Assembly (NCBI GenBank): GCA_030625885.1
Contig: DAOUPZ010000013.1
Location: forward strand, 1-64,000
DNA: 64,000 nt
Reading direction: 5' to 3'
From: Clostridia bacterium
GTDB taxonomy: Bacteria; Bacillota; DAOUPZ01
In this document: positions 1 to 64,000 of the stretch, piece after piece
How positions within the stretch are numbered: the first letter of the stretch is position 1
Layout of the letters: each line of letters opens with the position of its first letter
Made by a program: the position numbers and the translations under genes
The notes under the pieces: generated by a model
Databases searched by the model: none
Seen by the model: only the letters and a program-made list of their open reading frames with translations
What the model was told of the DNA's origin: nothing

Positions 1-873
1 ATAGAAGTTTATGGGAATAGCGACTTGGTTGCAGGGGTAGCAGGGTTAACAAATGTTAAAGCAGTTTCAGCGATATGTTGTGGATCTAGTGTATGTATCT
101 TAAAAGAAGATGGTACGCTGCTCGGTTTAGGTAAGGATGAAGAACAGAATAATATCCCGGCAGGTCTTAATGTATTGAGCCTGGCAAGTAGTAATGCTGC
201 TTTAAGCAATCTGGCAGTAGCGGGTTATGATTTAGATACCTCATTTGATGGTGCTGATATGTCTTACACGGTGAATGTACCGAATGCCGTAACAAGCGTG
301 GATATAACAGCAACAGCAGCAGACGAAAGTGCAGCGCTGAAGATTAACGGTATAGCACCAAGCAGCGGTGCAGCACAAACAGTAGAAGGCCTTAATGTTG
401 GCGCTAATGCGATTGATATTGAAGTAACAGCAGAAGACGGCACGACAGTTAATACATATACCATTACGATTAACCGGGAAGACAGCATACCTGCTCCAAC
501 GTATGATTTCAATATCAGTAGTGTTAAATTGCTGAATCCGGCAAATGAAGAAATCACCAGTGTTTCAGCGCAAGGCGGCTATCGTATTAAAGCTGAGGTA
601 CAAAATAACAGCGGTGATGCTCAGAATGCACTGGTTATTATTCAGGTTCGTAATGGTAGCGGCGCAACAGATACAGGCGGTGGCTATGTTCTGAATAGTA
701 CGGGGAATGAAAGTACAGTTCCTTTGACAGGCTGGACGGTCAGTTCCGATCTAACGCTTCCGAATAATTTAAGCGGTACCGCGTATGTTGATGTTTTTGT
801 ATGGGATGGTTGGAGTGTACAAGCACCTCTAGCATCAGCATCACAGACATTAAGTTTTGATATTGTTGAATAA
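1..873 (+). CDS. RCC1-repeat / cadherin-like exported protein, 3' part (5' end outside window)
   Basis: The reading frame is open from base 1, so this is the C-terminal 290 residues of a longer protein; an internal start near base 25 is not needed. The first residues (VYGNSDLVAG, then KEDGTLLGLGKDEEQNNIPAGLN) are the end of an RCC1-type beta-propeller repeat like those of the gene at 4237. Next comes a cadherin-like beta-sandwich segment (LSNLAVAGYDLDTSF ... NTYTITINR, about residues 65-155). The last ~120 residues (from YDFNISSVKLL to LSFDIVE) form a module found again at the C-termini of the genes at 978 and 4237. Probably secreted or surface-exposed, by analogy with its neighbours; the signal peptide would lie upstream of the window. 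Function unknown. Confidence 0.8.
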   Translation: MEVYGNSDLVAGVAGLTNVKAVSAICCGSSVCILKEDGTLLGLGKDEEQNNIPAGLNVLSLASSNAALSNLAVAGYDLDTSFDGADMSYTVNVPNAVTSVDITATAADESAALKINGIAPSSGAAQTVEGLNVGANAIDIEVTAEDGTTVNTYTITINREDSIPAPTYDFNISSVKLLNPANEEITSVSAQGGYRIKAEVQNNSGDAQNALVIIQVRNGSGATDTGGGYVLNSTGNESTVPLTGWTVSSDLTLPNNLSGTAYVDVFVWDGWSVQAPLASASQTLSFDIVE

Positions 874-915
874 AAGCGTTGTGAAGATGTATTGGTAAAG
901 CTATTAAGAAGATAT

Positions 916-955
916 TTAAACAAAATGCAAAGCATTAGCTTTGCATTTTGTTTAA
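916..955 (+). terminator. Perfect 18-bp hairpin between surface-protein genes
   Basis: Stem TTAAACAAAATGCAAAGC, loop ATTA, then the exact complement. It sits 43 bases after the stop codon of the first gene and 22 bases before the start of the next. There is no long T tract after it, although the stem itself ends T-rich (TTTTGTTTAA), so it may act as a bidirectional terminator or a processing/stability hairpin. Confidence 0.6.
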
Positions 956-977
956 GGTTCAGGAAGGAGAATAGAAA

Positions 978-2609
978 ATGGATGTCCTTAGGAAACTGAA
1001 CTTTAAAAAAACATTCGTTTGCTTGCTGGTTGCTGCCATGAGTACCCTTTTATGGAGCATGATGATACAGCAACCAGTCTATGCTGAAGGGGAAACGATT
1101 GTTTTAACGGTAACCGGTGACGGGGTTGAGAAAACGGTGGAATTTACGCTGTCAGATTTGCAGCAATTGACACAAGTCACCCAAACCTATTCTGCCTATA
1201 ATGGGTTTCCTGCCTGGAAAACATTTACAGACATGACCGGACCCAGTTTAAAGAGTCTTTTGGATCAAGCCGGGTTAAAAGACGAGGCCACGTTGATAAC
1301 CATAAAAGGGAGTGACGGATATCAAATTACCTTTACCAGACAACAATTATTAGAGCAGCCACGTTATTATTTTCCGCATGGCAATGAGGATAACTCACAG
1401 GAAGATAAAGTACCCGTGGAACCTGTATTGGCTTTGAATGCTTCAGAGGGATTACTGGTGTTTGGACAAGCGGCGCCTCAGGAAGAAACCAATGAATCGT
1501 TTGTTAAGAAGATGTGTTTGGGGGGAAAGATTGAAGTCGGAACAGCCGCATTAGAACAATGGGAACCGCCGACAGCTGATCCTACGGGGGGCTCAAAAGC
1601 GGCAGGCACCCAGGTAACGCTGACAAACCAAGATAGAAACAGTTTTATTTATTATACGCTGGATGGCAGTGAGCCATCCGTTTGCAGCTTCCTATACAAT
1701 ATCAGTGAGTTTAAAGAAAATAAACCGATTGACATTAATGAAGATGTAACCCTTAAAGCGCGAACCATTGGTTTTGGTAAGCTGGATAGCGAAGTTGTTA
1801 GTTATGAATATACGATAGACCAAACTGTATTTACCATTGAAGGCGCCGGGTGGACTGAGCCGATGCGTTATACAATGGAGGCCATAAAAAACATGACAGA
1901 TGTTGAGAGAGATTATGTCTATTATCATGAAGGCAATCCGACGGCGATAAAAGGTAAGGGCGTGCTCTTAAGCACCTTGCTTGATGAGCTGGGTATTCGT
2001 AATGATCAATGGGAATTTGAGTTTAAGACGATCGATGGTAATGAATATGCGACGGGGACAGTCCAGGAAATCAGAGACCAGCAGTGTATGATTGCGTATC
2101 AGATTGATGGACAGGATGTAGCGGATGTAACAGGCGACCAAGTTGTAAACTTTGAAATATTGCGTCATTTTAATGAGGGTCAATCACCGGGTAATCGATT
2201 GAAATATGTCAGTGGGATTGAGGTCATGAAGATAGAGGCGGATATAAACGTCAGTGACATCAAACTATTAAATCTTGACGCTGACCCAATCTCCACCGTA
2301 GCAGATGGTGGCGGATATTGCATTGAAGCCCAAATCGCTAATCAATCGGATACGGCGAAAAACGTTCTGATCGTGATTCAAGTCCGTAATGGGACAGGCG
2401 CAACAGCATTTAGCGGGGGAAATGTGGTGGAATGTGTAGCCATGCAAACCGTGGTAGATGTGACGGGAGATCAGGTTACGACCGAATTTACTTTGCCCGA
2501 TGATTTAAGCGGTAAGGCTTATGTCGATATTTTTCTCTGGGATAATTTTAACAGCCTGTCACCCTTAGGGACGCCCAATCATGAGCTCAGCTTTGATATT
2601 GAGGGATAA
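978..2609 (+). CDS. Exported protein: two molybdopterin-oxidoreductase-like domains, chitobiase-C-like domain, shared C-terminal module
   Basis: 543 residues from an ATG preceded by AAGGAG. Residues 1-36 are a signal peptide (KK, hydrophobic core, cleavage after QQPVYA). Residues ~38-185 (VLTVTGDGVEKTVEFTLSDL, then DMTGPSLKSLLDQAGL and a KGSDGYQITF-like strand) resemble the cofactor-free sulfite-oxidase/molybdopterin-oxidoreductase fold found in many clostridial surface proteins. Residues ~195-285 (IYYTLDGSEPSV ... LKARTIGFGKLDSEV) look like a chitobiase/hexosaminidase C-terminal (CHB_HEX_C-type) domain. A second oxidoreductase-like copy spans ~290-420, and ~422-543 is the module shared with the flanking RCC1 genes. 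A paralogue of the next gene over the N-terminal half, including the signal peptide. Role unknown; it has no visible membrane anchor or SLH domain. Confidence 0.8.
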   Translation: MDVLRKLNFKKTFVCLLVAAMSTLLWSMMIQQPVYAEGETIVLTVTGDGVEKTVEFTLSDLQQLTQVTQTYSAYNGFPAWKTFTDMTGPSLKSLLDQAGLKDEATLITIKGSDGYQITFTRQQLLEQPRYYFPHGNEDNSQEDKVPVEPVLALNASEGLLVFGQAAPQEETNESFVKKMCLGGKIEVGTAALEQWEPPTADPTGGSKAAGTQVTLTNQDRNSFIYYTLDGSEPSVCSFLYNISEFKENKPIDINEDVTLKARTIGFGKLDSEVVSYEYTIDQTVFTIEGAGWTEPMRYTMEAIKNMTDVERDYVYYHEGNPTAIKGKGVLLSTLLDELGIRNDQWEFEFKTIDGNEYATGTVQEIRDQQCMIAYQIDGQDVADVTGDQVVNFEILRHFNEGQSPGNRLKYVSGIEVMKIEADINVSDIKLLNLDADPISTVADGGGYCIEAQIANQSDTAKNVLIVIQVRNGTGATAFSGGNVVECVAMQTVVDVTGDQVTTEFTLPDDLSGKAYVDIFLWDNFNSLSPLGTPNHELSFDIEG

Positions 2610-2661
2610 ATAGGTTTGGCCTCATTCAAAACCTGGATACAGTATATAAGGAGGAGAGAAA

Positions 2662-4158
2662 GTGGACAATTTAAAAAAATACAGCTTTAAGAAACCACTG
2701 GTTTTTCTGGTCGTTTTCAGTATGATACTTTGTTCTTTGGGTATGATGACACAGCAAGCAGCCTATGCGGAAGAGGTGCCTATTGCCTTAACGGTAACCG
2801 GTGACGGCGTTGAGCAGACGATAGAATTTACGTTAGATGATTTAGAAGCACTGCAGCAGAAAACAGATACTTATGCAGGATACAATCGCTGGCCGTCTCT
2901 TAATGTGTTTGAAGATATGACGGGCCCGACGCTGCAATCTATTTTAGATACAGCCGGCTTAAAGGAAAATGCAACGTTGATTAAGTTTAAAGAAGCCGGG
3001 GACGTCTATAATTATTTTACCAAAAAAGAAATACTGGATACCCCGCGTTATTATTTCCCTAATGGCGGAGAAGGCTCGGAAAAAGCAGCGCCCAATGGGA
3101 ATGAAGCGGGTAAAGTGCGGGTAGAAACGATCATTGCTTTAAATGAAGCAGATGGCAAGCTGGTGTATGGTCAGCTGGCACCCCATGAACTGACGGTCTG
3201 CAAGAGTCTGATGTTAGAAGAAATGTGTTTGGGAGGTACCATTGAAGTCATGACCACACCGCTTGAGCAATGGGCGATGCCGGATGCTTATCCCGGTGCG
3301 GGGGTCGTCGCTCCGAATGCGGAAGTCAACCTGCAGTATCAGGAGGGGCTGCCCCAAAGTGCCATTGTCTATTATACGTTGGACGGGAGTGAACCGACGG
3401 TAAAAAGTCAGATATTCAATATCAGTTATCCCACGTTTCAACCGGAGTTGAATGGGCCGATTGTCATTGATAAGGATCTTACGATTAAGACGCGCACGAT
3501 CGGCTATGGTAAGCTGGACAGCGAGGTGGCTACCTATCAATATACCATTCAAAGCGGTCAAACGAACAACCAGCCCGGTACAACATTTAGCGATATTGAG
3601 AACAACTGGGCCAAAGCAGATATTGAATTATTGGCTTCCAAGCATTTTATTAAGGGAAAAAGTGAAACCACATTTGCACCCAACAGCAATATAACACGGG
3701 CTGAATTTGCCGCGCTGCTGGTTAGAGCTTTAGGGTTGGAAGAAGGGGTATTGCAAGCAGGCCAGTTTAAAGATGTCAGCGGTTCGGAATGGTATGCAGG
3801 TAGTGTGGCAGCGGCAACGGGTAAAAATATCATTAAAGGCGATGATAACAATTGTTTCAAGCCCAATGATAACATCACCCGTCAGGAAATGGCGGTAATG
3901 ATTGCCCGGGCAGCACGTGTCGCGGGGAAAGAGAAAACGTTGTCCATCAGCGAGCAAGAACAGCAGCTGACTCAATTTAAAGATCGGCAAGCCATTCCTG
4001 CCTGGGCGGAAAAAGAAGTGGCCTTAGTAGCAAATGCAGGCATTATCCAGGGGATGCCAAGCGGTGATTTTTCCCCGCAAATGGTGGCCAATCGGGCGCA
4101 AAGTGCGGTGATGTTGAAACGTTTTTTGATGAATCTTAATTTAATAACCATTGATTAA
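2662..4158 (+). CDS. SLH-anchored paralogue of the preceding exported protein
   Basis: 498 residues from a GTG with AAGGAGGAG upstream, 52 bases after the previous gene. Signal peptide at ~1-36 (ends QQAAYA). One oxidoreductase-like domain (~40-200; LTVTGDGVEQTIEFTLDDL, DMTGPTLQSILDTAGLKENA) and one chitobiase-C-like domain (~205-300; IVYYTLDGSEPTV, IKTRTIGYGKLDSEV) match the previous protein closely. The second half of that protein is replaced here by three S-layer homology repeats (~312-498; FSDIENNWAKADIELLASK, FKDVSGSEWYAGSVAAATG, FKDRQAIPAWAEKEVALVA), which by family knowledge bind pyruvylated secondary cell-wall polymer. It probably provides the wall anchor for this surface-protein group. 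What it binds is unknown. Confidence 0.87.
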   Translation: MDNLKKYSFKKPLVFLVVFSMILCSLGMMTQQAAYAEEVPIALTVTGDGVEQTIEFTLDDLEALQQKTDTYAGYNRWPSLNVFEDMTGPTLQSILDTAGLKENATLIKFKEAGDVYNYFTKKEILDTPRYYFPNGGEGSEKAAPNGNEAGKVRVETIIALNEADGKLVYGQLAPHELTVCKSLMLEEMCLGGTIEVMTTPLEQWAMPDAYPGAGVVAPNAEVNLQYQEGLPQSAIVYYTLDGSEPTVKSQIFNISYPTFQPELNGPIVIDKDLTIKTRTIGYGKLDSEVATYQYTIQSGQTNNQPGTTFSDIENNWAKADIELLASKHFIKGKSETTFAPNSNITRAEFAALLVRALGLEEGVLQAGQFKDVSGSEWYAGSVAAATGKNIIKGDDNNCFKPNDNITRQEMAVMIARAARVAGKEKTLSISEQEQQLTQFKDRQAIPAWAEKEVALVANAGIIQGMPSGDFSPQMVANRAQSAVMLKRFLMNLNLITID

Positions 4159-4236
4159 TAGAGAACATGAGAAAGAAAGAGGAGCGGTTTTTGTGGGTAA
4201 CCATAAGTGAAAGAAAGGAAGGAAGGTGTGATTGAT

Positions 4237-7200
4237 ATGAAAAAAATATGGTCAATCATCATCTGTTTTGCCATGCTGTTCAGCTATTTGCCGACAGGTT
4301 GGGCGGAAGAGGCCGTTGTTTCCGGTGATGCGGATAGCGTTCTGCCGCAGACTCCGGCGGCTTATGCTGCAAGCGATTATGTTTTAAAGGCGGCCCGGAT
4401 TGCGGTCGGTACCTATCATACCGCTGTTGTCATGCAGGACGGGACGGTGGAGACCTGGGGCGATAATAGTTACGGACAGCTGGAAGTACCGGCAGGGTTG
4501 AAAGATGTCAAGGCGGTGGCCGCAAGCGGTCGGCATACGCTGGCCTTGAAAGCGGACGGTACCCTTGTTGCTTGGGGCGACAATAGCTCTGGTTACTGCG
4601 ATATACCCGCTGAACTGGATGGCGTAAAAGTAAAAGCTATTGACGCGTCTGCGGCGCTTACCGAGAACGGTTCAGTTGTGCTGTGGGGAGGAAGAGAAGA
4701 AATGTGTACCGTCCCCGACAGTTTAAGCGGCAAGGTTGTCGCAGCCATTTCCGTTGGGAGTAATCATGTATTGGTTTTGACGGAAGATAGGGAGGTGATC
4801 GCCTGGGGGAGTAATTATTACCAGCAGTGTGATGTGCCTGAGGGGTTAAATGGTCATGTGGTGGCCATTGTGGCAGGAAATTGTAGTTCTTTTGCCCTAA
4901 AAGATGACGGCACGGTGACCGCCTGGGGCAGAAATAGTTCCGGAGAGTGTGAAGTCCCAGAAGATCTGGATCATGTCGCAGCGCTATCCAATGGTCCGAG
5001 GGCTTTAAAAGCGGATGGGACGGTGGTTGTTTGGGGCAGTAGCAATCGATATGGTCAGCAAGATATACCGACCGGGCTGGATCATGTAGAAGTGCTGGCG
5101 ACGGAAAATGGTGCCTGCTATGCCGTTCAGGAAGACGGGACGCTTGCAGCCTGGGGCAACAATAGATACGGCCAGTGTGACATTCCGGAAGGGCTTAATC
5201 TTGCCAGTACGGTGGGTATCAACAACAAGCTCTGCGGTCTTGAAATAGCGGGCTGTGACCTCTATCCTGCTTTCAGCAGTACGGAGCCGGAGTATGTCGT
5301 GGATGTTGCACCTGATGTTGAGACAGTCACCCTTACGGCGCAGCTTTACAGCAGTAAAGCACAGTTGGTGGTCAATGGTGAGGCGGCAACTGCTGGAACG
5401 CCTGTTGTTATCAGTAATCTGGAAGCGGGAGATAATCCCACCGCAATCAAGGTGACTTCAGAGTACGGCAGTGAGCGGACCTATACGGTTCATATCAAAC
5501 GCGTTAGCGCGGACTATACTCTGCCGCAGACGCCTGCAGCCTATCAGGCCAGCGATAATGCGCAGTATGCTCGCCGGTTGGCAACAGGCAGTCAGCACAG
5601 CCTGGTCATAAAAAAAGATGGGACGGTCGTGGCCTGGGGGAATGGTTCAGATGGTAGATGCAATATGCCCTTGGGTTTAAATCAGGTGACCGCGGTAGCG
5701 GCTGGCGGGAATCATAGCCTGGCCTTAAAGGAAGACGGTACGGTCGTTGCCTGGGGAAATAATAGCCAGGGACAGTGTGATGTACCGGCAGGGTTAAGCG
5801 ATGTGGTTGATATAGTGGCTGCCGGTAGAATGTCAGCTGCTTTGAATAAAGATGGCAAGATTGTGATCTGGGGTGAAGATAATTATAACCTGCAGGCGGG
5901 AATGCCAGAAGATTTGCAGGGAGAATCCAGCGATGTTGTCGATATAGCATGCAGTGGTTCTCATATGCTGGCTTTAAAGGTGGATGGTACGGTGGCTGCC
6001 TGGGGGTATAACAGCGGAGCCCAATGCGATGTACCTGCCGGGTTAAATCATGTCGTCGCTATTGCTGCCGGTCACTATCATAGTATGGCCCTTAAAGCGG
6101 ATGGTACGTTGGTGACTTGGGGCAAGATTTCTTATGGTAGTGATGATTTTGAGCTTCCAGCTCCGTTGCATTATGTCAGGGCCATTGCCACCGGTAATCA
6201 TCATGGCGCTGCCTTAAAATGGGATGGTAGTCTGGTTGTTTGGGGAGAGGACGAGGATTTGAATGTGATCTCTGAACGGGACGATATTCTGGCAGTGAGC
6301 AGTGATTATGATCATTTGCTGGCGCTGCATGGGGATGGTACGGTCACTGCCTGGGGAGATAATTCTAATGGGCCGTGTGATGTACAGCAGGGGCTTAATC
6401 TTTTTGCACATGAGGTACCTTACATGGGACTGGGACCTGATATTCCGCAGACGCCCTCAGAATATGCTGATAGTGATTATGCAAAAATTGCATCAAAGAT
6501 TGTAACCGGATCAGTATGTTTAGGCGTTTTAAATGGGGATGGTACAGTCAAAGCCTGGGGGTTAAATAACTTTGGCCAGTGTAATGTGCCGGCGGATTTA
6601 AACCATGTCGTTGTATTATCGGCTTGTGGCTATAATATGATGGCCTTAAAAGAGGACGGCACGGTTGTTGTGTGGGAGGATAATATATTCGATCAGTGCA
6701 ATGTTCCGGAAGATTTAAGCCATGTAACGAAAGTAGCAGCAGGTTTACAGTTTTGTCTGGCCTTAAAAGAGGATGGAACGGTCGCGGCCTGGGGGCACAA
6801 CGATAAAGGGCAGTGTGATGTTCCCCGGGACTTAAGTGGTGTAACGGCGATTAGTGCAGGAAATTATCATAATTTAGCCATAAAGGTGGATGGTACGGAT
6901 AGTACGGTTGTGGCCTGGGGCAGTAATGATGAGGGCCAATGCGATGTCCCGGAAGGCTTAAATCATGTAGCAACTATTTATGCCGGATTTAATTATTCCC
7001 TGGCCTTAAAAGAGGACGGGACGGTTGCGGCCTGGGGTAATAATGATAAGGGGCAATGCGACGTGCCGCAAGATTTACATGATGTGGTAGATATATCTGT
7101 AGATGGCGGCAGTTGGGCAGCATTGAAAGCCAATGGGACGGTGGTTGTATGTGGGAGTAATTATATGGGCATACGTAATGTACCCGTGGGCTTACATGAT

Positions 7201-7812
7201 GTGGTTGCCATAGCTTCCGGGGGGGCTGTTTTAGCCCTGAAGGCCGACGGTACGGTTACCGCCTGGGGTGCTAATTTTGGAGGACAGTTAGATGAAGTGA
7301 GAAGGGAAGAGAATGTCCGGGCCGTATTTAAAGAGGGAGAAAATTCTGTGCTGGTCCAGGCGGATGGTACGGTGAAGGTCTTTGGAAATAATTCGCGAGG
7401 GCAATGTGATGTGCCCGACGGGATTAATCTGCTGGGCGGTCATTATTTTACCATTGATGATGTTAAATTACTCGATTCCCTGGGCAATGAGATAACGGCG
7501 GTGTCCGGGCAAGGGGGGTACCGAATTGAAACGCAGTTAAAAAGCCAGCATTTCAGTCCGCAGAATGCACTGGTCATCATCCAGGTGCGCAGCGGGACAG
7601 GCGCTGGTGCTATCAGCGGGGGACAGGTGCTGTCATGTATCGGGCTAGAAAGACAGATTGCTGTTGACGGTGATGTGATTGCGGCCGACTTTACCTTGCC
7701 GAGTAATCTTAACGGCACCGCTTATGTCGATGTTTTTGTATGGGACGGTTGGGATACCATGGTGCCGCGTGCGGCAAGCAATCAGTCCTTGAGTTTTACC
7801 GTAACGGAATAA
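4237..7812 (+). CDS. Large exported RCC1-repeat protein with shared C-terminal module
   Basis: 1191 residues. The chosen ATG (MKKIWSIII) is 8-9 bases from GGAAGGTG and opens directly on a signal peptide ending near PTGWA; an upstream in-frame GTG at 4207 would spoil the signal. Roughly twenty RCC1-type repeats (variations on ALKADGTVVAWGDNSYGQCDVPAGL) fall into three blocks, each opened by a linker of the form PQTPxxYxxSD (residues ~38, ~438, ~750). A cadherin-like beta-sandwich separates blocks one and two (~345-430). The last ~115 residues are the module shared with the genes at 1 and 978. The blocks suggest beta-propellers, so an adhesion or binding role outside the cell is likely; no catalytic motif is visible. 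Confidence 0.85.
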   Translation: MKKIWSIIICFAMLFSYLPTGWAEEAVVSGDADSVLPQTPAAYAASDYVLKAARIAVGTYHTAVVMQDGTVETWGDNSYGQLEVPAGLKDVKAVAASGRHTLALKADGTLVAWGDNSSGYCDIPAELDGVKVKAIDASAALTENGSVVLWGGREEMCTVPDSLSGKVVAAISVGSNHVLVLTEDREVIAWGSNYYQQCDVPEGLNGHVVAIVAGNCSSFALKDDGTVTAWGRNSSGECEVPEDLDHVAALSNGPRALKADGTVVVWGSSNRYGQQDIPTGLDHVEVLATENGACYAVQEDGTLAAWGNNRYGQCDIPEGLNLASTVGINNKLCGLEIAGCDLYPAFSSTEPEYVVDVAPDVETVTLTAQLYSSKAQLVVNGEAATAGTPVVISNLEAGDNPTAIKVTSEYGSERTYTVHIKRVSADYTLPQTPAAYQASDNAQYARRLATGSQHSLVIKKDGTVVAWGNGSDGRCNMPLGLNQVTAVAAGGNHSLALKEDGTVVAWGNNSQGQCDVPAGLSDVVDIVAAGRMSAALNKDGKIVIWGEDNYNLQAGMPEDLQGESSDVVDIACSGSHMLALKVDGTVAAWGYNSGAQCDVPAGLNHVVAIAAGHYHSMALKADGTLVTWGKISYGSDDFELPAPLHYVRAIATGNHHGAALKWDGSLVVWGEDEDLNVISERDDILAVSSDYDHLLALHGDGTVTAWGDNSNGPCDVQQGLNLFAHEVPYMGLGPDIPQTPSEYADSDYAKIASKIVTGSVCLGVLNGDGTVKAWGLNNFGQCNVPADLNHVVVLSACGYNMMALKEDGTVVVWEDNIFDQCNVPEDLSHVTKVAAGLQFCLALKEDGTVAAWGHNDKGQCDVPRDLSGVTAISAGNYHNLAIKVDGTDSTVVAWGSNDEGQCDVPEGLNHVATIYAGFNYSLALKEDGTVAAWGNNDKGQCDVPQDLHDVVDISVDGGSWAALKANGTVVVCGSNYMGIRNVPVGLHDVVAIASGGAVLALKADGTVTAWGANFGGQLDEVRREENVRAVFKEGENSVLVQADGTVKVFGNNSRGQCDVPDGINLLGGHYFTIDDVKLLDSLGNEITAVSGQGGYRIETQLKSQHFSPQNALVIIQVRSGTGAGAISGGQVLSCIGLERQIAVDGDVIAADFTLPSNLNGTAYVDVFVWDGWDTMVPRAASNQSLSFTVTE

Positions 7813-7837
7813 ATATATGAGGAGATGTTCGTTAACC

Positions 7838-8626
7838 ATGGAAGATATTCATATTGAACCGATAGGTGAAGTGATTTCTGAAGTTGAGGATGTCAATGAA
7901 ATGCCCCTCAATGGGAATACCTGTATTGTTAAAATTAAGCCGGAATATGTGCCGGCCTTGCTTCGTATTGAAGAGAATTCTCATATTTGGATATTATGCT
8001 GGTTTCATAAAGCAAGACGGGATACGTTACAGGTTACGCCTTTAAAAGTCAATCCCAATTTACCCAAGTACGGGGTATTTGCAGTCCGGGCCTTTATGCG
8101 TCCCAATCCGATTGCACTGACACTGGTAAAACTCATCAAGGTAGAAAATGGTTTGTTGTACGTTGAGGGGATGGATGCTATTGTTGGAACGCCTGTCCTG
8201 GATATCAAACCTTATTATGAGCGGGAGATCATTTTTTCAGCTCGTACCAGTTATCTTAAATTTGATGATGATGATAAGCGCTTGAACTGGCATCGTAAGA
8301 CAGCATATGATCATACTCAAAAAGAGGGCCTGGCTTTGGAGATGGGTGTGAGGATGGCGATGCTGGCGGAAGATCGTTTTGGGCAGCTGCAAGACGAGAC
8401 GCTGACACTAAAGGTCGAAGGATCGGGTGAATTGGCAGATACGTTGCAGGGAATAACACGGGCTCGCTTTTCAAATCCACCCCGTTTTACTTTTGCAGAA
8501 CAGGCGGGGGCCAAGGTGACCTTTATGAAGCAGGGGGAACAATTGGTCATTCAGGCAAGACGGGATTTTACAGTAGATGAATTGAAACAGTTATCATGTG
8601 AAGCGCTTTTTATAGTTACAAGATAG
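7838..8626 (+). CDS. trmO: TsaA/TrmO-type tRNA (t6A37) N6-methyltransferase with C-terminal extension
   Basis: About 262 residues. Residues ~1-135 (IEPIGEV..., HIWILCWFHKARRD, YGVFAVRAFMRPNPIALTLVKL, GMDAIVGTPVLDIKPY) are the TsaA/YaeB fold that in TrmO transfers methyl from S-adenosylmethionine to N6-threonylcarbamoyladenosine at tRNA position 37. The rest (~150-262) is not part of minimal TrmO. It contains KEGLALEMGVRMAMLAEDRFG, which recalls the helical part of FmdE-like domains but lacks their cysteines. The start is uncertain: ATG 7838 has AGGAG 13 bases upstream, ATG 7817 (+7 residues) lacks a Shine-Dalgarno sequence. It follows the RCC1 gene by 25 bases and may be co-transcribed with it. 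Confidence 0.8.
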   Translation: MEDIHIEPIGEVISEVEDVNEMPLNGNTCIVKIKPEYVPALLRIEENSHIWILCWFHKARRDTLQVTPLKVNPNLPKYGVFAVRAFMRPNPIALTLVKLIKVENGLLYVEGMDAIVGTPVLDIKPYYEREIIFSARTSYLKFDDDDKRLNWHRKTAYDHTQKEGLALEMGVRMAMLAEDRFGQLQDETLTLKVEGSGELADTLQGITRARFSNPPRFTFAEQAGAKVTFMKQGEQLVIQARRDFTVDELKQLSCEALFIVTR

Positions 8627-8987
8627 AAGGAAGATCGCTCACTGTGTTCGCTGAATGAGGAACGAGCGTTCCCTTTGGTCACTGAACGAGGAAAGATTAA
8701 AAGATAAAAGATGGCTGAAGGTTGAAGGTTGAAGGCTCAAGGATAAAAGCAAAAAGCTAAAAATTAATGCATAACTTTCAGTTGTCCACTGCGCAAAAGT
8801 GGGGACAGTCCCCGCTTTCGCGCTAACTTTCAGCTTTAACCCTCATTAATTCCTTAATCTTTTACTTCCAACTTTCCAACTTTCTACTTTCTCCTAAAAA
8901 AAAATAGCTATAGCTATTTTTTTTTATAAAATACAGGAATTTTTTCCCCTTTGTTGAAATATTTATGAAGAAGAGGGGGAAGATAAA
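8627..8987. repeat. Intergenic repeat patch: GAACGA-type words, REP-B palindrome (8788-8826), palindromic terminator (8896-8925)
   Basis: No gene seen. The first ~150 bases are reiterated short words (CGCTCACTGTGTTCGCTGAA, GAACGAGGAA, AAGATTAAAAGAT) that recur in other gaps. 8788-8826 is an interrupted palindrome (ACTGCGCAAAAG TGGGGACAGTCCCCGC TTTCGCGC) also present at 10919 and, in half, at 24155. 8896-8925 is a perfect 30-base palindrome, A9-TAGCTA/TAGCTA-T9, able to act as a terminator on either strand. Confidence 0.7.
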
Positions 8988-9590
8988 ATGTTAATTCCAA
9001 CGTGTACGGAATTGGTATTGCGGTGTGGCTTGTGTCAGTCGGTTGTGACACAGGAAATTTCAGCTTTTATGTTTCAAGATCATCCATCTTTACCTATCTT
9101 CTGTGACTGTGGTTTTCGTGTGGGGGAAGTGAAACGGCAAGAAGACGGGTTATATGAACTGAAGGTTGCGTGCATTGCCTGTGGTAAATCCCATCAGTAT
9201 CAATTTTCCTATCAGGATTTTTTTGGTACGGTTTTGCATCCCGTTCTTTGCAAGCGGAGTGAGTCGACTTTGGCTTATCTGGGCCCGAAGGAACTGCAGC
9301 CTGTTCAGGAAGCAGAGGATCCCTGCTTGAACAGCTGGGTGAATGAACATGGGTATGATGATTTTTTTGATGACCCGCAGATTATGATGGGTATTCTAAA
9401 TCGGTTATATGATATGACCCGCAATAAAGGGATTTATTGTTGCTGTGGCAACAAAAAGATTGCTATAAAAATTTATCCCGATCGCATCTTTTTTTCCTGC
9501 CCGGAATGCAAACGTACTTTCTGGTTATTGGCAGAGAGCAGGGGGGATATTGAGGAAGTAGAGCAGATGAAAGAAATTGTGTTGAAGTAG
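8988..9590 (+). CDS. Cysteine-rich (CpXC-like) protein upstream of fba
   Basis: 200 residues from an ATG following GAGGGGGAAGAT. It carries several CxxC or CC pairs (RCGLCQS at ~14, FCDCGF at ~44, CIACG at ~63, YCCCGN at ~156, CPECKR at ~178), which looks like two or three zinc-ribbon units. The arrangement resembles CpXC-domain proteins but I am not certain of the family. No signal peptide or membrane segment. It lies 186 bases upstream of fructose-bisphosphate aldolase, a separate transcription unit judging from the repeat patch between them. Function unknown; metal or nucleic-acid binding is the obvious inference. Confidence 0.7.
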   Translation: MLIPTCTELVLRCGLCQSVVTQEISAFMFQDHPSLPIFCDCGFRVGEVKRQEDGLYELKVACIACGKSHQYQFSYQDFFGTVLHPVLCKRSESTLAYLGPKELQPVQEAEDPCLNSWVNEHGYDDFFDDPQIMMGILNRLYDMTRNKGIYCCCGNKKIAIKIYPDRIFFSCPECKRTFWLLAESRGDIEEVEQMKEIVLK

Positions 9591-9776
9591 AGGAACGAAC
9601 GCAGCCTTTGGCTGCTGAACGAGGAATGTTTAACGAAGAATGATAAAAACATAACCGCTATCGAGACAGTCTTTGTCTTTTCTCATTATTCGTTACTCGT
9701 TATTCGTTCTTCGATATATGACAACAGGGAGAAAACTTTTCTAAATAAATATCAATTATTAAGGAGGCAGAAAGAT

Positions 9777-10634
9777 ATGAGTAAATTAGTTACACTTAAT
9801 GAAGTGCTGAAAGATGCACAGGAGAAAAAGTATGCTGTGGGGGCTTTCAATGCCAACAACATGGAGATTGTCCAGGCAATTATTGAAGCCGCTGAGGAAG
9901 AGAAAGCACCGGTTATTTTGCAGGCCAGCCAGGGAGCCATTAAATATGCGGGCCTTGATTTTATTACTTCCATGGTTAAAACAGCAGCAAAAAAAGCAAC
10001 TGTTCCGGTTGTGCTTCACCTGGATCACGGGACCAGCTTTGAACAATGTATGGCGTGTATCAAAAGCGGTTTTAGTTCTGTCATGTTTGACGGTTCCAAA
10101 CTGTCATTGGAAGATAATATTGCCATGACGAAAAAGGTGGTTGAAGTAGCGCATGCGATGGGTGTCAGTGTAGAAGGGGAAATTGGTAAAATCGGCGGTA
10201 CTGAAGATGACATTCATGTTGATGAACGGGAAGCTTTGATGACCAATCCGGAAGAAGCAAAACGGCTGGCAGAAGAAACGGGCATTGATGCACTCGCGAT
10301 TGCCATCGGCACGGCGCATGGCGTGTATAAGTTTGAACCAAAGTTGGATTATGACCGCTTGGTTGCCGTAAGAGCATTGAGCGATACACCGATTGTACTC
10401 CATGGATCTTCAGGGGTACCCAGTGAAAGTGTAGAGAAGGCTATTGGTTTAGGTATTACAAAAGTTAATATTGATACCAATCTACGCGAAGCATTTGTCA
10501 ATAGAATGCGCGAAGTGATGGCAGAAAAACCAAAAGAAATCGATCCGCGTAAGATTTTAGGCCCAGCACGCGAGATGATGAAAGAAGTGGTCAAAGAGAA
10601 GATTCGCATTTTTGGCAGTAACGGGAAGGCGTAG
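9777..10634 (+). CDS. fba: Class II fructose-1,6-bisphosphate aldolase
   Basis: 285 residues, ATG with AAGGAGG upstream. Class II (zinc) aldolase, catalysing cleavage of fructose-1,6-bisphosphate to glyceraldehyde-3-phosphate and dihydroxyacetone phosphate, in the cytoplasm. Visible motifs: VGAFNANNMEIVQAII at the N-terminus, HLDHGTSFEQC (zinc-binding His and catalytic Asp region), VEGEIGKIGG, AIGTAHGVY with the second zinc His, VLHGSSGVP with the third, and the NIDTNLREAF phosphate-binding segment. Length is normal for the FbaA/GatY-like group. Glycolytic/gluconeogenic role assumed; a tagatose-bisphosphate aldolase is the alternative but no tagatose or galactitol genes are nearby. Confidence 0.94.
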   Translation: MSKLVTLNEVLKDAQEKKYAVGAFNANNMEIVQAIIEAAEEEKAPVILQASQGAIKYAGLDFITSMVKTAAKKATVPVVLHLDHGTSFEQCMACIKSGFSSVMFDGSKLSLEDNIAMTKKVVEVAHAMGVSVEGEIGKIGGTEDDIHVDEREALMTNPEEAKRLAEETGIDALAIAIGTAHGVYKFEPKLDYDRLVAVRALSDTPIVLHGSSGVPSESVEKAIGLGITKVNIDTNLREAFVNRMREVMAEKPKEIDPRKILGPAREMMKEVVKEKIRIFGSNGKA

Positions 10635-11135
10635 GGGCAATTCACAATTCACAATTCATAATTGACAATTAAAGGGATAAAAGATAGCTGAAAGACCGCT
10701 CTCTGCGTTCGCTGAAAGGGGAACGACCGCAACCTGCGGTTGCTGAACGAGGAACGAAAAAGATCAAAGGATTGGCTAAAAGCAAAAAGATAAATGCAAG
10801 AATGGGGATATTCCGTGAGGTACGAGCGGTGTGTCCCCATTCTTGCGTTCTTATAGGTACAATTATTGAATGTTTTTGGTCTTTTAATTGTGAATTATGA
10901 ATTGTCTTTCAGCTGTTAACTGCGCAAAAGTGGGGACAGTCCCTATTTTTGCGCTAACTTTGAGCTTTTATCTTTAGTTCTTTATCTTTAATCCTTTAAT
11001 CATTTAATTGTGAATTGTGAATTATGAATTATGAATTGTCTTCCCTTCTATCCTGCAGGTAATTCTCACCACATGTAGAATTATTAAACAATCAATAGAA
11101 ATTTAGCTAGAATGTTATAAAAAGGAGCGGTGTTG
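10635..11135. repeat. Intergenic repeat patch with REP-A (10795-10846) and REP-B (10919-10956)
   Basis: No gene seen in about 500 bases. It opens with AATTCACAATTCATAATT words, then GAACGA words. 10795-10846 is a full REP-A palindrome (TGCAAGAATGGGGA ... TGTCCCCATTCTTGC). 10919-10956 is a REP-B palindrome (TGCGCAAAAGTGGGGACAGTCCC...). More AATTGTGAATTATGAATT words follow. The last 40 bases carry the ribosome-binding site (AAAGGAG) of the subtilase gene. Confidence 0.7.
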
Positions 11136-14100
11136 ATGAGGATGAGGAAGTTAATAGCGGTGATGTTGGTACTGGGGATGATGTTGACATGGGGGAATTT
11201 TTCTGCAGGGATGGCGTTTGCTTACGAGATGAAGGATGGCAGCGTAGCTTTGGACATAGAGACATCGGGTTTACAGGACAGTGGCCCGATTCGGGTTATT
11301 GTGGAACTTGAGGATCAGCCGGCGATTGAGTATGCGACGGAAAAAGGGGTTCATTACAGCCAGATGAGCGTCGATGATGCTGAGGATATCACTGAGAATA
11401 TCTTAGCGGAACAGGAAAGCATTAAAACGGAAATTGAAGCGGTAGTGGGGCAGGATGGAATTGAATATCATCATCAATTTGTCAGCGTGGTTAACGGATT
11501 TAGTGCCACAACGACAGCGGCGGATATTGCGGCAATTGAGCAATTACCGGGCGTCAAGCAGGTTATTATTGCTGAGAGAACAAAATTGCCGGAAGTTGAG
11601 ATGATTACCAGTAAGGATGGTATTATGGCGAAGGAAACCTGGGATCTTTCGTATAAAGGGGAAGGACAGGTTGTCGCGATTATTGATAGCGGGATTGATC
11701 CGACCCATCAGGATATGATATTGACAGATCCGGGGAAAGCAAAATTCAATGAAACAGAAATGAATGCATTGATTGCAGCAGAAGGTTTGCCAGGGAGATG
11801 GTATAGCGCTAAGGTACCTTACGGCTATAACTATGCAGATGACAATGATGAAATACGGGATTTAGGTGCCACTTACATGCATGGGATGCACGTGGCCGGG
11901 ACGGTCGGTGCGAATGGTGATGAAGCAAAAGGCGGGATTAAAGGCGTGGCTCCCGAGGTGCAGCTGCTGGCCATGAAAGTAGGTTCTAATGATCCTTTGT
12001 TTCCATGGATTTATACCGATACGATTGTTAAGGCTATTGACGATTCGGTTAAACTGGGTGCGGATGCAATTAATATCAGTTTGGGCAGCCCGGCAGTATT
12101 TGTAAATCCTGATGATCCATGTGTGCAGGCTGTTCAGCGTGCGGCTGATAATGGCATTGTGATTGCTGTTTCAGCGGGGAATTCTGATAGATTCGGCAAG
12201 TACTGGGAGAAAAAACCGTATGCTGCTAATCCCGATATTGGGGTTGTTAATGCCACGAGAGGTGTGAATCATTCTATTTCCGTGGCAGCGGCGGAAAAGA
12301 CGACTATTGTTGCTTCAGAGGCTGCGTATTGTGATGACGAAGGACAAGAAGGAAAAATCCATTATGTGGCAGGGGATGTGGATCCGGCAGCTGTGTTTGG
12401 TGAGGTGCCTGTTCAATATGTCGATTGTGGTAATCTTGCCGGAAAAGAGCTGGGAGGTAAGTTGCTAATTGTGCAGTTCGGGATGGATTACGTTGGAGAT
12501 TTAGTAGTTGAGGATTTATTAGCGCAGAATTTAGCGGGTGTCATTTTGTATTATAGTGAGGATGATGGAGATCATTTAAAACCCATTGACCTTGCGTTGG
12601 ATATTCCCGTATTGACTATGAGTCGTTTGGATGCGTTGCAGTTGATCGGATTGCCAAATGGGACGATCCGATTTAAAGGAGACGATTTAAAACAAAATGT
12701 TGTGATTCAGAACCCGAGCCAGGGCAACATGTCCTCTTTTACATCCTGGGGAACGACACCCAGCCTGGATTTTATGCCGGAAATTACTGGGCCGGGTTCC
12801 GAGATTTATTCGACCCTCAATGATAACCAGTATGGGATGATGAGCGGAACGTCCATGGCTTCGCCTCATATTGCAGGGGGTGCGGCGCTGGCATTGGAAC
12901 GGGTAGAAAAAGAACTTTCTTCATTAACGGGGCGGGATAAGATGACCTTTGCGAAGAATTTACTGATGTCAACCGCTAGACCCTTAGTAGATGACAGTGT
13001 TTCGGAAAATATTGAGGTGTCGCCCCGTCATCAAGGTGCAGGGATGATGGATTTATTAGCGGCAACGACGACGCCGGCGATTGTCACATCTGCGGCTACG
13101 GGACTTAGTAAGGTGAACTTAAGGGAAATCTCAGATGAGACGACGTTTACAATCAATGTCCAAAACTTTAGTGATCAAGCGGTAACCTATCATCTATCCG
13201 GCACGGTAGAGACAGATTGGATTAAAGATGGTTTTAATCAAGGAAAGCCGCAAAGCGTGTTAAAAGACGGGGCGTTTCCCATTACGTTTGCGCAAACGGA
13301 AGTAACGGTACCAGCAAAAGGTGATGTGGATGTTGCGGTTAGCGTGGATTTAGATCAGGCGGTCACCGCCTATGACAACCAATTATTAGCAGATGTATTT
13401 GCGAACGGGACGTTTATTGAAGGATTTGTGAAGTTGGTATCGACAGATGCGCAGGTACCTCAGTTGATTATTCCTTATATGGGTTTTTATGGTGAGTGGG
13501 ATCAGGCACCCATTATTGATGCGAGCATCTATGATCCAGAAGAGGAACCGTATTATGGCGGCGTTTCGATGGTCTGGTATGATCAAGTTACAGGATGGTT
13601 TTTTTCTTTAGGGTATGATCCTGTCAATGATGAATTTGACGGCAATCATATTACTTTTTCGCCTAATGGTGATGGTCAAGCGGATTATATTTGGCCGTGG
13701 CTGTCTTTCTTACGGAATGCGAAAGAAATGGATAGTGATATTTTAGATTCGGAAGGAAATAAATTATTAGATGTAACATCTAACGAAAATATTAGGAAAA
13801 ATTATTATGGAACCAATCAGTATAAATTATATAATAGCTGGCTGTGGGATGGCAAGATCCATAACGACGTGGTCGATGGTGACTATATCTATCAGATTAA
13901 AGTTAGAATTGATGATCCCGAGGCGGCGTGGCAGACGTATCAATTCCCGATCAGTGTTGATACAGTGGCGCCAGTGATCGAAGCGGCCCATTATGATCCG
14001 GAAATGGATACACTAACGGTAACAGCAAACGATGGAGAGGATGCGATCCGCAACTATGAATTATGGGATCGGAATGAGAAACTACTGGATTCCGGTGATG

Positions 14101-15068
14101 GTGTCTTTAATCTTACAGAGCTTGATGATGATGTTTATAGTGTAACGGTTAAAGCTTATGACTGGGGTTTAAATACGGTAGAATCAGAAGAGATTGTGGT
14201 GGGTGAGGATCATGATGTTCCGGCTGTTCATTTAGATTTGCCGCGTGCGGGAGTAATCTATGGTGCGGGAGAAATTGAAGTGGCTGGCTATGTAGCGGAT
14301 GCTTCCGGTCTGAAACAGTTGGCAGTGAATGGTGAAGTAATTGAATTTACCTATAATGAACAAAGTGGTGTGTACTTTTTTACAACGACCGTAAATTATG
14401 AAGCAGATGGCGATTATGAGATTGATATCACTGCAGCAGATGAAGCGGATCATGAAGTGAGTTTCAAGCGAAGGTTTTCAGTCGATATGACAGTGCCGCT
14501 GATTCAGATGGCGCAAGAACCCGTAAGGATTGTGGCGCAGAATGTTGAAGCGGTATCAATTGTTGGCATCATAGAAGAAACCTTTAGTGGCTTGCGGGTT
14601 AAAGTTAATGGCAGTGAAGTATGTAATGAAAATGGGGCAGTAACGTATGATTTGAATACCAGTGTTCCTTTGAAATATGGGGATAATTTAATTTGCATTG
14701 AGGCCGAGGATGGTGAAGGGCATAAGACCGTTCAGACCTATCAGGTTTATCGTCAGCAAGATGGTGATTTTACTCGCTGGGACAATGAACCTCAAGTTGC
14801 CCCGGATCATGATTTTCATATCCGGTTTAATGCACCGGTCGATCCAGAAAGTGTGAATGCGGTGAATATCTTTGTTGTGAATGAGGCGTTTGAACTTATC
14901 CATCATGATATCTACGTTCATTCATATCAACAGGACCAGATTGTTTTAGAGGCACCCGAAGCAGGCTATGCGCCCGGAGAATATACGCTTTATATTAAAG
15001 GGATAATGAGTGAGACGGGCAAGAGATTGGCAGATGGGATTGAGATGAGGTTTAGGGTCAATTCATAA
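11136..15068 (+). CDS. Secreted multidomain subtilisin-like (S8) serine protease
   Basis: 1310 residues. ATG 11136 is 8 bases from AAAGGAG; upstream GTG 11130 and TTG 11133 are too close to it. Signal peptide ~1-28 (MRKLIAVMLVLGMMLTW ... MAFA). An I9-like propeptide (~45-150) precedes the S8 catalytic domain with Asp184 (AIIDSGIDPTHQD), His249 (MHGMHVAGTVG) and Ser573 (SGTSMASPHIAGG). A protease-associated (PA-like) insert sits at ~390-500. After ~600 come C5a-peptidase/Fn3-like and Ig-like beta domains, ending with a bacterial-Ig-like segment (VDPESVNAVNIFVVN). The architecture matches lactocepin/C5a-peptidase-type cell-surface proteases, but no LPXTG or SLH anchor is present, so it is probably released or held non-covalently. 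Likely role: peptide supply from extracellular protein. Confidence 0.92.
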   Translation: MRMRKLIAVMLVLGMMLTWGNFSAGMAFAYEMKDGSVALDIETSGLQDSGPIRVIVELEDQPAIEYATEKGVHYSQMSVDDAEDITENILAEQESIKTEIEAVVGQDGIEYHHQFVSVVNGFSATTTAADIAAIEQLPGVKQVIIAERTKLPEVEMITSKDGIMAKETWDLSYKGEGQVVAIIDSGIDPTHQDMILTDPGKAKFNETEMNALIAAEGLPGRWYSAKVPYGYNYADDNDEIRDLGATYMHGMHVAGTVGANGDEAKGGIKGVAPEVQLLAMKVGSNDPLFPWIYTDTIVKAIDDSVKLGADAINISLGSPAVFVNPDDPCVQAVQRAADNGIVIAVSAGNSDRFGKYWEKKPYAANPDIGVVNATRGVNHSISVAAAEKTTIVASEAAYCDDEGQEGKIHYVAGDVDPAAVFGEVPVQYVDCGNLAGKELGGKLLIVQFGMDYVGDLVVEDLLAQNLAGVILYYSEDDGDHLKPIDLALDIPVLTMSRLDALQLIGLPNGTIRFKGDDLKQNVVIQNPSQGNMSSFTSWGTTPSLDFMPEITGPGSEIYSTLNDNQYGMMSGTSMASPHIAGGAALALERVEKELSSLTGRDKMTFAKNLLMSTARPLVDDSVSENIEVSPRHQGAGMMDLLAATTTPAIVTSAATGLSKVNLREISDETTFTINVQNFSDQAVTYHLSGTVETDWIKDGFNQGKPQSVLKDGAFPITFAQTEVTVPAKGDVDVAVSVDLDQAVTAYDNQLLADVFANGTFIEGFVKLVSTDAQVPQLIIPYMGFYGEWDQAPIIDASIYDPEEEPYYGGVSMVWYDQVTGWFFSLGYDPVNDEFDGNHITFSPNGDGQADYIWPWLSFLRNAKEMDSDILDSEGNKLLDVTSNENIRKNYYGTNQYKLYNSWLWDGKIHNDVVDGDYIYQIKVRIDDPEAAWQTYQFPISVDTVAPVIEAAHYDPEMDTLTVTANDGEDAIRNYELWDRNEKLLDSGDGVFNLTELDDDVYSVTVKAYDWGLNTVESEEIVVGEDHDVPAVHLDLPRAGVIYGAGEIEVAGYVADASGLKQLAVNGEVIEFTYNEQSGVYFFTTTVNYEADGDYEIDITAADEADHEVSFKRRFSVDMTVPLIQMAQEPVRIVAQNVEAVSIVGIIEETFSGLRVKVNGSEVCNENGAVTYDLNTSVPLKYGDNLICIEAEDGEGHKTVQTYQVYRQQDGDFTRWDNEPQVAPDHDFHIRFNAPVDPESVNAVNIFVVNEAFELIHHDIYVHSYQQDQIVLEAPEAGYAPGEYTLYIKGIMSETGKRLADGIEMRFRVNS

Positions 15069-15125
15069 TTTACAATTCACAATTCATAATTAAAAGATTA
15101 AAAGATTAAAAGATGGAGTGATGAG

Positions 15126-15157
15126 AAAAGAACGCGACTGAGGGTCGCGTTCTTTTT
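15126..15157 (+). terminator. Rho-independent terminator after the subtilase gene
   Basis: 13-bp stem AAAAGAACGCGAC / GTCGCGTTCTTTT with a 5-base loop (TGAGG) running into T5. It sits ~60 bases past the protease stop codon. The A-rich 5' side would also serve transcripts coming from the minus-strand gene at 15350-17206. Confidence 0.85.
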
Positions 15158-15349
15158 GCTTAATTGTTAGCTGTCAGCTTTAACTATCATTAATCTCTTC
15201 TTTTAAGCTGATAACTGATAGGTAGAATGTCTTTTATCTTTATTCTTTTTCTACTTACCACATGCCACTAGCCTCTTTTAATCATTAATCTTTTCCTACA
15301 TGCTACCTGCTTTCTTTATATCCTTTAATTGTGAATTGTGAATTATCTT

Positions 15350-17206
15350 TTACACGATCCATGCGGGTTTTGTTAAACTGGTTATAAATAGATCTACAAT
15401 TTTTGGATCAAACTGACTTCCGGCACATCGTTTTAGCTCTTTGATGGCTTCATTATGGCTTATGGCTTTTTTGTAAGGCCGCTCATTGAGCATGACATCA
15501 TAGGCATCCACAACCGCTATAATTCGTGCAATAAGCGGTATGTCTTCTCCTTGTAATCCCTGAGGATAACCACGCCCATCCCATCTTTCATGATGTGTAA
15601 AAATGCCGGTGGCGATGGGTGTCAGGTCAGGGGAAGACTGTGCGATGCGGTAGCCGATTTCACAATGTTTTTTCATGGTGTCCCATTCGATGTCTGAAAG
15701 GGGCCCGGGTTTCAGTAGAATATGATCCGGTATGCCGACTTTCCCGATGTCGTGCAGTGCGGCAAGCAGATTTAATTCGTCTAGCTCGTTGCTTGACATA
15801 CCAAGTAACGTCCCTACGCCCAAAGCAAGTTCCTGCAAGCGTTGGGTATGGTCGCCTGTTTCGTGATTCTTTTCCCAAACCGTTCTCTTTAATGAAGAGA
15901 TAATGGAACTGCGGGCACTTTTGCCTTCTAATAGTTTGTTTCTGTACATCCTGTTTTCTGCCATTTTAACCAGTTCATAAATATCTTGGCCATGATCTTT
16001 TTTGGTGATGGCTCCTAAAGCTATACTGGGTTGGATGATTTCATCAGCATATTTGTGACATTCCATTTTAACCTGCTGGATAATTTTCATGGTATCTTTT
16101 TCTGTGGTTTTGGGTAAAAGAATAGTAAATTCATCTCCCCCGCACCGCGAGATGATATCGCCTTTGCGACAAGCACACTTCAATATGTCTGCTGTTCGAA
16201 TTAACAATTTATCGCCTTCATAGTGCCCAAAGGCATCATTGGCCAGCTTTAACCCATTCACATCGCCCACGATGATACTAACAGGCAGTTTGTTTTCCAT
16301 ATCCGGATTGCTTAATTGTTTATCCAGGTAGGCACGGTTATAGAGCCCTGTCAGGGTGTCATGATAACTTAAATATTTAATTTCTTTTTCCGCTTTGTGT
16401 TGATGGGTAATATCCCGCGAAGAACTGACAATTTGATTCACCCGGCAATTTTCGATAATAGGGACTAAAACCGTATGCCATGTTTTACCATTTTGTTCAT
16501 ACTTAAAACTGATATTTTTTTTACAATAATAACAATCAATACAATAGGATTCAATTTTGGTACCGATTGTTTCACCATAAAGTTGTTTGGGGGTAGTAAA
16601 CTCCGTTACTTTATTAGAGAAAAACCGACTGATTTCATCAAGCGCAAAGTCTTCATTTAATATACTAAATTCGGTAATGGCACTCATATTGAATCGTCTG
16701 TAGCAAAATTCAGGTTTGTCATTTTTTGTCGTTACATCGATGATACACATCGCATCCTGGGTACCATTAAAAGCTTTTTCATATTCTAAAGCCAGCTTTT
16801 TATATTTTGCCTCGCTTTGTTTCAGACGCGCTTCTGCTTTTCTTTCTTTTGTCACATCTTGAAATATTAGTACGATGCCTTCCGGGGTATCATCTGTTCC
16901 CTTAATGGGCATGGCAGAATCCGCAATTCCGATTTCTTGACCATTTTTAGCAATAAGGATGGTATGATTAGCGAGGTTTTTAACTTTATTTTCAGTGAGG
17001 ACTTTTTCTACAGGGTGGGTTACGGGTTCTTTAGTCTCTTCATTAATGATGTGATATACGTTAGAAATCGGACTGCCTATAGCTTCCTCTTTTTTCCATC
17101 CCGTGAGATTTTCCGCTGCCCGGTTCATTAAGGTTACATGGCCGTTAAGATCCGTTGCAATCAGTCCATCCCCCATACTTTCCAATATAAAACGCAAGCG
17201 TTCCAT
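15350..17206 (-). CDS. PAS - GGDEF - HD-GYP cyclic-di-GMP signalling protein
   Basis: 618 residues, soluble (no membrane segment). An N-terminal PAS domain (MGDGLIATDLNGHVTLMNRAAENLTGW, with the PAC tail IVLIFQDVTKERKAEARL) is followed by a second PAS-like region (~135-270) holding a cysteine-rich patch CIDCYYCKKNISF that could bind a metal or cofactor. The GGDEF domain (~290-420) has an intact SRCGGDEFTILLP signature. The C-terminal HD-GYP phosphodiesterase domain has LHDIGKVGIPD and THHERWDGRGYP. Family knowledge: GGDEF makes and HD-GYP degrades c-di-GMP; proteins with both may have one active half, but both signatures look intact here. Expression probably passes through the structured leader at 17245-17441. 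Confidence 0.93.
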   Translation of the reverse strand: MERLRFILESMGDGLIATDLNGHVTLMNRAAENLTGWKKEEAIGSPISNVYHIINEETKEPVTHPVEKVLTENKVKNLANHTILIAKNGQEIGIADSAMPIKGTDDTPEGIVLIFQDVTKERKAEARLKQSEAKYKKLALEYEKAFNGTQDAMCIIDVTTKNDKPEFCYRRFNMSAITEFSILNEDFALDEISRFFSNKVTEFTTPKQLYGETIGTKIESYCIDCYYCKKNISFKYEQNGKTWHTVLVPIIENCRVNQIVSSSRDITHQHKAEKEIKYLSYHDTLTGLYNRAYLDKQLSNPDMENKLPVSIIVGDVNGLKLANDAFGHYEGDKLLIRTADILKCACRKGDIISRCGGDEFTILLPKTTEKDTMKIIQQVKMECHKYADEIIQPSIALGAITKKDHGQDIYELVKMAENRMYRNKLLEGKSARSSIISSLKRTVWEKNHETGDHTQRLQELALGVGTLLGMSSNELDELNLLAALHDIGKVGIPDHILLKPGPLSDIEWDTMKKHCEIGYRIAQSSPDLTPIATGIFTHHERWDGRGYPQGLQGEDIPLIARIIAVVDAYDVMLNERPYKKAISHNEAIKELKRCAGSQFDPKIVDLFITSLTKPAWIV

Positions 17207-17244
17207 TTTTTGTAATGCCCCCTTTTTTGCTCATATACTCATTT

Positions 17245-17441
17245 GCATTACATAAAAAAAGCGTCTCCCTGTTGGTAGGCGCGGAAAAGATCAAAAAAGT
17301 CATCTTCCTTCCTCCTTTCCAACAACAAGGGAGGCATACAGGTTTCCCTTTATACCCTAACGGTTCTATACCGTGGAATTAATCTTTAGGTAGTTGAACT
17401 CGGAGAAATATATGCTTTTAACTATTGATAATATTATTATA
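17245..17441 (-). promoter_or_regulatory. Structured 5' leader with promoter and terminator upstream of the GGDEF/HD-GYP gene (riboswitch candidate)
   Basis: On the minus strand a promoter (TTAAAG at 17464-17459, 17-base spacer, TATAAT at 17441-17436) starts a leader of ~180 bases before the coding start at 17206. It folds into hairpin ACGGT-ATAGA-ACCGT, an adjoining GGGTATA..GGgaaaCC..TATGCC hairpin, CCTCC...GGAGG, and a distal stem around GCGCCTACCAACAGGGAGACGC followed by T7 (plus-strand 17253-17260). The segment CTCCCTTGTTGTTGG can pair alternatively with CCAACAGGGAG inside the terminator, giving mutually exclusive folds. I could not match it to a known riboswitch class; it lacks recognisable c-di-GMP-I core sequences. 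Confidence 0.55.
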
Positions 17442-17585
17442 CACAAACTGACATATCCCTTTAATTTTTGGGAAAATTTTTCTCTTTCCCCTTTCCCCTA
17501 TCTTTCATCTTTTAAAAATTCCTCTTTTCGGTTATAATATGTACAATGTAATCAAGCAGGGTAACTATAGGAGGAATTTGAAAAA

Positions 17586-18221
17586 ATGCGTACGGCAGCC
17601 ATTATTCCAGCGTACAATGAAGCAGCACGAATTGGGGCTGTTTTGGAGATTGTAACAAAAGTGACAGAAATAGATGAAATTATTGTGGTTAATGACGGTT
17701 CTCAGGACGAAACAGCAGCAGTGGCTCGGCTTTGCCCGCATGTGCGGCTGATTGAAATGGAACAAAATGTGGGAAAGGGCGGCGCGATGTGGGCGGGTAT
17801 CAAAGCAACGATGGCTGATACCCTTCTTTTCTTAGACGCCGATCTCATCGGTCTTTCGCCGGCACATGTACAGGATTTGTTGTATCCTGTTCTTTCGGGA
17901 CAAGCCCTTACATCTGTGGGTATTTTCTCCAGCGGCCGCTTTTTAACCGATTTCGCACAGAAATTGGCCCCTTTTCTCTCTGGCCAGCGCGCCATCCACC
18001 GGGATATTTTAAATCAAATGCCTAATTTAGACGTTGCTAAATATGGGGTAGAAGTAGCCTTAACCCGTTATCTGCGTCAGTTAGGGATTCCCCCTGTTGT
18101 GGTACCGCTGAAAGATATGAGCCACGTGATGAAAGAAGAAAAATTTGGCTTTTGCAAGGGATTTAAGGCTCGCATGAAAATGTATTGGGATATTGTCCGG
18201 TGGGGATTGGTGGCGAAATAA
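17586..18221 (+). CDS. Family 2 glycosyltransferase (short, soluble)
   Basis: 211 residues, ATG preceded by AGGAGG. GT-A nucleotide-sugar transferase signatures: IIPAYNEAARIGAVLE at the N-terminus, IDEIIVVNDGSQDET, NVGKGGAMWAGI and the metal-binding LFLDADLIGL (DxD-like). There are no transmembrane segments, and at 211 residues it is near the lower limit for the family; the C-terminus (KARMKMYWDIVRWGLVAK) may be amphipathic. Acceptor and donor unknown. It resembles the dolichol-phosphate-mannose-synthase/GpgS-like branch in size and motif layout, but no partner genes are adjacent. Confidence 0.85.
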   Translation: MRTAAIIPAYNEAARIGAVLEIVTKVTEIDEIIVVNDGSQDETAAVARLCPHVRLIEMEQNVGKGGAMWAGIKATMADTLLFLDADLIGLSPAHVQDLLYPVLSGQALTSVGIFSSGRFLTDFAQKLAPFLSGQRAIHRDILNQMPNLDVAKYGVEVALTRYLRQLGIPPVVVPLKDMSHVMKEEKFGFCKGFKARMKMYWDIVRWGLVAK

Positions 18222-18323
18222 ACGTGTTTGCATATTATGATAGTAGTTTACTATATTGTGAGTGGGCGGTATTTAGGAAATTGGTGGTTTGGGTAGGTAG
18301 TAGTAGCTAATATGTAACGCTTA

Positions 18324-18475
18324 GCAGGTAGCAACCAGCAGGTAGCAGGTAGGGAATTACTTGATAGGTTAAGGGTTTAAGAATTTTTTGTATCTCATTA
18401 ACGGTTATTATAAAAGTTTTTGAAAAACGCAGGAACTATCAAATTAATACCTACCTGCTACCTCCTACCTGCTGC
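18324..18475. mobile_element. MITE-like element, copy A (GCAGGTAG inverted termini)
   Basis: Left end GCAGGTAGCAACCAGCAGGTAG..., right end CTACCTGCTACCTCCTACCTGC, i.e. reiterated GCAGGTA units in inverted orientation. The interior has TTGATAGG near the left and AACTATCAAATTAATA near the right, extending the inverted repeat. The segment ATCTCATTAACGGT...AAAAGTTTTTGAAAAA is shared with copy B. Non-coding; fills the 291-base gap between the GT2 and mgtC-like genes. Confidence 0.6.
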
Positions 18476-18512
18476 TTACCGCAGCGAAGCTGCAAAAAGG
18501 GTGTGATAATCA

Positions 18513-19166
18513 ATGAGTCAAATGGAATTACTTCTCCGTATCTTGCTTGCCGGGATGTTGGGAGGATTGGTCGGTATTGAGCGGGAAAGTTTGAATCGGC
18601 CGGCAGGGTTTAGGACGCATATTTTGGTGTGTATGGGTTCGGCGCTGGTCATGGTGGTCTCTATTTATGCCTTTGTGGGTATGCAGGAAGCGGATCCGGG
18701 TCGGATCGCCGCACAGGTGGTCACCGGCATCGGTTTTTTAGGGGCTGGAACGATTATGCGTGAAGGGGCAACGATTCGGGGGTTGACCACGGCAGCCAGC
18801 ATCTGGGTGATGGGGGCAATTGGATTGGCAATTGGAAGCGGCATGTATTGGGAAGGTGTGTTTACGGCCGCGATTACCTTTGTGGTGCTGCGTTATTCTC
18901 GGTATTTGGAGCGCGTTCTCATTCGCAAACATCAATATCAAATTATATCTTTAACGCTTGCCGATCGCCCGGGACGGTTGGGGCAGATTACCACAGCGAT
19001 TGGTAATTTGGGGATTGATATTCAAAATATAGAACTCTGTCCTACCGAAGAAGAAGGTATTATTCTGATTGAACTGTATATTCAGCTTCCATTTAATAAA
19101 TCTCTTAAAGATATTGATCAAGCATTGTATGAAATCGATGGGGTGCATCGGGTGGAACACAGTTAA
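18513..19166 (+). CDS. MgtC/SapB family membrane protein with C-terminal ACT-like domain
   Basis: 217 residues, AAGGGTGTGATAATCA before the ATG. Residues ~1-140 hold four or five membrane segments with the MgtC signature (LAGMLGGLVGIERESLNRP; HILVCMGSALVMVVSIYAF; GIGFLGAGTIMREGATIRG; LTTAASIWVMGAIGLAIGSG). The C-terminal ~75 residues (ISLTLADRPGRLGQITTAI, GNLGIDIQNIEL) are ACT-like, as in many MgtC/SapB proteins. MgtC proteins are linked to magnesium homeostasis and F-ATPase inhibition in pathogens; the role of this general family branch is unclear. Monocistronic between two MITE-like elements. Confidence 0.9.
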   Translation: MSQMELLLRILLAGMLGGLVGIERESLNRPAGFRTHILVCMGSALVMVVSIYAFVGMQEADPGRIAAQVVTGIGFLGAGTIMREGATIRGLTTAASIWVMGAIGLAIGSGMYWEGVFTAAITFVVLRYSRYLERVLIRKHQYQIISLTLADRPGRLGQITTAIGNLGIDIQNIELCPTEEEGIILIELYIQLPFNKSLKDIDQALYEIDGVHRVEHS

Positions 19167-19251
19167 TGATAATTCACAATTCACAATTAAAGGACAATTG
19201 ATTAGTTGGCAGTTGAGAGTGGACAGTTAAGGGATTAAAAGATAGGAGTTA

Positions 19252-19470
19252 GCAGGTAGCAGGTAGGAGGTAGGGTATTACGTGATAATTTGAGGATTTT
19301 CAATAAAGGTTGGCTGAAATTTGAGGGTTTGTGAATACTTGCTTTTAAATATAAGTTACAGATTATGGGAATTATTTTCGCATCTCATTAAGGGTATATA
19401 AAAGATTTTTAAAAAAAATAAAGAAATATCAAATTAGATCCTACCTGCTACCTGCTGGTTGCTACCTGCT
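19252..19470. mobile_element. MITE-like element, copy B, within the 380-base gap before polC
   Basis: Left end GCAGGTAGCAGGTAGGAGG, right end CCTACCTGCTACCTGCTGG then GCTACCTGCT. Interior CATCTCATTAAGGGTATATAAAAGATTTTTAAAAAAA, then AAATATCAAATTAGATCCTACC, aligns with copy A over about 65 bases next to the right terminus. The rest of the gap (19167-19251) is AATTCACAATTCACAATT words. 19471-19546 contains a GCGAGC-type tail and the polC ribosome-binding site. Confidence 0.6.
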
Positions 19471-19546
19471 CGAAGTGACTTATTGTCTGTTACCAGTGAG
19501 CAACGCGAGCGGGCTATTTAAGGAAAAATGGAGGTAAAGCGAGAAA

Positions 19547-22500
19547 TTGGATAACGATGTCGTTATTATCAAACCAGATTTAGCGAAGCAAGATGTGGCG
19601 CTTCCTGCGGGATGCCAGGTGCAGTGGGTGGAAGTGTGTATGGCTAAACGGACATGGAAGGTCACTTTGACGGTGAAAAAAGATATGCCTCATGATATAG
19701 AGGCGATAAGGCAGCAGCTTTTAGAGCGGGTTTCAGGGCTGACGGCTGTCGATTTTGTGTTGCAGGAAACACGAAGCTATGATGATGTGGCAGCTTATTT
19801 AAAGGCGCATTGGGATGAGGTAAAGGCGAAGCTGTTTTTAAACAAGCCCGGCCTTAAGAGCTGGTGTTCTATGGTGTCTTATGAAGTTAAAGATCCCGGT
19901 AAAGTGCTGCTGATGCTACCCAGTCAGGTGGGTCTGGATCTCTGCCGGCGGGAACGGGTTGTGGAATCTTGTAAGGAAATTTTTAAGGCCGTTGTGAATC
20001 ATCCCGTAGATGTCATGTTGGCTTTAGGGGATATTCAGAAGGAACAGGAAGATTTTGTGAAACGGCAGCAGAAGCAGATGGCATCTTTGGCGGATGAAGT
20101 ACCCCGGACAGTATCTCGTAAAAAGCAGGCAGGGGGTAAACAAGGTCCCGTTATTATGGGAAAAAGTATTGCCGGTTCACCCATTTCGCTTCAGCAAATC
20201 ACGGAAGAAGAACGGAAAGTCGTTGTTGAGGGCGAAGTGATTTCCCTGGAGACACGGGAACTAAGAAGCGGGAGAACCTTAGTGACATTTGATATGACAG
20301 ACTATGCCGATTCGATTAGCGTTAAGTTTTTCCTAGATGAAAAGAAAGTGCTCAAAGATCCGGACAAGCTGGTCAAGGGGGCCTGGGTGATAGTACGGGG
20401 ACCTGTACAGCAAGATCGCTTTAGTCAGGAATTGACGTTGATGGCAGATGATATTATTGCAGGTCAGAAGAGTGTACGGGAGGATCAGGCGGAAAAGAAA
20501 CGGGTTGAATTACATTTACATACCAAGATGAGCGCCATGGATAGTGTTGTGGATGTCAAGGAGGCTGTTGCCTGTGCGGCTCGCTGGGGTCATGAAGCGA
20601 TTGCTATTACCGATCATGGGGTGCTTCAGTCTTTCCCTGATGCCTTTGCGACCGGGCAAAAGCACGGGATAAAAATCTTATACGGGGTCGAAGCCTATAT
20701 GGTCAACGACCATGTTCCGATTGTCAAAAACCCCATTTCACAAACGCTGGCGGATGCGTCTTTTGTTGTATTTGATCTAGAAACCACAGGCCTTTCACCT
20801 TTGCAAGAGACCATTACCGAAATTGGAGCGGTCAAGATGGTCGGCGGAAAGATTGTAGACCGATTTGGAATGCTGGTTAATCCGCGAAAGTCCATCCCGC
20901 CTAAAATTGTGGAACTGACGGGTATCACCGATAAGATGGTTGCAGAGGCACCCGGCTTAGAAAAAGTACTGCCGGCGTTTTGGGAATTTTGCGGGGATAG
21001 TATTTTGGTGGCGCATAATGCTTCTTTTGATATCTCTTTTATTCAGGCCAATTTGTCCTTGGTGGGAGAGGATGAGATTTTACAACCGATTTTAGATACG
21101 TTGGAATTATCGCGGGCGATGCTGCCGAATTTGAAAAAGCATCGGCTGAATGTTGTGGCCAAAGAGCTGGGTGTTTCTCTTGAAAATCATCATCGGGCAG
21201 TGGATGATGCTCAGGCAGCAGGCGGTATTTTGCTGGCTTTGATCGAAAGGATGAAGCAGCAAGCCGTTACGGATCTTCAGGATGTCAATAATTTGGTTAA
21301 TGGGGTGCGGCCGGAGAAACTACCTTCTTTTCATACGGTTATTTTAGCGGAAAATGAAGTGGGACTAAAAAATTTATACCGATTAACGACCAAAGCCCAT
21401 TTGGAATATTTTTATAAGCGGCCTAAAATACCGCGCAGTGTTTTAAACCAACACCGTGAGGGACTGATCATCGGTTCCGCCTGTGAAGCGGGTGAGTTGT
21501 ATCGTGCTTTTTTGAATGGGGAACCTAAATCAAAAATTGAAAAAATTGCACGTTATTATGATTATCTAGAAATACAACCGCGTGGTAATAATGCTTTTTT
21601 GGTGCGTGCGGGGAAAATCACCATGGAACGGATAGAGGCAATCAATCGGGAAATCGTGGCCTTGGGAAAAAAATTGGGTAAGCCGGTGGTGGCTACCGGG
21701 GATGTCCATTTTTTGGAGCCGCGGGATTCTATTTACCGGGAGATTTTAATGGCCGGGCAGGGATTTGAGGATGCCAGTGATCAGGCGCCGTTGTATTTGC
21801 GTACGACGGAAGAAATGCTGCAGGAGTTTGCGTATTTGGGACCCGAGATTGCGCAGCAAGTGGTCATTGATGACCCGGGGCGTATTGCGGCGCGAATTAA
21901 AGAGATCCGCCCGATTCCCAATCAACTCTTTACCCCGAAAATAGAAGGGGCAAAAGAGCTTATCGAACAACTAAGTTATCAAACGGCTAAAGAAATATAC
22001 GGTGATCCGCTGCCGGATTTGGTTGATGCCCGGCTGGATAAGGAGCTTAAATCTATTATTGGTAATGGCTTTGCGGTGATCTATTATATTGCCCATAAGC
22101 TGGTTAAAAAGTCGCTGGATGACGGGTATCTGGTGGGTTCGCGAGGGTCGGTCGGCTCTTCTTTTGTGGCAACGATGACCGAGATCACGGAAGTCAATCC
22201 ATTACCCCCGCATTACATTTGCTCCAAGTGCCAGTATAGTGAATTTATCGAAGATGGGTCCTATGCTTCCGGGTTTGACTTGCCGGATAAAAACTGCCCG
22301 CATTGCGGGGGGGTTATGACAAAAAACGGGCAGGACATTCCATTTGAGACCTTCTTGGGTTTTGAGGGGGACAAGGTACCTGATATTGATTTGAACTTTT
22401 CGGGTGTGTACCAGTCTGTGGTTCAGAAATATACGGAAGAGTTGTTTGGCAAAGGCTATGCGTTTAAGGCCGGAACTATTGGTGGGCTGGCGGATAAGAC

Positions 22501-23806
22501 AGCCTATGGTTTTGTGAAAGGGTATACCAGTGATAAACAGATGATACGGCGCAGCGCGGAGATCAACCGGCTGGTGCAAGGATGTACGGGCGTCAAGCGG
22601 ACGACCGGGCAGCATCCGGGCGGGGTTATGGTTGTGCCTAAGGATCAGGATATTCATAATTTTACGCCGATTCAGCATCCGGCTAATGATAAGAAATCAG
22701 GGGTGGTTACCACCCATTTTGATTACCATTCCATTCATGACTGTTTGTTGAAGCTGGATATTTTAGGACATGATGATCCCACAGCCATTAAGATGCTGAC
22801 GGATTTGACAGGGATTGATGCCCGCGAGGTGCCTACAGATGATCAGGAGACCATTTCTCTTTTTTCGAGCTTGGATAGGTTAGGGATTAAGCCGGAGCAA
22901 ATTGGCGGCACAACGGTCGGCAGTTTGGCCATTCCTGAATTCGGTACCCGGTTTGTAAGGCAGATGCTGGAACAGACGCGGCCGAAAACCTTTGCGGAAC
23001 TGGTGCGTATCAGTGGTTTGTCCCACGGGACGGATGTATGGATTAATAATGCTCAGGAACTGGTGGAGCAAGGGGTTATCGGATTACCGGAGGTAATTGC
23101 CTGTCGGGACGATATCATGGTTTACTTGCTGCATAAGGGATTGCCGCCCAAATCAGCGTTTACGATTATGGAAAAGGTGCGGAAGGGGAAAGGACTCAAG
23201 GATGAAGATATCGCTTTGATGAAAGAACACCAGGTACCGGATTGGTATATTGGCTCGTGTCAGAAGATTAAGTACATGTTCCCGAAAGCCCATGCGGCGG
23301 CGTATGTCTTAATGGCGTTTCGGATTGCTTATTTTAAAGTACACCATCCAGCTGCCTTTTATGCGACTTATTTCACGGTGCGTGCGGATGAATTTGATGG
23401 GCAGCTGATTTGCAGCGGCCTGGATGCCATGAACCGGCGGATGGGTGAGATTGAGTTGCTGGGTAATAATGTGACGGCTAAGGAAAAGAATGTTTTTACC
23501 ATCTTAGAAGTGGCTCGGGAAGCCATCGTCCGAGATATTGGATTTTTGCCTGTGGATCTCTATCAATCGGGGGCGCAGGATTTTAGCATCGTAGATGACA
23601 ATAAGCTGCTTTGCCCGCTCGGAGCCCTTCAGGGTGTGGGGGTGTCAGCAGCGGAAAATATTGTTGCGGCCAGGCAGGATGGGCCATTTTCTTCCATTAA
23701 AGATTTACAAACTCGGGCGCGGGTGAGTAAAACGGTGGTAGAAGCCCTATCCGCCCATGGATCGCTGCAAGGGATGCCGGCGACGGATCAGTTGAGTTTG
23801 TTTTAG
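19547..23806 (+). CDS. polC: DNA polymerase III, PolC-type, alpha subunit with 3'-5' exonuclease
   Basis: 1419 residues, TTG start 12 bases after GGAGG (spacing slightly long). Domains in order: N-terminal region, OB-fold (~225-320, VVVEGEVISLETRELRSGRT), PHP domain (VELHLHTKMSAMDSVVDV at ~330) interrupted by a DEDDh proofreading exonuclease (VVFDLETTGLSPLQETITEI ... HNASFDISFI ... HHRAVDDAQAAG), then the polymerase core with DGYLVGSRGSVGSSFVA, a Cys4 zinc site (CSKCQ ... CPHCGG), PDIDLNFSG with catalytic aspartates, and the helix-hairpin-helix tail. Length is typical of Gram-positive PolC, the main replicative polymerase of Bacillota. Ends TDQLSLF, compatible with a beta-clamp-binding tail (QLSLF). 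Confidence 0.96.
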   Translation: MDNDVVIIKPDLAKQDVALPAGCQVQWVEVCMAKRTWKVTLTVKKDMPHDIEAIRQQLLERVSGLTAVDFVLQETRSYDDVAAYLKAHWDEVKAKLFLNKPGLKSWCSMVSYEVKDPGKVLLMLPSQVGLDLCRRERVVESCKEIFKAVVNHPVDVMLALGDIQKEQEDFVKRQQKQMASLADEVPRTVSRKKQAGGKQGPVIMGKSIAGSPISLQQITEEERKVVVEGEVISLETRELRSGRTLVTFDMTDYADSISVKFFLDEKKVLKDPDKLVKGAWVIVRGPVQQDRFSQELTLMADDIIAGQKSVREDQAEKKRVELHLHTKMSAMDSVVDVKEAVACAARWGHEAIAITDHGVLQSFPDAFATGQKHGIKILYGVEAYMVNDHVPIVKNPISQTLADASFVVFDLETTGLSPLQETITEIGAVKMVGGKIVDRFGMLVNPRKSIPPKIVELTGITDKMVAEAPGLEKVLPAFWEFCGDSILVAHNASFDISFIQANLSLVGEDEILQPILDTLELSRAMLPNLKKHRLNVVAKELGVSLENHHRAVDDAQAAGGILLALIERMKQQAVTDLQDVNNLVNGVRPEKLPSFHTVILAENEVGLKNLYRLTTKAHLEYFYKRPKIPRSVLNQHREGLIIGSACEAGELYRAFLNGEPKSKIEKIARYYDYLEIQPRGNNAFLVRAGKITMERIEAINREIVALGKKLGKPVVATGDVHFLEPRDSIYREILMAGQGFEDASDQAPLYLRTTEEMLQEFAYLGPEIAQQVVIDDPGRIAARIKEIRPIPNQLFTPKIEGAKELIEQLSYQTAKEIYGDPLPDLVDARLDKELKSIIGNGFAVIYYIAHKLVKKSLDDGYLVGSRGSVGSSFVATMTEITEVNPLPPHYICSKCQYSEFIEDGSYASGFDLPDKNCPHCGGVMTKNGQDIPFETFLGFEGDKVPDIDLNFSGVYQSVVQKYTEELFGKGYAFKAGTIGGLADKTAYGFVKGYTSDKQMIRRSAEINRLVQGCTGVKRTTGQHPGGVMVVPKDQDIHNFTPIQHPANDKKSGVVTTHFDYHSIHDCLLKLDILGHDDPTAIKMLTDLTGIDAREVPTDDQETISLFSSLDRLGIKPEQIGGTTVGSLAIPEFGTRFVRQMLEQTRPKTFAELVRISGLSHGTDVWINNAQELVEQGVIGLPEVIACRDDIMVYLLHKGLPPKSAFTIMEKVRKGKGLKDEDIALMKEHQVPDWYIGSCQKIKYMFPKAHAAAYVLMAFRIAYFKVHHPAAFYATYFTVRADEFDGQLICSGLDAMNRRMGEIELLGNNVTAKEKNVFTILEVAREAIVRDIGFLPVDLYQSGAQDFSIVDDNKLLCPLGALQGVGVSAAENIVAARQDGPFSSIKDLQTRARVSKTVVEALSAHGSLQGMPATDQLSLF

Positions 23807-24223
23807 CAGGTTAGGGGAAAGGAAAAGAAGCAGGTAGGGAAAGATGAAAGATTAATTGACAATGGACAATTGAGAATTGACAATTAAGGAAGTTTTGCAT
23901 GCACAAAACTGAATGAGTAAAGAAACTATATGTAATGCAAAGAAGAAATTACATTGCAAGTTTGCAGGAAAAGCGAAGGAAGGATGGGGACATTCCGTGA
24001 GGTACGAGCGGTGTGTCCCCATCTTTCCGTAGCAATTCTAAATGTAAAAACTTTTATGTAATTTATATAGATATAGATTTTTATACAGCGCATAAAAATC
24101 AACCTTAATTGTGAATTATGAATTGTGAATTATGAATTAGTAATTAGTAACGTTGTGTCCCCACTTTTGCGCAGTCTTTAGCTTTCAGCCTTCAGCTTTT
24201 AGCCTTAAGCCTATTCAAAGGTA

Positions 24224-24252
24224 TTGTCACAAAGAATTTGTTATGTTATACT
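24224..24252 (+). promoter_or_regulatory. Sigma-A type promoter upstream of the rimP-nusA-infB operon
   Basis: TTGTCA (24224-24229), 17-base spacer, TATACT (24247-24252). The nearest downstream genes are the rimP operon. Transcription would begin near 24259 and meet a strong intrinsic terminator ending at 24330, ~215 bases before rimP, so this promoter either drives the operon through attenuation or makes a short RNA. Confidence 0.6.
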
Positions 24253-24299
24253 AGATTTGATCAATGTGTTATGACTATATGCGATATGCGAAAGATAAG

Positions 24300-24330
24300 G
24301 AGTGGGTACTTAGCCCACTCTGTTTTTTTG
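24300..24330 (+). terminator. Intrinsic terminator between promoter and rimP (attenuator or sRNA end)
   Basis: Stem GAGTGGG / CCCACTC, 7-base loop TACTTAG, followed by TGT7. It lies ~50 bases after the predicted transcription start. No competing antiterminator stem was obvious to me by eye. Confidence 0.75.
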
Positions 24331-24545
24331 AACTATTAGGAATCGAATAACGAGGAACGAACGCAGCCTACGGCTGTTGAACGAATAACGAATAAAGATT
24401 AATGATAGTTTTTTGATTGTGGTTTGCTTTTTATCTTTTATCGTTCCTCGATATACGTTGTATAACCCTACAAACAATGGGTAAAACTAACATGAATATA
24501 GCAATTTTTCATATATAGATAAAATATACAAAGGAGGCTGTCACT

Positions 24546-25007
24546 TTGGCGCAGAGCAAAGTTGAAGAAATTGTGACGGAATTAGCACAGCCATTGGTAG
24601 CAGAGGCGAATTTGGAATTAGTGGATGTGGAATTTGTTAAAGAAGGCCGGGATTGGTATCTGCGGGTGTTTATTGATAAGCCGGAAGGTATCGATCTAGA
24701 AGATTGTAGTTTAATTAGTCAGAATTTAGGTGCGATTTTGGATGAAAAAGATCCGATTCCGCAAAGCTATTATCTGGAAGTATCTTCGCCGGGTATTGAA
24801 CGTCCTTTAAAGAAGCCGGCGGATTTTACCCGCTTTGCGGGTGAAGATGTATCGCTTCATTTATATGGACCTTATGAAGGGAAAAAAGATTGGATTGGAA
24901 CGTTGAAAGGCTTAGAGGACAATCAGGTTGTTTTGGCAATTGAAGATGAGGAACATGCGATTCCTTATGACAGCATTGCATCGGCAAAATTGTATGTGGC
25001 GTTTTAG
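24546..25007 (+). CDS. rimP: Ribosome maturation factor RimP
   Basis: 153 residues from a TTG start, 9-10 bases after AAAGGAGG. RimP is needed for maturation of the 30S subunit. Family signatures are present: VEEIVTELAQPLVAEANLELVDVEFVKEG in the N-terminal alpha/beta domain, GIDLEDCSLISQNLGAILD, then YYLEVSSPGIERPLKKPADF, and a C-terminal SH3-like barrel (GTLKGLEDNQVVL). First gene of the rimP-nusA-rnpM-ylxQ-infB order conserved in Bacillota; here it is separated from nusA by an inserted MITE-like element. Confidence 0.95.
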   Translation: MAQSKVEEIVTELAQPLVAEANLELVDVEFVKEGRDWYLRVFIDKPEGIDLEDCSLISQNLGAILDEKDPIPQSYYLEVSSPGIERPLKKPADFTRFAGEDVSLHLYGPYEGKKDWIGTLKGLEDNQVVLAIEDEEHAIPYDSIASAKLYVAF

Positions 25008-25028
25008 CAGCCGGAGGCTGGTAAAACA

Positions 25029-25252
25029 GCAGGTAGGAGTTAGCAGGTAGCAGGTAGGAAAAGATAAAAGATTAAAGAATCAGGTAGGACATTGTTTGAT
25101 AGTTTGAGAATTTTCTAGATAGTATATTATGAGAACGTTTTTAAAACTGATTAATGATTTAATAAAATATTTACTGAAAAAAAGCAGACAATGTCAAAAT
25201 AAGACCTACCTGCTACCTTCTACAAGCGAGCATAGCGAGCGAACTACCTGCT
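25029..25252. mobile_element. MITE-like element, copy C, inside the nusA operon
   Basis: Left end GCAGGTAGGAGTTAGCAGGTAG, right end CCTACCTGCTACCTTCTACAAGCGAG ... CTACCTGCT. Sub-terminal inverted segment ACATTGTTTGATAGT versus GACAATGTCAAA. It lies between rimP and nusA, which are normally close together, and fills most of the 341-base gap. The remaining bases 25253-25348 are AT-rich with the nusA ribosome-binding site. Confidence 0.6.
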
Positions 25253-25348
25253 CCAATCCATACATATTTTAATCACTGCTATCATATCAATATTAAGATA
25301 ACCTTAAATAAGTAAACCAAACATATTGCAAACAAGAGGTGAATTGTG

Positions 25349-26533
25349 ATGAATTTAGAGCTATTGGAAGCTCTTGAATCGATTGAAAAGGAGAAAGGTG
25401 TTTCCCGGGAGGTTTTGCTGCAGGCGATTGAAGCAGCGTTGGTTTCCGCATATAAGCGTCATTTTACCACGGCGCTGGGGGGCGTGCAGAATGTATCCGT
25501 GGAAATTGATCGTGAGACCGGCCAGATTGATGTTTTTGCCCATAAAACCGTTGTGGAACAGTTAGAAGATGAAAGAACAGAAATTTCTTTGGTGGAAGCT
25601 AAAGCAATGGATCCCCGGTATCAGCTGGAAGATGAGGTCTTTGAACGCGTGACACCCAAGAATTTTGGCCGTATTGCGGCGCAAACAGCCAAGCAGGTTG
25701 TTGTGCAGCGTATTCGGGAAGCGGAACGCGGTATTATTTACGAAAGCTTTTTAGACAAAGAGGATGACATTATTACGGGATTGGTGCAGCGCTGGGAACA
25801 GAAAAATCTGTTGATTGATTTGGGGAAAACAGAAGCCATTTTACCACCCGCTGAGCAAATGCCTAATGAAATCTATAAACAAGGGGAACGCATTAAAGTT
25901 TACGTTATGGAAGTAAAACGAACAACCAAAGGTCCTCAGATATTTGTTTCCCGTAATCATTCCGGGTTGCTTAAACGGTTATTTGAATTGGAAGTACCGG
26001 AAATTTATGATGGGACAGTAGAGATTAAATCCGTTTCTCGGGAAGCTGGACAGCGATCCAAAATTGCGGTTTCCTCTCGCGATTCCAACGTGGATCCGGT
26101 GGGCGCCTGTGTAGGGCCTAAGGGTGTACGGGTACAAAATGTTGTTAATGAATTAAAGGGAGAAAAAATAGATATTGTCAAATGGGATGAGGATCCAGAA
26201 AAGTATGTAGCCAATGCGCTGAGTCCATCGAAGGTCACTTCCGTTTTGATTAGAGAAGCGAATAAAGTGGCCAGTGTTGTGGTGCCAGACTATCAACTTT
26301 CTTTAGCAATTGGTAAGGAAGGACAAAATGCCCGTCTGGCTGCTAAGCTAACCAACTGGAAGATTGATATCAAAAGTGAATCTCAAGCAGCAGAAGCTGT
26401 TAAAGAATCACAACCCGTTGTTGAAGAGGAAGAAGTGATTGTAGAAGATTTGGTGGAAGAAGTGGATGATGTTTTAATAGATGAAGAGGTAGAAGCAGTA
26501 GATGATGGGGTTGAAGAAGAAAGATCGGAGTAA
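25349..26533 (+). CDS. nusA: Transcription termination/antitermination factor NusA
   Basis: 394 residues; ATG 25349 preferred over the GTG three bases before (AGAGGTG upstream). Binds RNA polymerase and nascent RNA. N-terminal domain (LEALESIEKEKGVSREVLLQAIEAAL), S1 domain (~130-200, DDIITGLVQRWEQKNLLIDLG), then two KH domains (VGACVGPKGVRVQNVVNEL with the GxxG loop; SLAIGKEGQNARLAAKLTNW). The last ~45 residues are a very acidic tail (repeated E/D/V) replacing the AR repeats of E. coli NusA, as in other Bacillota. Confidence 0.96.
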   Translation: MNLELLEALESIEKEKGVSREVLLQAIEAALVSAYKRHFTTALGGVQNVSVEIDRETGQIDVFAHKTVVEQLEDERTEISLVEAKAMDPRYQLEDEVFERVTPKNFGRIAAQTAKQVVVQRIREAERGIIYESFLDKEDDIITGLVQRWEQKNLLIDLGKTEAILPPAEQMPNEIYKQGERIKVYVMEVKRTTKGPQIFVSRNHSGLLKRLFELEVPEIYDGTVEIKSVSREAGQRSKIAVSSRDSNVDPVGACVGPKGVRVQNVVNELKGEKIDIVKWDEDPEKYVANALSPSKVTSVLIREANKVASVVVPDYQLSLAIGKEGQNARLAAKLTNWKIDIKSESQAAEAVKESQPVVEEEEVIVEDLVEEVDDVLIDEEVEAVDDGVEEERSE

Positions 26534-26769
26534 CGAGTAACGACCGCAGCCTTCGATTGCTGAACGAAGAACGAACACAGCCTTTGGCTGTTGAATGAGT
26601 AGCGAATAAAGATGGTTTTTTTGATTGTGGTTTGCTTTTTTATCTTTTATCGTTCCTCGTTAAACGTTCTTCGTTCCTCGAATATCGTTTCTCATTCAGT
26701 AGTTGGAGGCTATGATCGTTCCCCGTTCCTCGAATAAAATCGACTACAAATGTAGAAGGTGATGTGTAT
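26534..26769. repeat. Intergenic GAACGA/CGTTC word patch inside the nusA operon
   Basis: Reiterated words on both strands: GAACGAAGAACGAACACAGCC, then the complementary TCGTTCCTCGTTAAACGTTC. They give a loose inverted repeat. No gene; the last 20 bases contain the GAAGGTG ribosome-binding site of rnpM. Its position inside a normally compact operon suggests an inserted element. Confidence 0.5.
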
Positions 26770-27057
26770 ATGGCAAATAATAAACCACAAAAGCAGCGCA
26801 AGATTCCGCTGCGGAAATGTATTGGATGTCAGGAAATGAAGCCTAAGCGAGAAATGATTCGGATTGTACGTACCCTAGAAGGTGAAGTGACGATTGATTT
26901 TACGGGTAAGAAATCCGGGCGTGGGACGTATCTTTGCCCTAATGAGCAATGCTTGGAAAATGGTTTGAAGGAGAAGCGTTTAAGCAAGGCTTTAGGTGTA
27001 GATATTTCCCCTGAAATGATAGAAAATTTGAAACGAGAGTTGAAGGGAAATGAATGA
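26770..27057 (+). CDS. rnpM: RNase P modulator RnpM (YlxR)
   Basis: 95 residues; ATG 26770 chosen because GAAGGTG lies 8 bases upstream (a GTG six bases earlier is too close to it). YlxR-family signature: KIPLRKCIGCQEMKPKREMIRIVRT, then GRGTYLCPNEQCLENGL, KRLSKALG. YlxR/RnpM was shown to bind RNase P RNA in B. subtilis; that is family knowledge. Overlaps the next gene by 8 bases, as usual in the nusA-infB operon. Confidence 0.93.
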   Translation: MANNKPQKQRKIPLRKCIGCQEMKPKREMIRIVRTLEGEVTIDFTGKKSGRGTYLCPNEQCLENGLKEKRLSKALGVDISPEMIENLKRELKGNE

Positions 27058-27361
27058 TCCGGTTTTTGCATTAATGGGGATTGCTATTCGTGCCGGAAAA
27101 GTAGAGTCAGGAGAGGCAGCGGTACGAAAGGCTATTATGAGAGGGAAGGTTTCGCTTTTATTGATTGCAACTGATGTTTCAACACGTACGCTACAACATT
27201 TTCAAGAGATGGCCCAGGAAAATAACCTTCCCGTAAGACGCTATGGAACAAAACTACAATGGGGAATGGTTTTGGGTAAAAGACCACGGGGATTGGTTGG
27301 TATAATAGATCGGGGTTTTGCTCAGAATTTTTTAAATAAATTGGAGGAGATGAACATGTAA
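27050..27361 (+). CDS. ylxQ: YlxQ, L7Ae/L30e-family RNA-binding protein
   Basis: 103 residues, ATG at 27050 overlapping rnpM. L7Ae-like fold: AGKVESGEAAVRKAIMRGKVSLLLIATDVSTRT, then VRRYGTKLQWGMVLGKRP. Family members bind kink-turn RNA and associate with ribosomes or RNase P; the precise role in bacteria is not settled. Constant neighbour of rnpM and infB. The start overlap suggests translational coupling. Confidence 0.9.
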   Translation: MNDPVFALMGIAIRAGKVESGEAAVRKAIMRGKVSLLLIATDVSTRTLQHFQEMAQENNLPVRRYGTKLQWGMVLGKRPRGLVGIIDRGFAQNFLNKLEEMNM

Positions 27362-27394
27362 CGGTTTTTCGTAAAAATTCAGGAGGTGATTTTG

Positions 27395-29617
27395 TTGGGG
27401 AAAATAAGAGTTTACGAGTTAGCGAAAGAGCAAAATAAATCAACAAAAGAGATGATGCAGATATTACATGACTTAGGTGTGGAAGCCAAAAGCCATATGA
27501 GCACAGTGGAGGAGAAAACAATCGAAATTTTAAAACAACAACAACAAAAAAAAGAGCAGCCAGCAGATACAACTAAAAATGAAAAAACGGTAAAAAAGGA
27601 CGAAAAACCACGTGTAGCTAAGCCGAAGCCTGCTAAAGAGGGTAACAATGAATTGGCAGCTTCACAGGAAAAGGCTAAAACGGATACGGTAGAGAAGAAC
27701 CCAAAAGAAGATAAAGCGAAGAATAATAACGCTAACAAGAATAATAAAGGAAACAAGAATAATAAAGGTAACAAGAATAATAAAGGCAATAAGAAAAGGG
27801 GCAAAGGGTCTCAGGTAGAACAAGTACAAGAACCGGTAGAAAACAACGAAATGGATCAGGAAGAACCGCAAATTTTGGAAATTGGTCCCACGATTACAGT
27901 AGGCGAATTGGCAGAACTGATGAAACGGGGTTCAGCGGAAATATTAAAGAAACTTCTTTTATTAGGGATCATGGCCAATATTAATCAAGAGATTGATTTT
28001 GATACGGCCAGCTTGGTTGCCAGTGAATTTGAGATTGAATTGAAAGAAAAAACACTAGAAGAAATCATCGAAGAAGAGGAAGAAGAGGATCCTGATCTAT
28101 TGAAGCCTCGTGCACCCGTTGTAACGGTTATGGGACATGTTGACCATGGTAAAACCTCTATATTAGACGCTTATCGAAAAACAAGTGTTGTTAGTGGAGA
28201 AGCCGGCGGTATTACACAGCATATTGGTGCGTATCAAATCTTTTTACCTAATAAAAAGAAAATTGTTTTTCTTGATACGCCTGGTCATGAGGCGTTTACT
28301 TCTATGCGTTCTCGAGGTGCGGAAATGACGGACATCGCTGTTTTGGTTGTTGCAGCTGATGATGGTGTTATGCCGCAGACAATTGAGGCCATTCACCATG
28401 CAAAGGCAGCGCAAGTGCCAATTGTAGTAGCAATTAATAAAATGGATAAAGAAGGTGCTAACCCGGATGTGGTGAAACAACAATTGACGGAACATGGTTT
28501 AATTCCGGAAGATTGGGGCGGGGAAACCATTTGTGTACCGGTTTCAGCACATACCCAAGAAGGGTTGGACGATTTACTAGAAATGATTCTTCTAGTCGCT
28601 GAAATGCAAGAATTAAAAGCCAATCCGGATCGTCGTGCGAGAGGGGCCATCGTAGAAGCTGAGCTGGATAAAGGTCGCGGACCTGTGGCAACCGTTTTAA
28701 TTCAAAAGGGGACACTCAAGGTAGGTCAAGCCATTGTTGCCGGAAGTGCAGCGGGAAAAGTACGGGCCATGTTTAACGAAAGTGGAGAACGGATTCATAA
28801 AGTCGGACCGGCAACACCCGTTGTCTTACTTGGTTTTTCCGATGTACCGGATGCCGGCGATATTTTTAAAGTTGTAAAAGATGAAAAGACAGCACGTCAT
28901 ATGGTTGATGAGCGGTTACAAGAAAAGAAAGAAGCCGAAGTTAAACAAAAGCAGCTTGTATCGTTAGATGATTTATTCCAACAAGTGCAAGCCGGAAATG
29001 TTAAAGAACTGAATATCATTATTAAAGCAGATGTACAAGGTTCCGTAGAAGCCATGAAACAATCCCTGGAAAAACTGGGAAATGAAGAAGTTCGCGTTCA
29101 TGTGATTCATGGTGCTGTAGGTGGTATCTCAGAATCTGATATTCTTCTGGCAACGGCATCTAATGCGATTATTATTGGGTTTAATGTACGACCAGATGTT
29201 AAAGCCCGCCAAATGGCAGAACAAGAAAAAGTGGATGTGCGTTTGTACCGCGTGATCTATAATGCCATTGAAGATGTAACATCGGCATTAGAAGGCATGC
29301 TGGATCCCGAATATAAGGAAGTCATTGCAGGGCGCGCCGAAGTACGGGCAACCTTTAAGGTACCTAAAGTAGGGGTTATTGCCGGTTGTTATGTTACCGA
29401 TGGTAAGATTAATAATAAATCACAAATGCGGGTGATCCGCGATAATATTGTTATTTATGAAGGCAACGTCGATTCTCTTAGACGGTTTAAAGATGATGTT
29501 AAAGAAGTGGTTTCCGGTTATGAATGCGGGATCAGTATTGTTGGTTACCATGATTTGCGCGAAGGGGATGTACTGGAAGCATTTGATTTCGAAGAAATAC
29601 GCAGCACATTGGATTAG
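27395..29617 (+). CDS. infB: Translation initiation factor IF-2
   Basis: About 740 residues. TTG 27395 ([12 protein letters not shown]) has AGGAGG 8 bases upstream; the GTG at 27386 lies inside that site. GTPase that brings initiator tRNA to the 30S subunit. The N-terminal IF2N domain is followed by a long lysine/asparagine-rich linker with an 18-base tandem repeat, a second IF2N ([20 protein letters not shown]), then the G domain with [18 protein letters not shown] (P-loop), DTPGHEAF (G3) and NKMDK (G4), and C-terminal beta-barrels ([27 protein letters not shown]). Last gene of the operon. Confidence 0.97.
27734..27787 (+). repeat. 18-bp tandem repeat in infB (three units)
   Basis: Units AACAAGAATAATAAAGG followed by A, T or C, in exact tandem. 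They encode NKNNKG repeats in the basic linker of IF-2. Divergence is confined to the last base of each unit, so the array is recent or homogenised. Confidence 0.9.
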
Positions 29618-29630
29618 TAGGTAGTGAACA

Positions 29631-29818
29631 GCAGGTAGCAGGTAGGGAAAGATTAAGGGAAGAGGGAAGAATCCTCTCTGCGTTCGCTGGAAGAGGGACG
29701 AGGAATGATACAAGCCCTAATGCAAGAATGGGGACATTCCGTAAGGTACGAGCGGTGTGTCCCCGTTATTGCATGGAAGCGAAAAGCAGGAACTGTCAAA
29801 TCAAGTCCTAACTGCTAA
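29631..29818. mobile_element. MITE-like element, copy D, carrying a REP-A palindrome (29721-29773)
   Basis: Left end GCAGGTAGCAGGTAGGG; right end GCAGGAACTGTCAAATCAAG then TCCTAACTGCT, matching the right end of copies A and B. The interior holds a complete REP-A palindrome (TGCAAGAATGGGGACATTCC ... TGTCCCCGTTATTGCA) and CGCTGGAAGAGGGACGAGG words. Located between infB and mscS. Confidence 0.5.
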
Positions 29819-29853
29819 GAGCTAATCCCTAATTGTTGCATGGAGGTACGGGA

Positions 29854-30711
29854 ATGGATTGGAATACAGTTGTAGAATTTTTTCGTAATAGTGTGGTGAC
29901 GCCGGAAAACATCTGGCTTTGGAGTTTGAAGTTTTTTTATATTGTTTTGATTTTTATTGGTGTCCGATTAGGAATTTATGCATCACGAATTATCATCGAA
30001 AAGATATTTGAGCAAAAAGCAGGTTATAAATTATATATGGAAGAACGGCGTGCCAATACTTTGCGTTCAATTATGGTGAGTGTGGTGCGCTATACGCTCT
30101 ATTTCATCGGAGCGGTTACGGCGCTAGGGTTATTGGGCGTGGAAACCTCTTCAATTGTCGCCGCTGCCGGTGTAGGTGGTTTAGCCGTTGGGTTTGGGGC
30201 TCAGAACCTGGTTCGCGACGTGATTACCGGGTTTTTCATCATTTTTGAAGATCAGTTTGGCATTAATGATTTTGTCCAGGTGGCAGGCGTTTCGGGTGTG
30301 GTAGAAGATATCGGACTGCGGGCCACGAAAATCAGGAGCTATACGGGAGAATTACATATTGTGCCTAATGGCGAAATATCTCAGGTCACCAATTATAATC
30401 GAGATTATACTATGGCTTTAGTAGAGGTAGGGGTTTCATACGATTCCGATTTAGATCGTGTTTTTGCTGTATTGGACAAGGTATGCGAAACGGCACAAGC
30501 CTCAGACGCGGCAATTATTGAAAAGCCTCAAGTAGTGGGTATTGTTAATTTTGGAGCATCGGATATTGTTATTCGAGTGATGGCCAAAACCATGCCTGCA
30601 CAACACTGGGCGGTGGAAAGAAACCTGAGAAAAGACATTAAAGAAGCGTTTGACAAATCGGGAATTGAGATCCCGTTCCCGCAGACAGTGATACATACGG
30701 TTAAAGAATAG
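29854..30711 (+). CDS. mscS: Small-conductance mechanosensitive channel, MscS family
   Basis: 285 residues; ATG 29854 lies 7 bases after GGAGG (29842-29846). Three membrane segments (~20-45, ~70-95, ~100-130); the third carries the glycine/alanine-rich pore helix AGVGGLAVGFGAQNLVRDVITGFFI typical of MscS. Then the cytoplasmic beta domain (FVQVAGVSGVVEDIGLRATKI, IVPNGEISQVTNYNRD) and alpha/beta C-terminal vestibule. It releases solutes on hypo-osmotic shock. Single gene, flanked by repeat patches. Confidence 0.93.
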   Translation: MDWNTVVEFFRNSVVTPENIWLWSLKFFYIVLIFIGVRLGIYASRIIIEKIFEQKAGYKLYMEERRANTLRSIMVSVVRYTLYFIGAVTALGLLGVETSSIVAAAGVGGLAVGFGAQNLVRDVITGFFIIFEDQFGINDFVQVAGVSGVVEDIGLRATKIRSYTGELHIVPNGEISQVTNYNRDYTMALVEVGVSYDSDLDRVFAVLDKVCETAQASDAAIIEKPQVVGIVNFGASDIVIRVMAKTMPAQHWAVERNLRKDIKEAFDKSGIEIPFPQTVIHTVKE

Positions 30712-30980
30712 GGGGAAAGGGGAAAGAACGCTCACTGTGTTCGCTGAAAGACCGTTCCCTTTGGTCACTGAAAGTAAAAGATTAAAAGATTAAAGATAGG
30801 AGAAAGACTTGTTCTCTTTGACGATAGACGAGAGAAGATTAATGATAGGGGTAAGTCAAGCATTAGCTAAATGCTGAAAGCTAAAGATCTTTTGTCTTTC
30901 AGCGACTGCAAGGAGCGATCTTTCCCCTTTCAGCGAACGTAGAGAGCGGTCTTTCACCTAATTTTCGAGGTGACGAGAAA

Positions 30981-31178
30981 ATGGAATATCATAATGGTGA
31001 TGTTGTAAGAATGAAAAAAGGTCATCCCTGTGGCACCAATGAATGGGAAATTGTGCGGGTAGGGATGGATTTTAAATTAAAGTGCCTGGGTTGTGGGCGG
31101 CGTGTCATGATCCCACGCGTCAAGTTTGAACGCCGGGTAAAAGAGGTTATCCGGAGAGGAGATGGAGATAAAGAATGA
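30981..31178 (+). CDS. DUF951 family protein
   Basis: 65 residues, GAGGTGACGAGAAA before the ATG. Matches the small DUF951 family: [40 protein letters not shown]. It includes CGTN and CLGCG cysteines that may bind zinc. The stop overlaps the ychF start by four bases (ATGA), a translational coupling kept in many Bacillota. Function unknown, nucleic-acid or ribosome linkage suspected from the context. Confidence 0.9.
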
Positions 31179-32275
31179 GTATTAACTGTGGTATTGTTGG
31201 ACTGCCTAATGTGGGCAAATCCACTCTTTTTAATGCCATTACAAAAGCAGGTGCTGATGCAGCCAATTATCCTTTTTGTACAATAGATCCTAACGTTGGA
31301 GTTGTGGAAGTTCCGGATGTACGGCTTCAGAACCTGGTTAAAATGGTAAACCCTAAGAGCATTGTTCCTGCTGTGATGCAATTTGTAGATATTGCAGGGC
31401 TGGTAGCGGGAGCGAGTCGGGGTGAAGGATTGGGGAATAAGTTTTTATCTCATATTCGCGAGGTAGATGCGATTGCCCATGTAGTGCGTTGCTTTGAAGA
31501 TGAAAATATTACCCATGTATCCGGGAAAATCGATCCTCTGGGTGATATTGAAGTCATTAATGCGGAATTGATGTTGGCTGATTTAGAGATTGTGGATAAA
31601 CGCGTCGATAAGACACGCAAATTAGCCAAGTCAGGTGATAAAAAAATGGGTCACCAGCTACAGGTTTTGGAGAGAATGAAAGCGGCATTAGAAGCGGGCG
31701 AGATGGTACGGGCACTGGAATTTGATGATACGGATTTGCCCTTGCTTAAAGAAATGAACCTTTTAACAAGCAAGCCAACCCTTTATGTAACCAATATCAG
31801 TGAAGACGACTTGATGGAAGGTGAAGAAAACGCTTATGTTCAGCAGGTAAGGGATTATGCTGCTAAAGAAGAGGCACAGGTGGTTGTGGTATCTGCCAAA
31901 GTTGAGTCTGAGCTTGCGGAATTAGATGAAGAAGAGGCATTGGAATTCCTTGCAGATTATGGATTGGCTGAATCCGGACTCAATCAACTCATCCGTAAAA
32001 GCTATACCTTGTTGGGGCTCATTACCTTTTTTACAGCAGGCGAGCCGGAAGCGCGTGCCTGGCCGATTCAAGATGGACTCAAAGCCCCTCAGGCAGCCGG
32101 TAAAATTCATTCCGATATTGAACGAGGATTCATTCGAGCAGAGGTCATCGCTTATGACAAGCTGATAGAAATCGGTTCTTTTGGTGTTGCGAAAGAGAAA
32201 GGGCAGATCCGTCTAGAGGGCAAGGAATATTTGATGAAAGACGGCGATGTGGTGTATTTTAGGTTTAATGTGTAG
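31175..32275 (+). CDS. ychF: Redox-regulated ATPase/GTPase YchF (OLA1)
   Basis: 366 residues. Obg-family P-loop protein: [19 protein letters not shown] (G1), [19 protein letters not shown] (G3), then a coiled-coil insert and a C-terminal TGS domain ([39 protein letters not shown]). YchF prefers ATP over GTP and binds ribosomes. The four-base overlap with DUF951 suggests coupled translation. Start and length are standard. Confidence 0.97.
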
Positions 32276-32558
32276 AGGCAGCGTAGCTGCTGCGGAAAGC
32301 GGAAAGACCGCTCCCTTTGGTCGCTGGAAGGGGAAAGTAAAGGATTAAAAGATAAAAAGAGCAGGTAGCGAACAGCAGGTAGCAGGTAGGAAAAGATAAA
32401 AGAGATAAGAAAAAGATCGCTCACTTTGGTTGCTGGAAAAAGTTTACGAGGAATGATAAAAACCTTAATGCAAGAATGGGGACATTCCGTGAGGTACGAG
32501 CGGTGTGTCCCCGTTGTTGCATGGACAAGTTAAAGCAGGAAATTTTAAACAAAATCCC

Positions 32559-32588
32559 TTGCTTCTGTATAATAAGATGTGTTATAAT
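32559..32588 (+). promoter_or_regulatory. Promoter of rpsF-ssb-rpsR
   Basis: TTGCTT (32559-32564), 18-base spacer, TATAAT (32583-32588). It gives a 5' leader of about 225 bases before rpsF, which contains the large hairpin at 32672-32753. The upstream part overlaps the apparent end of a MITE-like/REP segment. Confidence 0.7.
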
Positions 32589-32671
32589 AGTTAAGTTAAA
32601 TATCCCTGCTCCATACAAGATATGGAGCCGTTGGGGATAAGAAAAAAATAATTTGTTAATATTGCGCAGGA

Positions 32672-32753
32672 ATTTTAGTCACTTTTAAGGCGTTTGATCG
32701 TGAGCATACTGGTTGTATGTAAGCGATTAAACAACGAAGAAAGTGATTAAAAT
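32672..32753 (+). promoter_or_regulatory. Large hairpin leader upstream of rpsF
   Basis: Nested stems: ATTTTAGTCACTTT (32672-32685) with AAAGTGATTAAAAT (32740-32753), GTTTGATCG (32692-32700) with CGATTAAAC (32724-32732), and CATAC/GTATG enclosing TGGTT. One G-U pair in each of the first two. No T tract follows. Position suits autoregulation of S6/S18 synthesis, known for rpsF leaders in several bacteria, but I did not recognise the consensus of that motif. Confidence 0.5.
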
Positions 32754-32818
32754 AACAAGCAAGATTAGTGAAGTTATTTTCTGATTATCCCGTAGTCCGG
32801 GGGGAGGAGGTGAATACG

Positions 32819-33106
32819 ATGGTCGCATATGAAACCATGTTTATTATCAAAACCACATTGGATGAAGAAGCTACAAATGCCGTGATTGAAAAATTCAAAG
32901 GCATTATGACCAATATGGCTGGTGAAATCGCAAAAGTTGATATCTGGGGTAAAAGACGTTTAGCTTATGAAATCAAAGATATGAGCGAAGGTTTTTATGT
33001 GTTAATCGATTTCAATGGTGATGGAGAGCTGGTTAAGGAATTAGACCGTGTCTTCAAAATTACCGATGGAATTTTACGACATATCATTCTTAGAAAAGGT
33101 GAATAA
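32819..33106 (+). CDS. rpsF: Ribosomal protein bS6
   Basis: 95 residues; ATG 32819 follows GGGAGGAGGTGA. An upstream in-frame extension is ignored because it lacks a ribosome-binding site and family similarity starts at YETMFIIKTTLDEEATNAVI. Other bS6 features: VDIWGKRRLAYEIKDMSEGFYVLIDF and the C-terminal GILRHIILRKGE. Binds 16S rRNA with bS18, encoded two genes downstream. Confidence 0.97.
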   Translation: MVAYETMFIIKTTLDEEATNAVIEKFKGIMTNMAGEIAKVDIWGKRRLAYEIKDMSEGFYVLIDFNGDGELVKELDRVFKITDGILRHIILRKGE

Positions 33107-33141
33107 CAGGTAGAGTTTTTTTATAAAGGGGGATGTTCTTG

Positions 33142-33585
33142 ATGATGAATAAAGTTATTTTAATTGGTCGTTTGACAAGAGATCCTGAATTGCGTTATAC
33201 GACTAATGGAAAAGCCGTTGCTAATTTTGGGTTAGCTGTCGAAAGACCTTATAGCAATCAACAGGGCCAGAGAGATGTTGATTTTATTAATATCGTTGTC
33301 TGGGGTAAAATTGCTGAGGTTTGTGCTAATAATCTGGGCAAAGGGCGTTTGGTCGCGATCGATGGGAGATTGCAGATGCGTAGTTATGAAGATAACAACG
33401 GTCAAAAACGCAATGTTTCAGAGGTTGTCGCTAATGAAGTGCGTTTCTTGGATTGGCCAAAGGATCACCAAGGACAGGGAAATCGTCCGCAACAAGGGTC
33501 TGCAGGTGCGCCTCAGGGGCCATCAGGTATACCCGATGATTTTGATTTACCCCCCGCATTTGATGAAGATGATATCCCATTTTAG
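33142..33585 (+). CDS. ssb: Single-stranded DNA-binding protein
   Basis: 147 residues; ATG 33142 (or 33145), 9 bases after AAAGGGGG. OB-fold: MNKVILIGRLTRDPELRYTT, FGLAVERPY, VDFINIVVWGKIAEVC. A Q/G/P-rich linker leads to the acidic tip DEDDIPF, which in SSB docks repair and replication partners. Placed between rpsF and rpsR as in most Bacillota. Confidence 0.97.
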   Translation: MMNKVILIGRLTRDPELRYTTNGKAVANFGLAVERPYSNQQGQRDVDFINIVVWGKIAEVCANNLGKGRLVAIDGRLQMRSYEDNNGQKRNVSEVVANEVRFLDWPKDHQGQGNRPQQGSAGAPQGPSGIPDDFDLPPAFDEDDIPF

Positions 33586-33613
33586 AACGAATCGATAAAG
33601 GAGGGAATAAGTC

Positions 33614-33847
33614 ATGCGAAGAGAAAAAGGCGGTCGTCGGGGCCGTAGAAAAATATGTAACTTCTGTATGGATAAAGTAGACGGTATTGATTATAAAGAA
33701 ACCGGCAAGTTACGGAAATTCATTACTGAAAGAGGTAAAATTCTTCCTCGTCGTATTTCTGGTAATTGTGCAAAACATCAACGTCAATTAACAATTGCTA
33801 TTAAACGTGCAAGAGTAATGGCATTGTTACCATATAGTTTAGACTAA
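33614..33847 (+). CDS. rpsR: Ribosomal protein bS18
   Basis: 77 residues, AAAGGAGGGAATAAGTC before the ATG. Signatures: [59 protein letters not shown]. The two N-terminal cysteines plus a later Cys could form the zinc-containing C+ type. Forms a heterodimer with bS6 on the 30S platform. Ends the operon at a strong terminator. Confidence 0.97.
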
Positions 33848-33851
33848 GATC

Positions 33852-33892
33852 AAAGAATCAAAGGGAAGATTTCCTTTGATTCTTTTTTTTTT
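33852..33892 (+). terminator. Intrinsic terminator of the rpsF operon
   Basis: 13-bp stem AAAGAATCAAAGG / CCTTTGATTCTTT with an 8-base loop and a T-run of about nine. It begins 5 bases after the rpsR stop codon. Confidence 0.93.
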
Positions 33893-33923
33893 GTGAGTCA
33901 GAGGGGAAGTGGGGAAATAAATT

Positions 33924-33978
33924 TTGCTTTTTGGGGGATAGAGCGCTATAATAGGCTTAGCTAAAAGATTGTCGACAA
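33924..33978 (+). promoter_or_regulatory. Promoter and GntR-type operator upstream of the EamA gene
   Basis: TTGCTT (33924-33929), 17-base spacer, TATAAT (33947-33952), then the perfect palindrome TTGTCGACAA at 33969-33978, ~17 bases past the -10. A repressor bound there would block elongation or clearance. The same promoter string (TTTTGCTTTTTG ... GGATAG ... TATAATAG) occurs at 35175 and, more diverged, at 36213. Confidence 0.75.
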
Positions 33979-34079
33979 TAGGTAGATGCCTATTTACTTT
34001 AGAGTGCTGATCAGGGGTGGTTAATTCATATAGCAGTGTAGGCGAAGTAAAAGTAAATTGAAATGGGGGAAGGGTACCA

Positions 34080-35027
34080 GTGAATCTTAACAAAATTACC
34101 AAGGGGTATCTAATGGTTATGGCAGCAAGTATTTGTTTTGGAACATCTTGTGTGCCAGGGAAAATATTGCTTGGCTATCAAATATCTCCGATGATTATTA
34201 CGTGGTGGCGGTTGTTTTTAGGTTTTACAGTATTGTTATTATATGTTTCTATTAAAGATCCCAAGCTGTTGAAAATAGATAAAAAAGGCATGATATATAC
34301 TGCTTTAATAGGGCTAATTTCTTATGCTCTATTAAATTTTTTGAATTTGAACGCACTTGAAAAAACATCTGTTGCGACACAAGTTGTTTTATTATATACG
34401 GCGCCTATATTTGTAATTATTATGGCTAGAATTTTTTTCAAGGAATTATTGACACCTTTCAAAATTGCTGCACTTGTTTTGTGCATTGGAGGATGCTTTT
34501 TGACTGTAACAGGAGGTTATGTAGCCGCGCTTAAATTTAATCTTTTAGGGGTTTTGATGGGGATCGGCGCTGGGTTGTGTTATGCTTTACTCACAATTAT
34601 GAGTAAAGCAATATTACACAAATACAACCAATGGACGATTGTTTTATATGCTATGGGATTTGGGTTTCTTTTTCTACTTCCGTTTTCAAATCCATTAGAA
34701 GTATTTCATTATGGGTTAAATCCGAAGATAGGGTTAAGCTTTTTTTGGCTTGGATCTTTCTCAACGGCATTAAGTTATGGGTTATATATTACGGGATTAT
34801 CATCTGGGATTGAATCATCCAAAGCCGGTATGATTAGCACACTTGAAGTGGTTGTGGCGGTTACCCTGTCCTATCTTTTCTTTAATGAGATGGTTTTAGG
34901 GTGGAAATTATTTGGTGTTTTAATGGTGATCGCTTCAGTGATTATCATTCAGGTGGATACGAGTAATCCGTCTGAGATAAAAAATAACGGATTAAATGAT
35001 GGACAATTAATTAAAGAGCTTAAGTAG
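34080..35027 (+). CDS. EamA/DMT-family transporter
   Basis: 315 residues from a GTG with GGGGGAAGGG upstream. Ten hydrophobic segments in two EamA halves (FGTSCVPGKILLGYQISPMIITWWR; second half from LLGVLMGIGAGLCYALLTIMSK; KAGMISTLEVVVAVTLSYLFFNE). Drug/metabolite transporters of this family usually export amino acids or metabolites; substrate unknown. It shares promoter and operator design with the two downstream gntR genes, so it probably belongs to the island's regulon as an exporter or relief valve. Confidence 0.87.
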   Translation: MNLNKITKGYLMVMAASICFGTSCVPGKILLGYQISPMIITWWRLFLGFTVLLLYVSIKDPKLLKIDKKGMIYTALIGLISYALLNFLNLNALEKTSVATQVVLLYTAPIFVIIMARIFFKELLTPFKIAALVLCIGGCFLTVTGGYVAALKFNLLGVLMGIGAGLCYALLTIMSKAILHKYNQWTIVLYAMGFGFLFLLPFSNPLEVFHYGLNPKIGLSFFWLGSFSTALSYGLYITGLSSGIESSKAGMISTLEVVVAVTLSYLFFNEMVLGWKLFGVLMVIASVIIIQVDTSNPSEIKNNGLNDGQLIKELK

Positions 35028-35032
35028 TCAGC

Positions 35033-35070
35033 AAATGACCTCTGTATTCAGCAGAGGTCATTTTGTTTTT
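35033..35070 (+). terminator. Intrinsic terminator after the EamA gene
   Basis: 12-bp stem AAATGACCTCTG / CAGAGGTCATTT, 7-base loop, then TTGT6. It begins 5 bases after the stop codon, so the EamA gene is a one-gene transcript. Confidence 0.9.
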
Positions 35071-35174
35071 TGGAGTGGAGGAAGGGGAATTAACTTTAAT
35101 AGTGAGAAATGAAATATAACTGTGTATGATAAAGAAAAATAGGTATTATTCTAGTTTAAGGTGGGAAAATAATT

Positions 35175-35307
35175 TTGCTTTTTGAGGGATAGAAAGTTAT
35201 AATAGCTTTAAACAAACAAATTGTCGACAAGAAGCCGACAATTTGTAAATACATATTTATTATGGGAAGTTTATATTTTTTTAAAGCATAGTGTCGACAA
35301 GGTCGAC
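35175..35307 (+). promoter_or_regulatory. Promoter and multiple GntR-type operators upstream of the first gntR gene
   Basis: TTGCTT (35175-35180), 17-base spacer, TATAAT (35198-35203). TTGTCGACAA at 35221-35230 is followed by the partial site GCCGACAA. A tandem pair TGTCGACAAGGTCGACA has GTCGAC cores at 35293-35298 and 35302-35307, nine bases apart centre to centre. The 351-base gap 35028-35378 otherwise holds the EamA terminator and AT-rich DNA without genes. Confidence 0.75.
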
Positions 35308-35378
35308 AATACGTAGTGGGTATTATTGCATACCGTTTAATATCTAAGGTATAGAAATGAGGTAAATGAGGTGAAAAT

Positions 35379-36053
35379 ATGCTTGGCAGGGGCTTAGAAA
35401 AACGGTTTATAGGGGAAAATATTTCTGCGATTGTTACAGATTATATCAAAGAAAGAATTATGACTGGTAAGTATGCTGAAGGAGACCATATTCCCCAAAC
35501 TGTAATTGCGAGAGAACTGGAAATAAGCAGAGGTCCTGTCAGGGAAGGGATCAAGGAACTTCAAAATCAAGGCGTCATTGATTTTGTCCCGAGAACAGGT
35601 AATTTTGTAGCTTGTTTTACAACTGAAGATAAAAAAGAGATTTTTGATATCAGGCTTATGATCGAGGGGGCAATGCTTGAGCAATTGATAAAAGAGAGTA
35701 AGCTTGGGGAAGAAGATTTTACTCACCTTACAAAAATTGTGGAAGAAATGGTGCAAATAAGCGAGTGTGAATGGGATATGGTGGAAAAGGCAGCCCAGAT
35801 GAGCAAGAAGGATATTGAATTCCATAGATATATTTGGAAAAAATCTGGTGGTAAAAGAAAGATAGAAATTTTAGAAAACCTTCATTTTCAGCTTCAAATG
35901 GCGATGATATACGACACAAAGTTTGGTGGAAATCTCCCAATAACGGCTAAAGAACACTATGATATCATACGCTGCTTAAAAACGGGAGATATTAAGAATT
36001 GTAAATCCGTATTAAAAGAACACATCACTTTATACAGAAAAGGTGTTTTTTAA
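35379..36053 (+). CDS. GntR-family transcriptional regulator, FCD type (copy 1)
   Basis: 224 residues, GAGGTG before the ATG. N-terminal winged helix-turn-helix (~15-80: IVTDYIKERIMTGKYAEGDHI, VIARELEISRGPVREGIKEL, GVIDFVPRTGNFV). The C-terminal FadR-type all-helical ligand domain (FCD, ~90-220) has IRLMIEGAMLEQLIKE and the histidines DIEFHRYIW and EHYDIIRCL, likely metal/ligand residues. FCD regulators typically sense small organic acids or amino acids and bind GTCGAC-like or TNGTNNNACNA palindromes. The palindromes upstream of this gene suggest autoregulation. Confidence 0.92.
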   Translation: MLGRGLEKRFIGENISAIVTDYIKERIMTGKYAEGDHIPQTVIARELEISRGPVREGIKELQNQGVIDFVPRTGNFVACFTTEDKKEIFDIRLMIEGAMLEQLIKESKLGEEDFTHLTKIVEEMVQISECEWDMVEKAAQMSKKDIEFHRYIWKKSGGKRKIEILENLHFQLQMAMIYDTKFGGNLPITAKEHYDIIRCLKTGDIKNCKSVLKEHITLYRKGVF

Positions 36054-36212
36054 CCATAAAAATACGACCGAAAACAAGATAGGATAACGGAAGCAGTAAG
36101 AAGAAGAGCCTATACGATAACGAAATATGCAATATAATGTCGAAACATGTAATATGATAACGAATAACAACAAGAAACAGGTATTATATGAGTTTAAAGG
36201 GGGCAAACGATT

Positions 36213-36309
36213 TTGCCCTTTGCGGAAATGGGTTGTATAATAATGATAAGAAAAACACGTTTATTTTATGAATTATTTTTTTTAACAATACATTGTCGAC
36301 AAGGTCGAC
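36213..36309 (+). promoter_or_regulatory. Promoter and tandem operators upstream of the second gntR gene
   Basis: TTGCCC (36213-36218), 17-base spacer, TATAAT (36236-36241). The operators TTGTCGACAA (36293-36302) and GTCGAC (36304-36309) keep the same arrangement as the tandem pair before copy 1. The string AGGTATAGAAATGAGGT before both start codons is also conserved, so the whole promoter-gene unit was duplicated. The 319-base gap 36054-36372 holds no gene. Confidence 0.75.
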
Positions 36310-36372
36310 GATTTAACAATAGAAATATGCTATTATAACTTAATATTCAAGGTATAGAAATGAGGTGAGTGT

Positions 36373-37047
36373 ATGGTAGATGGGATGATGAGAGACAAGT
36401 TAAATAAAGAAAACTATTCTGAGGTTGTTATTGCGTATGTCAAAGAAAAAATTATTACTGGCAAATATGCTGAAGGCGCTCATATTTTGGAAACCGAGCT
36501 TGCCAGGGAACTTGGGATAAGCAGGGCCCCTGTCAGGGAAGGAATCAGGGAATTACAGAATGAAGGGATCATTGAATTAATTCCAAGAAAAGGTAATTAC
36601 GTCGTAACATTTACAGCCAAAGAGAAAAAGGAAATTTTGGATGTCAGGTTAACACTGGAAGAAGAGATGCTTGCCATTTTGATAAGAGAGAATAAGCTTG
36701 CTGAATCTGATTATATGCGTCTGATGGAAATAATAGATGAGATGGTCAAAATGGTTCAAGATGAAAGTGATATGAAGCAAAAAGCCATCATCATGAGCAA
36801 GAAAGACATAGAATTTCATAAATATCTTTGGAAAAAATCTGAAAGTAATATCAGGAGTGGCATTCTAGAAAAACTTCATTTCCAGCTTCAGATGGCAATG
36901 ATATTTGATAATGAGATGAGTGCGGATTTGGAGATGTCGGCGAAAGAACACTATGATATTATTGAGTGCATGAAAAGGAGAGATTTAGAAGACTGTAAAA
37001 AAGCATTAAGAAAACATGTGATTTTATGTCGTCGTTCAAAGGCCTAA
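36373..37047 (+). CDS. GntR-family transcriptional regulator, FCD type (copy 2)
   Basis: 224 residues, same length as copy 1 and collinear with it without obvious gaps. Winged HTH (VIAYVKEKIITGKYAEGAHI, LARELGISRAPVREGIREL, GIIELIPRKGNYV); FCD domain with VRLTLEEEMLAILIRE, DIEFHKYLW and EHYDIIECM. It lies 32 bases upstream of the M20 amidohydrolase and probably shares its transcript. HTH recognition helices differ slightly between the copies (ISRGPVREGIKE versus ISRAPVREGIRE), so both may read the same operator while sensing different ligands. Confidence 0.92.
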   Translation: MVDGMMRDKLNKENYSEVVIAYVKEKIITGKYAEGAHILETELARELGISRAPVREGIRELQNEGIIELIPRKGNYVVTFTAKEKKEILDVRLTLEEEMLAILIRENKLAESDYMRLMEIIDEMVKMVQDESDMKQKAIIMSKKDIEFHKYLWKKSESNIRSGILEKLHFQLQMAMIFDNEMSADLEMSAKEHYDIIECMKRRDLEDCKKALRKHVILCRRSKA

Positions 37048-37079
37048 GGAAAACGCTCAATTAGGAAAGAGGTTTGATC

Positions 37080-38264
37080 ATGAAAACAATCATAGACATC
37101 AAAAAAGAAGTAATGGATTTAAATGAGGAATTGATTGATTTAAGAAGAGATTTTCATAGGCATCCAGAGCTTGGCTATCAAGAGTTCAGAACCTCCAAAA
37201 TTGTCAAAGAATATCTTGAAAACCTGGGGATAGAGACAAAAATCGTCACGGATACCGGTGTCGTAGGTCTTTTGCGAGGGGGCAAGGAAGGAAAAACCGT
37301 GCTATTAAGGGCTGATATGGATGCGCTTCCTCAGGAAGAAAAAACAGATGTGGATTACAAATCAGTTGAAGAAGGTAAAATGCATGCCTGCGGCCATGAC
37401 GGTCATACGGCTATGCTTCTGGCAGCAGCAAAAATACTGGCAAAACACCGCGATCAGCTATCAGGTAATGTCAAGTTTATCTTTCAGCCTAATGAAGAAG
37501 GGGCTGGGGCACTGAATATGATCAATGAGGGTGTTATGGAAGAACCGAAGGTTGATGCTGCCTTTGCCATCCATCTCTGGACACCCATTGAAAGCGGCAA
37601 AATTGGGATATGTGGTGGTCCGGTAATGGGAGCGTGTGAGGTTTTCGAGGTTACTGTGATGGGTAAGGGCGGACATACGTCTACCCCACATGTAGGGATA
37701 GACCCGATACTTATTGCCAGCAGCATTATTCAGGGGATCCAATCCCTGGAGACCAGAGAAACAAGTCCGCTTGCTCCCATAACCATTATGGTTGGCAGCA
37801 TCAAAGGTGGAACAGGCTGCAATATTATTGCAGATAAGGTTCAAATGGAAGGAACGATTCGGTTCCTGTTTGAAAATGAGGAAGAAGAAAAGAAAAAGCT
37901 TCTTGAAAAGTTTGAAAGAGTTGTAAAGGGAATCTGTGATGCGATGGGAACGACCTATCAACTGAAATTTATTCCAAGCAATCCGGCCGCGATTAACGAT
38001 GACAGGATGGCAGAGCTTGTAAAACAAGCGGCTAGAGAAACGCTTGAGGGAGAATGTAGTGTAACTTACAGGAATATGGCGGGAGAGGATTTTGCGGAGT
38101 TTACCCAAAGGGTTCCAGGTGTTCTTTACTTTGTGGGAACCGGAAATGAAGAAAAAGGAACGCACTATCCGCATCATCATCCCAAGTTCAATATTGATGA
38201 AGATACCTTAAAAACCGGTGTTGAAATGCATGTGCGAACCGTATTAAAGTATCTTGAAAGCTAG
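37080..38264 (+). CDS. M20-family amidohydrolase (N-acyl-amino-acid deacylase type)
   Basis: 394 residues; ATG 37080 has AGGAAAGAGG 7-8 bases upstream. Peptidase M20D/HipO-like: RRDFHRHPELGYQEFRTSKIV, LLRADMDALPQEEKTDVDY, HACGHDGHTAMLLAAAKIL (metal ligands), FIFQPNEEGAGAL (general-base Glu), a dimerisation domain (VTVMGKGGHTSTPHVGIDPI), and YRNMAGEDFAEFTQRVPG with the late metal His region HYPHHHPKF. Family members remove acyl groups from N-acyl amino acids such as hippurate, N-acetyl-cysteine or N-acetyl-diaminopimelate. In this island a deacetylase acting after the DoeA-like hydrolase is an attractive inference. Confidence 0.93.
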   Translation: MKTIIDIKKEVMDLNEELIDLRRDFHRHPELGYQEFRTSKIVKEYLENLGIETKIVTDTGVVGLLRGGKEGKTVLLRADMDALPQEEKTDVDYKSVEEGKMHACGHDGHTAMLLAAAKILAKHRDQLSGNVKFIFQPNEEGAGALNMINEGVMEEPKVDAAFAIHLWTPIESGKIGICGGPVMGACEVFEVTVMGKGGHTSTPHVGIDPILIASSIIQGIQSLETRETSPLAPITIMVGSIKGGTGCNIIADKVQMEGTIRFLFENEEEEKKKLLEKFERVVKGICDAMGTTYQLKFIPSNPAAINDDRMAELVKQAARETLEGECSVTYRNMAGEDFAEFTQRVPGVLYFVGTGNEEKGTHYPHHHPKFNIDEDTLKTGVEMHVRTVLKYLES

Positions 38265-38284
38265 TAGATTTATACATTTTTAAA

Positions 38285-38337
38285 GTCGACTGTGTCGGCA
38301 GTAGACAGAGAGTCGACAGTATGTGAGGCGTTATAAT
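38285..38337 (+). promoter_or_regulatory. GntR-type operators and -10 box before the aldehyde oxidoreductase gene
   Basis: GTCGAC cores at 38285-38290 and 38312-38317 with an imperfect TGTCGGCA between. TATAAT at 38332-38337 has no good -35 at normal spacing; the second GTCGAC lies where a -35 would be. Transcription from here would give a leader of only ~15 bases before the ATG at 38359. Confidence 0.6.
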
Positions 38338-38358
38338 CTAATATTAGGGGGGGGAGTC

Positions 38359-40287
38359 ATGCAGTTATTTCCAGATGCGACAATACTAGATGTAGACTTA
38401 AGTAGTGGTCATATTACCAAAAGAACATTACCGGGGTCAACCTATCGTTTGTATCCAGGCGGTTCAGCCCTGGGGCTGTACCTTTTAATGCAGGAGATGG
38501 ATCCAAAAGTTGATCCGCTGTCTCCGGACAATATGTTGATATTTTCCGTTTCAGCACTGACCGGTTTACCAATGGCGGGTCTGAGTCGGGTGGTGGTCAC
38601 CACCAAAAGCCCGCTCACTGGAACCATTGGTGACAGCCAGGCGGGAGGATTCTTTCCAGTACATATGAAAGGGAACGGCTATGATTCGATTATGATCAGG
38701 GGTAAAGCCGAAAAGCCAGTGTATTTATACATCAATGGTGATAATGTTCAAATTAAAGATGCATCTAACGTTTGGGGTAAGGTAACCGGTGATGCGGAAA
38801 AGGTCATCCGGGAAGAGATTAATAATGAAAAAGTAGAAATCGCCCAAATCGGACCAGGTGGCGAAAACATGGTAAGGTATGCTGCCATTATCAACATGTG
38901 CAACCGGGCCAATGGGAGAAATGGTACGGGAGCCGTTATGGGTTCTAAAAACTTGAAAGCAGTGGTTGTTAATAAAACCAAAGCGCAACAGCCCGATGAT
39001 AAAGAAGGCTTTAAAAAGCTTGCCGGTTCTGTAAAGAAACAACTGGAAAACAATCCTGGCGTTGCCGGGCTTGGCAAGTATGGAACAGCCGGTGATGTTG
39101 TTGGCTTTAATGACGAAGGATTTTTAGCAACCGAAAACTGGACACGCAGTTATTTTCCGGAAGGCGCTCAAGACATTGATGGGGCAACCCTATATGACAC
39201 GATCTTAAAAGAACGGGATACGTGTTATGCCTGTCCGGTAAAGTGTAAACGGGTAGTCGAAATTCCTGGTGTCGTCGATCCACTGTATGGCGGTCCGGAA
39301 TATGAAACACTTTGTATGTTGGGATCTTATTGTGGGATAAAAGATATGCAGGCCGTTGTTGTCGGAAACCAGCTTTGCAACATGTACGGGCTGGATACGA
39401 TGTCCTGCGGTGCCACCATTGCGTTTGCCATGGAATGTTATGAAAAAGGGCTCATTACAGATCAAGATACCGATGGCCTGAAACTGAATTTTGGCAATAG
39501 CGAAGTACTCGCACCGCTGATTGAAAAGATTGCTAAACGGGATGGCTTTGGTCATCTATTAGCCGAAGGCAGCAAGCGTGTCGCTGATAAAATCGGCAAT
39601 GGCGCCGATGCATTCTTCATGGGCGTCAAAGGTCAGGAACTTCCAGCACATATGCCGCAGTACAAACCGGCGCTAGGTATGGTTTATGCTGCTAATCCGT
39701 TTGGCGCGGATCATCAATCCAGCGAACATGATCCTTTCCTGGTGATGCCGCCGGACAGTCAGGAACGGGTAAATATTGCCAAGATTGGTACACATGCGGA
39801 TTATGATAATCCATTTGTGATTGATGAGGACAAGGTTAGATTTGCATTTGACAGTCAATGCTTCTTTTCCATAACGGACACACTGTGTTTGTGCCAATTT
39901 GTGTGGGGACCCTGTTGGAGCTTGTACGGTCCTTCGGAACTTGTTGAATTGTGTAAGACTGGTCTAGGTTGGGATACCTCCATCTTTGAATTGATGCGAG
40001 TGGGGGAACGAAGAATTAACATGATGCGTTTCTTTAACGCCCAAGTTGGATTTAGCAAAAAAGATGACAAGCTGCCGAAGCGAATCTTTGAGCCGATTCC
40101 TACCGGTCCTGCTAAGGGGACTCAGTTGGATGAGAAGAAATTCTACGAAGCAATGGATCTATACTATGCCTTTGCCGGCTGGGATGTAGAAACCGGTAAC
40201 CCAACGGATATTAACATGCGAAAATTATCGCTGGGTTGGCTGGTAGAAAAGTATAAAAAAACGGCAACAAGAGAAAAAGAGATATAG
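38359..40287 (+). CDS. Tungsten-type aldehyde:ferredoxin oxidoreductase family enzyme
   Basis: 642 residues; ATG 38359 directly follows AGGGGGGGGAG. An upstream in-frame start at 38323 is rejected because it overlaps the -10 box. AOR family: YPGGSALGLYLLMQEM, LTGLPMAGLSRVVVTTKSPLTG (pterin-binding N-domain), NGRNGTGAVMGSKNLKAVVV. The 4Fe-4S cysteines are CYACPVKCKR plus a distal Cys in DTLCLCQF. Such enzymes oxidise aldehydes to acids, reducing ferredoxin, with a bis-pyranopterin tungsten or molybdenum centre. The related gene immediately downstream is 11 bases away. In the island it could oxidise an aldehyde made during side-chain breakdown; substrate unknown. Confidence 0.92.
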   Translation: MQLFPDATILDVDLSSGHITKRTLPGSTYRLYPGGSALGLYLLMQEMDPKVDPLSPDNMLIFSVSALTGLPMAGLSRVVVTTKSPLTGTIGDSQAGGFFPVHMKGNGYDSIMIRGKAEKPVYLYINGDNVQIKDASNVWGKVTGDAEKVIREEINNEKVEIAQIGPGGENMVRYAAIINMCNRANGRNGTGAVMGSKNLKAVVVNKTKAQQPDDKEGFKKLAGSVKKQLENNPGVAGLGKYGTAGDVVGFNDEGFLATENWTRSYFPEGAQDIDGATLYDTILKERDTCYACPVKCKRVVEIPGVVDPLYGGPEYETLCMLGSYCGIKDMQAVVVGNQLCNMYGLDTMSCGATIAFAMECYEKGLITDQDTDGLKLNFGNSEVLAPLIEKIAKRDGFGHLLAEGSKRVADKIGNGADAFFMGVKGQELPAHMPQYKPALGMVYAANPFGADHQSSEHDPFLVMPPDSQERVNIAKIGTHADYDNPFVIDEDKVRFAFDSQCFFSITDTLCLCQFVWGPCWSLYGPSELVELCKTGLGWDTSIFELMRVGERRINMMRFFNAQVGFSKKDDKLPKRIFEPIPTGPAKGTQLDEKKFYEAMDLYYAFAGWDVETGNPTDINMRKLSLGWLVEKYKKTATREKEI

Positions 40288-40298
40288 GAGGGAATACA

Positions 40299-41528
40299 AT
40301 GAAAATTGAAAAACTAACTGATATTGATGGATTATTGCGAAAACACGAGGATTATCGTTCAAGATGTCTTAACCTGATTGCTTCGGAAAACTATGCGAGT
40401 GATAAGGTCAGAAGCTATCTTAGCGGTGACTTTAGCAACCGGTATGGTTGTTATGTTGGAATGGACCTGGATGATAGAGAATATACGGGTAATAAATATA
40501 TCAATGAATTTGAAAAAGCAACGCAGGAACTTGTCAAAGAGGTATTTGGCGGCAAGTATGCCGATCTTAGACCCATCGGCGGTCATATGGCAGGGATGTC
40601 AGTTGTATTGGCACTGCTAGAACCGGGTGACTTGGTGATTGAAGTGCATCTTAAAGATTGGGGTCATGGCCTGGTCGGTCCCATGTGTGAACTGAGACAA
40701 TTTGATGAAACCATCAATGTAGAATACATGAAGTTTGATGAAAACGGGGCTGTTGATACGAAAGCACTGCAAAAAATGGCGGCTGAATTAAAGCCCAAAT
40801 TAATTGTCTTCGGTGGTTCCGGAACACTTTTCCCTGAACCTATTAAAGAACTGAAGGAAATTGCGGACCGGGAAAATATTTTATTGGCGTATGATGCATC
40901 CCATGTAACCGGGTTGATTGCATCCGGTGTATTCCCCAATCCCCTCGAAGAAGGGGTAGATGTGATGTTTGGCAGTACCCATAAATCATTCCCCGGTCCA
41001 CAAGGCGGATTTGTGGTATCCGACAACAAGGAATTGATGGAAAAGATCGGGAATGCGCTTTCTCCATCATTGGTTACCAGCCATCATTTGAACCGCCTGC
41101 CAGCATTTGCTGCATCCCTTTTGGAGATTAAATCGTTTGGTAAAGCATATGGTGAGCAGGTTGTCAGAAACTCAATGGCGCTTGCAAAAGCTATGGCTAA
41201 GGAAGGATTTAAGGTCAAAGGCGCCGCAAGAGGTTATACTGAATCACACTTGATTTTGGTTAATGTCGGCGGGTTTGTTGATGAAGCGCCGGGAAAATTA
41301 TTGGAAAAAGCCGGCATTTTATGCTCGGATGATTTCTCCGGTAGTGCACCCGAAGTTAGAATCGGCACGCCTGAATCAACCCGCAGAGGCATGAAGGAAG
41401 AAGATATGCAGGCAATCGCTCAATTCTTCAAGCGCGTTCTGATTGATAAGGAAGATCCGGAATCCGTATTAAAAGATGTCGAAACATTTGCTTTAAAATT
41501 CCCCGATTATGAATACGCATTTAAGTAA
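40299..41528 (+). CDS. Serine hydroxymethyltransferase-like PLP enzyme (paralogue)
   Basis: 409 residues, AGGAGGG before the ATG, 11 bases after the AOR gene. Fold type I PLP enzyme of the SHMT group: LNLIASENYASDKVRSYLSG, ADLRPIGGHMAGM, YDASHVTGLIASGVFPNPL, and the lysine for PLP at Lys229 in GSTHKSFPGPQGG. It is diverged from housekeeping GlyA: there is no normal YAEGYPGKRYY segment (here FSNRYGCYVGMDLDDREYTG), and it sits in a catabolic island. SHMT-like paralogues act on glycine, alpha-methylserine or beta-hydroxy amino acids, with or without folate. A glycine- or serine-yielding step would feed the Grd-type reductase, but this is inference. Confidence 0.88.
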   Translation: MKIEKLTDIDGLLRKHEDYRSRCLNLIASENYASDKVRSYLSGDFSNRYGCYVGMDLDDREYTGNKYINEFEKATQELVKEVFGGKYADLRPIGGHMAGMSVVLALLEPGDLVIEVHLKDWGHGLVGPMCELRQFDETINVEYMKFDENGAVDTKALQKMAAELKPKLIVFGGSGTLFPEPIKELKEIADRENILLAYDASHVTGLIASGVFPNPLEEGVDVMFGSTHKSFPGPQGGFVVSDNKELMEKIGNALSPSLVTSHHLNRLPAFAASLLEIKSFGKAYGEQVVRNSMALAKAMAKEGFKVKGAARGYTESHLILVNVGGFVDEAPGKLLEKAGILCSDDFSGSAPEVRIGTPESTRRGMKEEDMQAIAQFFKRVLIDKEDPESVLKDVETFALKFPDYEYAFK

Positions 41529-41734
41529 AAATTAAAAGGAATTGAAATAAGTTTTGCTTATATGAAAGCATATATGTTTTCTATATAATAACTAGACAAT
41601 ATTTATGTTATCAATTTTTGCAATACTACTTTTGTTGCACAAGTGGGGGGTGATTTCAAAAGTATCAGCCATAATAAATTAGCTTATTGAGGTCATTGCA
41701 GCATAAAAACCAAAAGAGAAAGTGAGGAGTTAAA

Positions 41735-42904
41735 ATGTTAGCATTTGAAAAATCCGAGTATCTGGAAAGAGTTAAAAAAGTGAAGGAAAGAATGGTAGAA
41801 CAAGGGATAGATGTTATATTGGCTTCTGATCCCGCGAATATTTGTTATTTAACTGGGTTTGAGGGATGGTCATTTTATGTTCATCAGACAGTAATCGTCG
41901 CATTAGATGAAGAACAGCCGACGATTATCATTAGAGGACAAGATTCTTTTGGCGCTGAACTCACAACCTGGTTAGATAAAGAAAATATCATTCCTTATCC
42001 TGACTTCTATGTAAATAATTCAGTTCAACATACCATGGATTTTGTGTCTGATATTTTAATCAAGAAAGGCCTTGGCAACAAGACAATCGGTGTAGAAAAG
42101 GAAGGGTTCTATTTCTCAATGCTTTGCGGTGAAAGAATAGAAAAAGGACTTCCCGATGCTAAGATTGTCGACTCAGATTATCTTGTGAACTGGGTTAAAT
42201 TGATAAAATCTGATAACGAGATAGCATGTATCAGAAAAGCAGCAACAATATCTGAAAAAGTTATGCGAACGGTTATTGATAAAATCGCAGTAGGGGTAAG
42301 ACAGTGTGATGTTGCAGCGGCTGCTTATCAAGCTCAGGTCAGTGGTACAGACGAGTATGGCGGAGAATTTTCTGCAATGTTCCCATTTATGTCTGCTGGG
42401 CAGCGGTCAAGTGCCTGCCACCTTCCCTGGACGGATCAACCGTATAAAAAAGGAGAATCACTCATATTTGAATTCTCCGGTGTGCATAAGCGATACCACT
42501 CTCCTTTAGCGAGAACCATTTCCCTTGGCGAACCTTCTCAAAAGCTTAATGACTCTGCAAATGTCGTTATCGAAGGCTTGGAAGCCGCTCTAGCTGCTGT
42601 AAAACCGGGTGCAGCTTGTGAGGATGTAGAAAAAGCATGGAATCAAGTCATTACCAAATATGGTATTATCAAAGATTCGCGAATTGGTTATTCCATTGGT
42701 TTGAATTTCCCACCAAACTGGGGTGAAAATTCCTGTAATCTTAGACCTGGGGACAAGACAGTTCTTCAGCCTAATATGACATTTCATATGATACCGGGTG
42801 TCTGGATGGACGACTTTGGCATTCACTTTAGTGAAACTTTCAGAGTCACTGAAAATGGCTGTGAAACAATGGCTAATTTCCCACGTGAGTTGTTTATCAA
42901 ATAA
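41735..42904 (+). CDS. M24-fold hydrolase of the ectoine hydrolase (DoeA)/creatinase type
   Basis: 389 residues, AGTGAGGAG before the ATG. Two-domain pita-bread enzyme: N-domain (YLERVKKVKERMVEQGIDVI, CYLTGFEGWSFYVHQTVIV), catalytic domain (EYGGEFSAMFPFMSAG, CHLPWTDQPY, KRYHSPLARTISLG, GYSIGLNFPPNWGE, LRPGDKTVLQPNMTFHMIPG, HFSETFRVTENG). Those strings follow DoeA, which opens the ectoine ring to N-acetyl-diaminobutyrate, more closely than creatinase or prolidase. The prolidase metal site is broken: the first Asp is replaced in LIFEFSG and the second by Pro in YHSPLART. His229 occupies the place of creatinase's catalytic His. So a metal-independent C-N hydrolase is expected. Substrate inferred, not proven: ectoine, creatine or a related cyclic/amidino compound. 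Confidence 0.85.
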   Translation: MLAFEKSEYLERVKKVKERMVEQGIDVILASDPANICYLTGFEGWSFYVHQTVIVALDEEQPTIIIRGQDSFGAELTTWLDKENIIPYPDFYVNNSVQHTMDFVSDILIKKGLGNKTIGVEKEGFYFSMLCGERIEKGLPDAKIVDSDYLVNWVKLIKSDNEIACIRKAATISEKVMRTVIDKIAVGVRQCDVAAAAYQAQVSGTDEYGGEFSAMFPFMSAGQRSSACHLPWTDQPYKKGESLIFEFSGVHKRYHSPLARTISLGEPSQKLNDSANVVIEGLEAALAAVKPGAACEDVEKAWNQVITKYGIIKDSRIGYSIGLNFPPNWGENSCNLRPGDKTVLQPNMTFHMIPGVWMDDFGIHFSETFRVTENGCETMANFPRELFIK

Positions 42905-42926
42905 CTGATACGAAAAGTTAAATAGG

Positions 42927-42952
42927 GCAATAACTGATGTTGTTATTGCTTT
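42927..42952 (+). terminator. Weak hairpin after the M24 hydrolase gene
   Basis: GCAATAAC / GTTATTGC, 7-base loop, followed by TTT. It lies 23 bases past the stop codon and 52 bases before the symporter start. It could be a partial terminator allowing read-through. Confidence 0.45.
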
Positions 42953-43003
42953 CCTGTGAAACAAGCCATAATAAAAAAATAATACATTATAGGAGGCGTA
43001 TCT

Positions 43004-44467
43004 ATGAATACAACTATTTTAGCAATTTTAATTGTTTATTGTGTTGGAATGATGGCGGTTGGTATATATTTTAGTAAAAAAGATTTAGAACAATCTGATT
43101 TCCTGCTTGGTGGGAAAAAGATTCCAGGATGGGCTTTAGCGTTTTCTGAAAGATCGACCTGTGAGTCTGTATGGCTTTTGATGGGCGCTACCGGCTTTGT
43201 ATATTCAACAGGTCTTTCTAGTATTTGGATATTTGTTGGTTCTTTCTTAGGGGTTGGCGGTGCATGGGTGTTCTTCTCCAAGCGGTTTATGCAGGAAACA
43301 AATAAATATAACGTTTTGACCCTTTCTGACTATCTTGCTGTAAGGTTTGGGGATAATGGTAAGGCGATAAGATGGCTTGCCAGTATTACAATCGTATGTT
43401 TCTTTATGTTCTATCTAGCCGCTCAATTTGCTGGCGCGGGCAAAACATTATTAACAACATTTGGGTTGAACCAATATACGGGTATGGTTTTGTCTGCAGT
43501 AATTGTTATTATATATGCTACTATGGGTGGATTCTTATCTGTTGTGTGGACGGATGTTATTCAAAGTTTGTTAATGGTTTTAACATTGATAGGACTACCA
43601 ATCGTTGCATTTTTCAAAATTAATGCGCAAGGTTTATCGGTAACTCATGCGCTTGCTACTGCCGGTGCAGGTATGAATTCTTGGACAGGCGGGTTATCTG
43701 GTTTTGCCGTGGTTACCTTGCTGGTGGCGAACTTCTCCTGGTTCTTTAGCTTTTTAGGCGGCCAGCCTCAATTAAGTGCTCGGTTTATGGCAATGAAGGA
43801 TGAAAAAGAAGTAACGCAAGGAAGAAATATTGGGTTAATATGGACAGTATTTGCTTATTCAGGTGTATTCCTAATTGGTCTTACGGCGATTGCATTATAC
43901 GGCCCGAATGCTTTTGCAGATGCGGAAACACTGTTACCATTTATGATCCAGGATTTATTACCACCATGGCTTGCGGGACTTTTGCTTTCCGGTATTTTGG
44001 CAGCAATGATGTCAACTTCCGATTCAGTATTGCTAGTTATTACAGGTTCTATTAGTGAAGATATTATTAATAAAGCGATGGGAGTTAAATTAAATGCAAA
44101 ACAGCTGATGAAGGTATCTCGATTAACAGTAGTAGGGGCAGGTCTATTGGGGTTAATTATTGGTATGACATCAAAATCACTGATTTATTATGTTATTAAC
44201 TGGTTTTCAGCTGGAATTGGCTGTACATTCTCGGTTGCTGTTTGTCTCGCATTCTTCTGGAAGAAAACTTCTGGGAAAGGGATCGTGGCCACTTTAGCTT
44301 CAGGATTTATCATTACTGTTATTTGGATGAGTTCACCATTGGAGGCTGTATTAACTTCCCGTGTTGTTACGTTCTTCCTGGCTGGAATCATTGGAATGGT
44401 CGTTAGTGTGTTATTCCCCGATAAAGAACAAGAATTAAGTGTTAAAGAAACAGAGCCTGCTATTTAA
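43004..44467 (+). CDS. Sodium:solute symporter (SSS family)
   Basis: 487 residues, AGGAGGCGT before the ATG. About 13 membrane segments with SSS features: YFSKKDLEQSDFLLGGKKIPGWA near the N-terminus, ATMGGFLSVVWTDVIQS (the conserved GGxxxVxxTDxxQ region), and LLSGILAAMMSTSDSVLL, holding the Na+-site serines/threonine. Family substrates include proline, pantothenate, sialic acid, choline-like osmolytes and sugars. Its place between the DoeA-like hydrolase and the GrdE/B pair makes it the probable importer of the island's substrate, driven by a Na+ gradient. Confidence 0.92.
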   Translation: MNTTILAILIVYCVGMMAVGIYFSKKDLEQSDFLLGGKKIPGWALAFSERSTCESVWLLMGATGFVYSTGLSSIWIFVGSFLGVGGAWVFFSKRFMQETNKYNVLTLSDYLAVRFGDNGKAIRWLASITIVCFFMFYLAAQFAGAGKTLLTTFGLNQYTGMVLSAVIVIIYATMGGFLSVVWTDVIQSLLMVLTLIGLPIVAFFKINAQGLSVTHALATAGAGMNSWTGGLSGFAVVTLLVANFSWFFSFLGGQPQLSARFMAMKDEKEVTQGRNIGLIWTVFAYSGVFLIGLTAIALYGPNAFADAETLLPFMIQDLLPPWLAGLLLSGILAAMMSTSDSVLLVITGSISEDIINKAMGVKLNAKQLMKVSRLTVVGAGLLGLIIGMTSKSLIYYVINWFSAGIGCTFSVAVCLAFFWKKTSGKGIVATLASGFIITVIWMSSPLEAVLTSRVVTFFLAGIIGMVVSVLFPDKEQELSVKETEPAI

Positions 44468-44508
44468 TTGATGATGTTCTATTAAATTTAAAATTAATGG
44501 TTGGTCAA

Positions 44509-44555
44509 TGATACATGGGGACATTCCTGGGAATGAGGAATGTCCCCATGTATCA
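44509..44555. repeat. Perfect 20-bp hairpin (REP-like) between symporter and grdE
   Basis: TGATACATGGGGACATTCCT, 7-base loop, exact complement. It contains the GGGGACATTCC core of the REP-A family but has its own flanks. No T tract, so a role in mRNA stability or as a REP target is more likely than termination. 44556-44693 is AT-rich leader DNA before grdE. Confidence 0.7.
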
Positions 44556-44693
44556 AACCTAAACAATTGTTAGTTAATATTTTGAAGAGCAAAAATTAAC
44601 AGGTTGTTAATTATCAATAATAGAAAATGCCATTAAAAGTATTAATAGTTAATAACAGCATTCAAGCTGTTTAAATATAAGGAGGTGGAGCTT

Positions 44694-45983
44694 GTGCGTT
44701 TAGAACTTGGAAAAATTAAAATTACCGATGTTCAATTTGGTGAATCAACCAAGGTAGAAAACGGCACTCTGTTTGTTAACAAACAAGAATTAATTGACAT
44801 GGCTCTGCAAGACGAACGCCTGAAAAGTGTGGCTATCGAACTTGCACGGCCTGGGGAATCCATTAGAATTACCCCTGTTAAGGATGTGATTGAACCTCGA
44901 GTTAAAGTAGAAGGCTCTGGTGTGATGTTCCCCGGTATGATTGGGAATAAGGTTAAAACAGTGGGTTCAGGGCGTACGCATGCATTGGTTGGGGCTACAG
45001 TAATTACCTGTGGTAAAATCGTCGGTTTCCAGGAAGGTGTTATTGACATGTCTGGTCCGATAGCCAAGTATTGTCCGTTCTCTGAAACCTATAACGTTTG
45101 TGTGGTCGTTACCCCTCAAGAAGGTCTGGGAACACATGCTTATGAAGCAGCTGCGAGAGAAGCAGGTTTAAAAATTGCGACAGCTGTTGGGGAAGCAGGG
45201 AGAAATGTTGAGCCTGATGAAGTGGTTGTTTATGATACCAAACCGCTTTTAGAACAGGTTAACGAATATCCCGGTTTACCGAAGATTGGCTACATTCATA
45301 TGCTTCAATCCCAAGGTTTACTTCATGACACGTATTACTATGGTGTAGATGCCAAGCAAATTGTACCAACTTTCATGTATCCAACCGAGATTATGGATGG
45401 CGCGATTACAAGTGGTAACTGTGTGGCACCTTGTGATAAAGTAACCACATTCCATCATTTAAACAATCCGGTTATTGAAGACCTTTATAAGAGACATGGT
45501 AAGGATCTTAACTTTATTGGTGTTATTCTAACCAACGAAAATGTATTCCTGGCAGACAAAGAAAGATCTTCCGATATGGTCGGAAAATTTGTGGAATACC
45601 TCGGTTTAGATGGTGTCCTTATCACGGAAGAGGGATATGGTAATCCGGATACCGATTTAATGATGAACTGTAAAAAAGCGACGGATGCAGGGGCTAACGT
45701 TGTCCTGATTACGGACGAGTTTCCGGGCAGAGATGGCAAATCCCAATCCTTAGCTGATGCTAAAACAGAAGCAGATGCACTTGTATCATGTGGAAATGGT
45801 AATATCATTCTGAATTTCCCACCCATGGATAAAGTAATCGGGATGCTTGACTATATTGAAAGCCAAATTGGCGGATACGAAGGCAGTTTAAAACCGGATG
45901 GCAGCATCGAAGGGGAACTTCAACTTGTTATCGCAAGTACGATCGCCAACGGTTATAACAAGCTAACTGCCAGAACTTACTAG
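44694..45983 (+). CDS. Glycine/sarcosine/betaine reductase component B, proprotein subunit (GrdE type)
   Basis: 429 residues from GTG 44694, 8 bases after GGAGG; an in-frame GTG at 44685 lies in the ribosome-binding site. GrdE/GrdG/GrdI family: MRLELGKIKITDVQFG, RTHALVGATVITCGKIVGFQEG, EGLGTHAYEAAAREAGLKIAT. The processing site is visible as Asn242-Cys243 in ITSGNCVAPCDKV; family knowledge is that cleavage before this Cys gives alpha and beta chains and a pyruvoyl/carbonyl group that forms a Schiff base with the substrate amine. It lies 16 bases upstream of the selenoprotein gene. Which amine is reduced cannot be told, so no symbol is assigned. GrdA, GrdC and GrdD are not in the window. Confidence 0.92.
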   Translation: MRLELGKIKITDVQFGESTKVENGTLFVNKQELIDMALQDERLKSVAIELARPGESIRITPVKDVIEPRVKVEGSGVMFPGMIGNKVKTVGSGRTHALVGATVITCGKIVGFQEGVIDMSGPIAKYCPFSETYNVCVVVTPQEGLGTHAYEAAAREAGLKIATAVGEAGRNVEPDEVVVYDTKPLLEQVNEYPGLPKIGYIHMLQSQGLLHDTYYYGVDAKQIVPTFMYPTEIMDGAITSGNCVAPCDKVTTFHHLNNPVIEDLYKRHGKDLNFIGVILTNENVFLADKERSSDMVGKFVEYLGLDGVLITEEGYGNPDTDLMMNCKKATDAGANVVLITDEFPGRDGKSQSLADAKTEADALVSCGNGNIILNFPPMDKVIGMLDYIESQIGGYEGSLKPDGSIEGELQLVIASTIANGYNKLTARTY

Positions 45984-45999
45984 GAAAGGGGGAGAGAAG

Positions 46000-47310
46000 A
46001 TGAGTAAATTAAAAGTTGTCCATTATATCAATAACTTTTTCGCCGGAATCGGTGGAGAAGAAAAAGCAGATATTGTTCCAGAAATCAGAGAAGGTGTTGT
46101 GGGTCCCGGTATGGCCTTAAATAAGGCTTTGGGAGATGAAGCCGAAGTGGTAGCGACTGCCATTTGTGGTGATTCCTATTTTGGGGAAAACCTGGAAGAA
46201 GCGCAAGCAACCCTTATTGAAATGATCAAACAATATGAACCGGATTTATTTGTAGCAGGACCTGCATTTAATGCCGGAAGATACGGTGTGGCTTGTGGAA
46301 TCATAGCTAAAGCGGTAGAGGCTGAATTAAACATCCCTGTTATTACAGGCATGTATATTGAAAATCCAGGGGCAGACATGTTTAAAAAAGACCTACATAT
46401 TATTGCAACAAATAACTCTGCTGCAGATATGAGAAATGCAATACCAAAGGTGGCAAAACTGGGTTTGAAATTAGCTAAAGGTGAAGAAGTAGGGCCGCCG
46501 GAAGAAGAAGGCTATCACGTCAGAGGCATCAGAGTCAATTACTTTCATGAACGAAGAGGGACAGAACGGGCGATTGATATGCTGCTGAAAAAGATCAATG
46601 GCGAAGAATTTGTGACTGAATATCCTATGCCTGTTTTTGATCGGGTAGAACCACAACCGGCAATTAAAGATATGTCCAAGGTGAAAGTTGCCATTGTGAC
46701 ATCAGGTGGGATTGTACCGCAAGGTAACCCGGATCGCATCGAGTCATCCAGTGCCACAAAATATGGGATCTATGATATTAGCGGAATGGATTCCTTAACG
46801 TCTGATAAGTTTATGACCATTCATGGTGGTTATGACCGTGCATTTGTTACGGAAAACCCTAACCTCGTCGTACCTTTAGATGTCATGCGTGAAATGGAAA
46901 AAGAAGGCGTTATCGGTGAATTATGTAACTACTTTGTGACAACCACAGGGACGGGTACGGCAGTAGGTAACGCTAAAGCATTTGGGGAAGCATTTTCGAA
47001 AAAATTAGTAGCTGACGGCGTAGAGGCTGTTATTTTAACATCTACCTGAGGTACCTGTACACGTTGCGGTGCAACGATGGTCAAAGAAGTTGAAAGAGCG
47101 GGTATTCCAGTTGTTCACGTATGTACAGTTACTCCCATTTCCCTGACGGTAGGTGCAAACCGAATCGTACCGGCAGTTGGTATTCCCTATCCATTAGGTG
47201 ATCCTAATTTAGACGTAGAAGGCGACAAGAAATTAAGAAGACAGTTAGTTGAAAAAGCGCTGAAAGCTTTGCAAACAGAAGTTGAAGAGCAGACGGTATT
47301 TGAAGATTAG
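46000..47310 (+). CDS. Glycine/sarcosine/betaine reductase component B, selenoprotein subunit (GrdB type, Sec350)
   Basis: 436 residues reading the in-frame TGA at 47047-47049 as selenocysteine 350 (ILTST-U-GTCTRCGATM). Without recoding the frame would stop at 349 residues, and the continuation GIPVVHVCTVTPISLTVGANRIVPAVGIPYPLG is plainly the conserved GrdB C-terminus. N-terminus VVHYINNFFAGIGGEEKAD and AGPAFNAGRYGVACG, TGMYIENPGADMF are standard. The region before Sec is unusual: NPNLVVPLDVMREMEKEG and NYFVTTTGTGTAVG where classical GrdB/F/H have a DRVLPVDVLR...YTTxGNGT-like string, so this may be a distinct reductase subtype. The Sec attacks the substrate-bound carbon and passes it on to GrdA. 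ATG with GGGGGAGAG upstream. Confidence 0.95.
47062..47076 (+). promoter_or_regulatory. SECIS-like hairpin downstream of the Sec codon
   Basis: Perfect 6-bp stem CGTTGC-GGT-GCAACG, 12 bases after the UGA (47047-47049). Position and the GG-starting apical loop suit a bacterial SECIS read by SelB. It overlaps the codons for the conserved TRCGAT segment. Confidence 0.7.
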
Positions 47311-47331
47311 AGATTATTTTAAAGTGGGAAA

Positions 47332-47365
47332 GTAAGGAAAGGTAATATGTATTACTTTTCCTTAC
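47332..47365 (+). terminator. Hairpin after the GrdB-type gene
   Basis: Stem GTAAGGAAAGGTAAT / ATTACTTTTCCTTAC (15 bp, one G-U), loop ATGT, 21 bases past the stop codon. No T tract follows, so it may be a stability hairpin rather than a terminator. Confidence 0.6.
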
Positions 47366-47430
47366 GCAGATATAACAGGAATTGGACAATACATTAGTAT
47401 TTATTAATGAGCTAGAAAGCACAAATTTTA

Positions 47431-47604
47431 GCAAGAAATAAAAGTAAAAAAGCGAACATTCAAAGTTTTTTGTATGTGGTTCTCAGTGAAGGCAGAAAAA
47501 AACCGTTAAAAATTTTGAGTCAAAATTTAGGTTTTTTTTCTGACAAGCTGTTAGAACCACTCAAAAAACTTTGTCAGAGAGCGTTTTATTTTTATTTCTT
47601 TAGC
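47431..47604. repeat. 174-bp imperfect palindrome (MITE-like)
   Basis: Nearly continuous inverted repeat. Outer AAGAAATAAAAGTAAAAAAGCG pairs with the 47581-47604 segment, CAAAGTTTTTTG (47461-47472) with CAAAAAACTTTG (47562-47573), GTGGTTCT with AGAACCAC, AGAAAAAAACC with GGTTTTTTTTCT, and AATTTTGA with TCAAAATT at the centre. No coding potential. It differs in sequence from the GCAGGTAG family elsewhere in the window. Confidence 0.75.
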
Positions 47605-47654
47605 ATTTAGCCGTTAGGCGTTTTTCTCAGTATAGCTTGAGATTTAAAATGGAA

Positions 47655-47850
47655 TGGTGCTTGGTACCATAGGTGGAGGTTAAAATAACCGTATCAATAG
47701 CGTAGGTAAATAATTCTTTCGTTTACTAACAGTGGTATAGAAATGATCATGAAGCTCGCCAATGCTTCCTTCTTTTTCTACATCTCTTAATACATCTACT
47801 GGTAATATACGATGAGAACCTTCATTATAATACACCAGGTCATAAGCACC
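47655..47850 (-). pseudogene. Relic of a canonical GrdB-type gene, Sec codon changed to TAT
   Basis: Read on the minus strand from 47850, one frame gives GAYDLVYYNEGSHRILPVD then VLRDVEKEGSIGELHDHFYTT, the classical GrdB/F/H region before the selenocysteine. After a frameshift with a deletion, a second frame gives YAIDTVILTSTYGTKHHS, which aligns with VEAVILTST-U-GTCTRC of the intact gene. The Sec position is TAT at 47671-47669. Homology ends a few codons later, and at the 5' side near 47850 (a TAA is in frame just before). No start, no C-terminus. It is closer to canonical GrdB than the intact neighbour is, so it is not a simple copy of it. Confidence 0.82.
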
Positions 47851-47881
47851 CTTTTATCCAATAGAGTTTATCCCGAACTAC

Positions 47882-48029
47882 CGTTTCTAAGACTCCCTCT
47901 TCTGCAAGAGGGAGCCTAAGAAACGCTACGTTCCCGATTCGGTTTTCTAAACGCTTACGTGGGAGAGAAAGAAACTCCCACGTAAGCGTTAGAAAACTAT
48001 TTATGGGATGGTATATACCATCCCATAAA
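47882..48029. repeat. Three consecutive long hairpins
   Basis: Hairpin 1, 47882-47925: CGTTTCT ... AGAAACG enclosing CTCCCTCTT-CTGC-AAGAGGGAG. Hairpin 2, 47942-47997: left arm GTTTTCTAAACGCTTACGTG plus GGAG, 9-base loop, right arm complementary with one bulged A. Hairpin 3, 48000-48029: perfect 30-base palindrome around GGTATATACC. They fill the space between the two grdB relics. None has a terminator T tract; hairpin 2 might be an element end. Confidence 0.75.
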
Positions 48030-48065
48030 AATAATTTCGTTCCTCTTTCTCATGGGTGAGGAAGC

Positions 48066-48149
48066 AAGAAATTAAGAAGACAATTGGTTGAAAAAGCGCT
48101 GAAAGCTTTGCAAACCGAAGTTGATGAACAAACGGTATTTGAAGACTAG
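48066..48149 (+). pseudogene. 3' tail of a second GrdB-type gene
   Basis: 84 bases encoding KKLRRQLVEKALKALQTEVDEQTVFED-stop, in two readable halves of one frame. It aligns with the last 84 bases of the intact gene (from 47227) with about seven substitutions, several of them synonymous. Everything upstream is missing. This shows that a second plus-strand copy existed, or that the 3' end was duplicated when the intervening DNA was inserted. The 907-base stretch between the intact gene and the NSS gene thus has relics and palindromes but no intact gene. Confidence 0.85.
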
Positions 48150-48217
48150 ATGAAAATTATAAAAAGTCGAAATTATTATATTATATTATAAAAATATAAA
48201 GAAAGAGGTGTCTCTTG

Positions 48218-49576
48218 ATGGAAAAAGAAAGAGCGAACTGGGGCAGTCGAATAGGGTTTATTTTAGCAGCAGCAGGGTTTTCCGTTGGTTTAGGTAACAT
48301 CTGGAGATTCCCATATATGACTGGTATGAATGGTGGGGGCGCATTCCTTATAGTTTATTTGGCAATCTCTTTAATCATCGGTGTCCCACTATTTCTTTCA
48401 GAAGTTGGCTTAGGGCGTAAAACGCAACTTAATCCCATTGCAGGGATGCGGAAACTGACGAAAAAAGGCAGTCCATGGGTGGCGGCTGGTTGGTTAGGTA
48501 CCCTTGCTTCGGTATTTGTTATGTCCTATTATTTGCAGGTGATTGGCTGGATGGTTGCCTACTTTTTTAAGGTAATATCCGGTACATTTAAAGGGATGGA
48601 GGCAGAACAGCTTGATGCTGCGTATGCTTCATTTACTGCAAATACACCTGTGGTCATGGCGTTTACACTTATTGTTGCTATTATTTTGGGTGTGATCGTA
48701 ACCAGAGGACTAAAAGAAGGTGTTGAAAAAGCTTGTAAGATCATGATGCCAACTCTATTTATTTTCTTGCTCCTCTTAGGTATTAGATCTTTGACGTTGC
48801 CAAATGCCATTGAAGGAGTTAAATGGTATCTAACACCTGATTTTTCTAAAATAAATGCTGGGGTTCTTGTTGCATCACTGGGTCAGGTATTCTTCTCAAT
48901 TGGAATTGGGGCCGCATGTGCCTTCACTTATGGGAGTTATTTGCATCCCACACAATCGGATCTTCCGAAAGATTTAGCAATTGTTATTTTCTTAGACATG
49001 TTGGTTGCCGTTATTGCAGGCTTTGTTATCTTTCCCGCTTTGTTTTCATTTGGAATGGAACCTGATGCGGGTGCAGGATTGCTATTTGTTACGATGACCA
49101 GAATGTTTGGGGAGCTCCCCGTGGGAAATTTACTAGGCGGAATGTTCTTCTTCTTGATTGTAATGGCAGGTTTAACATCTGGTATGGGATATTTAGAAAC
49201 CGTATCTAATACCATGTCAGAATTATATAACATTGACCGCAAAAAATCTGTTTGGGGTACGCTGGCAGTGATGTTCTTATTAGGTATTCCTGCTATTCTT
49301 TCTCAGGGTTCATGGTCTCATGTTTTAATTCTTGGTATGAATTTCTTTGATTTTTACGATTATCTATCTGGCAATGTTTTGATGACAGCTTCCGGTTTGA
49401 TGATAATTTTGTACACCGCTTTTGTGTGGAAGTTTGAGAACTACAAGGAACAAAATAATATCGGAGCTACCACTATAAAAATTGGTAACTGGCAGAAGAT
49501 TTTAGTGACAATTATTGGTCCTATCGCTGTAGCCTACATTACGATATCGGCGATCATTAAACCATTTTTACATTAG
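48218..49576 (+). CDS. Neurotransmitter:sodium symporter family (NSS) transporter
   Basis: 452 residues; ATG 48218 follows AAAGAGGTG (a TTG three bases before is less well placed). LeuT-like: WGSRIGFILAAAGFSVGLGNIWRFPY is the hallmark TM1 with its unwound Na+/substrate site, then NGGGAFLIVYL, about eleven or twelve membrane segments, and SLGQVFFSIGIGAACAFTYGSY (TM6 region). Prokaryotic NSS members carry amino acids (glycine, alanine, leucine, tryptophan, methionine). Position after the grd genes suggests import of glycine or a small amino acid for the reductase, by Na+ symport. Sixty-eight bases from the grdB relic. Confidence 0.93.
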   Translation: MEKERANWGSRIGFILAAAGFSVGLGNIWRFPYMTGMNGGGAFLIVYLAISLIIGVPLFLSEVGLGRKTQLNPIAGMRKLTKKGSPWVAAGWLGTLASVFVMSYYLQVIGWMVAYFFKVISGTFKGMEAEQLDAAYASFTANTPVVMAFTLIVAIILGVIVTRGLKEGVEKACKIMMPTLFIFLLLLGIRSLTLPNAIEGVKWYLTPDFSKINAGVLVASLGQVFFSIGIGAACAFTYGSYLHPTQSDLPKDLAIVIFLDMLVAVIAGFVIFPALFSFGMEPDAGAGLLFVTMTRMFGELPVGNLLGGMFFFLIVMAGLTSGMGYLETVSNTMSELYNIDRKKSVWGTLAVMFLLGIPAILSQGSWSHVLILGMNFFDFYDYLSGNVLMTASGLMIILYTAFVWKFENYKEQNNIGATTIKIGNWQKILVTIIGPIAVAYITISAIIKPFLH

Positions 49577-49654
49577 GATCATACAGTAAAATGGTTACTA
49601 TACGGTAAAACATAAACCACTACACTCATAACGAATAGTAATAACTGCTAATTA

Positions 49655-49689
49655 CCTTTCTGGATAGTTATTATAGCTATCCAAAAAGG
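49655..49689 (+). terminator. Hairpin after the NSS gene
   Basis: CCTTTCTGGATAG / CTATCCAAAAAGG with a 9-base loop, one mismatch (C/A). It lies ~80 bases past the stop; no long T run follows, so termination strength is uncertain. Confidence 0.5.
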
Positions 49690-49793
49690 CTGATTCCAAG
49701 TATGTTTTTCAATTTAGTAATATTTAATCAAATAAAGGAGATGTGAAGTATGTTAGCAGTTCTTCATTGAAATATCAATTTAGGAAATGATGA

Positions 49794-51260
49794 TTGCCAA
49801 AGAACCCCGGGTCTAGTTTAAGGGGATACTTTAACAAGAAAAAAAGATTAAGAGATTTAGCAATAGTTCTAGGTCTCTTTTTTATAATATTAGCAAGTAT
49901 AACTTTTGAATGCGCTATCTTCTATTTAATTTCTTTCGATACGAGGATAGTAGTATCAAATCAAATTCTCCTCATGACACTAAAAATAGCGAAAGGGCTG
50001 GATGAAATGGAAATAGTTCCATTGCTCATTGTATTGGTAAATATATTAGCTAAAGATTGTCTTAGTGGCATAATTATTGTTAAATTAGGATTACCAGCTG
50101 TATTGGGGCACATGTTAGGCGGCGTAATATTTGGTCCTGTCGGATTAGGAATTATACATCATAGTGAAGTCATATCTTTAGCAGCGGATTTTGGGGTAAT
50201 ATTAATGATGTTCCTTGTCGGAATTGAAACTAATGTGGACGAAATGAAAAAAGCCGGAATAGCTGCTGTAATGGGAGGCATTGGTGGAGTTATAGTATCT
50301 TTTGTTTTAGGATTTTTTACAGCACGCTATATTTTTTCCTTTAGTATTTTTGTCAGTTTGTTTATAGGGGTGTTACTTACAGCTACAAGTGTGTCCATTT
50401 CTGCGCAAACGTTAGGGAATTTAGGTTATATTCGGACTAAAGAAGGGAAAACAATCCTGGGTGCAGCAATCGTTGATGACATTTTTAGTATTATTTTGCT
50501 ATCTGTCATTTTAGGCCTTTATAGTAGCGGTCAAGGTAACGGCGAAATAAATGTACTATTTCTTCTTGGTAAAATGATGATATTCTTTCTTGGAGCAATC
50601 GTTATAGGGGAAAAAGTTTTGCCATGGATCATTAAAATTTTACATCTTAATAAAGACCAATATACCCTTACAATGACGGCGTTAATTGTTTGTTTTTATT
50701 ATTCATTATTTGCTGAAGCGTTTATTGGGAAAGCAGCTACCATTACAGGTGCATATATTGCCGGTGTTTGCTTTGCTAAGAGAAAATTTGCGCATGAAAT
50801 CGATCAAAATATTTCGATGTTAGCTAATTCTTTTTTTGTTCCCATATTTTTTGTTAATGTAGGGTTGCAGGTAAAAAAGGTGCCAATAGATGGAGAATTA
50901 ATATTTTATGCATTGTTAGTCATATTGATAGCGATCATTTCTAAGGTTGTGGGTTCTGGTGTAGGTGCTTATTTTGGTCGTTTTAGCATTTTAGAATCCT
51001 TGCGGGTTGGCATTGGGATGGTATCGCGGGGAGAAGTGGCGTTGCTCATTTGTTCCATGGGTCTAAAAATAGGTATCATAAATCAAGAAGTGTATATATT
51101 AATGATTGGAATGACAATTGTAACAACGATTATTGCTCCTATATTATTAAAAATGAGTTTTAATAATGTAGCATTGATTACTAAAATTAATCAAATAGAG
51201 GGTTTGTATTTTAAAAGAGAAAATAAACAATCTAAGGCGTATTTAGAAGAAACACTATAG
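49794..51260 (+). CDS. CPA2-type cation:proton antiporter (KefB/Nha-like)
   Basis: 488 residues from TTG 49794 with only a weak AGGAAA, or ~417 residues from ATG 50007 (MEIVPLLIVLVNILAKD), which has AAAGGG 9 bases upstream and begins where the family usually begins. The longer form adds one hydrophobic segment (IVLGLFFIILASITFECAIF). Core: LGLPAVLGHMLGGVIFGPVGLG, FGVILMMFLVGIETNVDEM, GAAIVDDIFSIILLSVILG (the DD ion-binding pair in TM5/6), GIGMVSRGEVALLICSMGLK. No TrkA/RCK domain, but a PII-like gene follows 21 bases downstream. It likely exchanges Na+ or K+ for H+, maintaining the gradient used by the Na+ symporters nearby. Confidence 0.88.
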   Translation: MPKNPGSSLRGYFNKKKRLRDLAIVLGLFFIILASITFECAIFYLISFDTRIVVSNQILLMTLKIAKGLDEMEIVPLLIVLVNILAKDCLSGIIIVKLGLPAVLGHMLGGVIFGPVGLGIIHHSEVISLAADFGVILMMFLVGIETNVDEMKKAGIAAVMGGIGGVIVSFVLGFFTARYIFSFSIFVSLFIGVLLTATSVSISAQTLGNLGYIRTKEGKTILGAAIVDDIFSIILLSVILGLYSSGQGNGEINVLFLLGKMMIFFLGAIVIGEKVLPWIIKILHLNKDQYTLTMTALIVCFYYSLFAEAFIGKAATITGAYIAGVCFAKRKFAHEIDQNISMLANSFFVPIFFVNVGLQVKKVPIDGELIFYALLVILIAIISKVVGSGVGAYFGRFSILESLRVGIGMVSRGEVALLICSMGLKIGIINQEVYILMIGMTIVTTIIAPILLKMSFNNVALITKINQIEGLYFKRENKQSKAYLEETL

Positions 51261-51281
51261 AATTTAATGGAGGAAATGAGT

Positions 51282-51641
51282 ATGCATCTACTAGTTCTTA
51301 TTTTAAACCGAGTAGATTTACTGGATGACATTTTAGAAGCGTTTCTTAAGTTAGATGTTAGGGGAGCGACGATTCTTGATAGTGTAGGAATGGGTAGAAC
51401 CATTGACGAGCATATCCCTATTTTTGCTGGATTACGCACTGTTTTTCAAGCGGGAAGACCGAGCAATAAAACGATTTTCTCCGTCATTGAAGATGAAGAA
51501 AAATTGCAACAAGTTGTTAAAATGTTGCGAGATCAGTTAGATGATTTTGAAATAGCGGGGACAGGTTTGCTTTTTGTTGTGCCCCTTTGCGAGGTTTATG
51601 GTATAGCAACGTCGATTGAGGGAAAACTAAAAGAAATATAA
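51282..51641 (+). CDS. PII-like small protein next to a cation antiporter
   Basis: 119 residues; ATG 51282 is 8 bases after GGAGG, and the in-frame ATG 51267 lies in front of that site. Ferredoxin-like alpha/beta pattern of PII/CutA type: MHLLVLILNRVDLLDDILEAF, LDVRGATILDSVGMGRTI (T-loop-like position), then TIFSVIEDEEKLQQVVKML and a GTGLLFVVPLCEVYGI strand comparable to GKIFVxxVExxxRI in PII. The T-loop differs from GlnB and lacks its uridylylation Tyr context. Pairing with the antiporter suggests regulation by direct contact, as SbtB does for SbtA; this is inference. Confidence 0.75.
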   Translation: MHLLVLILNRVDLLDDILEAFLKLDVRGATILDSVGMGRTIDEHIPIFAGLRTVFQAGRPSNKTIFSVIEDEEKLQQVVKMLRDQLDDFEIAGTGLLFVVPLCEVYGIATSIEGKLKEI

Positions 51642-51976
51642 AAAAGCATCTTAGAGGAAGATTAAAGAACAATGATTAAAAATGAGGGTTTCTATGATTA
51701 AGCTTACTGTAATAATATAGCCACATTATTACAGTATTTATATAAATGTGTGGTGATTAATCCCCCAAAAAATAATTGCCACAAGATTCATGTTCAAAGA
51801 AGATTGGTGATTAGTGGATCTACCAATGTAAACAAGCGAAAAACCTTTCCAAATATTTGGAAAGGTTTTTCGTTTGTTTACTATCTTTTGTCTCGTCTTT
51901 CTTGACGGTGCTTGCAAAATATGATACGATGAAATAAGTAAATATTTGTAAAAAATACATTGAGAAGGTGGCATTT
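51642..51976 (+). terminator. 335-base gap: strong hairpin (51828-51881) and promoter (51902-51930)
   Basis: No gene. GTAAACAAGCGAAAAACCTT (51828-51847) starts a ~27-bp near-perfect stem closing at ATTTGG; the descending arm AAAGGTTTTTCGTTTGTTTAC is T-rich and can terminate. Then TTGACG (51902-51907), 17-base spacer, TACGAT (51925-51930) drives the coiled-coil gene. A similar TTGACT/TACGAT pair precedes topB. The first 180 bases are AT-rich without visible signals. Confidence 0.75.
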
Positions 51977-52390
51977 ATGAATAATGAAGAAAAAATCTTG
52001 AACCTCCTGGAGCAGGTGCTTGAAGGTCAAGAGAAAGCAGACAAGCAATTTAGTAAGATTGACACACGATTTGAACAAATTGACACACGATTTGAACAAA
52101 TTGACAGTCGATTTGAACAAGTTGATCGTCGATTTGATAAAATGGACAATCAGTTTGAAGTGGTTGACAGCAGATTGAATCGAATTGAAGAACAGTTAGG
52201 TGAAAATACACAGATATTAAGGGCATTGGAGCATAAAACAGATGTTTTAAAAGCGGAACAAGATAAATTAACATATGATGCAGCGGAGATCAAGGGAGAC
52301 ATTAAAACTGTGAAGAAGGATATCTCAAGGGTAGAAATCAATACGGCGAATAATTGGGCTGATATAGCGGCGTTAAAATTATCAAGATAA
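51977..52390 (+). CDS. Heptad-repeat coiled-coil protein
   Basis: 137 residues, ATG with GAGAAGGTGG upstream. The middle part consists of seven-residue repeats (DTRFEQI, DTRFEQI, DSRFEQV, DRRFDKM, DNQFEVV, DSRLNRI) encoded by 21-base tandem DNA repeats from 52061, followed by a further long helix (ILRALEHKTDVLKAEQDKL, IKTVKKDISRVEINTANNW). No signal or membrane segment. Such proteins are common in Bacillota, often with phase-variable repeat numbers; function unknown. Its own promoter and terminator bracket it. Confidence 0.85.
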   Translation: MNNEEKILNLLEQVLEGQEKADKQFSKIDTRFEQIDTRFEQIDSRFEQVDRRFDKMDNQFEVVDSRLNRIEEQLGENTQILRALEHKTDVLKAEQDKLTYDAAEIKGDIKTVKKDISRVEINTANNWADIAALKLSR

Positions 52391-52437
52391 TGGATGGGTT
52401 ATCAAGGGTGTGAGGTAAATAGAGATTAGATTTTATG

Positions 52438-52467
52438 AGACAGGGAGCGATTCTCTGTCTTTTTTTA
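52438..52467 (+). terminator. Intrinsic terminator after the coiled-coil gene
   Basis: AGACAG / CTGTCT stem with inner GGGAG..TTCTC pairing, followed by T7. About 48 bases past the stop. Confidence 0.8.
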
Positions 52468-52635
52468 TGGAAGGAAAAACCCTACAATGTAAATGCTTTA
52501 TTACATTATATATGGTTGAATTTTTAACTTGATTTCTGTACAATAGGTAAATGCTAATTGTTTGTGTTTATATGCATTGCAATAAAGGTTTTGCCTTTAG
52601 AATGGCTCTTGCAACATGGAAAAGGGGTGTATTCA

Positions 52636-53550
52636 TTGAATCGTTTGGATATTGTTAATCAGGTTTTTATCCTCATATTGTTAATGGGGGTCGGTTTTTT
52701 TGCCAGGAAAAGAAATTTAATCGATGATGCGTTAAGCAAAGGGATATCTGAACTATTGATTATTATTATTTTGCCCGCAGCCATTATCAGTTCATTTATA
52801 ATGGAATTTTCTAAAGCATTATTAAGTCATGCTTTTATCGTTTTTATGATTTCAATTGTTTTTCACATCATTATGATTGGATTTAGTAAAATCGTTCTCA
52901 GAAGATATGATTTACATAAACAGATCATATTAAGATTTTTAACGATATTTCCCAATATATCAATGGGGATGCCATTAATTTATGGATTGTATGGCAAAAC
53001 GGGCATATTTTATTTTTCCTTTTTTATCATTCCATATCAAATATTATTTTGGACATATGGTGAAGGTCTTTTTATTGGAAAGAAAAAACAAATTTCAATT
53101 AAAGCGCAATTAAGGAATCCTAATATTATGGCTGTACTCATCGGAATTGTGCTATTTGTTTTTTCCATAAAGATCCCTTTTGTTTTGCTGGAATCATTAA
53201 ATAAAGTCGGTTCTATGGTCATCCCTTTAGGTATGATGGTGATTGGGGAAAAAATAGCGCTGACAAATTTCAAAGAAATCATATTTGATAAAGATATTTA
53301 TTGCTGCTCTTTTCTAAGGATGGTCATGGCCCCGGTGCTTATGTTTGGTCTTGTAACTTTACTTCAATTGGACCCTTTAATTAAAAATATATGTGTTGCC
53401 GCGGAAGTCATTCCTACAGCAACTTTTACAGTCATATTAGCTGAAAAATATAACAATAATGCCATTTTAGCTTCCAAGTGTGTGTTAGCGAGTCATATCT
53501 TTTCAATGTTTACCATACCCATCATGCTCATCATATTAAGTTTTAGTTAA
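52636..53550 (+). CDS. AEC (auxin efflux carrier) family transporter
   Basis: 304 residues from TTG 52636, ~8 bases after AAGGGGTG. A longer frame back to 52558 has no ribosome-binding site. Ten membrane segments in two five-helix halves: VNQVFILILLMGVGFFARKR, then LLIIIILPAAIISSFIM, ISMGMPLIYGLYGKTGIFYF (conserved mid-protein N/G-P motif), and ASKCVLASHIFSMFTIPIMLI at the C-terminus. Bacterial AEC members transport malate, malonate or other carboxylates. Substrate unknown. Monocistronic. Confidence 0.88.
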   Translation: MNRLDIVNQVFILILLMGVGFFARKRNLIDDALSKGISELLIIIILPAAIISSFIMEFSKALLSHAFIVFMISIVFHIIMIGFSKIVLRRYDLHKQIILRFLTIFPNISMGMPLIYGLYGKTGIFYFSFFIIPYQILFWTYGEGLFIGKKKQISIKAQLRNPNIMAVLIGIVLFVFSIKIPFVLLESLNKVGSMVIPLGMMVIGEKIALTNFKEIIFDKDIYCCSFLRMVMAPVLMFGLVTLLQLDPLIKNICVAAEVIPTATFTVILAEKYNNNAILASKCVLASHIFSMFTIPIMLIILSFS

Positions 53551-53668
53551 TTGAAATAAGATTAGAAAAATAAGACGATTAAATAAATGAATAGGATTGA
53601 AAAAAGGATATAACAAGATTTATAGCAAATAATAATAGAAATAATATTATTTTGTCGGAGGTGTTTTT

Positions 53669-54691
53669 TTGAGTAAACAGGTTGATATAGATTGGAGCCA
53701 TCTTGGCTTCACCTATATAAAAACGGATCAGAGATATGTTTCTCGTTGGCAAGAGGGTCAATGGGACCAAGGAAAGCTTGTTGGAGATAATATGCTGACC
53801 ATCAGTGAAGCCTCAACGGCGCTTCATTATGGGCAACAATGCTTTGAAGGGTTAAAAGCCTATCGCAGGAAAGATGGAAAAATCCAATTGTTTCGTCCCG
53901 ATCAAAATGCCAAACGGATGAAAAAGAGTTGTGAACGACTTTTAATGCCGGAAATTCCGGAAGAGAAGTTTATAGATGCTTGTATTCAAGTTGTTCGTGC
54001 CAATGAACATTATGTTCCGCCTTATGGAACGGGGGCCACATTATATCTTAGACCCTTTATAATTGGAGTGGGTGATACGATCGGGGTAAGTCCTGCTCCG
54101 GAATACATTTTTTCCGTATTCTGCATGCCGGTTGGTCCATACTTTAAAGGTGGCATGGTGCCTGTAAACTTTACAGTTTCCGATTATGACCGGGCAGCGC
54201 CGCAGGGAACCGGTGCTGTAAAAGTGGGCGGGAACTATGCAGGCAGTATGATGCCGCATCAAGTGGCTGTGGATAGAGGTTTTGCCGACTGCATCTATTT
54301 AGATCCTAAAACGCATACCAAGATTGAAGAAGTGGGTGCGGCCAATTTCTTTGGGATTACAAAGGCTGATCAATTCATTACACCTCAATCGCCTTCCATA
54401 CTCCCAAGTATCACAAAGCAGTCATTATTGCATGTTGCTAAAGAATATTTGAGTTTGGGAACAGAAGAAAGAGATGTCTATATTGATAAGCTGGATGAAT
54501 TTAAAGAAGCTGGTGCCTGCGGGACAGCCGCCGTTATTACACCCATTGGGGGAATAGAGTACCAAGAGAAGCTTCATGTGTTTTATAGTGAGAAAGAAGT
54601 GGGGCCGATCACACAGAAGTTATATGATACACTTTGCGGTATTCAATTTGGGGATGTTGAAGCGCCAAAAGGATGGGTTGTTGAGATATAA
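53669..54691 (+). CDS. ilvE: Branched-chain amino acid aminotransferase (class IV)
   Basis: 340 residues from a TTG after CGGAGGTG. Fold-type IV PLP enzyme: [59 protein letters not shown] with the PLP lysine, and [13 protein letters not shown] near the PLP-phosphate site. Converts leucine, isoleucine and valine to 2-oxo acids with 2-oxoglutarate. In an amino-acid fermenter it may serve Stickland-type oxidation as well as biosynthesis. Length is normal for the IlvE/BCAT long form. Confidence 0.94.
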
Positions 54692-54750
54692 AGGTGTGTT
54701 TGAGGATGGGTTTAAGAATCCCAAGGAATATGATTTCTTTTAGTTAATAG

Positions 54751-54796
54751 AAAGATGAGCCGTGGGTAATATGTTTACGGCTCATCTTTATTTTCT
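54751..54796 (+). terminator. Intrinsic terminator after ilvE
   Basis: 13-bp stem AAAGATGAGCCGT / ACGGCTCATCTTT, 13-base loop, followed by ATTTT. About 60 bases past the stop. Confidence 0.82.
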
Positions 54797-54840
54797 TATA
54801 GAGTCAGGAATGGCTATTCATGCTTATTATCACACTTCTT

Positions 54841-54870
54841 TTGACTTGTTTGCCTAATTTATGATACGAT
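54841..54870 (+). promoter_or_regulatory. Promoter of topB
   Basis: TTGACT (54841-54846), 18-base spacer, TACGAT (54865-54870). It gives a leader of ~25 bases before the topB ATG at 54904. The spacer end ATGATACGATGAA is the same as in the promoter at 51902. Confidence 0.6.
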
Positions 54871-54903
54871 GAATTTAATTTACTTCGAGAGGATTGTTAA
54901 TAG

Positions 54904-57093
54904 ATGCATAAAATATTAGTACTGGCGGAAAAGCCTTCTGTTGGCAGGGATTTAGCCCGAGTTTTAAATTGTAAACAAAAAGGGAATGGTTATTTAGAGG
55001 GACAAAAATATATTGTGACCTGGGCACTGGGTCATTTAGTCACATTAGCCGATCCGGAAGCATATGGTGATAACTATAAGTCATGGCGGATTGAAGACTT
55101 ACCCATGTTGCCGGCGCAGTTAAAATTGGTTGTAATCAAGCAAACCGGGAAGCAATTTAATGTGGTTAAACAGCAAATGAATCGAAAAGATGTGAGTGAG
55201 ATTATTATCGCGACGGATGCGGGGCGGGAAGGGGAGCTTGTTGCTCGGTGGATTATCGAAAAAGCACATGTTAAGAAGCCGGTTAAACGGTTGTGGATCT
55301 CCTCTGTTACGGATAAGGCGATTAAGGAAGGCTTTAACAAGCTCAGACCCGGTAAGGCGTATGAAAATTTGTATGCTTCGGCTGTGGCGCGTGCGGAGGC
55401 AGATTGGGTTGTGGGGATTAATGCGACTCGGGCTCTGACCTGCAAGTATAATGCACAGCTTTCTTGTGGCAGGGTGCAAACGCCCACGCTGGCGATGATT
55501 GGGAAAAGAGAAGAGGAGATTAGAAGCTTTGTGCCCAGGAATTTTTATGGGATAACGGCCGTAGCGAATCGTTTAAAACTCACCTGGCAAGATGCAAAAA
55601 CGAAAGATATCAAAACATTTGATAAGGATAAAAGGGATAAAATACTGGCGTCCATAAAAGGGAAAGATGCGGCAGTTATTGAAGTCAATAAGGCTTATAA
55701 AAAAACCAATGCACCTAAACTCTATGATCTAACAGAGTTACAAAGAGATGCGAATAAGAAATTCGGTTATTCAGCAAAGGAAACACTTTCTATTATGCAA
55801 AGGCTGTACGAAAACCATAAACTGTTAACCTATCCGAGAACGGATTCAAGATATATCACAACGGATATCGTCGATACCTTAAAGGATCGGATTAAGGCCT
55901 GTGCTATTGGACCGTACGGTAAAATGGGGGTAAAGATTTTAAGGTCTCCCATAAAACCCAGTAAGTCCTTTGTGGATAATGGTAAGGTGACGGATCATCA
56001 TGCCATAATACCAACCGAGGAGTCCCCGACGCTGCGTTCGTTAAATGCCAGTGAAAATAAAATATATGATCTGGTTGTAAAACGCTTTTTAGCGGTTTTA
56101 TATCCTGCGTTTGAATACGAGCAAACGACCATTAAAGCCAAAATTGGCAGTGAAATTTTCGTTGCCCGGGGTAAAAGAGTGATTGCACAAGGTTGGAAAG
56201 AAGTTTACGAAAATCATTTTGAGGATGAAGAGGAAAAGGATGATATTTCAGAACAAACATTACCGAATATCAATAAAGGGGATCAGCTGAAAATTGCAAC
56301 GGTTTCGCAAACGACAGGAGAGACGAAACCACCAGCGCTATTTAATGAGGGCAGTTTGCTTTCGGCTATGGAAAATCCGACAAAGTATATGGCCAATGAG
56401 AATAAAGATTTAATTAAGACAATAGGAGAAACGGGCGGATTGGGAACGGTAGCGACTCGCGCTGATATTATTGAGAAGCTATTCAATAGCTTTTTAATTG
56501 AAAAAAGGGGCAAGGATATTTTTATAACCGCTAAGGGTAAGCAACTGATGCAGCTCGTTCCCGAGGATTTGAAATCGCCTGCACTAACGGCGCAGTGGGA
56601 GCAGAAGCTGAGTTCTATTTCTAAAGGGGTACTTAATAAAGAGACGTTTATTAATGAGATGAAGTCTTATGCTAAAGCAGCTGTTCATGAGATAAAAAAC
56701 AGCCAGGAGAAATTTAAGCATGATAATCTGACCCGAACGAAATGTCCTGAATGCGGCAAGTTTATGTTGGAGGTTAAGGGGAAAAAGGGTAAAATGCTTG
56801 TTTGTCAGGATCGGGAATGCGGCTATCGGAAGAATATTTCTAAAATAACCAATGCGCGATGCCCGAACTGCCATAAAAAGCTCGAACTGCGGGGTGAAGG
56901 AGAAGGACAGCTGTTTTTCTGCCAATGTGGGTATCGTGAAAAGCTTTCGGCGTTCGAGAAAAGGAAGAAAAAAGAAAAAGATAAAGCCTCTAAGACAGAT
57001 GTGTCAAAATATCTTAAGGAGCAGAAGAAAGCAAAAGAGGAACCCATTAACTCGGCTCTGGCTGATGCACTTTCGAAGTTTAAGTTTGAATAA
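54904..57093 (+). CDS. topB: DNA topoisomerase III (type IA)
   Basis: 729 residues, GAGAGGATTG before the ATG. TOPRIM domain first (ILVLAEKPSVGRDLARVL, IIIATDAGREGELVARWII), then the type IA core with the active-site Tyr in LLTYPRTDSRYITTDI, RVQTPTLAMIG, and HHAIIPT. Two C-terminal zinc-ribbon-like units: CPECGKFMLEVKGKKG ... CQDRECGY, and CPNCHKKLELRGEGEG ... CQCGY, then a charged tail. Length suits the Bacillota TopB. It decatenates and relaxes single-stranded-region DNA. Clean monocistronic unit, 51 bases upstream of the coat-protein gene. Confidence 0.95.
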   Translation: MHKILVLAEKPSVGRDLARVLNCKQKGNGYLEGQKYIVTWALGHLVTLADPEAYGDNYKSWRIEDLPMLPAQLKLVVIKQTGKQFNVVKQQMNRKDVSEIIIATDAGREGELVARWIIEKAHVKKPVKRLWISSVTDKAIKEGFNKLRPGKAYENLYASAVARAEADWVVGINATRALTCKYNAQLSCGRVQTPTLAMIGKREEEIRSFVPRNFYGITAVANRLKLTWQDAKTKDIKTFDKDKRDKILASIKGKDAAVIEVNKAYKKTNAPKLYDLTELQRDANKKFGYSAKETLSIMQRLYENHKLLTYPRTDSRYITTDIVDTLKDRIKACAIGPYGKMGVKILRSPIKPSKSFVDNGKVTDHHAIIPTEESPTLRSLNASENKIYDLVVKRFLAVLYPAFEYEQTTIKAKIGSEIFVARGKRVIAQGWKEVYENHFEDEEEKDDISEQTLPNINKGDQLKIATVSQTTGETKPPALFNEGSLLSAMENPTKYMANENKDLIKTIGETGGLGTVATRADIIEKLFNSFLIEKRGKDIFITAKGKQLMQLVPEDLKSPALTAQWEQKLSSISKGVLNKETFINEMKSYAKAAVHEIKNSQEKFKHDNLTRTKCPECGKFMLEVKGKKGKMLVCQDRECGYRKNISKITNARCPNCHKKLELRGEGEGQLFFCQCGYREKLSAFEKRKKKEKDKASKTDVSKYLKEQKKAKEEPINSALADALSKFKFE

Positions 57094-57144
57094 CAGGAAT
57101 AATTTACTCGTGGGTTGTGAATATTATACCCAGGAGGTGATATG

Positions 57145-57624
57145 ATGCAACTACAACTTAGTCAAAAAGAAAGAATGCTTTTGGAAGATGAAAAGCATCA
57201 AGAAGAGATTTGTGTGCAAAAATATCAAAATTATGCACAGCAGGCTCATGATCCGCAATTGAAACAAATTTTCAACCAGCTTGCTACCGAGGAGCAGCAT
57301 CATTATGACACTATTAATCAAATGCTTCAAGGGCAGCAACCGAATATGAGTCACGGACAGCAAGGGCAACAAGGGATGGCTCAAGGTGGGCAGACACAGC
57401 AATCGTCTTTCCAGGGCGCTATGAGTAATCAGGGAGATGCGGTACTTTGCAGTGATCTTTTGGCAACAGAAAAATATGTTTCCAGTACGTATGATACCGC
57501 TGTTTTTGAAGCGGTAAACCCTGTTGTAAGACAAGCACTTCAGCATATTCAACAAGATGAACAACAACATGGGCAACAACTTTTTAATTACATGCACAGT
57601 CATGGCATGTATCCTGTAAAATAG
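57145..57624 (+). CDS. CotF-like spore coat protein
   Basis: 159 residues; of two adjacent ATGs the second (57145) is better spaced from CAGGAGG. Ferritin-like helical pattern of the CotF/coat family: LEDEKHQEEICVQKYQNYAQQ, LKQIFNQLATEEQHHYDTIN, then a Q/G-rich linker (GQQGQQGMAQGGQTQQ) and LLATEKYVSSTYDTAVFEAV, ALQHIQQDEQQHGQQLFNYM. It is taken as evidence that the organism forms spores. Expected localisation: spore coat, made late in the mother cell. Confidence 0.88.
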   Translation: MQLQLSQKERMLLEDEKHQEEICVQKYQNYAQQAHDPQLKQIFNQLATEEQHHYDTINQMLQGQQPNMSHGQQGQQGMAQGGQTQQSSFQGAMSNQGDAVLCSDLLATEKYVSSTYDTAVFEAVNPVVRQALQHIQQDEQQHGQQLFNYMHSHGMYPVK

Positions 57625-57643
57625 CAAGTAGAATGGATATAAT

Positions 57644-57683
57644 AAGAAGAGAGCAGCCTGAGGGCTGTTCTCTTCTTGTTTTT
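57644..57683 (+). terminator. Intrinsic terminator after the cotF-like gene
   Basis: 15-bp stem AAGAAGAGAGCAGCC-TGAG-GGCTGTTCTCTTCTT, then GT6. One G-U pair. Convergent with the minus-strand gene that ends at 57783. Confidence 0.92.
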
Positions 57684-57729
57684 AATCTTTTCCTACCTGC
57701 TATCTATTTTCTTTCTACTTTCCCTGACA

Positions 57730-57782
57730 TGCAAGAATGGGGACACACCGCTCGTACCTCACGGAATGTCCCCATTCTTGCA
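57730..57782. repeat. REP-A palindrome abutting a stop codon
   Basis: TGCAAGAATGGGGACACACC ... GGAATGTCCCCATTCTTGCA, in the opposite orientation to the copies at 10795, 23981, 29721 and 32467. Its last base is directly next to the stop codon (57783-57785) of the minus-strand GGDEF gene, so it is the immediate 3' end of that mRNA. It may help termination. Confidence 0.85.
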
Positions 57783-59396
57783 TTAGCCTTCAGTCTCTAA
57801 TTCTTCGGAATAAATTACAGACTGGTTACGACCATTTTTTTTGGCATGGTACATTGCCATATCTGCTCGGTTAACTAGGTCTTTGATATTTTCAGCTTGG
57901 GTAGGATAAGAAGCCAGGCCGCAGCTTATCGAAACCGGGGATTGATAGCTGTAAGCTTGCAGAGCGGCGGAATTAAGAATGGCTAAGCGGATTTCCTCGG
58001 CTATTTTATAGGCTTGTTCCATTGTAAAGTCTTCCAGTATAACAATCAATTCTTCTCCCCCATAGCGGAACGAGGTTCCAATTCTTTTGGTTTTATTTTG
58101 AATAATAGCGGCAATTTCTTTGAGAACGTAATCTCCTGCGATGTGTCCATAGGTATCATTGATTGTTTTAAATAAATCAATATCACAGTAAAGGAGTACA
58201 ATTTTCTTGCCATTGGTGAGCATTAATTCGCTGCAATACTCATAAAAATGGCGATGATTATATAGAGAAGTCAGGTTATCGGTAATGGAGAGTGACTTTA
58301 ACGCTTCATTTTGCTTTTTGTGTTCTAAAAGATGGGCGGCCATTTCATTGAAGGTATGAGCAAGATTCATGATTTCCTGTGGACCTTTGATGTCTACGGT
58401 TCCCAGTTCTTGTTCAATTTCCATTTTGGTTAGCTGTTGTTCAAGGTTATGGATGGGTCCGGTAATGAATTTTTTAAGCTTCATGCTTAGGAACATAATG
58501 AGCAGAAGGGATAGCGCTAAAATAATAAACTTATTCTGGTTGATGGTATACAAATGATTTAGAATCAAGTCTTCAGACTTGAGAACAGCGACATAGCCTA
58601 TAGGATTATTCAAGATATCGTTCATCGGTTTGCTGCAGATGCTTTTTCCGGTTTTGATGTCCATAAAAAGGCCCTGCTTTATTTTGTCTGCATGTTGGTC
58701 ATAGTAACTTGTTAAGGTTTCCTTTGATTCCGTGGTAGAGATGATTGCATCATTTACGATGAAAGATATATCATAGCCGTTATGGCTTTTCAGGTAGTTT
58801 AGGAATGCAGGCGTAATTTTTTTGCCCAAAAGCACAACGCCGCGAGACGATCCCTTGTAGGATTGCGGGAGGATAGGGCTTACACCGATTATATATACAT
58901 CTTCGCCGTAACGCAGCAATCCATTAGGAAATCTGTCACATGATGATTTACTCAGTATCTTTAATAAGTTTTTATTGCTAAGCTGTTTACCGGGTAACAG
59001 ATCTTTCAATCCATACGATGTGACAATTTCCCGGTTGCTGTTGATTACAAGAATTAGATTAATATCGAGTTCTTCGGTCAGCCATGTCGTAAAGTTTTCC
59101 TGAAAAAATGCTTGGGCAGTCGGGTTATTGTTACTAACATATTCATAGGTATCATCCCATATGGCATAGTCCCGGGCGGTGTCTTCAATTCTTTTTGATT
59201 GGGATCTCATGATAATTTGGGTATGGCTGGCTTGAGCGCAGACCGCTTCTTTTTCTATATTAAAGAAACTATTCTGTAAAGCAATTCGATTTATAGTAAA
59301 ATAAATGATTAAGGGGATGATCCCAATAATGAGCATGGCAATCGTTACTCGAAAACTCAATGAATTGCGCAAATCCTTTATGCGAATGGTTTTCAT
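57783..59396 (-). CDS. Membrane-bound diguanylate cyclase (CHASE4-like sensor, HAMP, GGDEF)
   Basis: 537 residues. Transmembrane segment ~16-36 (VTIAMLIIGIIPLIIYFTI), an extracytoplasmic sensor ~37-290 with IEDTARDYAIWDDTYEYV, which is CHASE4-like, a second TM (~292-312, FIILALSLLLIMFLSM), a HAMP-like linker (ITGPIHNLEQQLTKME ... NLAHTFNEMAAHL) and a GGDEF domain (SITDNLTSLYNHRHFYEYC; RYGGEELIVILEDF). The signature is GGEEL rather than GGDEF or GGEEF; the catalytic G-G-E-E core is kept, so cyclase activity is likely. Makes c-di-GMP in response to an outside signal. Confidence 0.92.
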   Translation of the reverse strand: MKTIRIKDLRNSLSFRVTIAMLIIGIIPLIIYFTINRIALQNSFFNIEKEAVCAQASHTQIIMRSQSKRIEDTARDYAIWDDTYEYVSNNNPTAQAFFQENFTTWLTEELDINLILVINSNREIVTSYGLKDLLPGKQLSNKNLLKILSKSSCDRFPNGLLRYGEDVYIIGVSPILPQSYKGSSRGVVLLGKKITPAFLNYLKSHNGYDISFIVNDAIISTTESKETLTSYYDQHADKIKQGLFMDIKTGKSICSKPMNDILNNPIGYVAVLKSEDLILNHLYTINQNKFIILALSLLLIMFLSMKLKKFITGPIHNLEQQLTKMEIEQELGTVDIKGPQEIMNLAHTFNEMAAHLLEHKKQNEALKSLSITDNLTSLYNHRHFYEYCSELMLTNGKKIVLLYCDIDLFKTINDTYGHIAGDYVLKEIAAIIQNKTKRIGTSFRYGGEELIVILEDFTMEQAYKIAEEIRLAILNSAALQAYSYQSPVSISCGLASYPTQAENIKDLVNRADMAMYHAKKNGRNQSVIYSEELETEG

Positions 59397-59835
59397 AGCG
59401 GATACCTCCAGTGTTTCTAAATAGGGAACATATTGTTAGAATATTATAGCATGTTTTACCATATTTTGCACAAAAATACTAATCTGTTAAGCAGTTATAT
59501 ACAATAGCTAAAAGCATGTATCTATAAATACGCTTGCAACATGGGGACACACCACTCGTACCTTACGGAATAAGAGTTAAGAGTGAAGAACGCTCCCGAA
59601 GGTCGCTGGAAGAAAAAGATTAAAAGATTGAGAACAGCTCTTCCCTCTTCCAGCGAACGCAGAGAGCGATCTTTCCTCTATTTCTTAATCTTTTAACTGT
59701 CCATTGTCCATTGTCAACTGTTAACTAAAAAACGGCGATCGCCGTTTCCTAATCTCCAGTTCGTTCCAGAAGGATAATAGTGTTTTTTAGTTGAATATAC
59801 TAGTTTGAGAAAAAAACACCAAGGAGCTGACTGAT
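59397..59835. repeat. 439-base gap: truncated REP-A (59534-59571), repeat words, 18-base palindrome (59730-59747)
   Basis: No gene. Bases 59410-59520 are AT-rich and probably hold the promoter of the divergent minus-strand cyclase. 59534-59571 is half a REP-A. 59575-59690 contains CGCTCCCGAAGGTCGCTGG and its inverted partner CCAGCGAACGCAGAGAGCG. 59730-59747 is a perfect palindrome AAACGGCGATCGCCGTTT. The ribosome-binding site AAGGAG of the next gene ends the gap. Confidence 0.6.
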
Positions 59836-60153
59836 ATGACACAACCCAAAGAAGACATGGGTATTACTAAGAACATTCGCGTTGTCGAGTGGCTGAAGAC
59901 GGAATTAATTTCCACAATAGGTACCTTGTTTAAACATTTGCTTCACAGCACAGAAGAAGGTATAATAACATCAGTTTCTTATATTATTATTATAGCCTAT
60001 GTTATTGGTAGGCGTTTGGGGATTGATTTTTGCCGGGTAGATCGGGAAGTGAAACGATTACTGCGGGCTCAAATTGATGAAAAGCATGAAGTGGAGAAAT
60101 GGTATGGTGATTTTTCTGAAATGCTTTCATATTTTGATAGCAAACAGAGGTGA
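59836..60153 (+). CDS. MazG-like family protein
   Basis: 105 residues, AAGGAGCTGACTGAT before the ATG. Helical: NIRVVEWLKTELISTIGTLF, STEEGIITSVSYIIIIAYVIG, RRLGIDFCRVDREVKRLL, VEKWYGDFSEMLSYF. The family is annotated MazG-like in related genomes because of weak similarity to all-alpha NTP pyrophosphatases, but the full MazG ExxE...D metal motif is not evident. It is a regular neighbour of yybS upstream of rplI. Six bases from the yybS start, so likely co-translated. Function unproven. Confidence 0.75.
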   Translation: MTQPKEDMGITKNIRVVEWLKTELISTIGTLFKHLLHSTEEGIITSVSYIIIIAYVIGRRLGIDFCRVDREVKRLLRAQIDEKHEVEKWYGDFSEMLSYFDSKQR

Positions 60154-60158
60154 GTAGA

Positions 60159-61115
60159 TTGGAACAACATTTTAAAACAAGGTCGATGGTGGAAACGGCA
60201 TTACTAACCGCAATCACGGTGATTTTTTCTTTTGCCGGGCTCTATATTCCTTTTTTTGGCATCGTGATTACGTTAATCTGGCCTGTTCCCATTGTCATTC
60301 TTGTAACCCGCCATGGATTGTCCTGGGGTGTGATGGCCACAATTGTATCGGGTCTTTTGGTCATGATGTTCAGCGGCCCATTGGCAGCTATTACCATCGT
60401 GGGAAGCTTTGGTTTAATTGGAATTGCGTTGGGATATGCCTTAAAGCGGGATGAAACGCCGGGCAAGGTTTTGTTTGCCGGAACAGCGGCTTCTTTTATC
60501 TCTAAGGTACTGGTTATTGCTTTAACGATGGCGATTATTGGGATGAATCCCATTCAGGAGCAGCTTAAGATTATGGAACAAACGATGCGTAGCAGTATGG
60601 ATTTTTATCATTTAATGGGTATAAAAGCAAATGATTTAGCGATGATGGAGAAAACGCTTGAAACCTTGATGGAACAGATGCGGTTGATTGTTCCAGCCAG
60701 CTTTATGATCGGTGGTTTATTTGACGGGGCTTTGAATTATGTGGTGGCAAAAGTAATCTTGAAGAAGTTGGGACACCCGCTTAAACAGATTGCCCCTTTT
60801 GCTTCCTGGCAGCTTTCTCGGGGAGCGGCAGGTAGTTTGGCAGCGGCGCTTTTAATTGCTTATATGGGATTAAAATCGGGGGGGGAATCATGGAAGATTA
60901 TCAGTATTAATGTCCAAATCATTTTCTTCATTATTTTTGCCATTCAGGGATTAGCTGTAGCCTTATTTTATATGAAGCGTTTCTATCGTTCACGGATCGT
61001 ACAAATTTTGCTTGCCGCTTTTGTTCTGTTCAATCCATTATTGTCACAGCTTTTATCGTTTCTGGGAATGATTGATTCTTTTGTGGATTTCCGTAAGTTA
61101 AGGGTAAGTGAATAA
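60159..61115 (+). CDS. YybS family (DUF2232) membrane protein
   Basis: 318 residues from TTG 60159 after AGAGGTG; a GTG at 60150 falls in that site. About eight membrane segments: ALLTAITVIFSFAGLYIPFF, GIVITLIWPVPIVILVTRHG, SWGVMATIVSGLLVMMFSG, ITIVGSFGLIGIALGYALK, and more after ~170. A cytoplasmic or periplasmic helical stretch lies at ~125-175. YybS is ECF-transporter S-component-like in layout and conserved next to rplI in Bacillota; its substrate is not known. Confidence 0.9.
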   Translation: MEQHFKTRSMVETALLTAITVIFSFAGLYIPFFGIVITLIWPVPIVILVTRHGLSWGVMATIVSGLLVMMFSGPLAAITIVGSFGLIGIALGYALKRDETPGKVLFAGTAASFISKVLVIALTMAIIGMNPIQEQLKIMEQTMRSSMDFYHLMGIKANDLAMMEKTLETLMEQMRLIVPASFMIGGLFDGALNYVVAKVILKKLGHPLKQIAPFASWQLSRGAAGSLAAALLIAYMGLKSGGESWKIISINVQIIFFIIFAIQGLAVALFYMKRFYRSRIVQILLAAFVLFNPLLSQLLSFLGMIDSFVDFRKLRVSE

Positions 61116-61230
61116 GAAAAACCCTTCAGGATTTTTCGGCGGAAAGGGGAAAGTAAGGGACTAAAAGATAATAGATTAAAGAGTGCAGCAAGAGAAGATT
61201 ACAAATATCATATTATAGGAGGAATACATC

Positions 61231-61677
61231 ATGAAGGTTATTTTGTTAGATAAAGTTAAAGGGTTGGGAGAAAAAGATGCGGTTGTTAATGCTTCTGAAG
61301 GCTATGTTCGTAATTTTTTAGTGCCGCGTGGTTTAGCTGTGGAAGCAACACCAGCAGAGATGAAGAAGTTGGACAAGAAAAAAGCGAATGAAGCACACAA
61401 AGAAGAAGAAAATAAGAAAGAAGCACAAGCACTTAAAGCACGTTTGGAAAAAACCATGGTAACGATCAACACAAAGGCGGGAGATGCGGGGCGTCTTTTC
61501 GGTTCAATTACCAATAAAGATATTGCAACCGTATTGAAAAATGAACACGAGATTGTTATTGACAAACGGAAGATTGAGCTGTCTGACACGATTAAGCAAT
61601 TGGGTACTTACGAGGCAGTTGTCAAGGTTTATCCCAATATTGCAGCAAAATTAAGGATTCAAGTGAAAGAGCAGTAG
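61231..61677 (+). CDS. rplI: Ribosomal protein bL9
   Basis: 148 residues, AGGAGGAATACATC before the ATG. N-terminal rRNA-binding domain MKVILLDKVKGLGEKDAVV, then EGYVRNFLVPRGLAVEATP, the long connecting helix (lysine/glutamate-rich, ~45-75) and the C-terminal domain RLFGSITNKDIATVL, DKRKIELSDTIKQLGTYEAVVKVYP. It is 19 bases upstream of lonC and shares its transcript. Confidence 0.97.
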   Translation: MKVILLDKVKGLGEKDAVVNASEGYVRNFLVPRGLAVEATPAEMKKLDKKKANEAHKEEENKKEAQALKARLEKTMVTINTKAGDAGRLFGSITNKDIATVLKNEHEIVIDKRKIELSDTIKQLGTYEAVVKVYPNIAAKLRIQVKEQ

Positions 61678-61696
61678 CAAACTGAAAGGGGATACT

Positions 61697-63616
61697 ATGA
61701 AAAATTTTATCGAGGGCCTATTAAAATTAGACAAATCAGGCCTTAAGGGCAGAATGGCTCCAGACGAGCAAACAAAACGGCAGGTGAATACACTTTTTGG
61801 CATATTATCCGATCTCTATGGTTCTGATAAGCTGATTATGAAAGCAGGCAAATTAGAAGCACTAGATATAATGAAATCGGAGAATATTTGTGAAAAAGTT
61901 TTAGCCTTACAGCGCATTATTTTAGAAAATCCTACCTTAGATGAGGTTCCCAAAATAGAAGATATTCCGAATATCATAGAAGAATTAGAAGATGAAATAG
62001 CGAGTATCATTGCGCGTCGGTCTGTAGAAGATGAATTGGAAAAGCGCATTCATATCCATATGCAGGAGCGCCATGAAGACTATGTCAAAGAGATCAAAAT
62101 GCAGATTCTAAAAGAAGAAAGCGGTCCGGAAAATGCCCATACTTTGAAAAAGTTAGCTCTGCTAGAGAAATTGGGGCGGGTTCAACTTACACCTTCTACC
62201 ATCGATTTGATTCGTCCCAGCAAACTAGAAGAAGTGGTTGGACAGCAAGCAGCCATACAAGCTTTGTTGGCCAAAATTGCTTCGCCTTATCCTCAACATG
62301 TTATTTTATATGGTCCTCCAGGTGTGGGGAAAACCACTGTAGCGCGGTTGGCATTGCAAAAAGCCAAGCGGTTGCCTTATACGCCCTTTAGTAAAGAGGC
62401 AACGTTTATTGAAGCAGATGGAACAACGATGCGGTGGGATCCCCGGGAAATCAGTAATCCCCTTCTTGGTTCTGTTCATGATCCAATTTATCAAGGTGCC
62501 AGGAAGGATCTTGCTGAGGGGGGTATCCCTGAACCTAAAACAGGTATGGTGACAGAGGCACATGGCGGCGTTTTATTTATTGATGAAATTGGTGAATTGG
62601 ATATAATGCTGCAAAATAAGCTGCTTAAAGTTCTGGAAGATAAGCGGGTTCAATTTGAGTCTCCCTATTATGATCCATCAGACCCCAACTTGCCCCAGTA
62701 TGTTAAAAAACTGTTTGAAGAAGGGGCTCCGGCAGATTTTGTGCTGATAGGAGCGACCACTCGTGATCCTTCCGATATTAGCCCGGCAATTCGTTCGCGT
62801 TGTGCGGAAGTGTATTTTGAACCGTTATCCCAAAAACAGGTTGAACAGATTGTCATCCAGGCGGCGCACAAGCTGAAAGTGAAATTGGCAGCGGGTGTTC
62901 CGGAAATCATCAGCCGATATACGATTGAAGGTCGTAAGGCAGTAGGTATTTTAGCAGATGCCTATGGTATGGTGTTGTATCGGAATGAAAAATTGCATCG
63001 TAATGATCAAGTGGTGCGTATTAGTGAAGAAGATGTGATTCAAATAACGCAAACGAGCCGTCTGGTGCCTCATGCCTTTCATAAAGCCCAGGACAGAAAA
63101 GAAATTGGTCATGTATTTGGACTGGGTGTGAGTGGTTATATGGGTTCTGTGATTGAAATAGAAGCGTTAGCGTTTCCGGTAGCAAAGGAGGGGAAAGGGA
63201 CCATCCGTTTTAATGAAACAGCGGGTTCTATGGCTAAAGACTCTGTTTTTAATGCCACTTCATTGATTCGGAAGGTTTCAGGCAAAGACCCGGCGCAATA
63301 TGATATTCATGTGAATGTCATAGGGGGCGGTAATATCGACGGCCCTTCAGCAGGGGGTGCAATTTTTATCGTTCTCCTCAGTGTTATAACAGAAAAACCC
63401 ATTCGTCAGGACATCGCGATGACGGGAGAAATATCCATTCAAGGCAATATTCGTGCTGTGGGTGGGATTGTGGAAAAAATCTATGGTGCTAAACAGGCAG
63501 GCATGAAAAAGGTGTTGATTCCAAAAGAGAATAAAGAAGATGTTCCGGTGGATCTAAAAGGTATTGAAGTCATATTTATTGATCATATTGATGATGTGAT
63601 GCGAGAAGTGTTTTAG
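61697..63616 (+). CDS. lonC: ATP-dependent Lon-family protease LonC
   Basis: 639 residues, GAAAGGGG before the ATG. AAA+ domain with LYGPPGVGKTTVARLAL (Walker A) and GGVLFIDEIGELD (Walker B), sensor region LIGATTRDPSDISPAIRSRCAEV. The Lon-type Ser/Lys dyad lies in NIDGPSAGGAIFIVL and GGIVEKIYGAKQAGMKKVL. There is no classical Lon N-domain; the N-terminal ~170 residues are helical (LDEVPKIEDIPNIIEELEDE), as in the LonC subgroup. The family name is used in genomes of Bacillota; some LonC have reduced ATPase function, but here Walker A and B look intact. Confidence 0.92.
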   Translation: MKNFIEGLLKLDKSGLKGRMAPDEQTKRQVNTLFGILSDLYGSDKLIMKAGKLEALDIMKSENICEKVLALQRIILENPTLDEVPKIEDIPNIIEELEDEIASIIARRSVEDELEKRIHIHMQERHEDYVKEIKMQILKEESGPENAHTLKKLALLEKLGRVQLTPSTIDLIRPSKLEEVVGQQAAIQALLAKIASPYPQHVILYGPPGVGKTTVARLALQKAKRLPYTPFSKEATFIEADGTTMRWDPREISNPLLGSVHDPIYQGARKDLAEGGIPEPKTGMVTEAHGGVLFIDEIGELDIMLQNKLLKVLEDKRVQFESPYYDPSDPNLPQYVKKLFEEGAPADFVLIGATTRDPSDISPAIRSRCAEVYFEPLSQKQVEQIVIQAAHKLKVKLAAGVPEIISRYTIEGRKAVGILADAYGMVLYRNEKLHRNDQVVRISEEDVIQITQTSRLVPHAFHKAQDRKEIGHVFGLGVSGYMGSVIEIEALAFPVAKEGKGTIRFNETAGSMAKDSVFNATSLIRKVSGKDPAQYDIHVNVIGGGNIDGPSAGGAIFIVLLSVITEKPIRQDIAMTGEISIQGNIRAVGGIVEKIYGAKQAGMKKVLIPKENKEDVPVDLKGIEVIFIDHIDDVMREVF

Positions 63617-63637
63617 GAACAGCCTTCGGCTGCTCCG

Positions 63638-63778
63638 GCAGGTAGCAACCAGCAGGTAGCAGGTAGGGAAAGATTATAGTACGAGGAACGAGAAAAGAGC
63701 GCTCCCGATGGAGCGTTTTTTTCCCTACCTGCTACAGCGAGCAAAGCGAGCGTGCTACCTGTCACCTGCTGGCACGCT
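63638..63778. mobile_element. Short element with GCAGGTAG inverted ends, containing a terminator (63700-63722)
   Basis: Left end GCAGGTAGCAACCAGCAGGTAGCAGG, the same as copy A; right end CCTACCTGCTACAGCGAGC ... CTACCTGTCACCTGCTGG. A lonC terminator lies inside: CGCTCC-CGAT-GGAGCG followed by T7. The GCGAGCAAAGCGAGCG module also occurs near copy C (25224). No gene. Confidence 0.55.
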
Positions 63779-63849
63779 TGATATGATTAACCAAATATAT
63801 ATAAATATTATTGATTGTATAGAACATAGAGAGAAAGTGGTGATGCAAC

Positions 63850-64000
63850 GTGCGTGCCATTGTACAGCGGGTAACGAGTGGAAAGGTTTCCGTTGATGGA
63901 GAAACCATTGGAGAGATTGGTAAAGGATTAGTGGTTCTCTTGGGTGTGGGTGAAGGCGATACGGAAGCCGATGTGAAGTATTTAAAGGACAAAACTTGTG
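63850..64000 (+). CDS. dtd: D-aminoacyl-tRNA deacylase, 5' part (cut by window end)
   Basis: The first 50 codons of the DTD family: [48 protein letters not shown]. Start is GTG 63850; an ATG at 63843 is in another frame, and only a weak AAGTGGTG precedes it. DTD hydrolyses D-aminoacyl-tRNA and glycyl-tRNA(Ala) errors. The Ser-Gln-Phe-Thr-Leu active-site motif lies beyond the window. Confidence 0.9.

Follow-up and report, generated by a model that had tools for sequence, protein, structure and literature searches.

The segment between positions 33,924 and 49,576 of the DNA analysed here (64,000 nucleotides of a contig from a Clostridia bacterium, below called the window) carries a catabolic island, which at about even confidence represents one copy of a Clostridia-type module for the degradation of the salt-stress protectant 5-hydroxyectoine or of a cyclic amidine very similar to it. 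It encodes an EamA transporter, two GntR/FCD regulators, an M20 amidohydrolase, a predicted tungsten aldehyde:ferredoxin oxidoreductase (AOR), an SHMT-like enzyme, an M24 hydrolase, an SSF symporter, component B of a Grd reductase and an SNF transporter. All genes and coordinates listed in an earlier note on this DNA were confirmed, every gene being on the plus strand (Table 1). The same note had recognised here a catabolic island combining an ectoine-hydrolase-type M24 protein, an M20 deacylase and AOR in a Grd-bearing genome, and this was correct, with GrdA encoded on contig 20. As a whole its reading is partly supported, the module being best read as a variant form of ectoine catabolism: its first model, anaerobic ectoine breakdown, is on the right track with an ectoine-type substrate, yet the genes present favour 5-hydroxyectoine, with the SHMT-like enzyme performing a retro-aldol cleavage.

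Table 1. Features of the island (positions in the window).
Feature	Position	Strand	Evidence
GTCGAC-type operator upstream of EamA	33967..33988	+	matrix 17.8 bits, top in window; GTCGAC at 33971
EamA/DMT transporter	34080..35027	+	Pfam PF00892 5e-41
Three GTCGAC operators upstream of FCD1 (35223, 35293, 35302)	35223..35307	+	
GntR/FCD regulator 1 (FCD1)	35379..36053	+	Pfam GntR + FCD domains
Two GTCGAC operators upstream of FCD2	36295..36309	+	
GntR/FCD regulator 2 (FCD2)	36373..37047	+	Pfam
M20 amidohydrolase, proposed hydroxy-ADABA deacetylase	37074..38264	+	TIGR01891 371 bits, above cut-off
Two GTCGAC sites upstream of AOR	38285..38317	+	motif count + matrix
Tungsten AOR	38323..40287	+	Pfam AFOR_N/AFOR_C
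SHMT-like enzyme, proposed folate-independent 3-hydroxy-DABA aldolase	40299..41528	+	Pfam SHMT
M24 ectoine-hydrolase-type enzyme, divergent paralogue	41735..42904	+	TIGR02993; PDB match DoeA
SSF sodium:solute symporter, PutP-like	43004..44467	+	Pfam SSF; TIGR02121 307 bits, below cut-off
grdG, sarcosine reductase component B proprotein	44685..45983	+	NF040793 832.8 bits
grdF, selenoprotein B of sarcosine reductase	46000..47310	+	NF040794 849.9 bits; Sec TGA 47047-47049
SECIS_4 selenocysteine insertion element	47050..47087	+	Rfam RF01990 64.1 bits
SNF (SLC6-type) sodium-dependent transporter	48215..49576	+	NF037979 133 bits vs cut-off 50

The M20, AOR and SHMT-like genes of the window belong to a conserved module FCD-M24-TRAP-M20-AOR-SHMT-like, which is present twice more in the host genome, giving three copies together with that of the window; relative to the two paralogous modules, M20 is 79–83% and AOR 89–90% identical. 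Among relatives, which were drawn from the phylum, the class level being represented by the host genome only, the module (M24, M20, SHMT-like enzyme and AOR, in most cases accompanied by TRAP and FCD) was registered in several fermenting bacteria only distantly related to each other, namely Peptoclostridium litorale DSM 5388, Sedimentibacter hydroxybenzoicus DSM 7310, Tissierellia, Syntrophomonadaceae and genome G112. No M20 was seen in the module of Gudongella, and in Ruminococcaceae the contig ends before AOR. Comparison of neighbourhoods, which the earlier note had recommended, showed that homologous clusters retain the set and have the GTCGAC operator in common. In the window a divergent M24, an SSF symporter and GrdG/GrdF stand in place of the usual M24-TRAP pair, so that the substrate of the local operon may be a related or N-methylated compound.

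The SHMT-like enzyme scored 295 with the NCBIfam SHMT model, below its cut-off of 335, and a true GlyA is encoded separately on contig 28. In the SHMT-like proteins of all module members the PLP lysine K229 as well as Y55, Y65 and R363 are retained, while E57, Y64, R235, K346, N347 and the folate loop are missing (E57 is replaced by G, T or S, Y64 by E and N347 by D, the loop being deleted). Thus they share with SHMT and L-threonine aldolase the fold, the PLP lysine and the arginine for the substrate carboxylate, but differ in that all of them are devoid of folate-binding residues and loop and carry acidic residues at positions 64, 346 and 347. Judging from the residues, such a combination fits a folate-free aldolase. 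Known SHMT cleaves L-allo-threonine without folate; the glutamate at position E57 is dispensable for this cleavage (PMC5958214) and SHMT favours the allo isomer (PMC3697235). By stereochemical reasoning, (4S,5S)-hydroxyectoine would yield just the (2S,3S), that is allo, form of 3-hydroxy-DABA. The M20 protein gave 301 bits with the DoeB2 model, below the cut-off of 550. AOR has AFOR_N and AFOR_C domains and cluster-binding cysteines, with CxxCxxxC at residue 301; its conserved start is probably the ATG of MQLFPD at about 38359. Its reading as an aldehyde oxidiser, already offered by the earlier note, was judged right, the reaction itself being assigned by inference.

For the reactions and substrates we infer the following order. 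The solute would enter via TRAP or SSF, M24 would open the 5-hydroxyectoine ring to N-alpha-acetyl-3-hydroxy-diaminobutyrate, and M20 would deacetylate it to 3-hydroxy-DABA and acetate. The SHMT-like PLP enzyme, having lost folate binding, would then split 3-hydroxy-DABA by a retro-aldol reaction into glycine and aminoacetaldehyde, the latter being oxidised by tungsten AOR to a second glycine with reduction of ferredoxin, and glycine would be consumed by a selenium-dependent glycine reductase encoded elsewhere in the genome (Stickland reduction). The complete anaerobic conversion of 5-hydroxyectoine to two glycines and acetate through M24, M20, tungsten AOR and a folate-free 3-hydroxy-DABA aldolase that arose from SHMT, in which a compatible solute would serve as both Stickland electron acceptor and donor and the SHMT-like proteins would have a new enzyme activity, is a tentative proposal that falls just short of an even chance. 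The hydroxyectoine hypothesis was formed after the clusters had been seen. Ring opening has a known counterpart, since EutD converts hydroxyectoine to hydroxy-alpha-ADABA (PMC8739950). Since the module showed no DABA aminotransferase, ectoine without the hydroxyl would have no evident exit.

With the Proteobacterial systems uehABC-eutABCDE-ssd-atf and doeABCD the module shares an M24 ring hydrolase, a deacetylase and a TRAP importer of the TeaA/UehA group. Unlike them, it has no EutB/EutC (P. litorale has one EutA-like gene), EutE and Ssd/Atf were not seen, and an SHMT-like enzyme and tungsten AOR are found instead; its regulator is FCD rather than EnuR and the proposed product is glycine rather than aspartate. 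Putative ectoine clusters of Bacillota (PMC13188858; eutB/eutC, abgB, thrA, adh) have an M24 protein of about 55% identity, an M20 gene and sometimes a TRAP receptor, but differ by having EutB/EutC and ALDH as well as a homoserine-dehydrogenase-like gene; the main text of that paper makes no mention of SHMT, AOR or glycine reductase. The two gene sets seem to substitute for each other: EutB/EutC are absent at 10 SHMT-like/AOR loci and SHMT-like/AOR at 43 EutB/EutC loci (Fisher p = 0.002). No genome exceeded the cut-off of the EutB model TIGR02991; EutB-type genomes reached 348–378 bits, and the best matches in the eight module carriers were 271 and 264 bits in two and below 80 in the other six. 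A EutB-like gene on contig 30, isolated among unrelated genes, is apparently an ordinary threonine dehydratase. Lachnospiraceae-type loci with EutB and RidA are nested inside the SHMT/AOR group of the M24 tree, and in genome G046 M24 is paired with threonine aldolase and another AOR. GrdA was found in 8 of 8 module carriers versus 7 of 23 EutB carriers (p = 0.0008), though only 3–4 contrasts behind this co-occurrence are phylogenetically independent; none of them contradicts it, but their number does not suffice for significance.

GTCGAC occurs in the window 10 times, compared with 4.6 ± 2.3 in shuffled sequences, and eight of these sites are within 33.97–38.32 kb, upstream of EamA, FCD1, FCD2 and AOR, while the one at 42167 falls within the M24 gene itself. 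Neither the motif nor an operator matrix, which was trained on clusters of other genomes and then run over the window, gave any site upstream of M24, SSF, grdG/grdF and SNF. The shared operators that had been claimed for the entire neighbourhood therefore hold for its first part only, and a single operator common to the whole island is ruled out. FCD1 is 65% identical to the FCD regulator beside the M24 paralogue in locus L024, and GTCGAC precedes M24 or FCD by no more than 300 bp at 10 of 11 module loci versus 8 of 86 others. FCD regulators would control the module by acting at GTCGAC operators.

The M24 protein of the window is a divergent paralogue linked to the Na+ symporter and grdGF. With the DoeA model TIGR02993 it scored 455.9 bits, below the cut-off of 613, and for this reason is filed only as DoeA-like, its best PDB matches being DoeA structures 6twk/6twj (349 bits). 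It is 55% identical to its in-genome paralogues (79–90% for M20, AOR and the SHMT-like enzyme), has an end branch of 0.79 versus a median of 0.15, and 13 of its family-conserved residues are changed, compared with 0–4 in six other members. Together with the missing operator these 13 changes mean that it may not act on hydroxyectoine. It is possible, though on balance unlikely, that two neighbouring units are present, one for hydroxyectoine (M20-AOR-SHMT-like) and one for sarcosine or an N-methyl-amine (M24-SSF-grdG-grdF-SNF), in which the divergent M24 would act on a different precursor, freeing sarcosine or some other N-methylglycine. The divergence of M24, the lack of operators in its half and the sarcosine type of GrdG/GrdF agree with such a division. 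On the other hand, M24 is the sole changed member among its usual partners, its H229, E246, H255, E331 and H351, kept across nine aligned M24 members, are intact, and the order M24-SSF-grdGF was found in no other genome examined.

The Grd pair was assigned by NCBIfam 'exception' models for sarcosine, whose cut-offs (780 for GrdG, 800 for GrdF) were both exceeded; this excludes the glycine-type GrdE/GrdB identity given to it before. The frame of the selenoprotein reads through the in-frame TGA to its end, and SECIS_4 is well above the gathering score of 38, so selenocysteine is well supported. Reduction of sarcosine is supported by this assignment, as a prediction from sequence. The glycine-type pair on contig 12 stayed below the cut-offs of the sarcosine models (668.5 and 745.6 bits; 755.6 for glycine GrdB), and contig 20 carries betaine-type GrdH (849.3 bits, cut-off 775) and GrdA (265 bits, with an internal TGA). 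Thus GrdA is indeed encoded outside the island, as was expected for grdA, grdC and grdD, but GrdD was not detected by NF040747 or PF02504 profiles in this assembly, which breaks inside two grdF copies (contigs 15/16), their 3' parts not being found at the contig ends read; beside the grd genes of P. litorale neither GrdC nor GrdD was found. GrdG/GrdF with Sec and SECIS_4 and the GrdA of the host resemble Stickland sarcosine, glycine and betaine reductases, from which the system differs by its location in one island with an ectoine-type module and by the GrdD not found.

The TRAP receptor of a paralogous module matches the ectoine receptors TeaA (227 bits) and UehA (208 bits), as well as 4pfi (unassigned, 238 bits), the next match being 146. 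Two conserved positions are changed, F of GFTGSLIP to N and W of PWGEVYGG to Y, and the receptor, a TeaA/UehA homologue, may bind a different ligand. These changes in the ligand pocket admit that the module degrades, by the same aldolase/AOR logic, some other N-acyl or cyclic derivative of an amino acid that bears a beta-hydroxyl and is taken up by TRAP. In several anaerobes M24/M20/TRAP sets also adjoin further genes, among them GDH and PanB-like ones, and the family may therefore cover more than ectoines. Such a substrate seems rather improbable, as DoeA-family residues are kept in the module M24 proteins, Bacilli EutB/EutC clusters share homologous M24, and the receptor of one of them (Ammoniphilus) is 62% identical. 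Quite improbable is the second model of the earlier note, creatine hydrolysis by M24 to sarcosine and urea with subsequent reduction of sarcosine by GrdGF: the pita-bread fold, a weak match to creatinase (78 bits against 349 for DoeA) and the adjoining sarcosine-type genes speak for it, but creatinase R64, E262, R335 and E358, which we take to be the creatine-binding residues, are replaced in M24 by V, A, G and I and are likewise all missing from DoeA, on which ground its identity as creatinase is rejected, and M20, aldolase and AOR would not be needed for creatine.

Ectoine utilisation by Gram-positive bacteria was first proposed only in 2026 (PMC13188858), and even in aerobes the loss of the hydroxyl from hydroxyectoine is unresolved, the exact roles of EutABC being unknown (PMC8739950). 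No anaerobic route was found in the literature searched, and the one proposed here looks undescribed so far. The prediction is testable in the culturable carriers P. litorale DSM 5388 and S. hydroxybenzoicus DSM 7310. If true, it would provide a complete anaerobic pathway for hydroxyectoine and a new folate-free aldolase derived from SHMT, give tungsten AOR a role in the breakdown of compatible solutes and, in guts and saline anoxic sediments, connect osmolytes with the selenium-dependent reduction of glycine.

Catabolic genes proposed for this region in the earlier note proved to be real and lie together on one strand (see the table) of contig 9 of the host genome (3.1 Mb in 39 contigs, 98% complete). 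The same genome carries two further M24 paralogues, each in a unit with TRAP transporter, M20, AOR and SHMT-like genes; the M20, AOR and SHMT-like products of the window are 79–90% identical to those of these units, and its M24 just 55%. Contigs 22 and 23 both end within SHMT-like copies that are 98.6% identical, so that further repeats of the module were probably collapsed there during assembly. The search with an M24 alignment against 85,000 species genomes gave 78 named loci. The order FCD-M24-DctQ-DctM-M20-DctP-AOR-SHMT-like was registered, with minor variants, in Peptoclostridium litorale, Sedimentibacter hydroxybenzoicus, one Tissierellia MAG and one Syntrophomonadaceae MAG, and partially in Gudongella and Ruminococcaceae; genome G112 has the module genes with no regulator within the stretch read. 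The SHMT-like protein was detected in 2 of 399 genomes of the phylum, both with M24 modules. Of 11 module loci, counting the one of Clostridium sp. Cult1 that has just FCD-M24-TRAP-M20, 10 carry the candidate operator GTCGAC no more than 300 bp upstream of the M24 or FCD gene; of the 86 other loci, 8 do. The comparison with relatives suggested earlier thus shows both module and operator conserved across other Clostridia.

Features of the window and of related loci
Feature	Location	Position	Strand
EamA, two GntR/FCD regulators, M20, AOR, SHMT-like, M24, SSF symporter, two-gene Grd component B, SNF transporter	window	34.08–49.58 kb	+
TGA read through in Grd selenoprotein	window	47047–47049	
Broken grdF piece 3' of intact gene, old and inverted, 47–50% identical	window	47663–47853	-
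Broken grdF piece immediately 5' of SNF gene, recent, 93% identical	window	48060–48146	+
SHMT-like copy at end of contig 22	L023	12773–13210	
SHMT-like copy at end of contig 23	L024	18216–18650	
M24 with L-threonine aldolase, AOR and MoaD-like gene	L028 (genome G046)	6004–10436	

The most economical reading of the module is an anaerobic hydroxyectoine-to-glycine route, which was not found in the literature searched. We give this reading about an even chance, because the local M24 is atypical and the activities are predicted only. Hydroxy-DABA (3-hydroxy-diaminobutyrate) belongs to the beta-hydroxy-alpha-amino acids, on which SHMT and threonine aldolases act. EutD converts hydroxyectoine to hydroxy-alpha-ADABA, from which a deacetylase is thought to yield hydroxy-DABA, the exact activities of EutABC not being established (PMC8739950). 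By stereochemical reasoning, hydroxy-DABA derived from (4S,5S)-hydroxyectoine would be (2S,3S), that is of L-allo configuration, and L-allo-threonine is much preferred over L-threonine by E. coli SHMT, according to a table in PMC3697235. The SHMT-like enzyme would split hydroxy-DABA into glycine and aminoacetaldehyde, and AOR, as the natural enzyme for that aldehyde, would oxidise it to a second glycine. Compared with E. coli GlyA and, as second reference, the host's own GlyA, the module proteins share the PLP/substrate residues of SHMT (K229, Y55, Y65 and R363) but differ by loss of folate-site residues and part of the loop (E57, Y64, R235, K346, N347 and seven folate-loop residues). The glutamate equivalent to E57 acts in the folate-dependent reaction and not in folate-free cleavage of L-allo-threonine (PMC5958214).

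Conversion of creatine to sarcosine by M24, proposed earlier, is not supported: the window M24 lacks the substrate residues of creatinase, and its structure-database matches favour DoeA (349 bits) over creatinase (78 bits). In the contig 23 module, the TRAP receptor matches the crystallised ectoine receptors TeaA and UehA better than any other TRAP receptor except 4pfi, which has no assigned ligand. A Priestia M24, 55% identical, is surrounded by eutB, cyclodeaminase, M20, homoserine dehydrogenase and ALDH genes, a cluster type proposed in 2026 for ectoine use in Bacillota (PMC13188858). EctI transporters, which are of the SSF type, take up hydroxyectoine well but ectoine poorly (PMC13342039), so the window SSF gene would be compatible with the predicted ectoine-type substrate.

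Among 97 M24 loci, 10 have SHMT-like/AOR without EutB/EutC, 43 the reverse and 44 neither (p = 0.002). In the M24 tree EutB+RidA loci of Lachnospiraceae type nest in the SHMT/AOR group, beside a Ruminococcaceae SHMT locus, as if one downstream branch had been swapped for another behind the same M24. GrdA (selenoprotein A) is encoded in 8/8 SHMT/AOR genomes versus 7/23 EutB genomes (p = 0.0008), and was not found in the five Lachnospiraceae-type genomes with nested loci; on the tree this co-occurrence amounts to just 3–4 independent contrasts, with 0 opposing. In G046 the AOR differs (35%), and a parallel, independent assembly of aldolase-plus-AOR chemistry is possible. P. litorale (L048) has a EutA-like gene (Asp/Glu racemase family, 55%) just after the SHMT-like gene, the sole EutA homologue seen in the SHMT/AOR clusters examined. 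Another cluster type of anaerobes (L065, L094, L117, L126, L127, L132) combines M24, often two, with TRAP and EutB, and usually adds M20, GDH, PanB-like, RidA and an uncharacterised protein of 310–340 aa.

The reductase of the window, labelled GrdE/GrdB earlier, is sarcosine-type GrdG/GrdF by NCBIfam, each protein exceeding the curated cut-off, and SECIS_4 (64.1 bits) directly follows the readthrough codon. Broken grdF pieces suggest an extra copy lost or rearranged. By the same test the contig 12 pair is glycine-type, consistent with the frame directly behind it, presumably Na+/alanine-glycine symporter-like; the contig 20 pair is betaine-type and adjoins a BCCT transporter and GrdA, which the earlier note had expected elsewhere in the genome. 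Glycine and betaine pairs thus each adjoin matching transporters. Contigs 15 and 16 each stop within a further sarcosine-type copy. For GrdD, NF040747 and PF02504 matched only PlsX beside FabH in the host assembly, but its absence cannot be taken as established, because assembly fails at grdF repeats (3' halves of two copies are missing). The host carries three component B copies of sarcosine type and one each of glycine and betaine type, as well as a D-proline reductase cluster (contigs 9, 12, 15, 16, 20; window, L010, L012, L013, L009, L011), so that its predicted Stickland acceptor range is unusually rich.

Shared operators, claimed earlier for the whole island, were confirmed upstream of EamA, both FCD regulators and AOR, but none was found in the window upstream of M24, SSF, grdG/F or SNF. 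The window M24 has an end branch of 0.79 versus a median of 0.15 and is altered at 13 positions kept in at least 90% of relatives (0–4 in six other members). This operator gap and the divergent M24 without creatinase residues make two joined units conceivable: the island may combine a hydroxyectoine unit with one for a new, perhaps N-methylated, substrate giving sarcosine.

Follow-up and report, generated by a model that had tools for sequence, protein, structure and literature searches.

According to a 2006 survey (Zhang et al. 2006, PMC1794560), homologues of GrdB that contain Cys are very few or absent in organisms with Sec, and the survey table gives no Sec/Cys conversions for this protein (PMC1794560). 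Here, we describe a locus at which the Sec codon of a grdB sequence has given way to a Tyr codon. It is found in the window, namely the whole 64,000-nucleotide stretch analysed (contig DAOUPZ010000013.1 of the Clostridia bacterium assembly GCA_030625885.1), on the minus strand, between a live grdF gene and a transporter gene, where the 86-base 3' terminus of another reductase gene is also located. With a length of 191 nt, it represents 14-15% of a grdB gene. On sequence grounds, we interpret it, with a probability of about 0.93, as a dead, predicted non-functional fragment of a glycine-type grdB, kin of the intact grdB found on contig C12 in the same genome, that was broken by rearrangement and then decayed.

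Reductase genes of the genome and of the window

Searching the genome with the Pfam GRDB profile revealed seven places, one of which is the minus-strand fragment (C9:47725-47853, E 9.1e-11). The genome comprises sarcosine-type genes in three copies as well as genes of the glycine and betaine types, and two dead pieces occur in one and the same spacer. NCBIfam models assigned the C12 gene to glycine reductase GrdB (TIGR01917, 755.6 bits, cut-off 602) and the C20 gene to betaine reductase GrdH. Two further pairs of grdG and grdF, both preceded by a grdX-like gene, were observed on contigs C15 and C16 (positions 1-873), with 86-88% DNA identity to the live grdF, and a PrdB-like gene (by eye of the D-proline reductase type) that contains an in-frame TGA as well was seen at C12:205873-206472.

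Within the window, the region 40299-47310 may form a sarcosine/creatine island, with genes encoding an SHMT-like protein, an ectoine hydrolase/creatinase-like M24 protein and a sodium/solute symporter, followed by GrdG and GrdF (Table 1). A tandem pair of similar regulator genes (35379-36053 and 36373-37047; GntR-like by eye) was also noted ahead of an amidohydrolase-like gene.

Table 1. Coordinates in the window of the grdB fragment, the grdF 3' remnant and the surrounding genes and repeats.
Feature	Position	Strand	Evidence
GrdG, partner subunit of live GrdF	44685..45983	+	NF040793, 832.8 bits (cut-off 780)
GrdF, sarcosine reductase selenoprotein with in-frame TGA, live	46000..47310	+	NF040794, 849.9 bits (cut-off 800)
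SECIS_4 of live grdF	47050..47087	+	RF01990, 64.1 bits
Dispersed palindromic repeat A, 168 bp, whole-length hairpin	47433..47600	.	Copies on C25 (83%) and, in part, on C26 (77%); smaller pieces on C18 and C22
Glycine-type grdB fragment (gene nt 826-1056)	47663..47853	-	Pfam GRDB, DNA alignment, shuffle test, tblastn
TAT in the position of the Sec codon (TGA)	47669..47671	-	Alignment ACC-TGA-GGTACC / ACC-TAT-GGTACC
Dispersed palindromic repeat B, two hairpins	47872..48004 (up to 48034)	.	Copies on C10 (94%) and C15 (88%)
Second grdF copy, 3' terminus of about 28 codons and stop, 86 bases	48065..48150	+	92% identity to 47226-47311
Sodium-dependent transporter (NSS-type), next gene downstream of the grdF 3' remnant	48215..49576	+	NF037979, 133 bits (cut-off 50)

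An inverted fragment of a glycine-type grdB

A sequence-only reading of this DNA had recognised GrdB sequence around a Sec site in two minus-strand frames at 47655-47850. Profile, translated and shuffled comparisons all bear out this identification, and the coordinates proved essentially correct, the homology running from 47853 down to 47663. The fragment matches positions 273-315 of PF07355 with 42.4 bits (cut-off 22 bits). In tblastn analyses of the window using C12 GrdB, three stretches were detected: the live gene (46000-47307), the minus-strand fragment, and a short plus-strand stretch at 48066-48146. Both frames of the fragment were matched, with 70% identity over 40 aa in the first (47850-47731), 55% identity over 20 aa in the second (47722-47663), and a joint E-value of 1.5e-14. 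Block 1, GAYDLVYYNEGSHRILPVDVLRDVEKEGSIGELHDHFYTT, corresponds to codons 276-315, and block 2, KELFTYAIDTVILTST-Y-GT, to codons 334-352 in a different frame. At the DNA level, the alignment with C12 grdB displays 78% identity over 128 nt and a score of 159.5, against a maximum of 42 for shuffled sequences (n=300), and block 2 alone reaches 50, against a maximum of 37.5 (n=500). The fragment is unique within the genome.

Based on NCBIfam typing, DNA scores and phylogeny, the parent of the fragment is assigned to glycine-type GrdB, a type different from that of the live, sarcosine-type GrdF, in keeping with the earlier description of the fragment as inverted with respect to the live gene and more canonical than it. 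At the protein level, the fragment shares 64% identity with the C12 product, 48% with the live GrdF and 44% with GrdH, and C12 grdB is the best DNA match both in the genome and among all relatives compared (159.5, the second being 116.5). In a tree of 70 sequences restricted to this short region, with 61 comparable residues in the fragment, the latter falls outside a 29-sequence clade (support 100/99) that contains the live sarcosine gene, and among mostly glycine-type sequences, the few columns leaving its nearest kin unplaced. Its end branch measures 0.57, eleven-fold the median of 0.051, and is exceeded in only one row, of odd composition; such a length is as expected for decaying DNA. Over both blocks, the differences from C12 grdB number 16, 9 and 21 at codon positions 1, 2 and 3, respectively, a distribution compatible with decay or with earlier divergence under selection.

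Lesions and loss of the Sec codon

Between the two blocks, 3 nt stand for 46 nt of the gene, and this net loss of 43 nt shifts the frame, giving a DNA basis to the frameshift perceived in the sequence-only reading. The conversion of TGA to TAT that it had described is recovered in the alignment with C12 grdB, in which TAT occupies the place of the Sec codon, two base changes being needed. The grdB homology ends just after GGTACC, 6 matched bases beyond this codon, where the bases on the fragment side (AAGCACCATTCC) are unlike those of grdB (TGTACACGTTGC), and AAG is found at the position of the UxxC cysteine. Since the homology ends at this point, the fragment is devoid of a SECIS and of the UxxC cysteine. 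The in-frame TGA (Sec) of the UxxC motif is also absent. At the opposite edge, homology starts abruptly at GGTGCTTATGACC. Similarity to grdB in the 62-nt linker past the Sec-side edge was no better than in shuffles, and none was visible in the 18-nt linker at the other edge. As an alternative to substitution, a breakpoint immediately ahead of the Sec codon was also considered and is unlikely, as GGTACC after the codon still matches.

Rfam analyses over 46900-48300 identified no SECIS after the Sec position of the fragment, the only one found being SECIS_4 of the live gene; all three SECIS elements of the whole genome belong to live genes. The longest open stretch at the fragment has 57 codons and no ATG, and an ORF of about 436 codons with a partner grdE was not found there, the sequence being spread over two frames with no adjoining grdE on the minus strand. 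The frameshifting net 43-nt deletion, the abrupt edges and the long end branch are those of a gene remnant. Truncation at both ends, the internal deletion and the two-base codon change are independent lesions, which argues against a sequencing slip.

Searching 399 genomes from the phylum provided the context for the altered codon. Among the matches listed, those that extend over the Sec codon show TGA in frame, with no TAT or Cys form at this position, and each of the 59 relatives compared has one internal stop. Because homologues covering the site have TGA, the ancestor of the fragment very probably had TGA as well, and TAT would be the product of two base changes. A Cys-form ancestor, from which TAT would be reached in one step (TGT to TAT), is unsupported, since the homologues covering the site have TGA. 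As the fragment is truncated, frameshifted and without SECIS, we regard the change from Sec to TAT as decay, devoid of functional meaning, and not as an enzyme substitution.

A composite spacer with a second remnant

The spacer separating the live grdF from the grdF 3' remnant (47312-48064) contains repeat A, the grdB fragment and repeat B, the two low-copy repeats lying on either side of the fragment. A perfect 30-bp palindrome (48000-48029) was observed only here within the genome. Rfam searches over the spacer returned the live SECIS together with weak chance matches only. Comparison with 60 genomes from the phylum revealed no counterpart of the spacer, the matches in two of them being short and confined to the 3' end of grdF; the source genome is the sole member of its class in this comparison.

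The grdF 3' remnant, which adjoins the transporter gene on its upstream side, was absent from the sequence-only reading. It differs from the live grdF at seven positions, all seven of them third codon positions, so that this tail was seemingly under selection in a working grdF until recently and would be a second, younger remnant. For a reductase gene lost at this place, in this case a grdF, this tail is better evidence than the inverted fragment.

With several near-identical grdF copies in the genome, the spacer and the grdF 3' remnant might have been misjoined during assembly. Both C15 and C16 begin within grdF, broken at the same point and sharing 141 identical bases, and the assembly lacks their 3' parts. 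However, the inverted fragment occurs nowhere else in the genome and does not resemble grdF, and therefore cannot come from collapsed grdF copies, while the repeated tail has diverged by 8% and, at 86 bp, falls short of the 141-base overlap found where C15 and C16 break. An assembly artefact is thus very improbable.

Origin and significance of the fragment

The arrangement is most likely accounted for by the following scenario. A grdB copy of glycine type would have been broken by a rearrangement, gene nt 826-1056 ending up inverted in the spacer between grdF and the transporter gene, beside two palindromic repeats, and the same spacer would also have gathered the repeats as well as a grdF tail. 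Decay would have followed, with the net 43-nt deletion and its frameshift, base changes, and the loss of the Sec codon as one among many neutral changes. We infer the neutrality of these changes and the order of the events, as well as placement by rearrangement instead of inversion of a whole gene in place.

The sequence-only reading had proposed that the island once held a second, different reductase gene that was inverted and eroded. The relic is inverted, as proposed, and of a different, glycine type, but inversion of the whole gene in place does not follow from a remainder of 191 nt with abrupt edges and no other part of grdB or grdE nearby. A second, complete glycine reductase gene, alone or accompanied by grdE, that was inverted in place and eroded within the island would be compatible with a dead fragment; the parent was a different, glycine-type gene, several grd pairs are kept in the genome, and the adjoining grdF 3' remnant shows that grd genes were lost here. 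Yet such a gene left no glycine-type N-terminal, C-terminal or grdE remnant nearby, and the fragment, with its abrupt homology edges, sits between dispersed repeats. We therefore hold whole-gene inversion to be possible but doubtful, a captured or rearranged scrap accounting for the data equally well.

A function for the fragment is unlikely from its sequence features. Transcription reading through from grdF would copy its plus strand into an RNA antisense to the glycine grdB mRNA; the stretch from grdF to the fragment has no predicted terminator on the plus strand, and the predicted pairing of this RNA with the C12 grdB mRNA reaches -192 kcal/mol, whereas shuffled targets average -66. Had the fragment been kept as an antisense element against glycine grdB around the Sec codon, carried on read-through of the sarcosine reductase operon, sarcosine use would damp glycine use. 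However, comparable pairing is expected of any inverted gene piece, the longest perfect match to C12 grdB is 11 nt, and promoter-like sites occur at chance level, so that we give both the antisense RNA and its retention for this role almost no credence. The decayed grdB fragment is real, correctly read and ordinary evolutionary debris that calls for no new mechanism, and the locus documents the turnover of Stickland-type reductase genes.

Comparison with known systems

The closest intact counterpart, C12 grdB (TIGR01917 / PF07355), has the motifs LPVDVLRD and LTST near the Sec site in common with the fragment. In contrast to this gene, the fragment is limited to nt 826-1056, contains a frameshift, carries TAT for TGA, and is without SECIS and UxxC cysteine. 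The live GrdF (NF040794) belongs to the same superfamily, and the remnant at 48065-48150 is of GrdF type, whereas the inverted fragment, only 48% identical to GrdF in protein, lies outside the sarcosine clade. As in the Sec to Cys replacements known from selenoproteins (PMC1794560), a sense codon is found in place of the in-frame TGA; unlike them, the codon is one for Tyr, in a sequence that is predicted to be dead, is truncated and has no SECIS remnant. At this locus, the Sec codon would have been lost only within the death of the gene, in agreement with the few or no Cys forms of GrdB that have been published.
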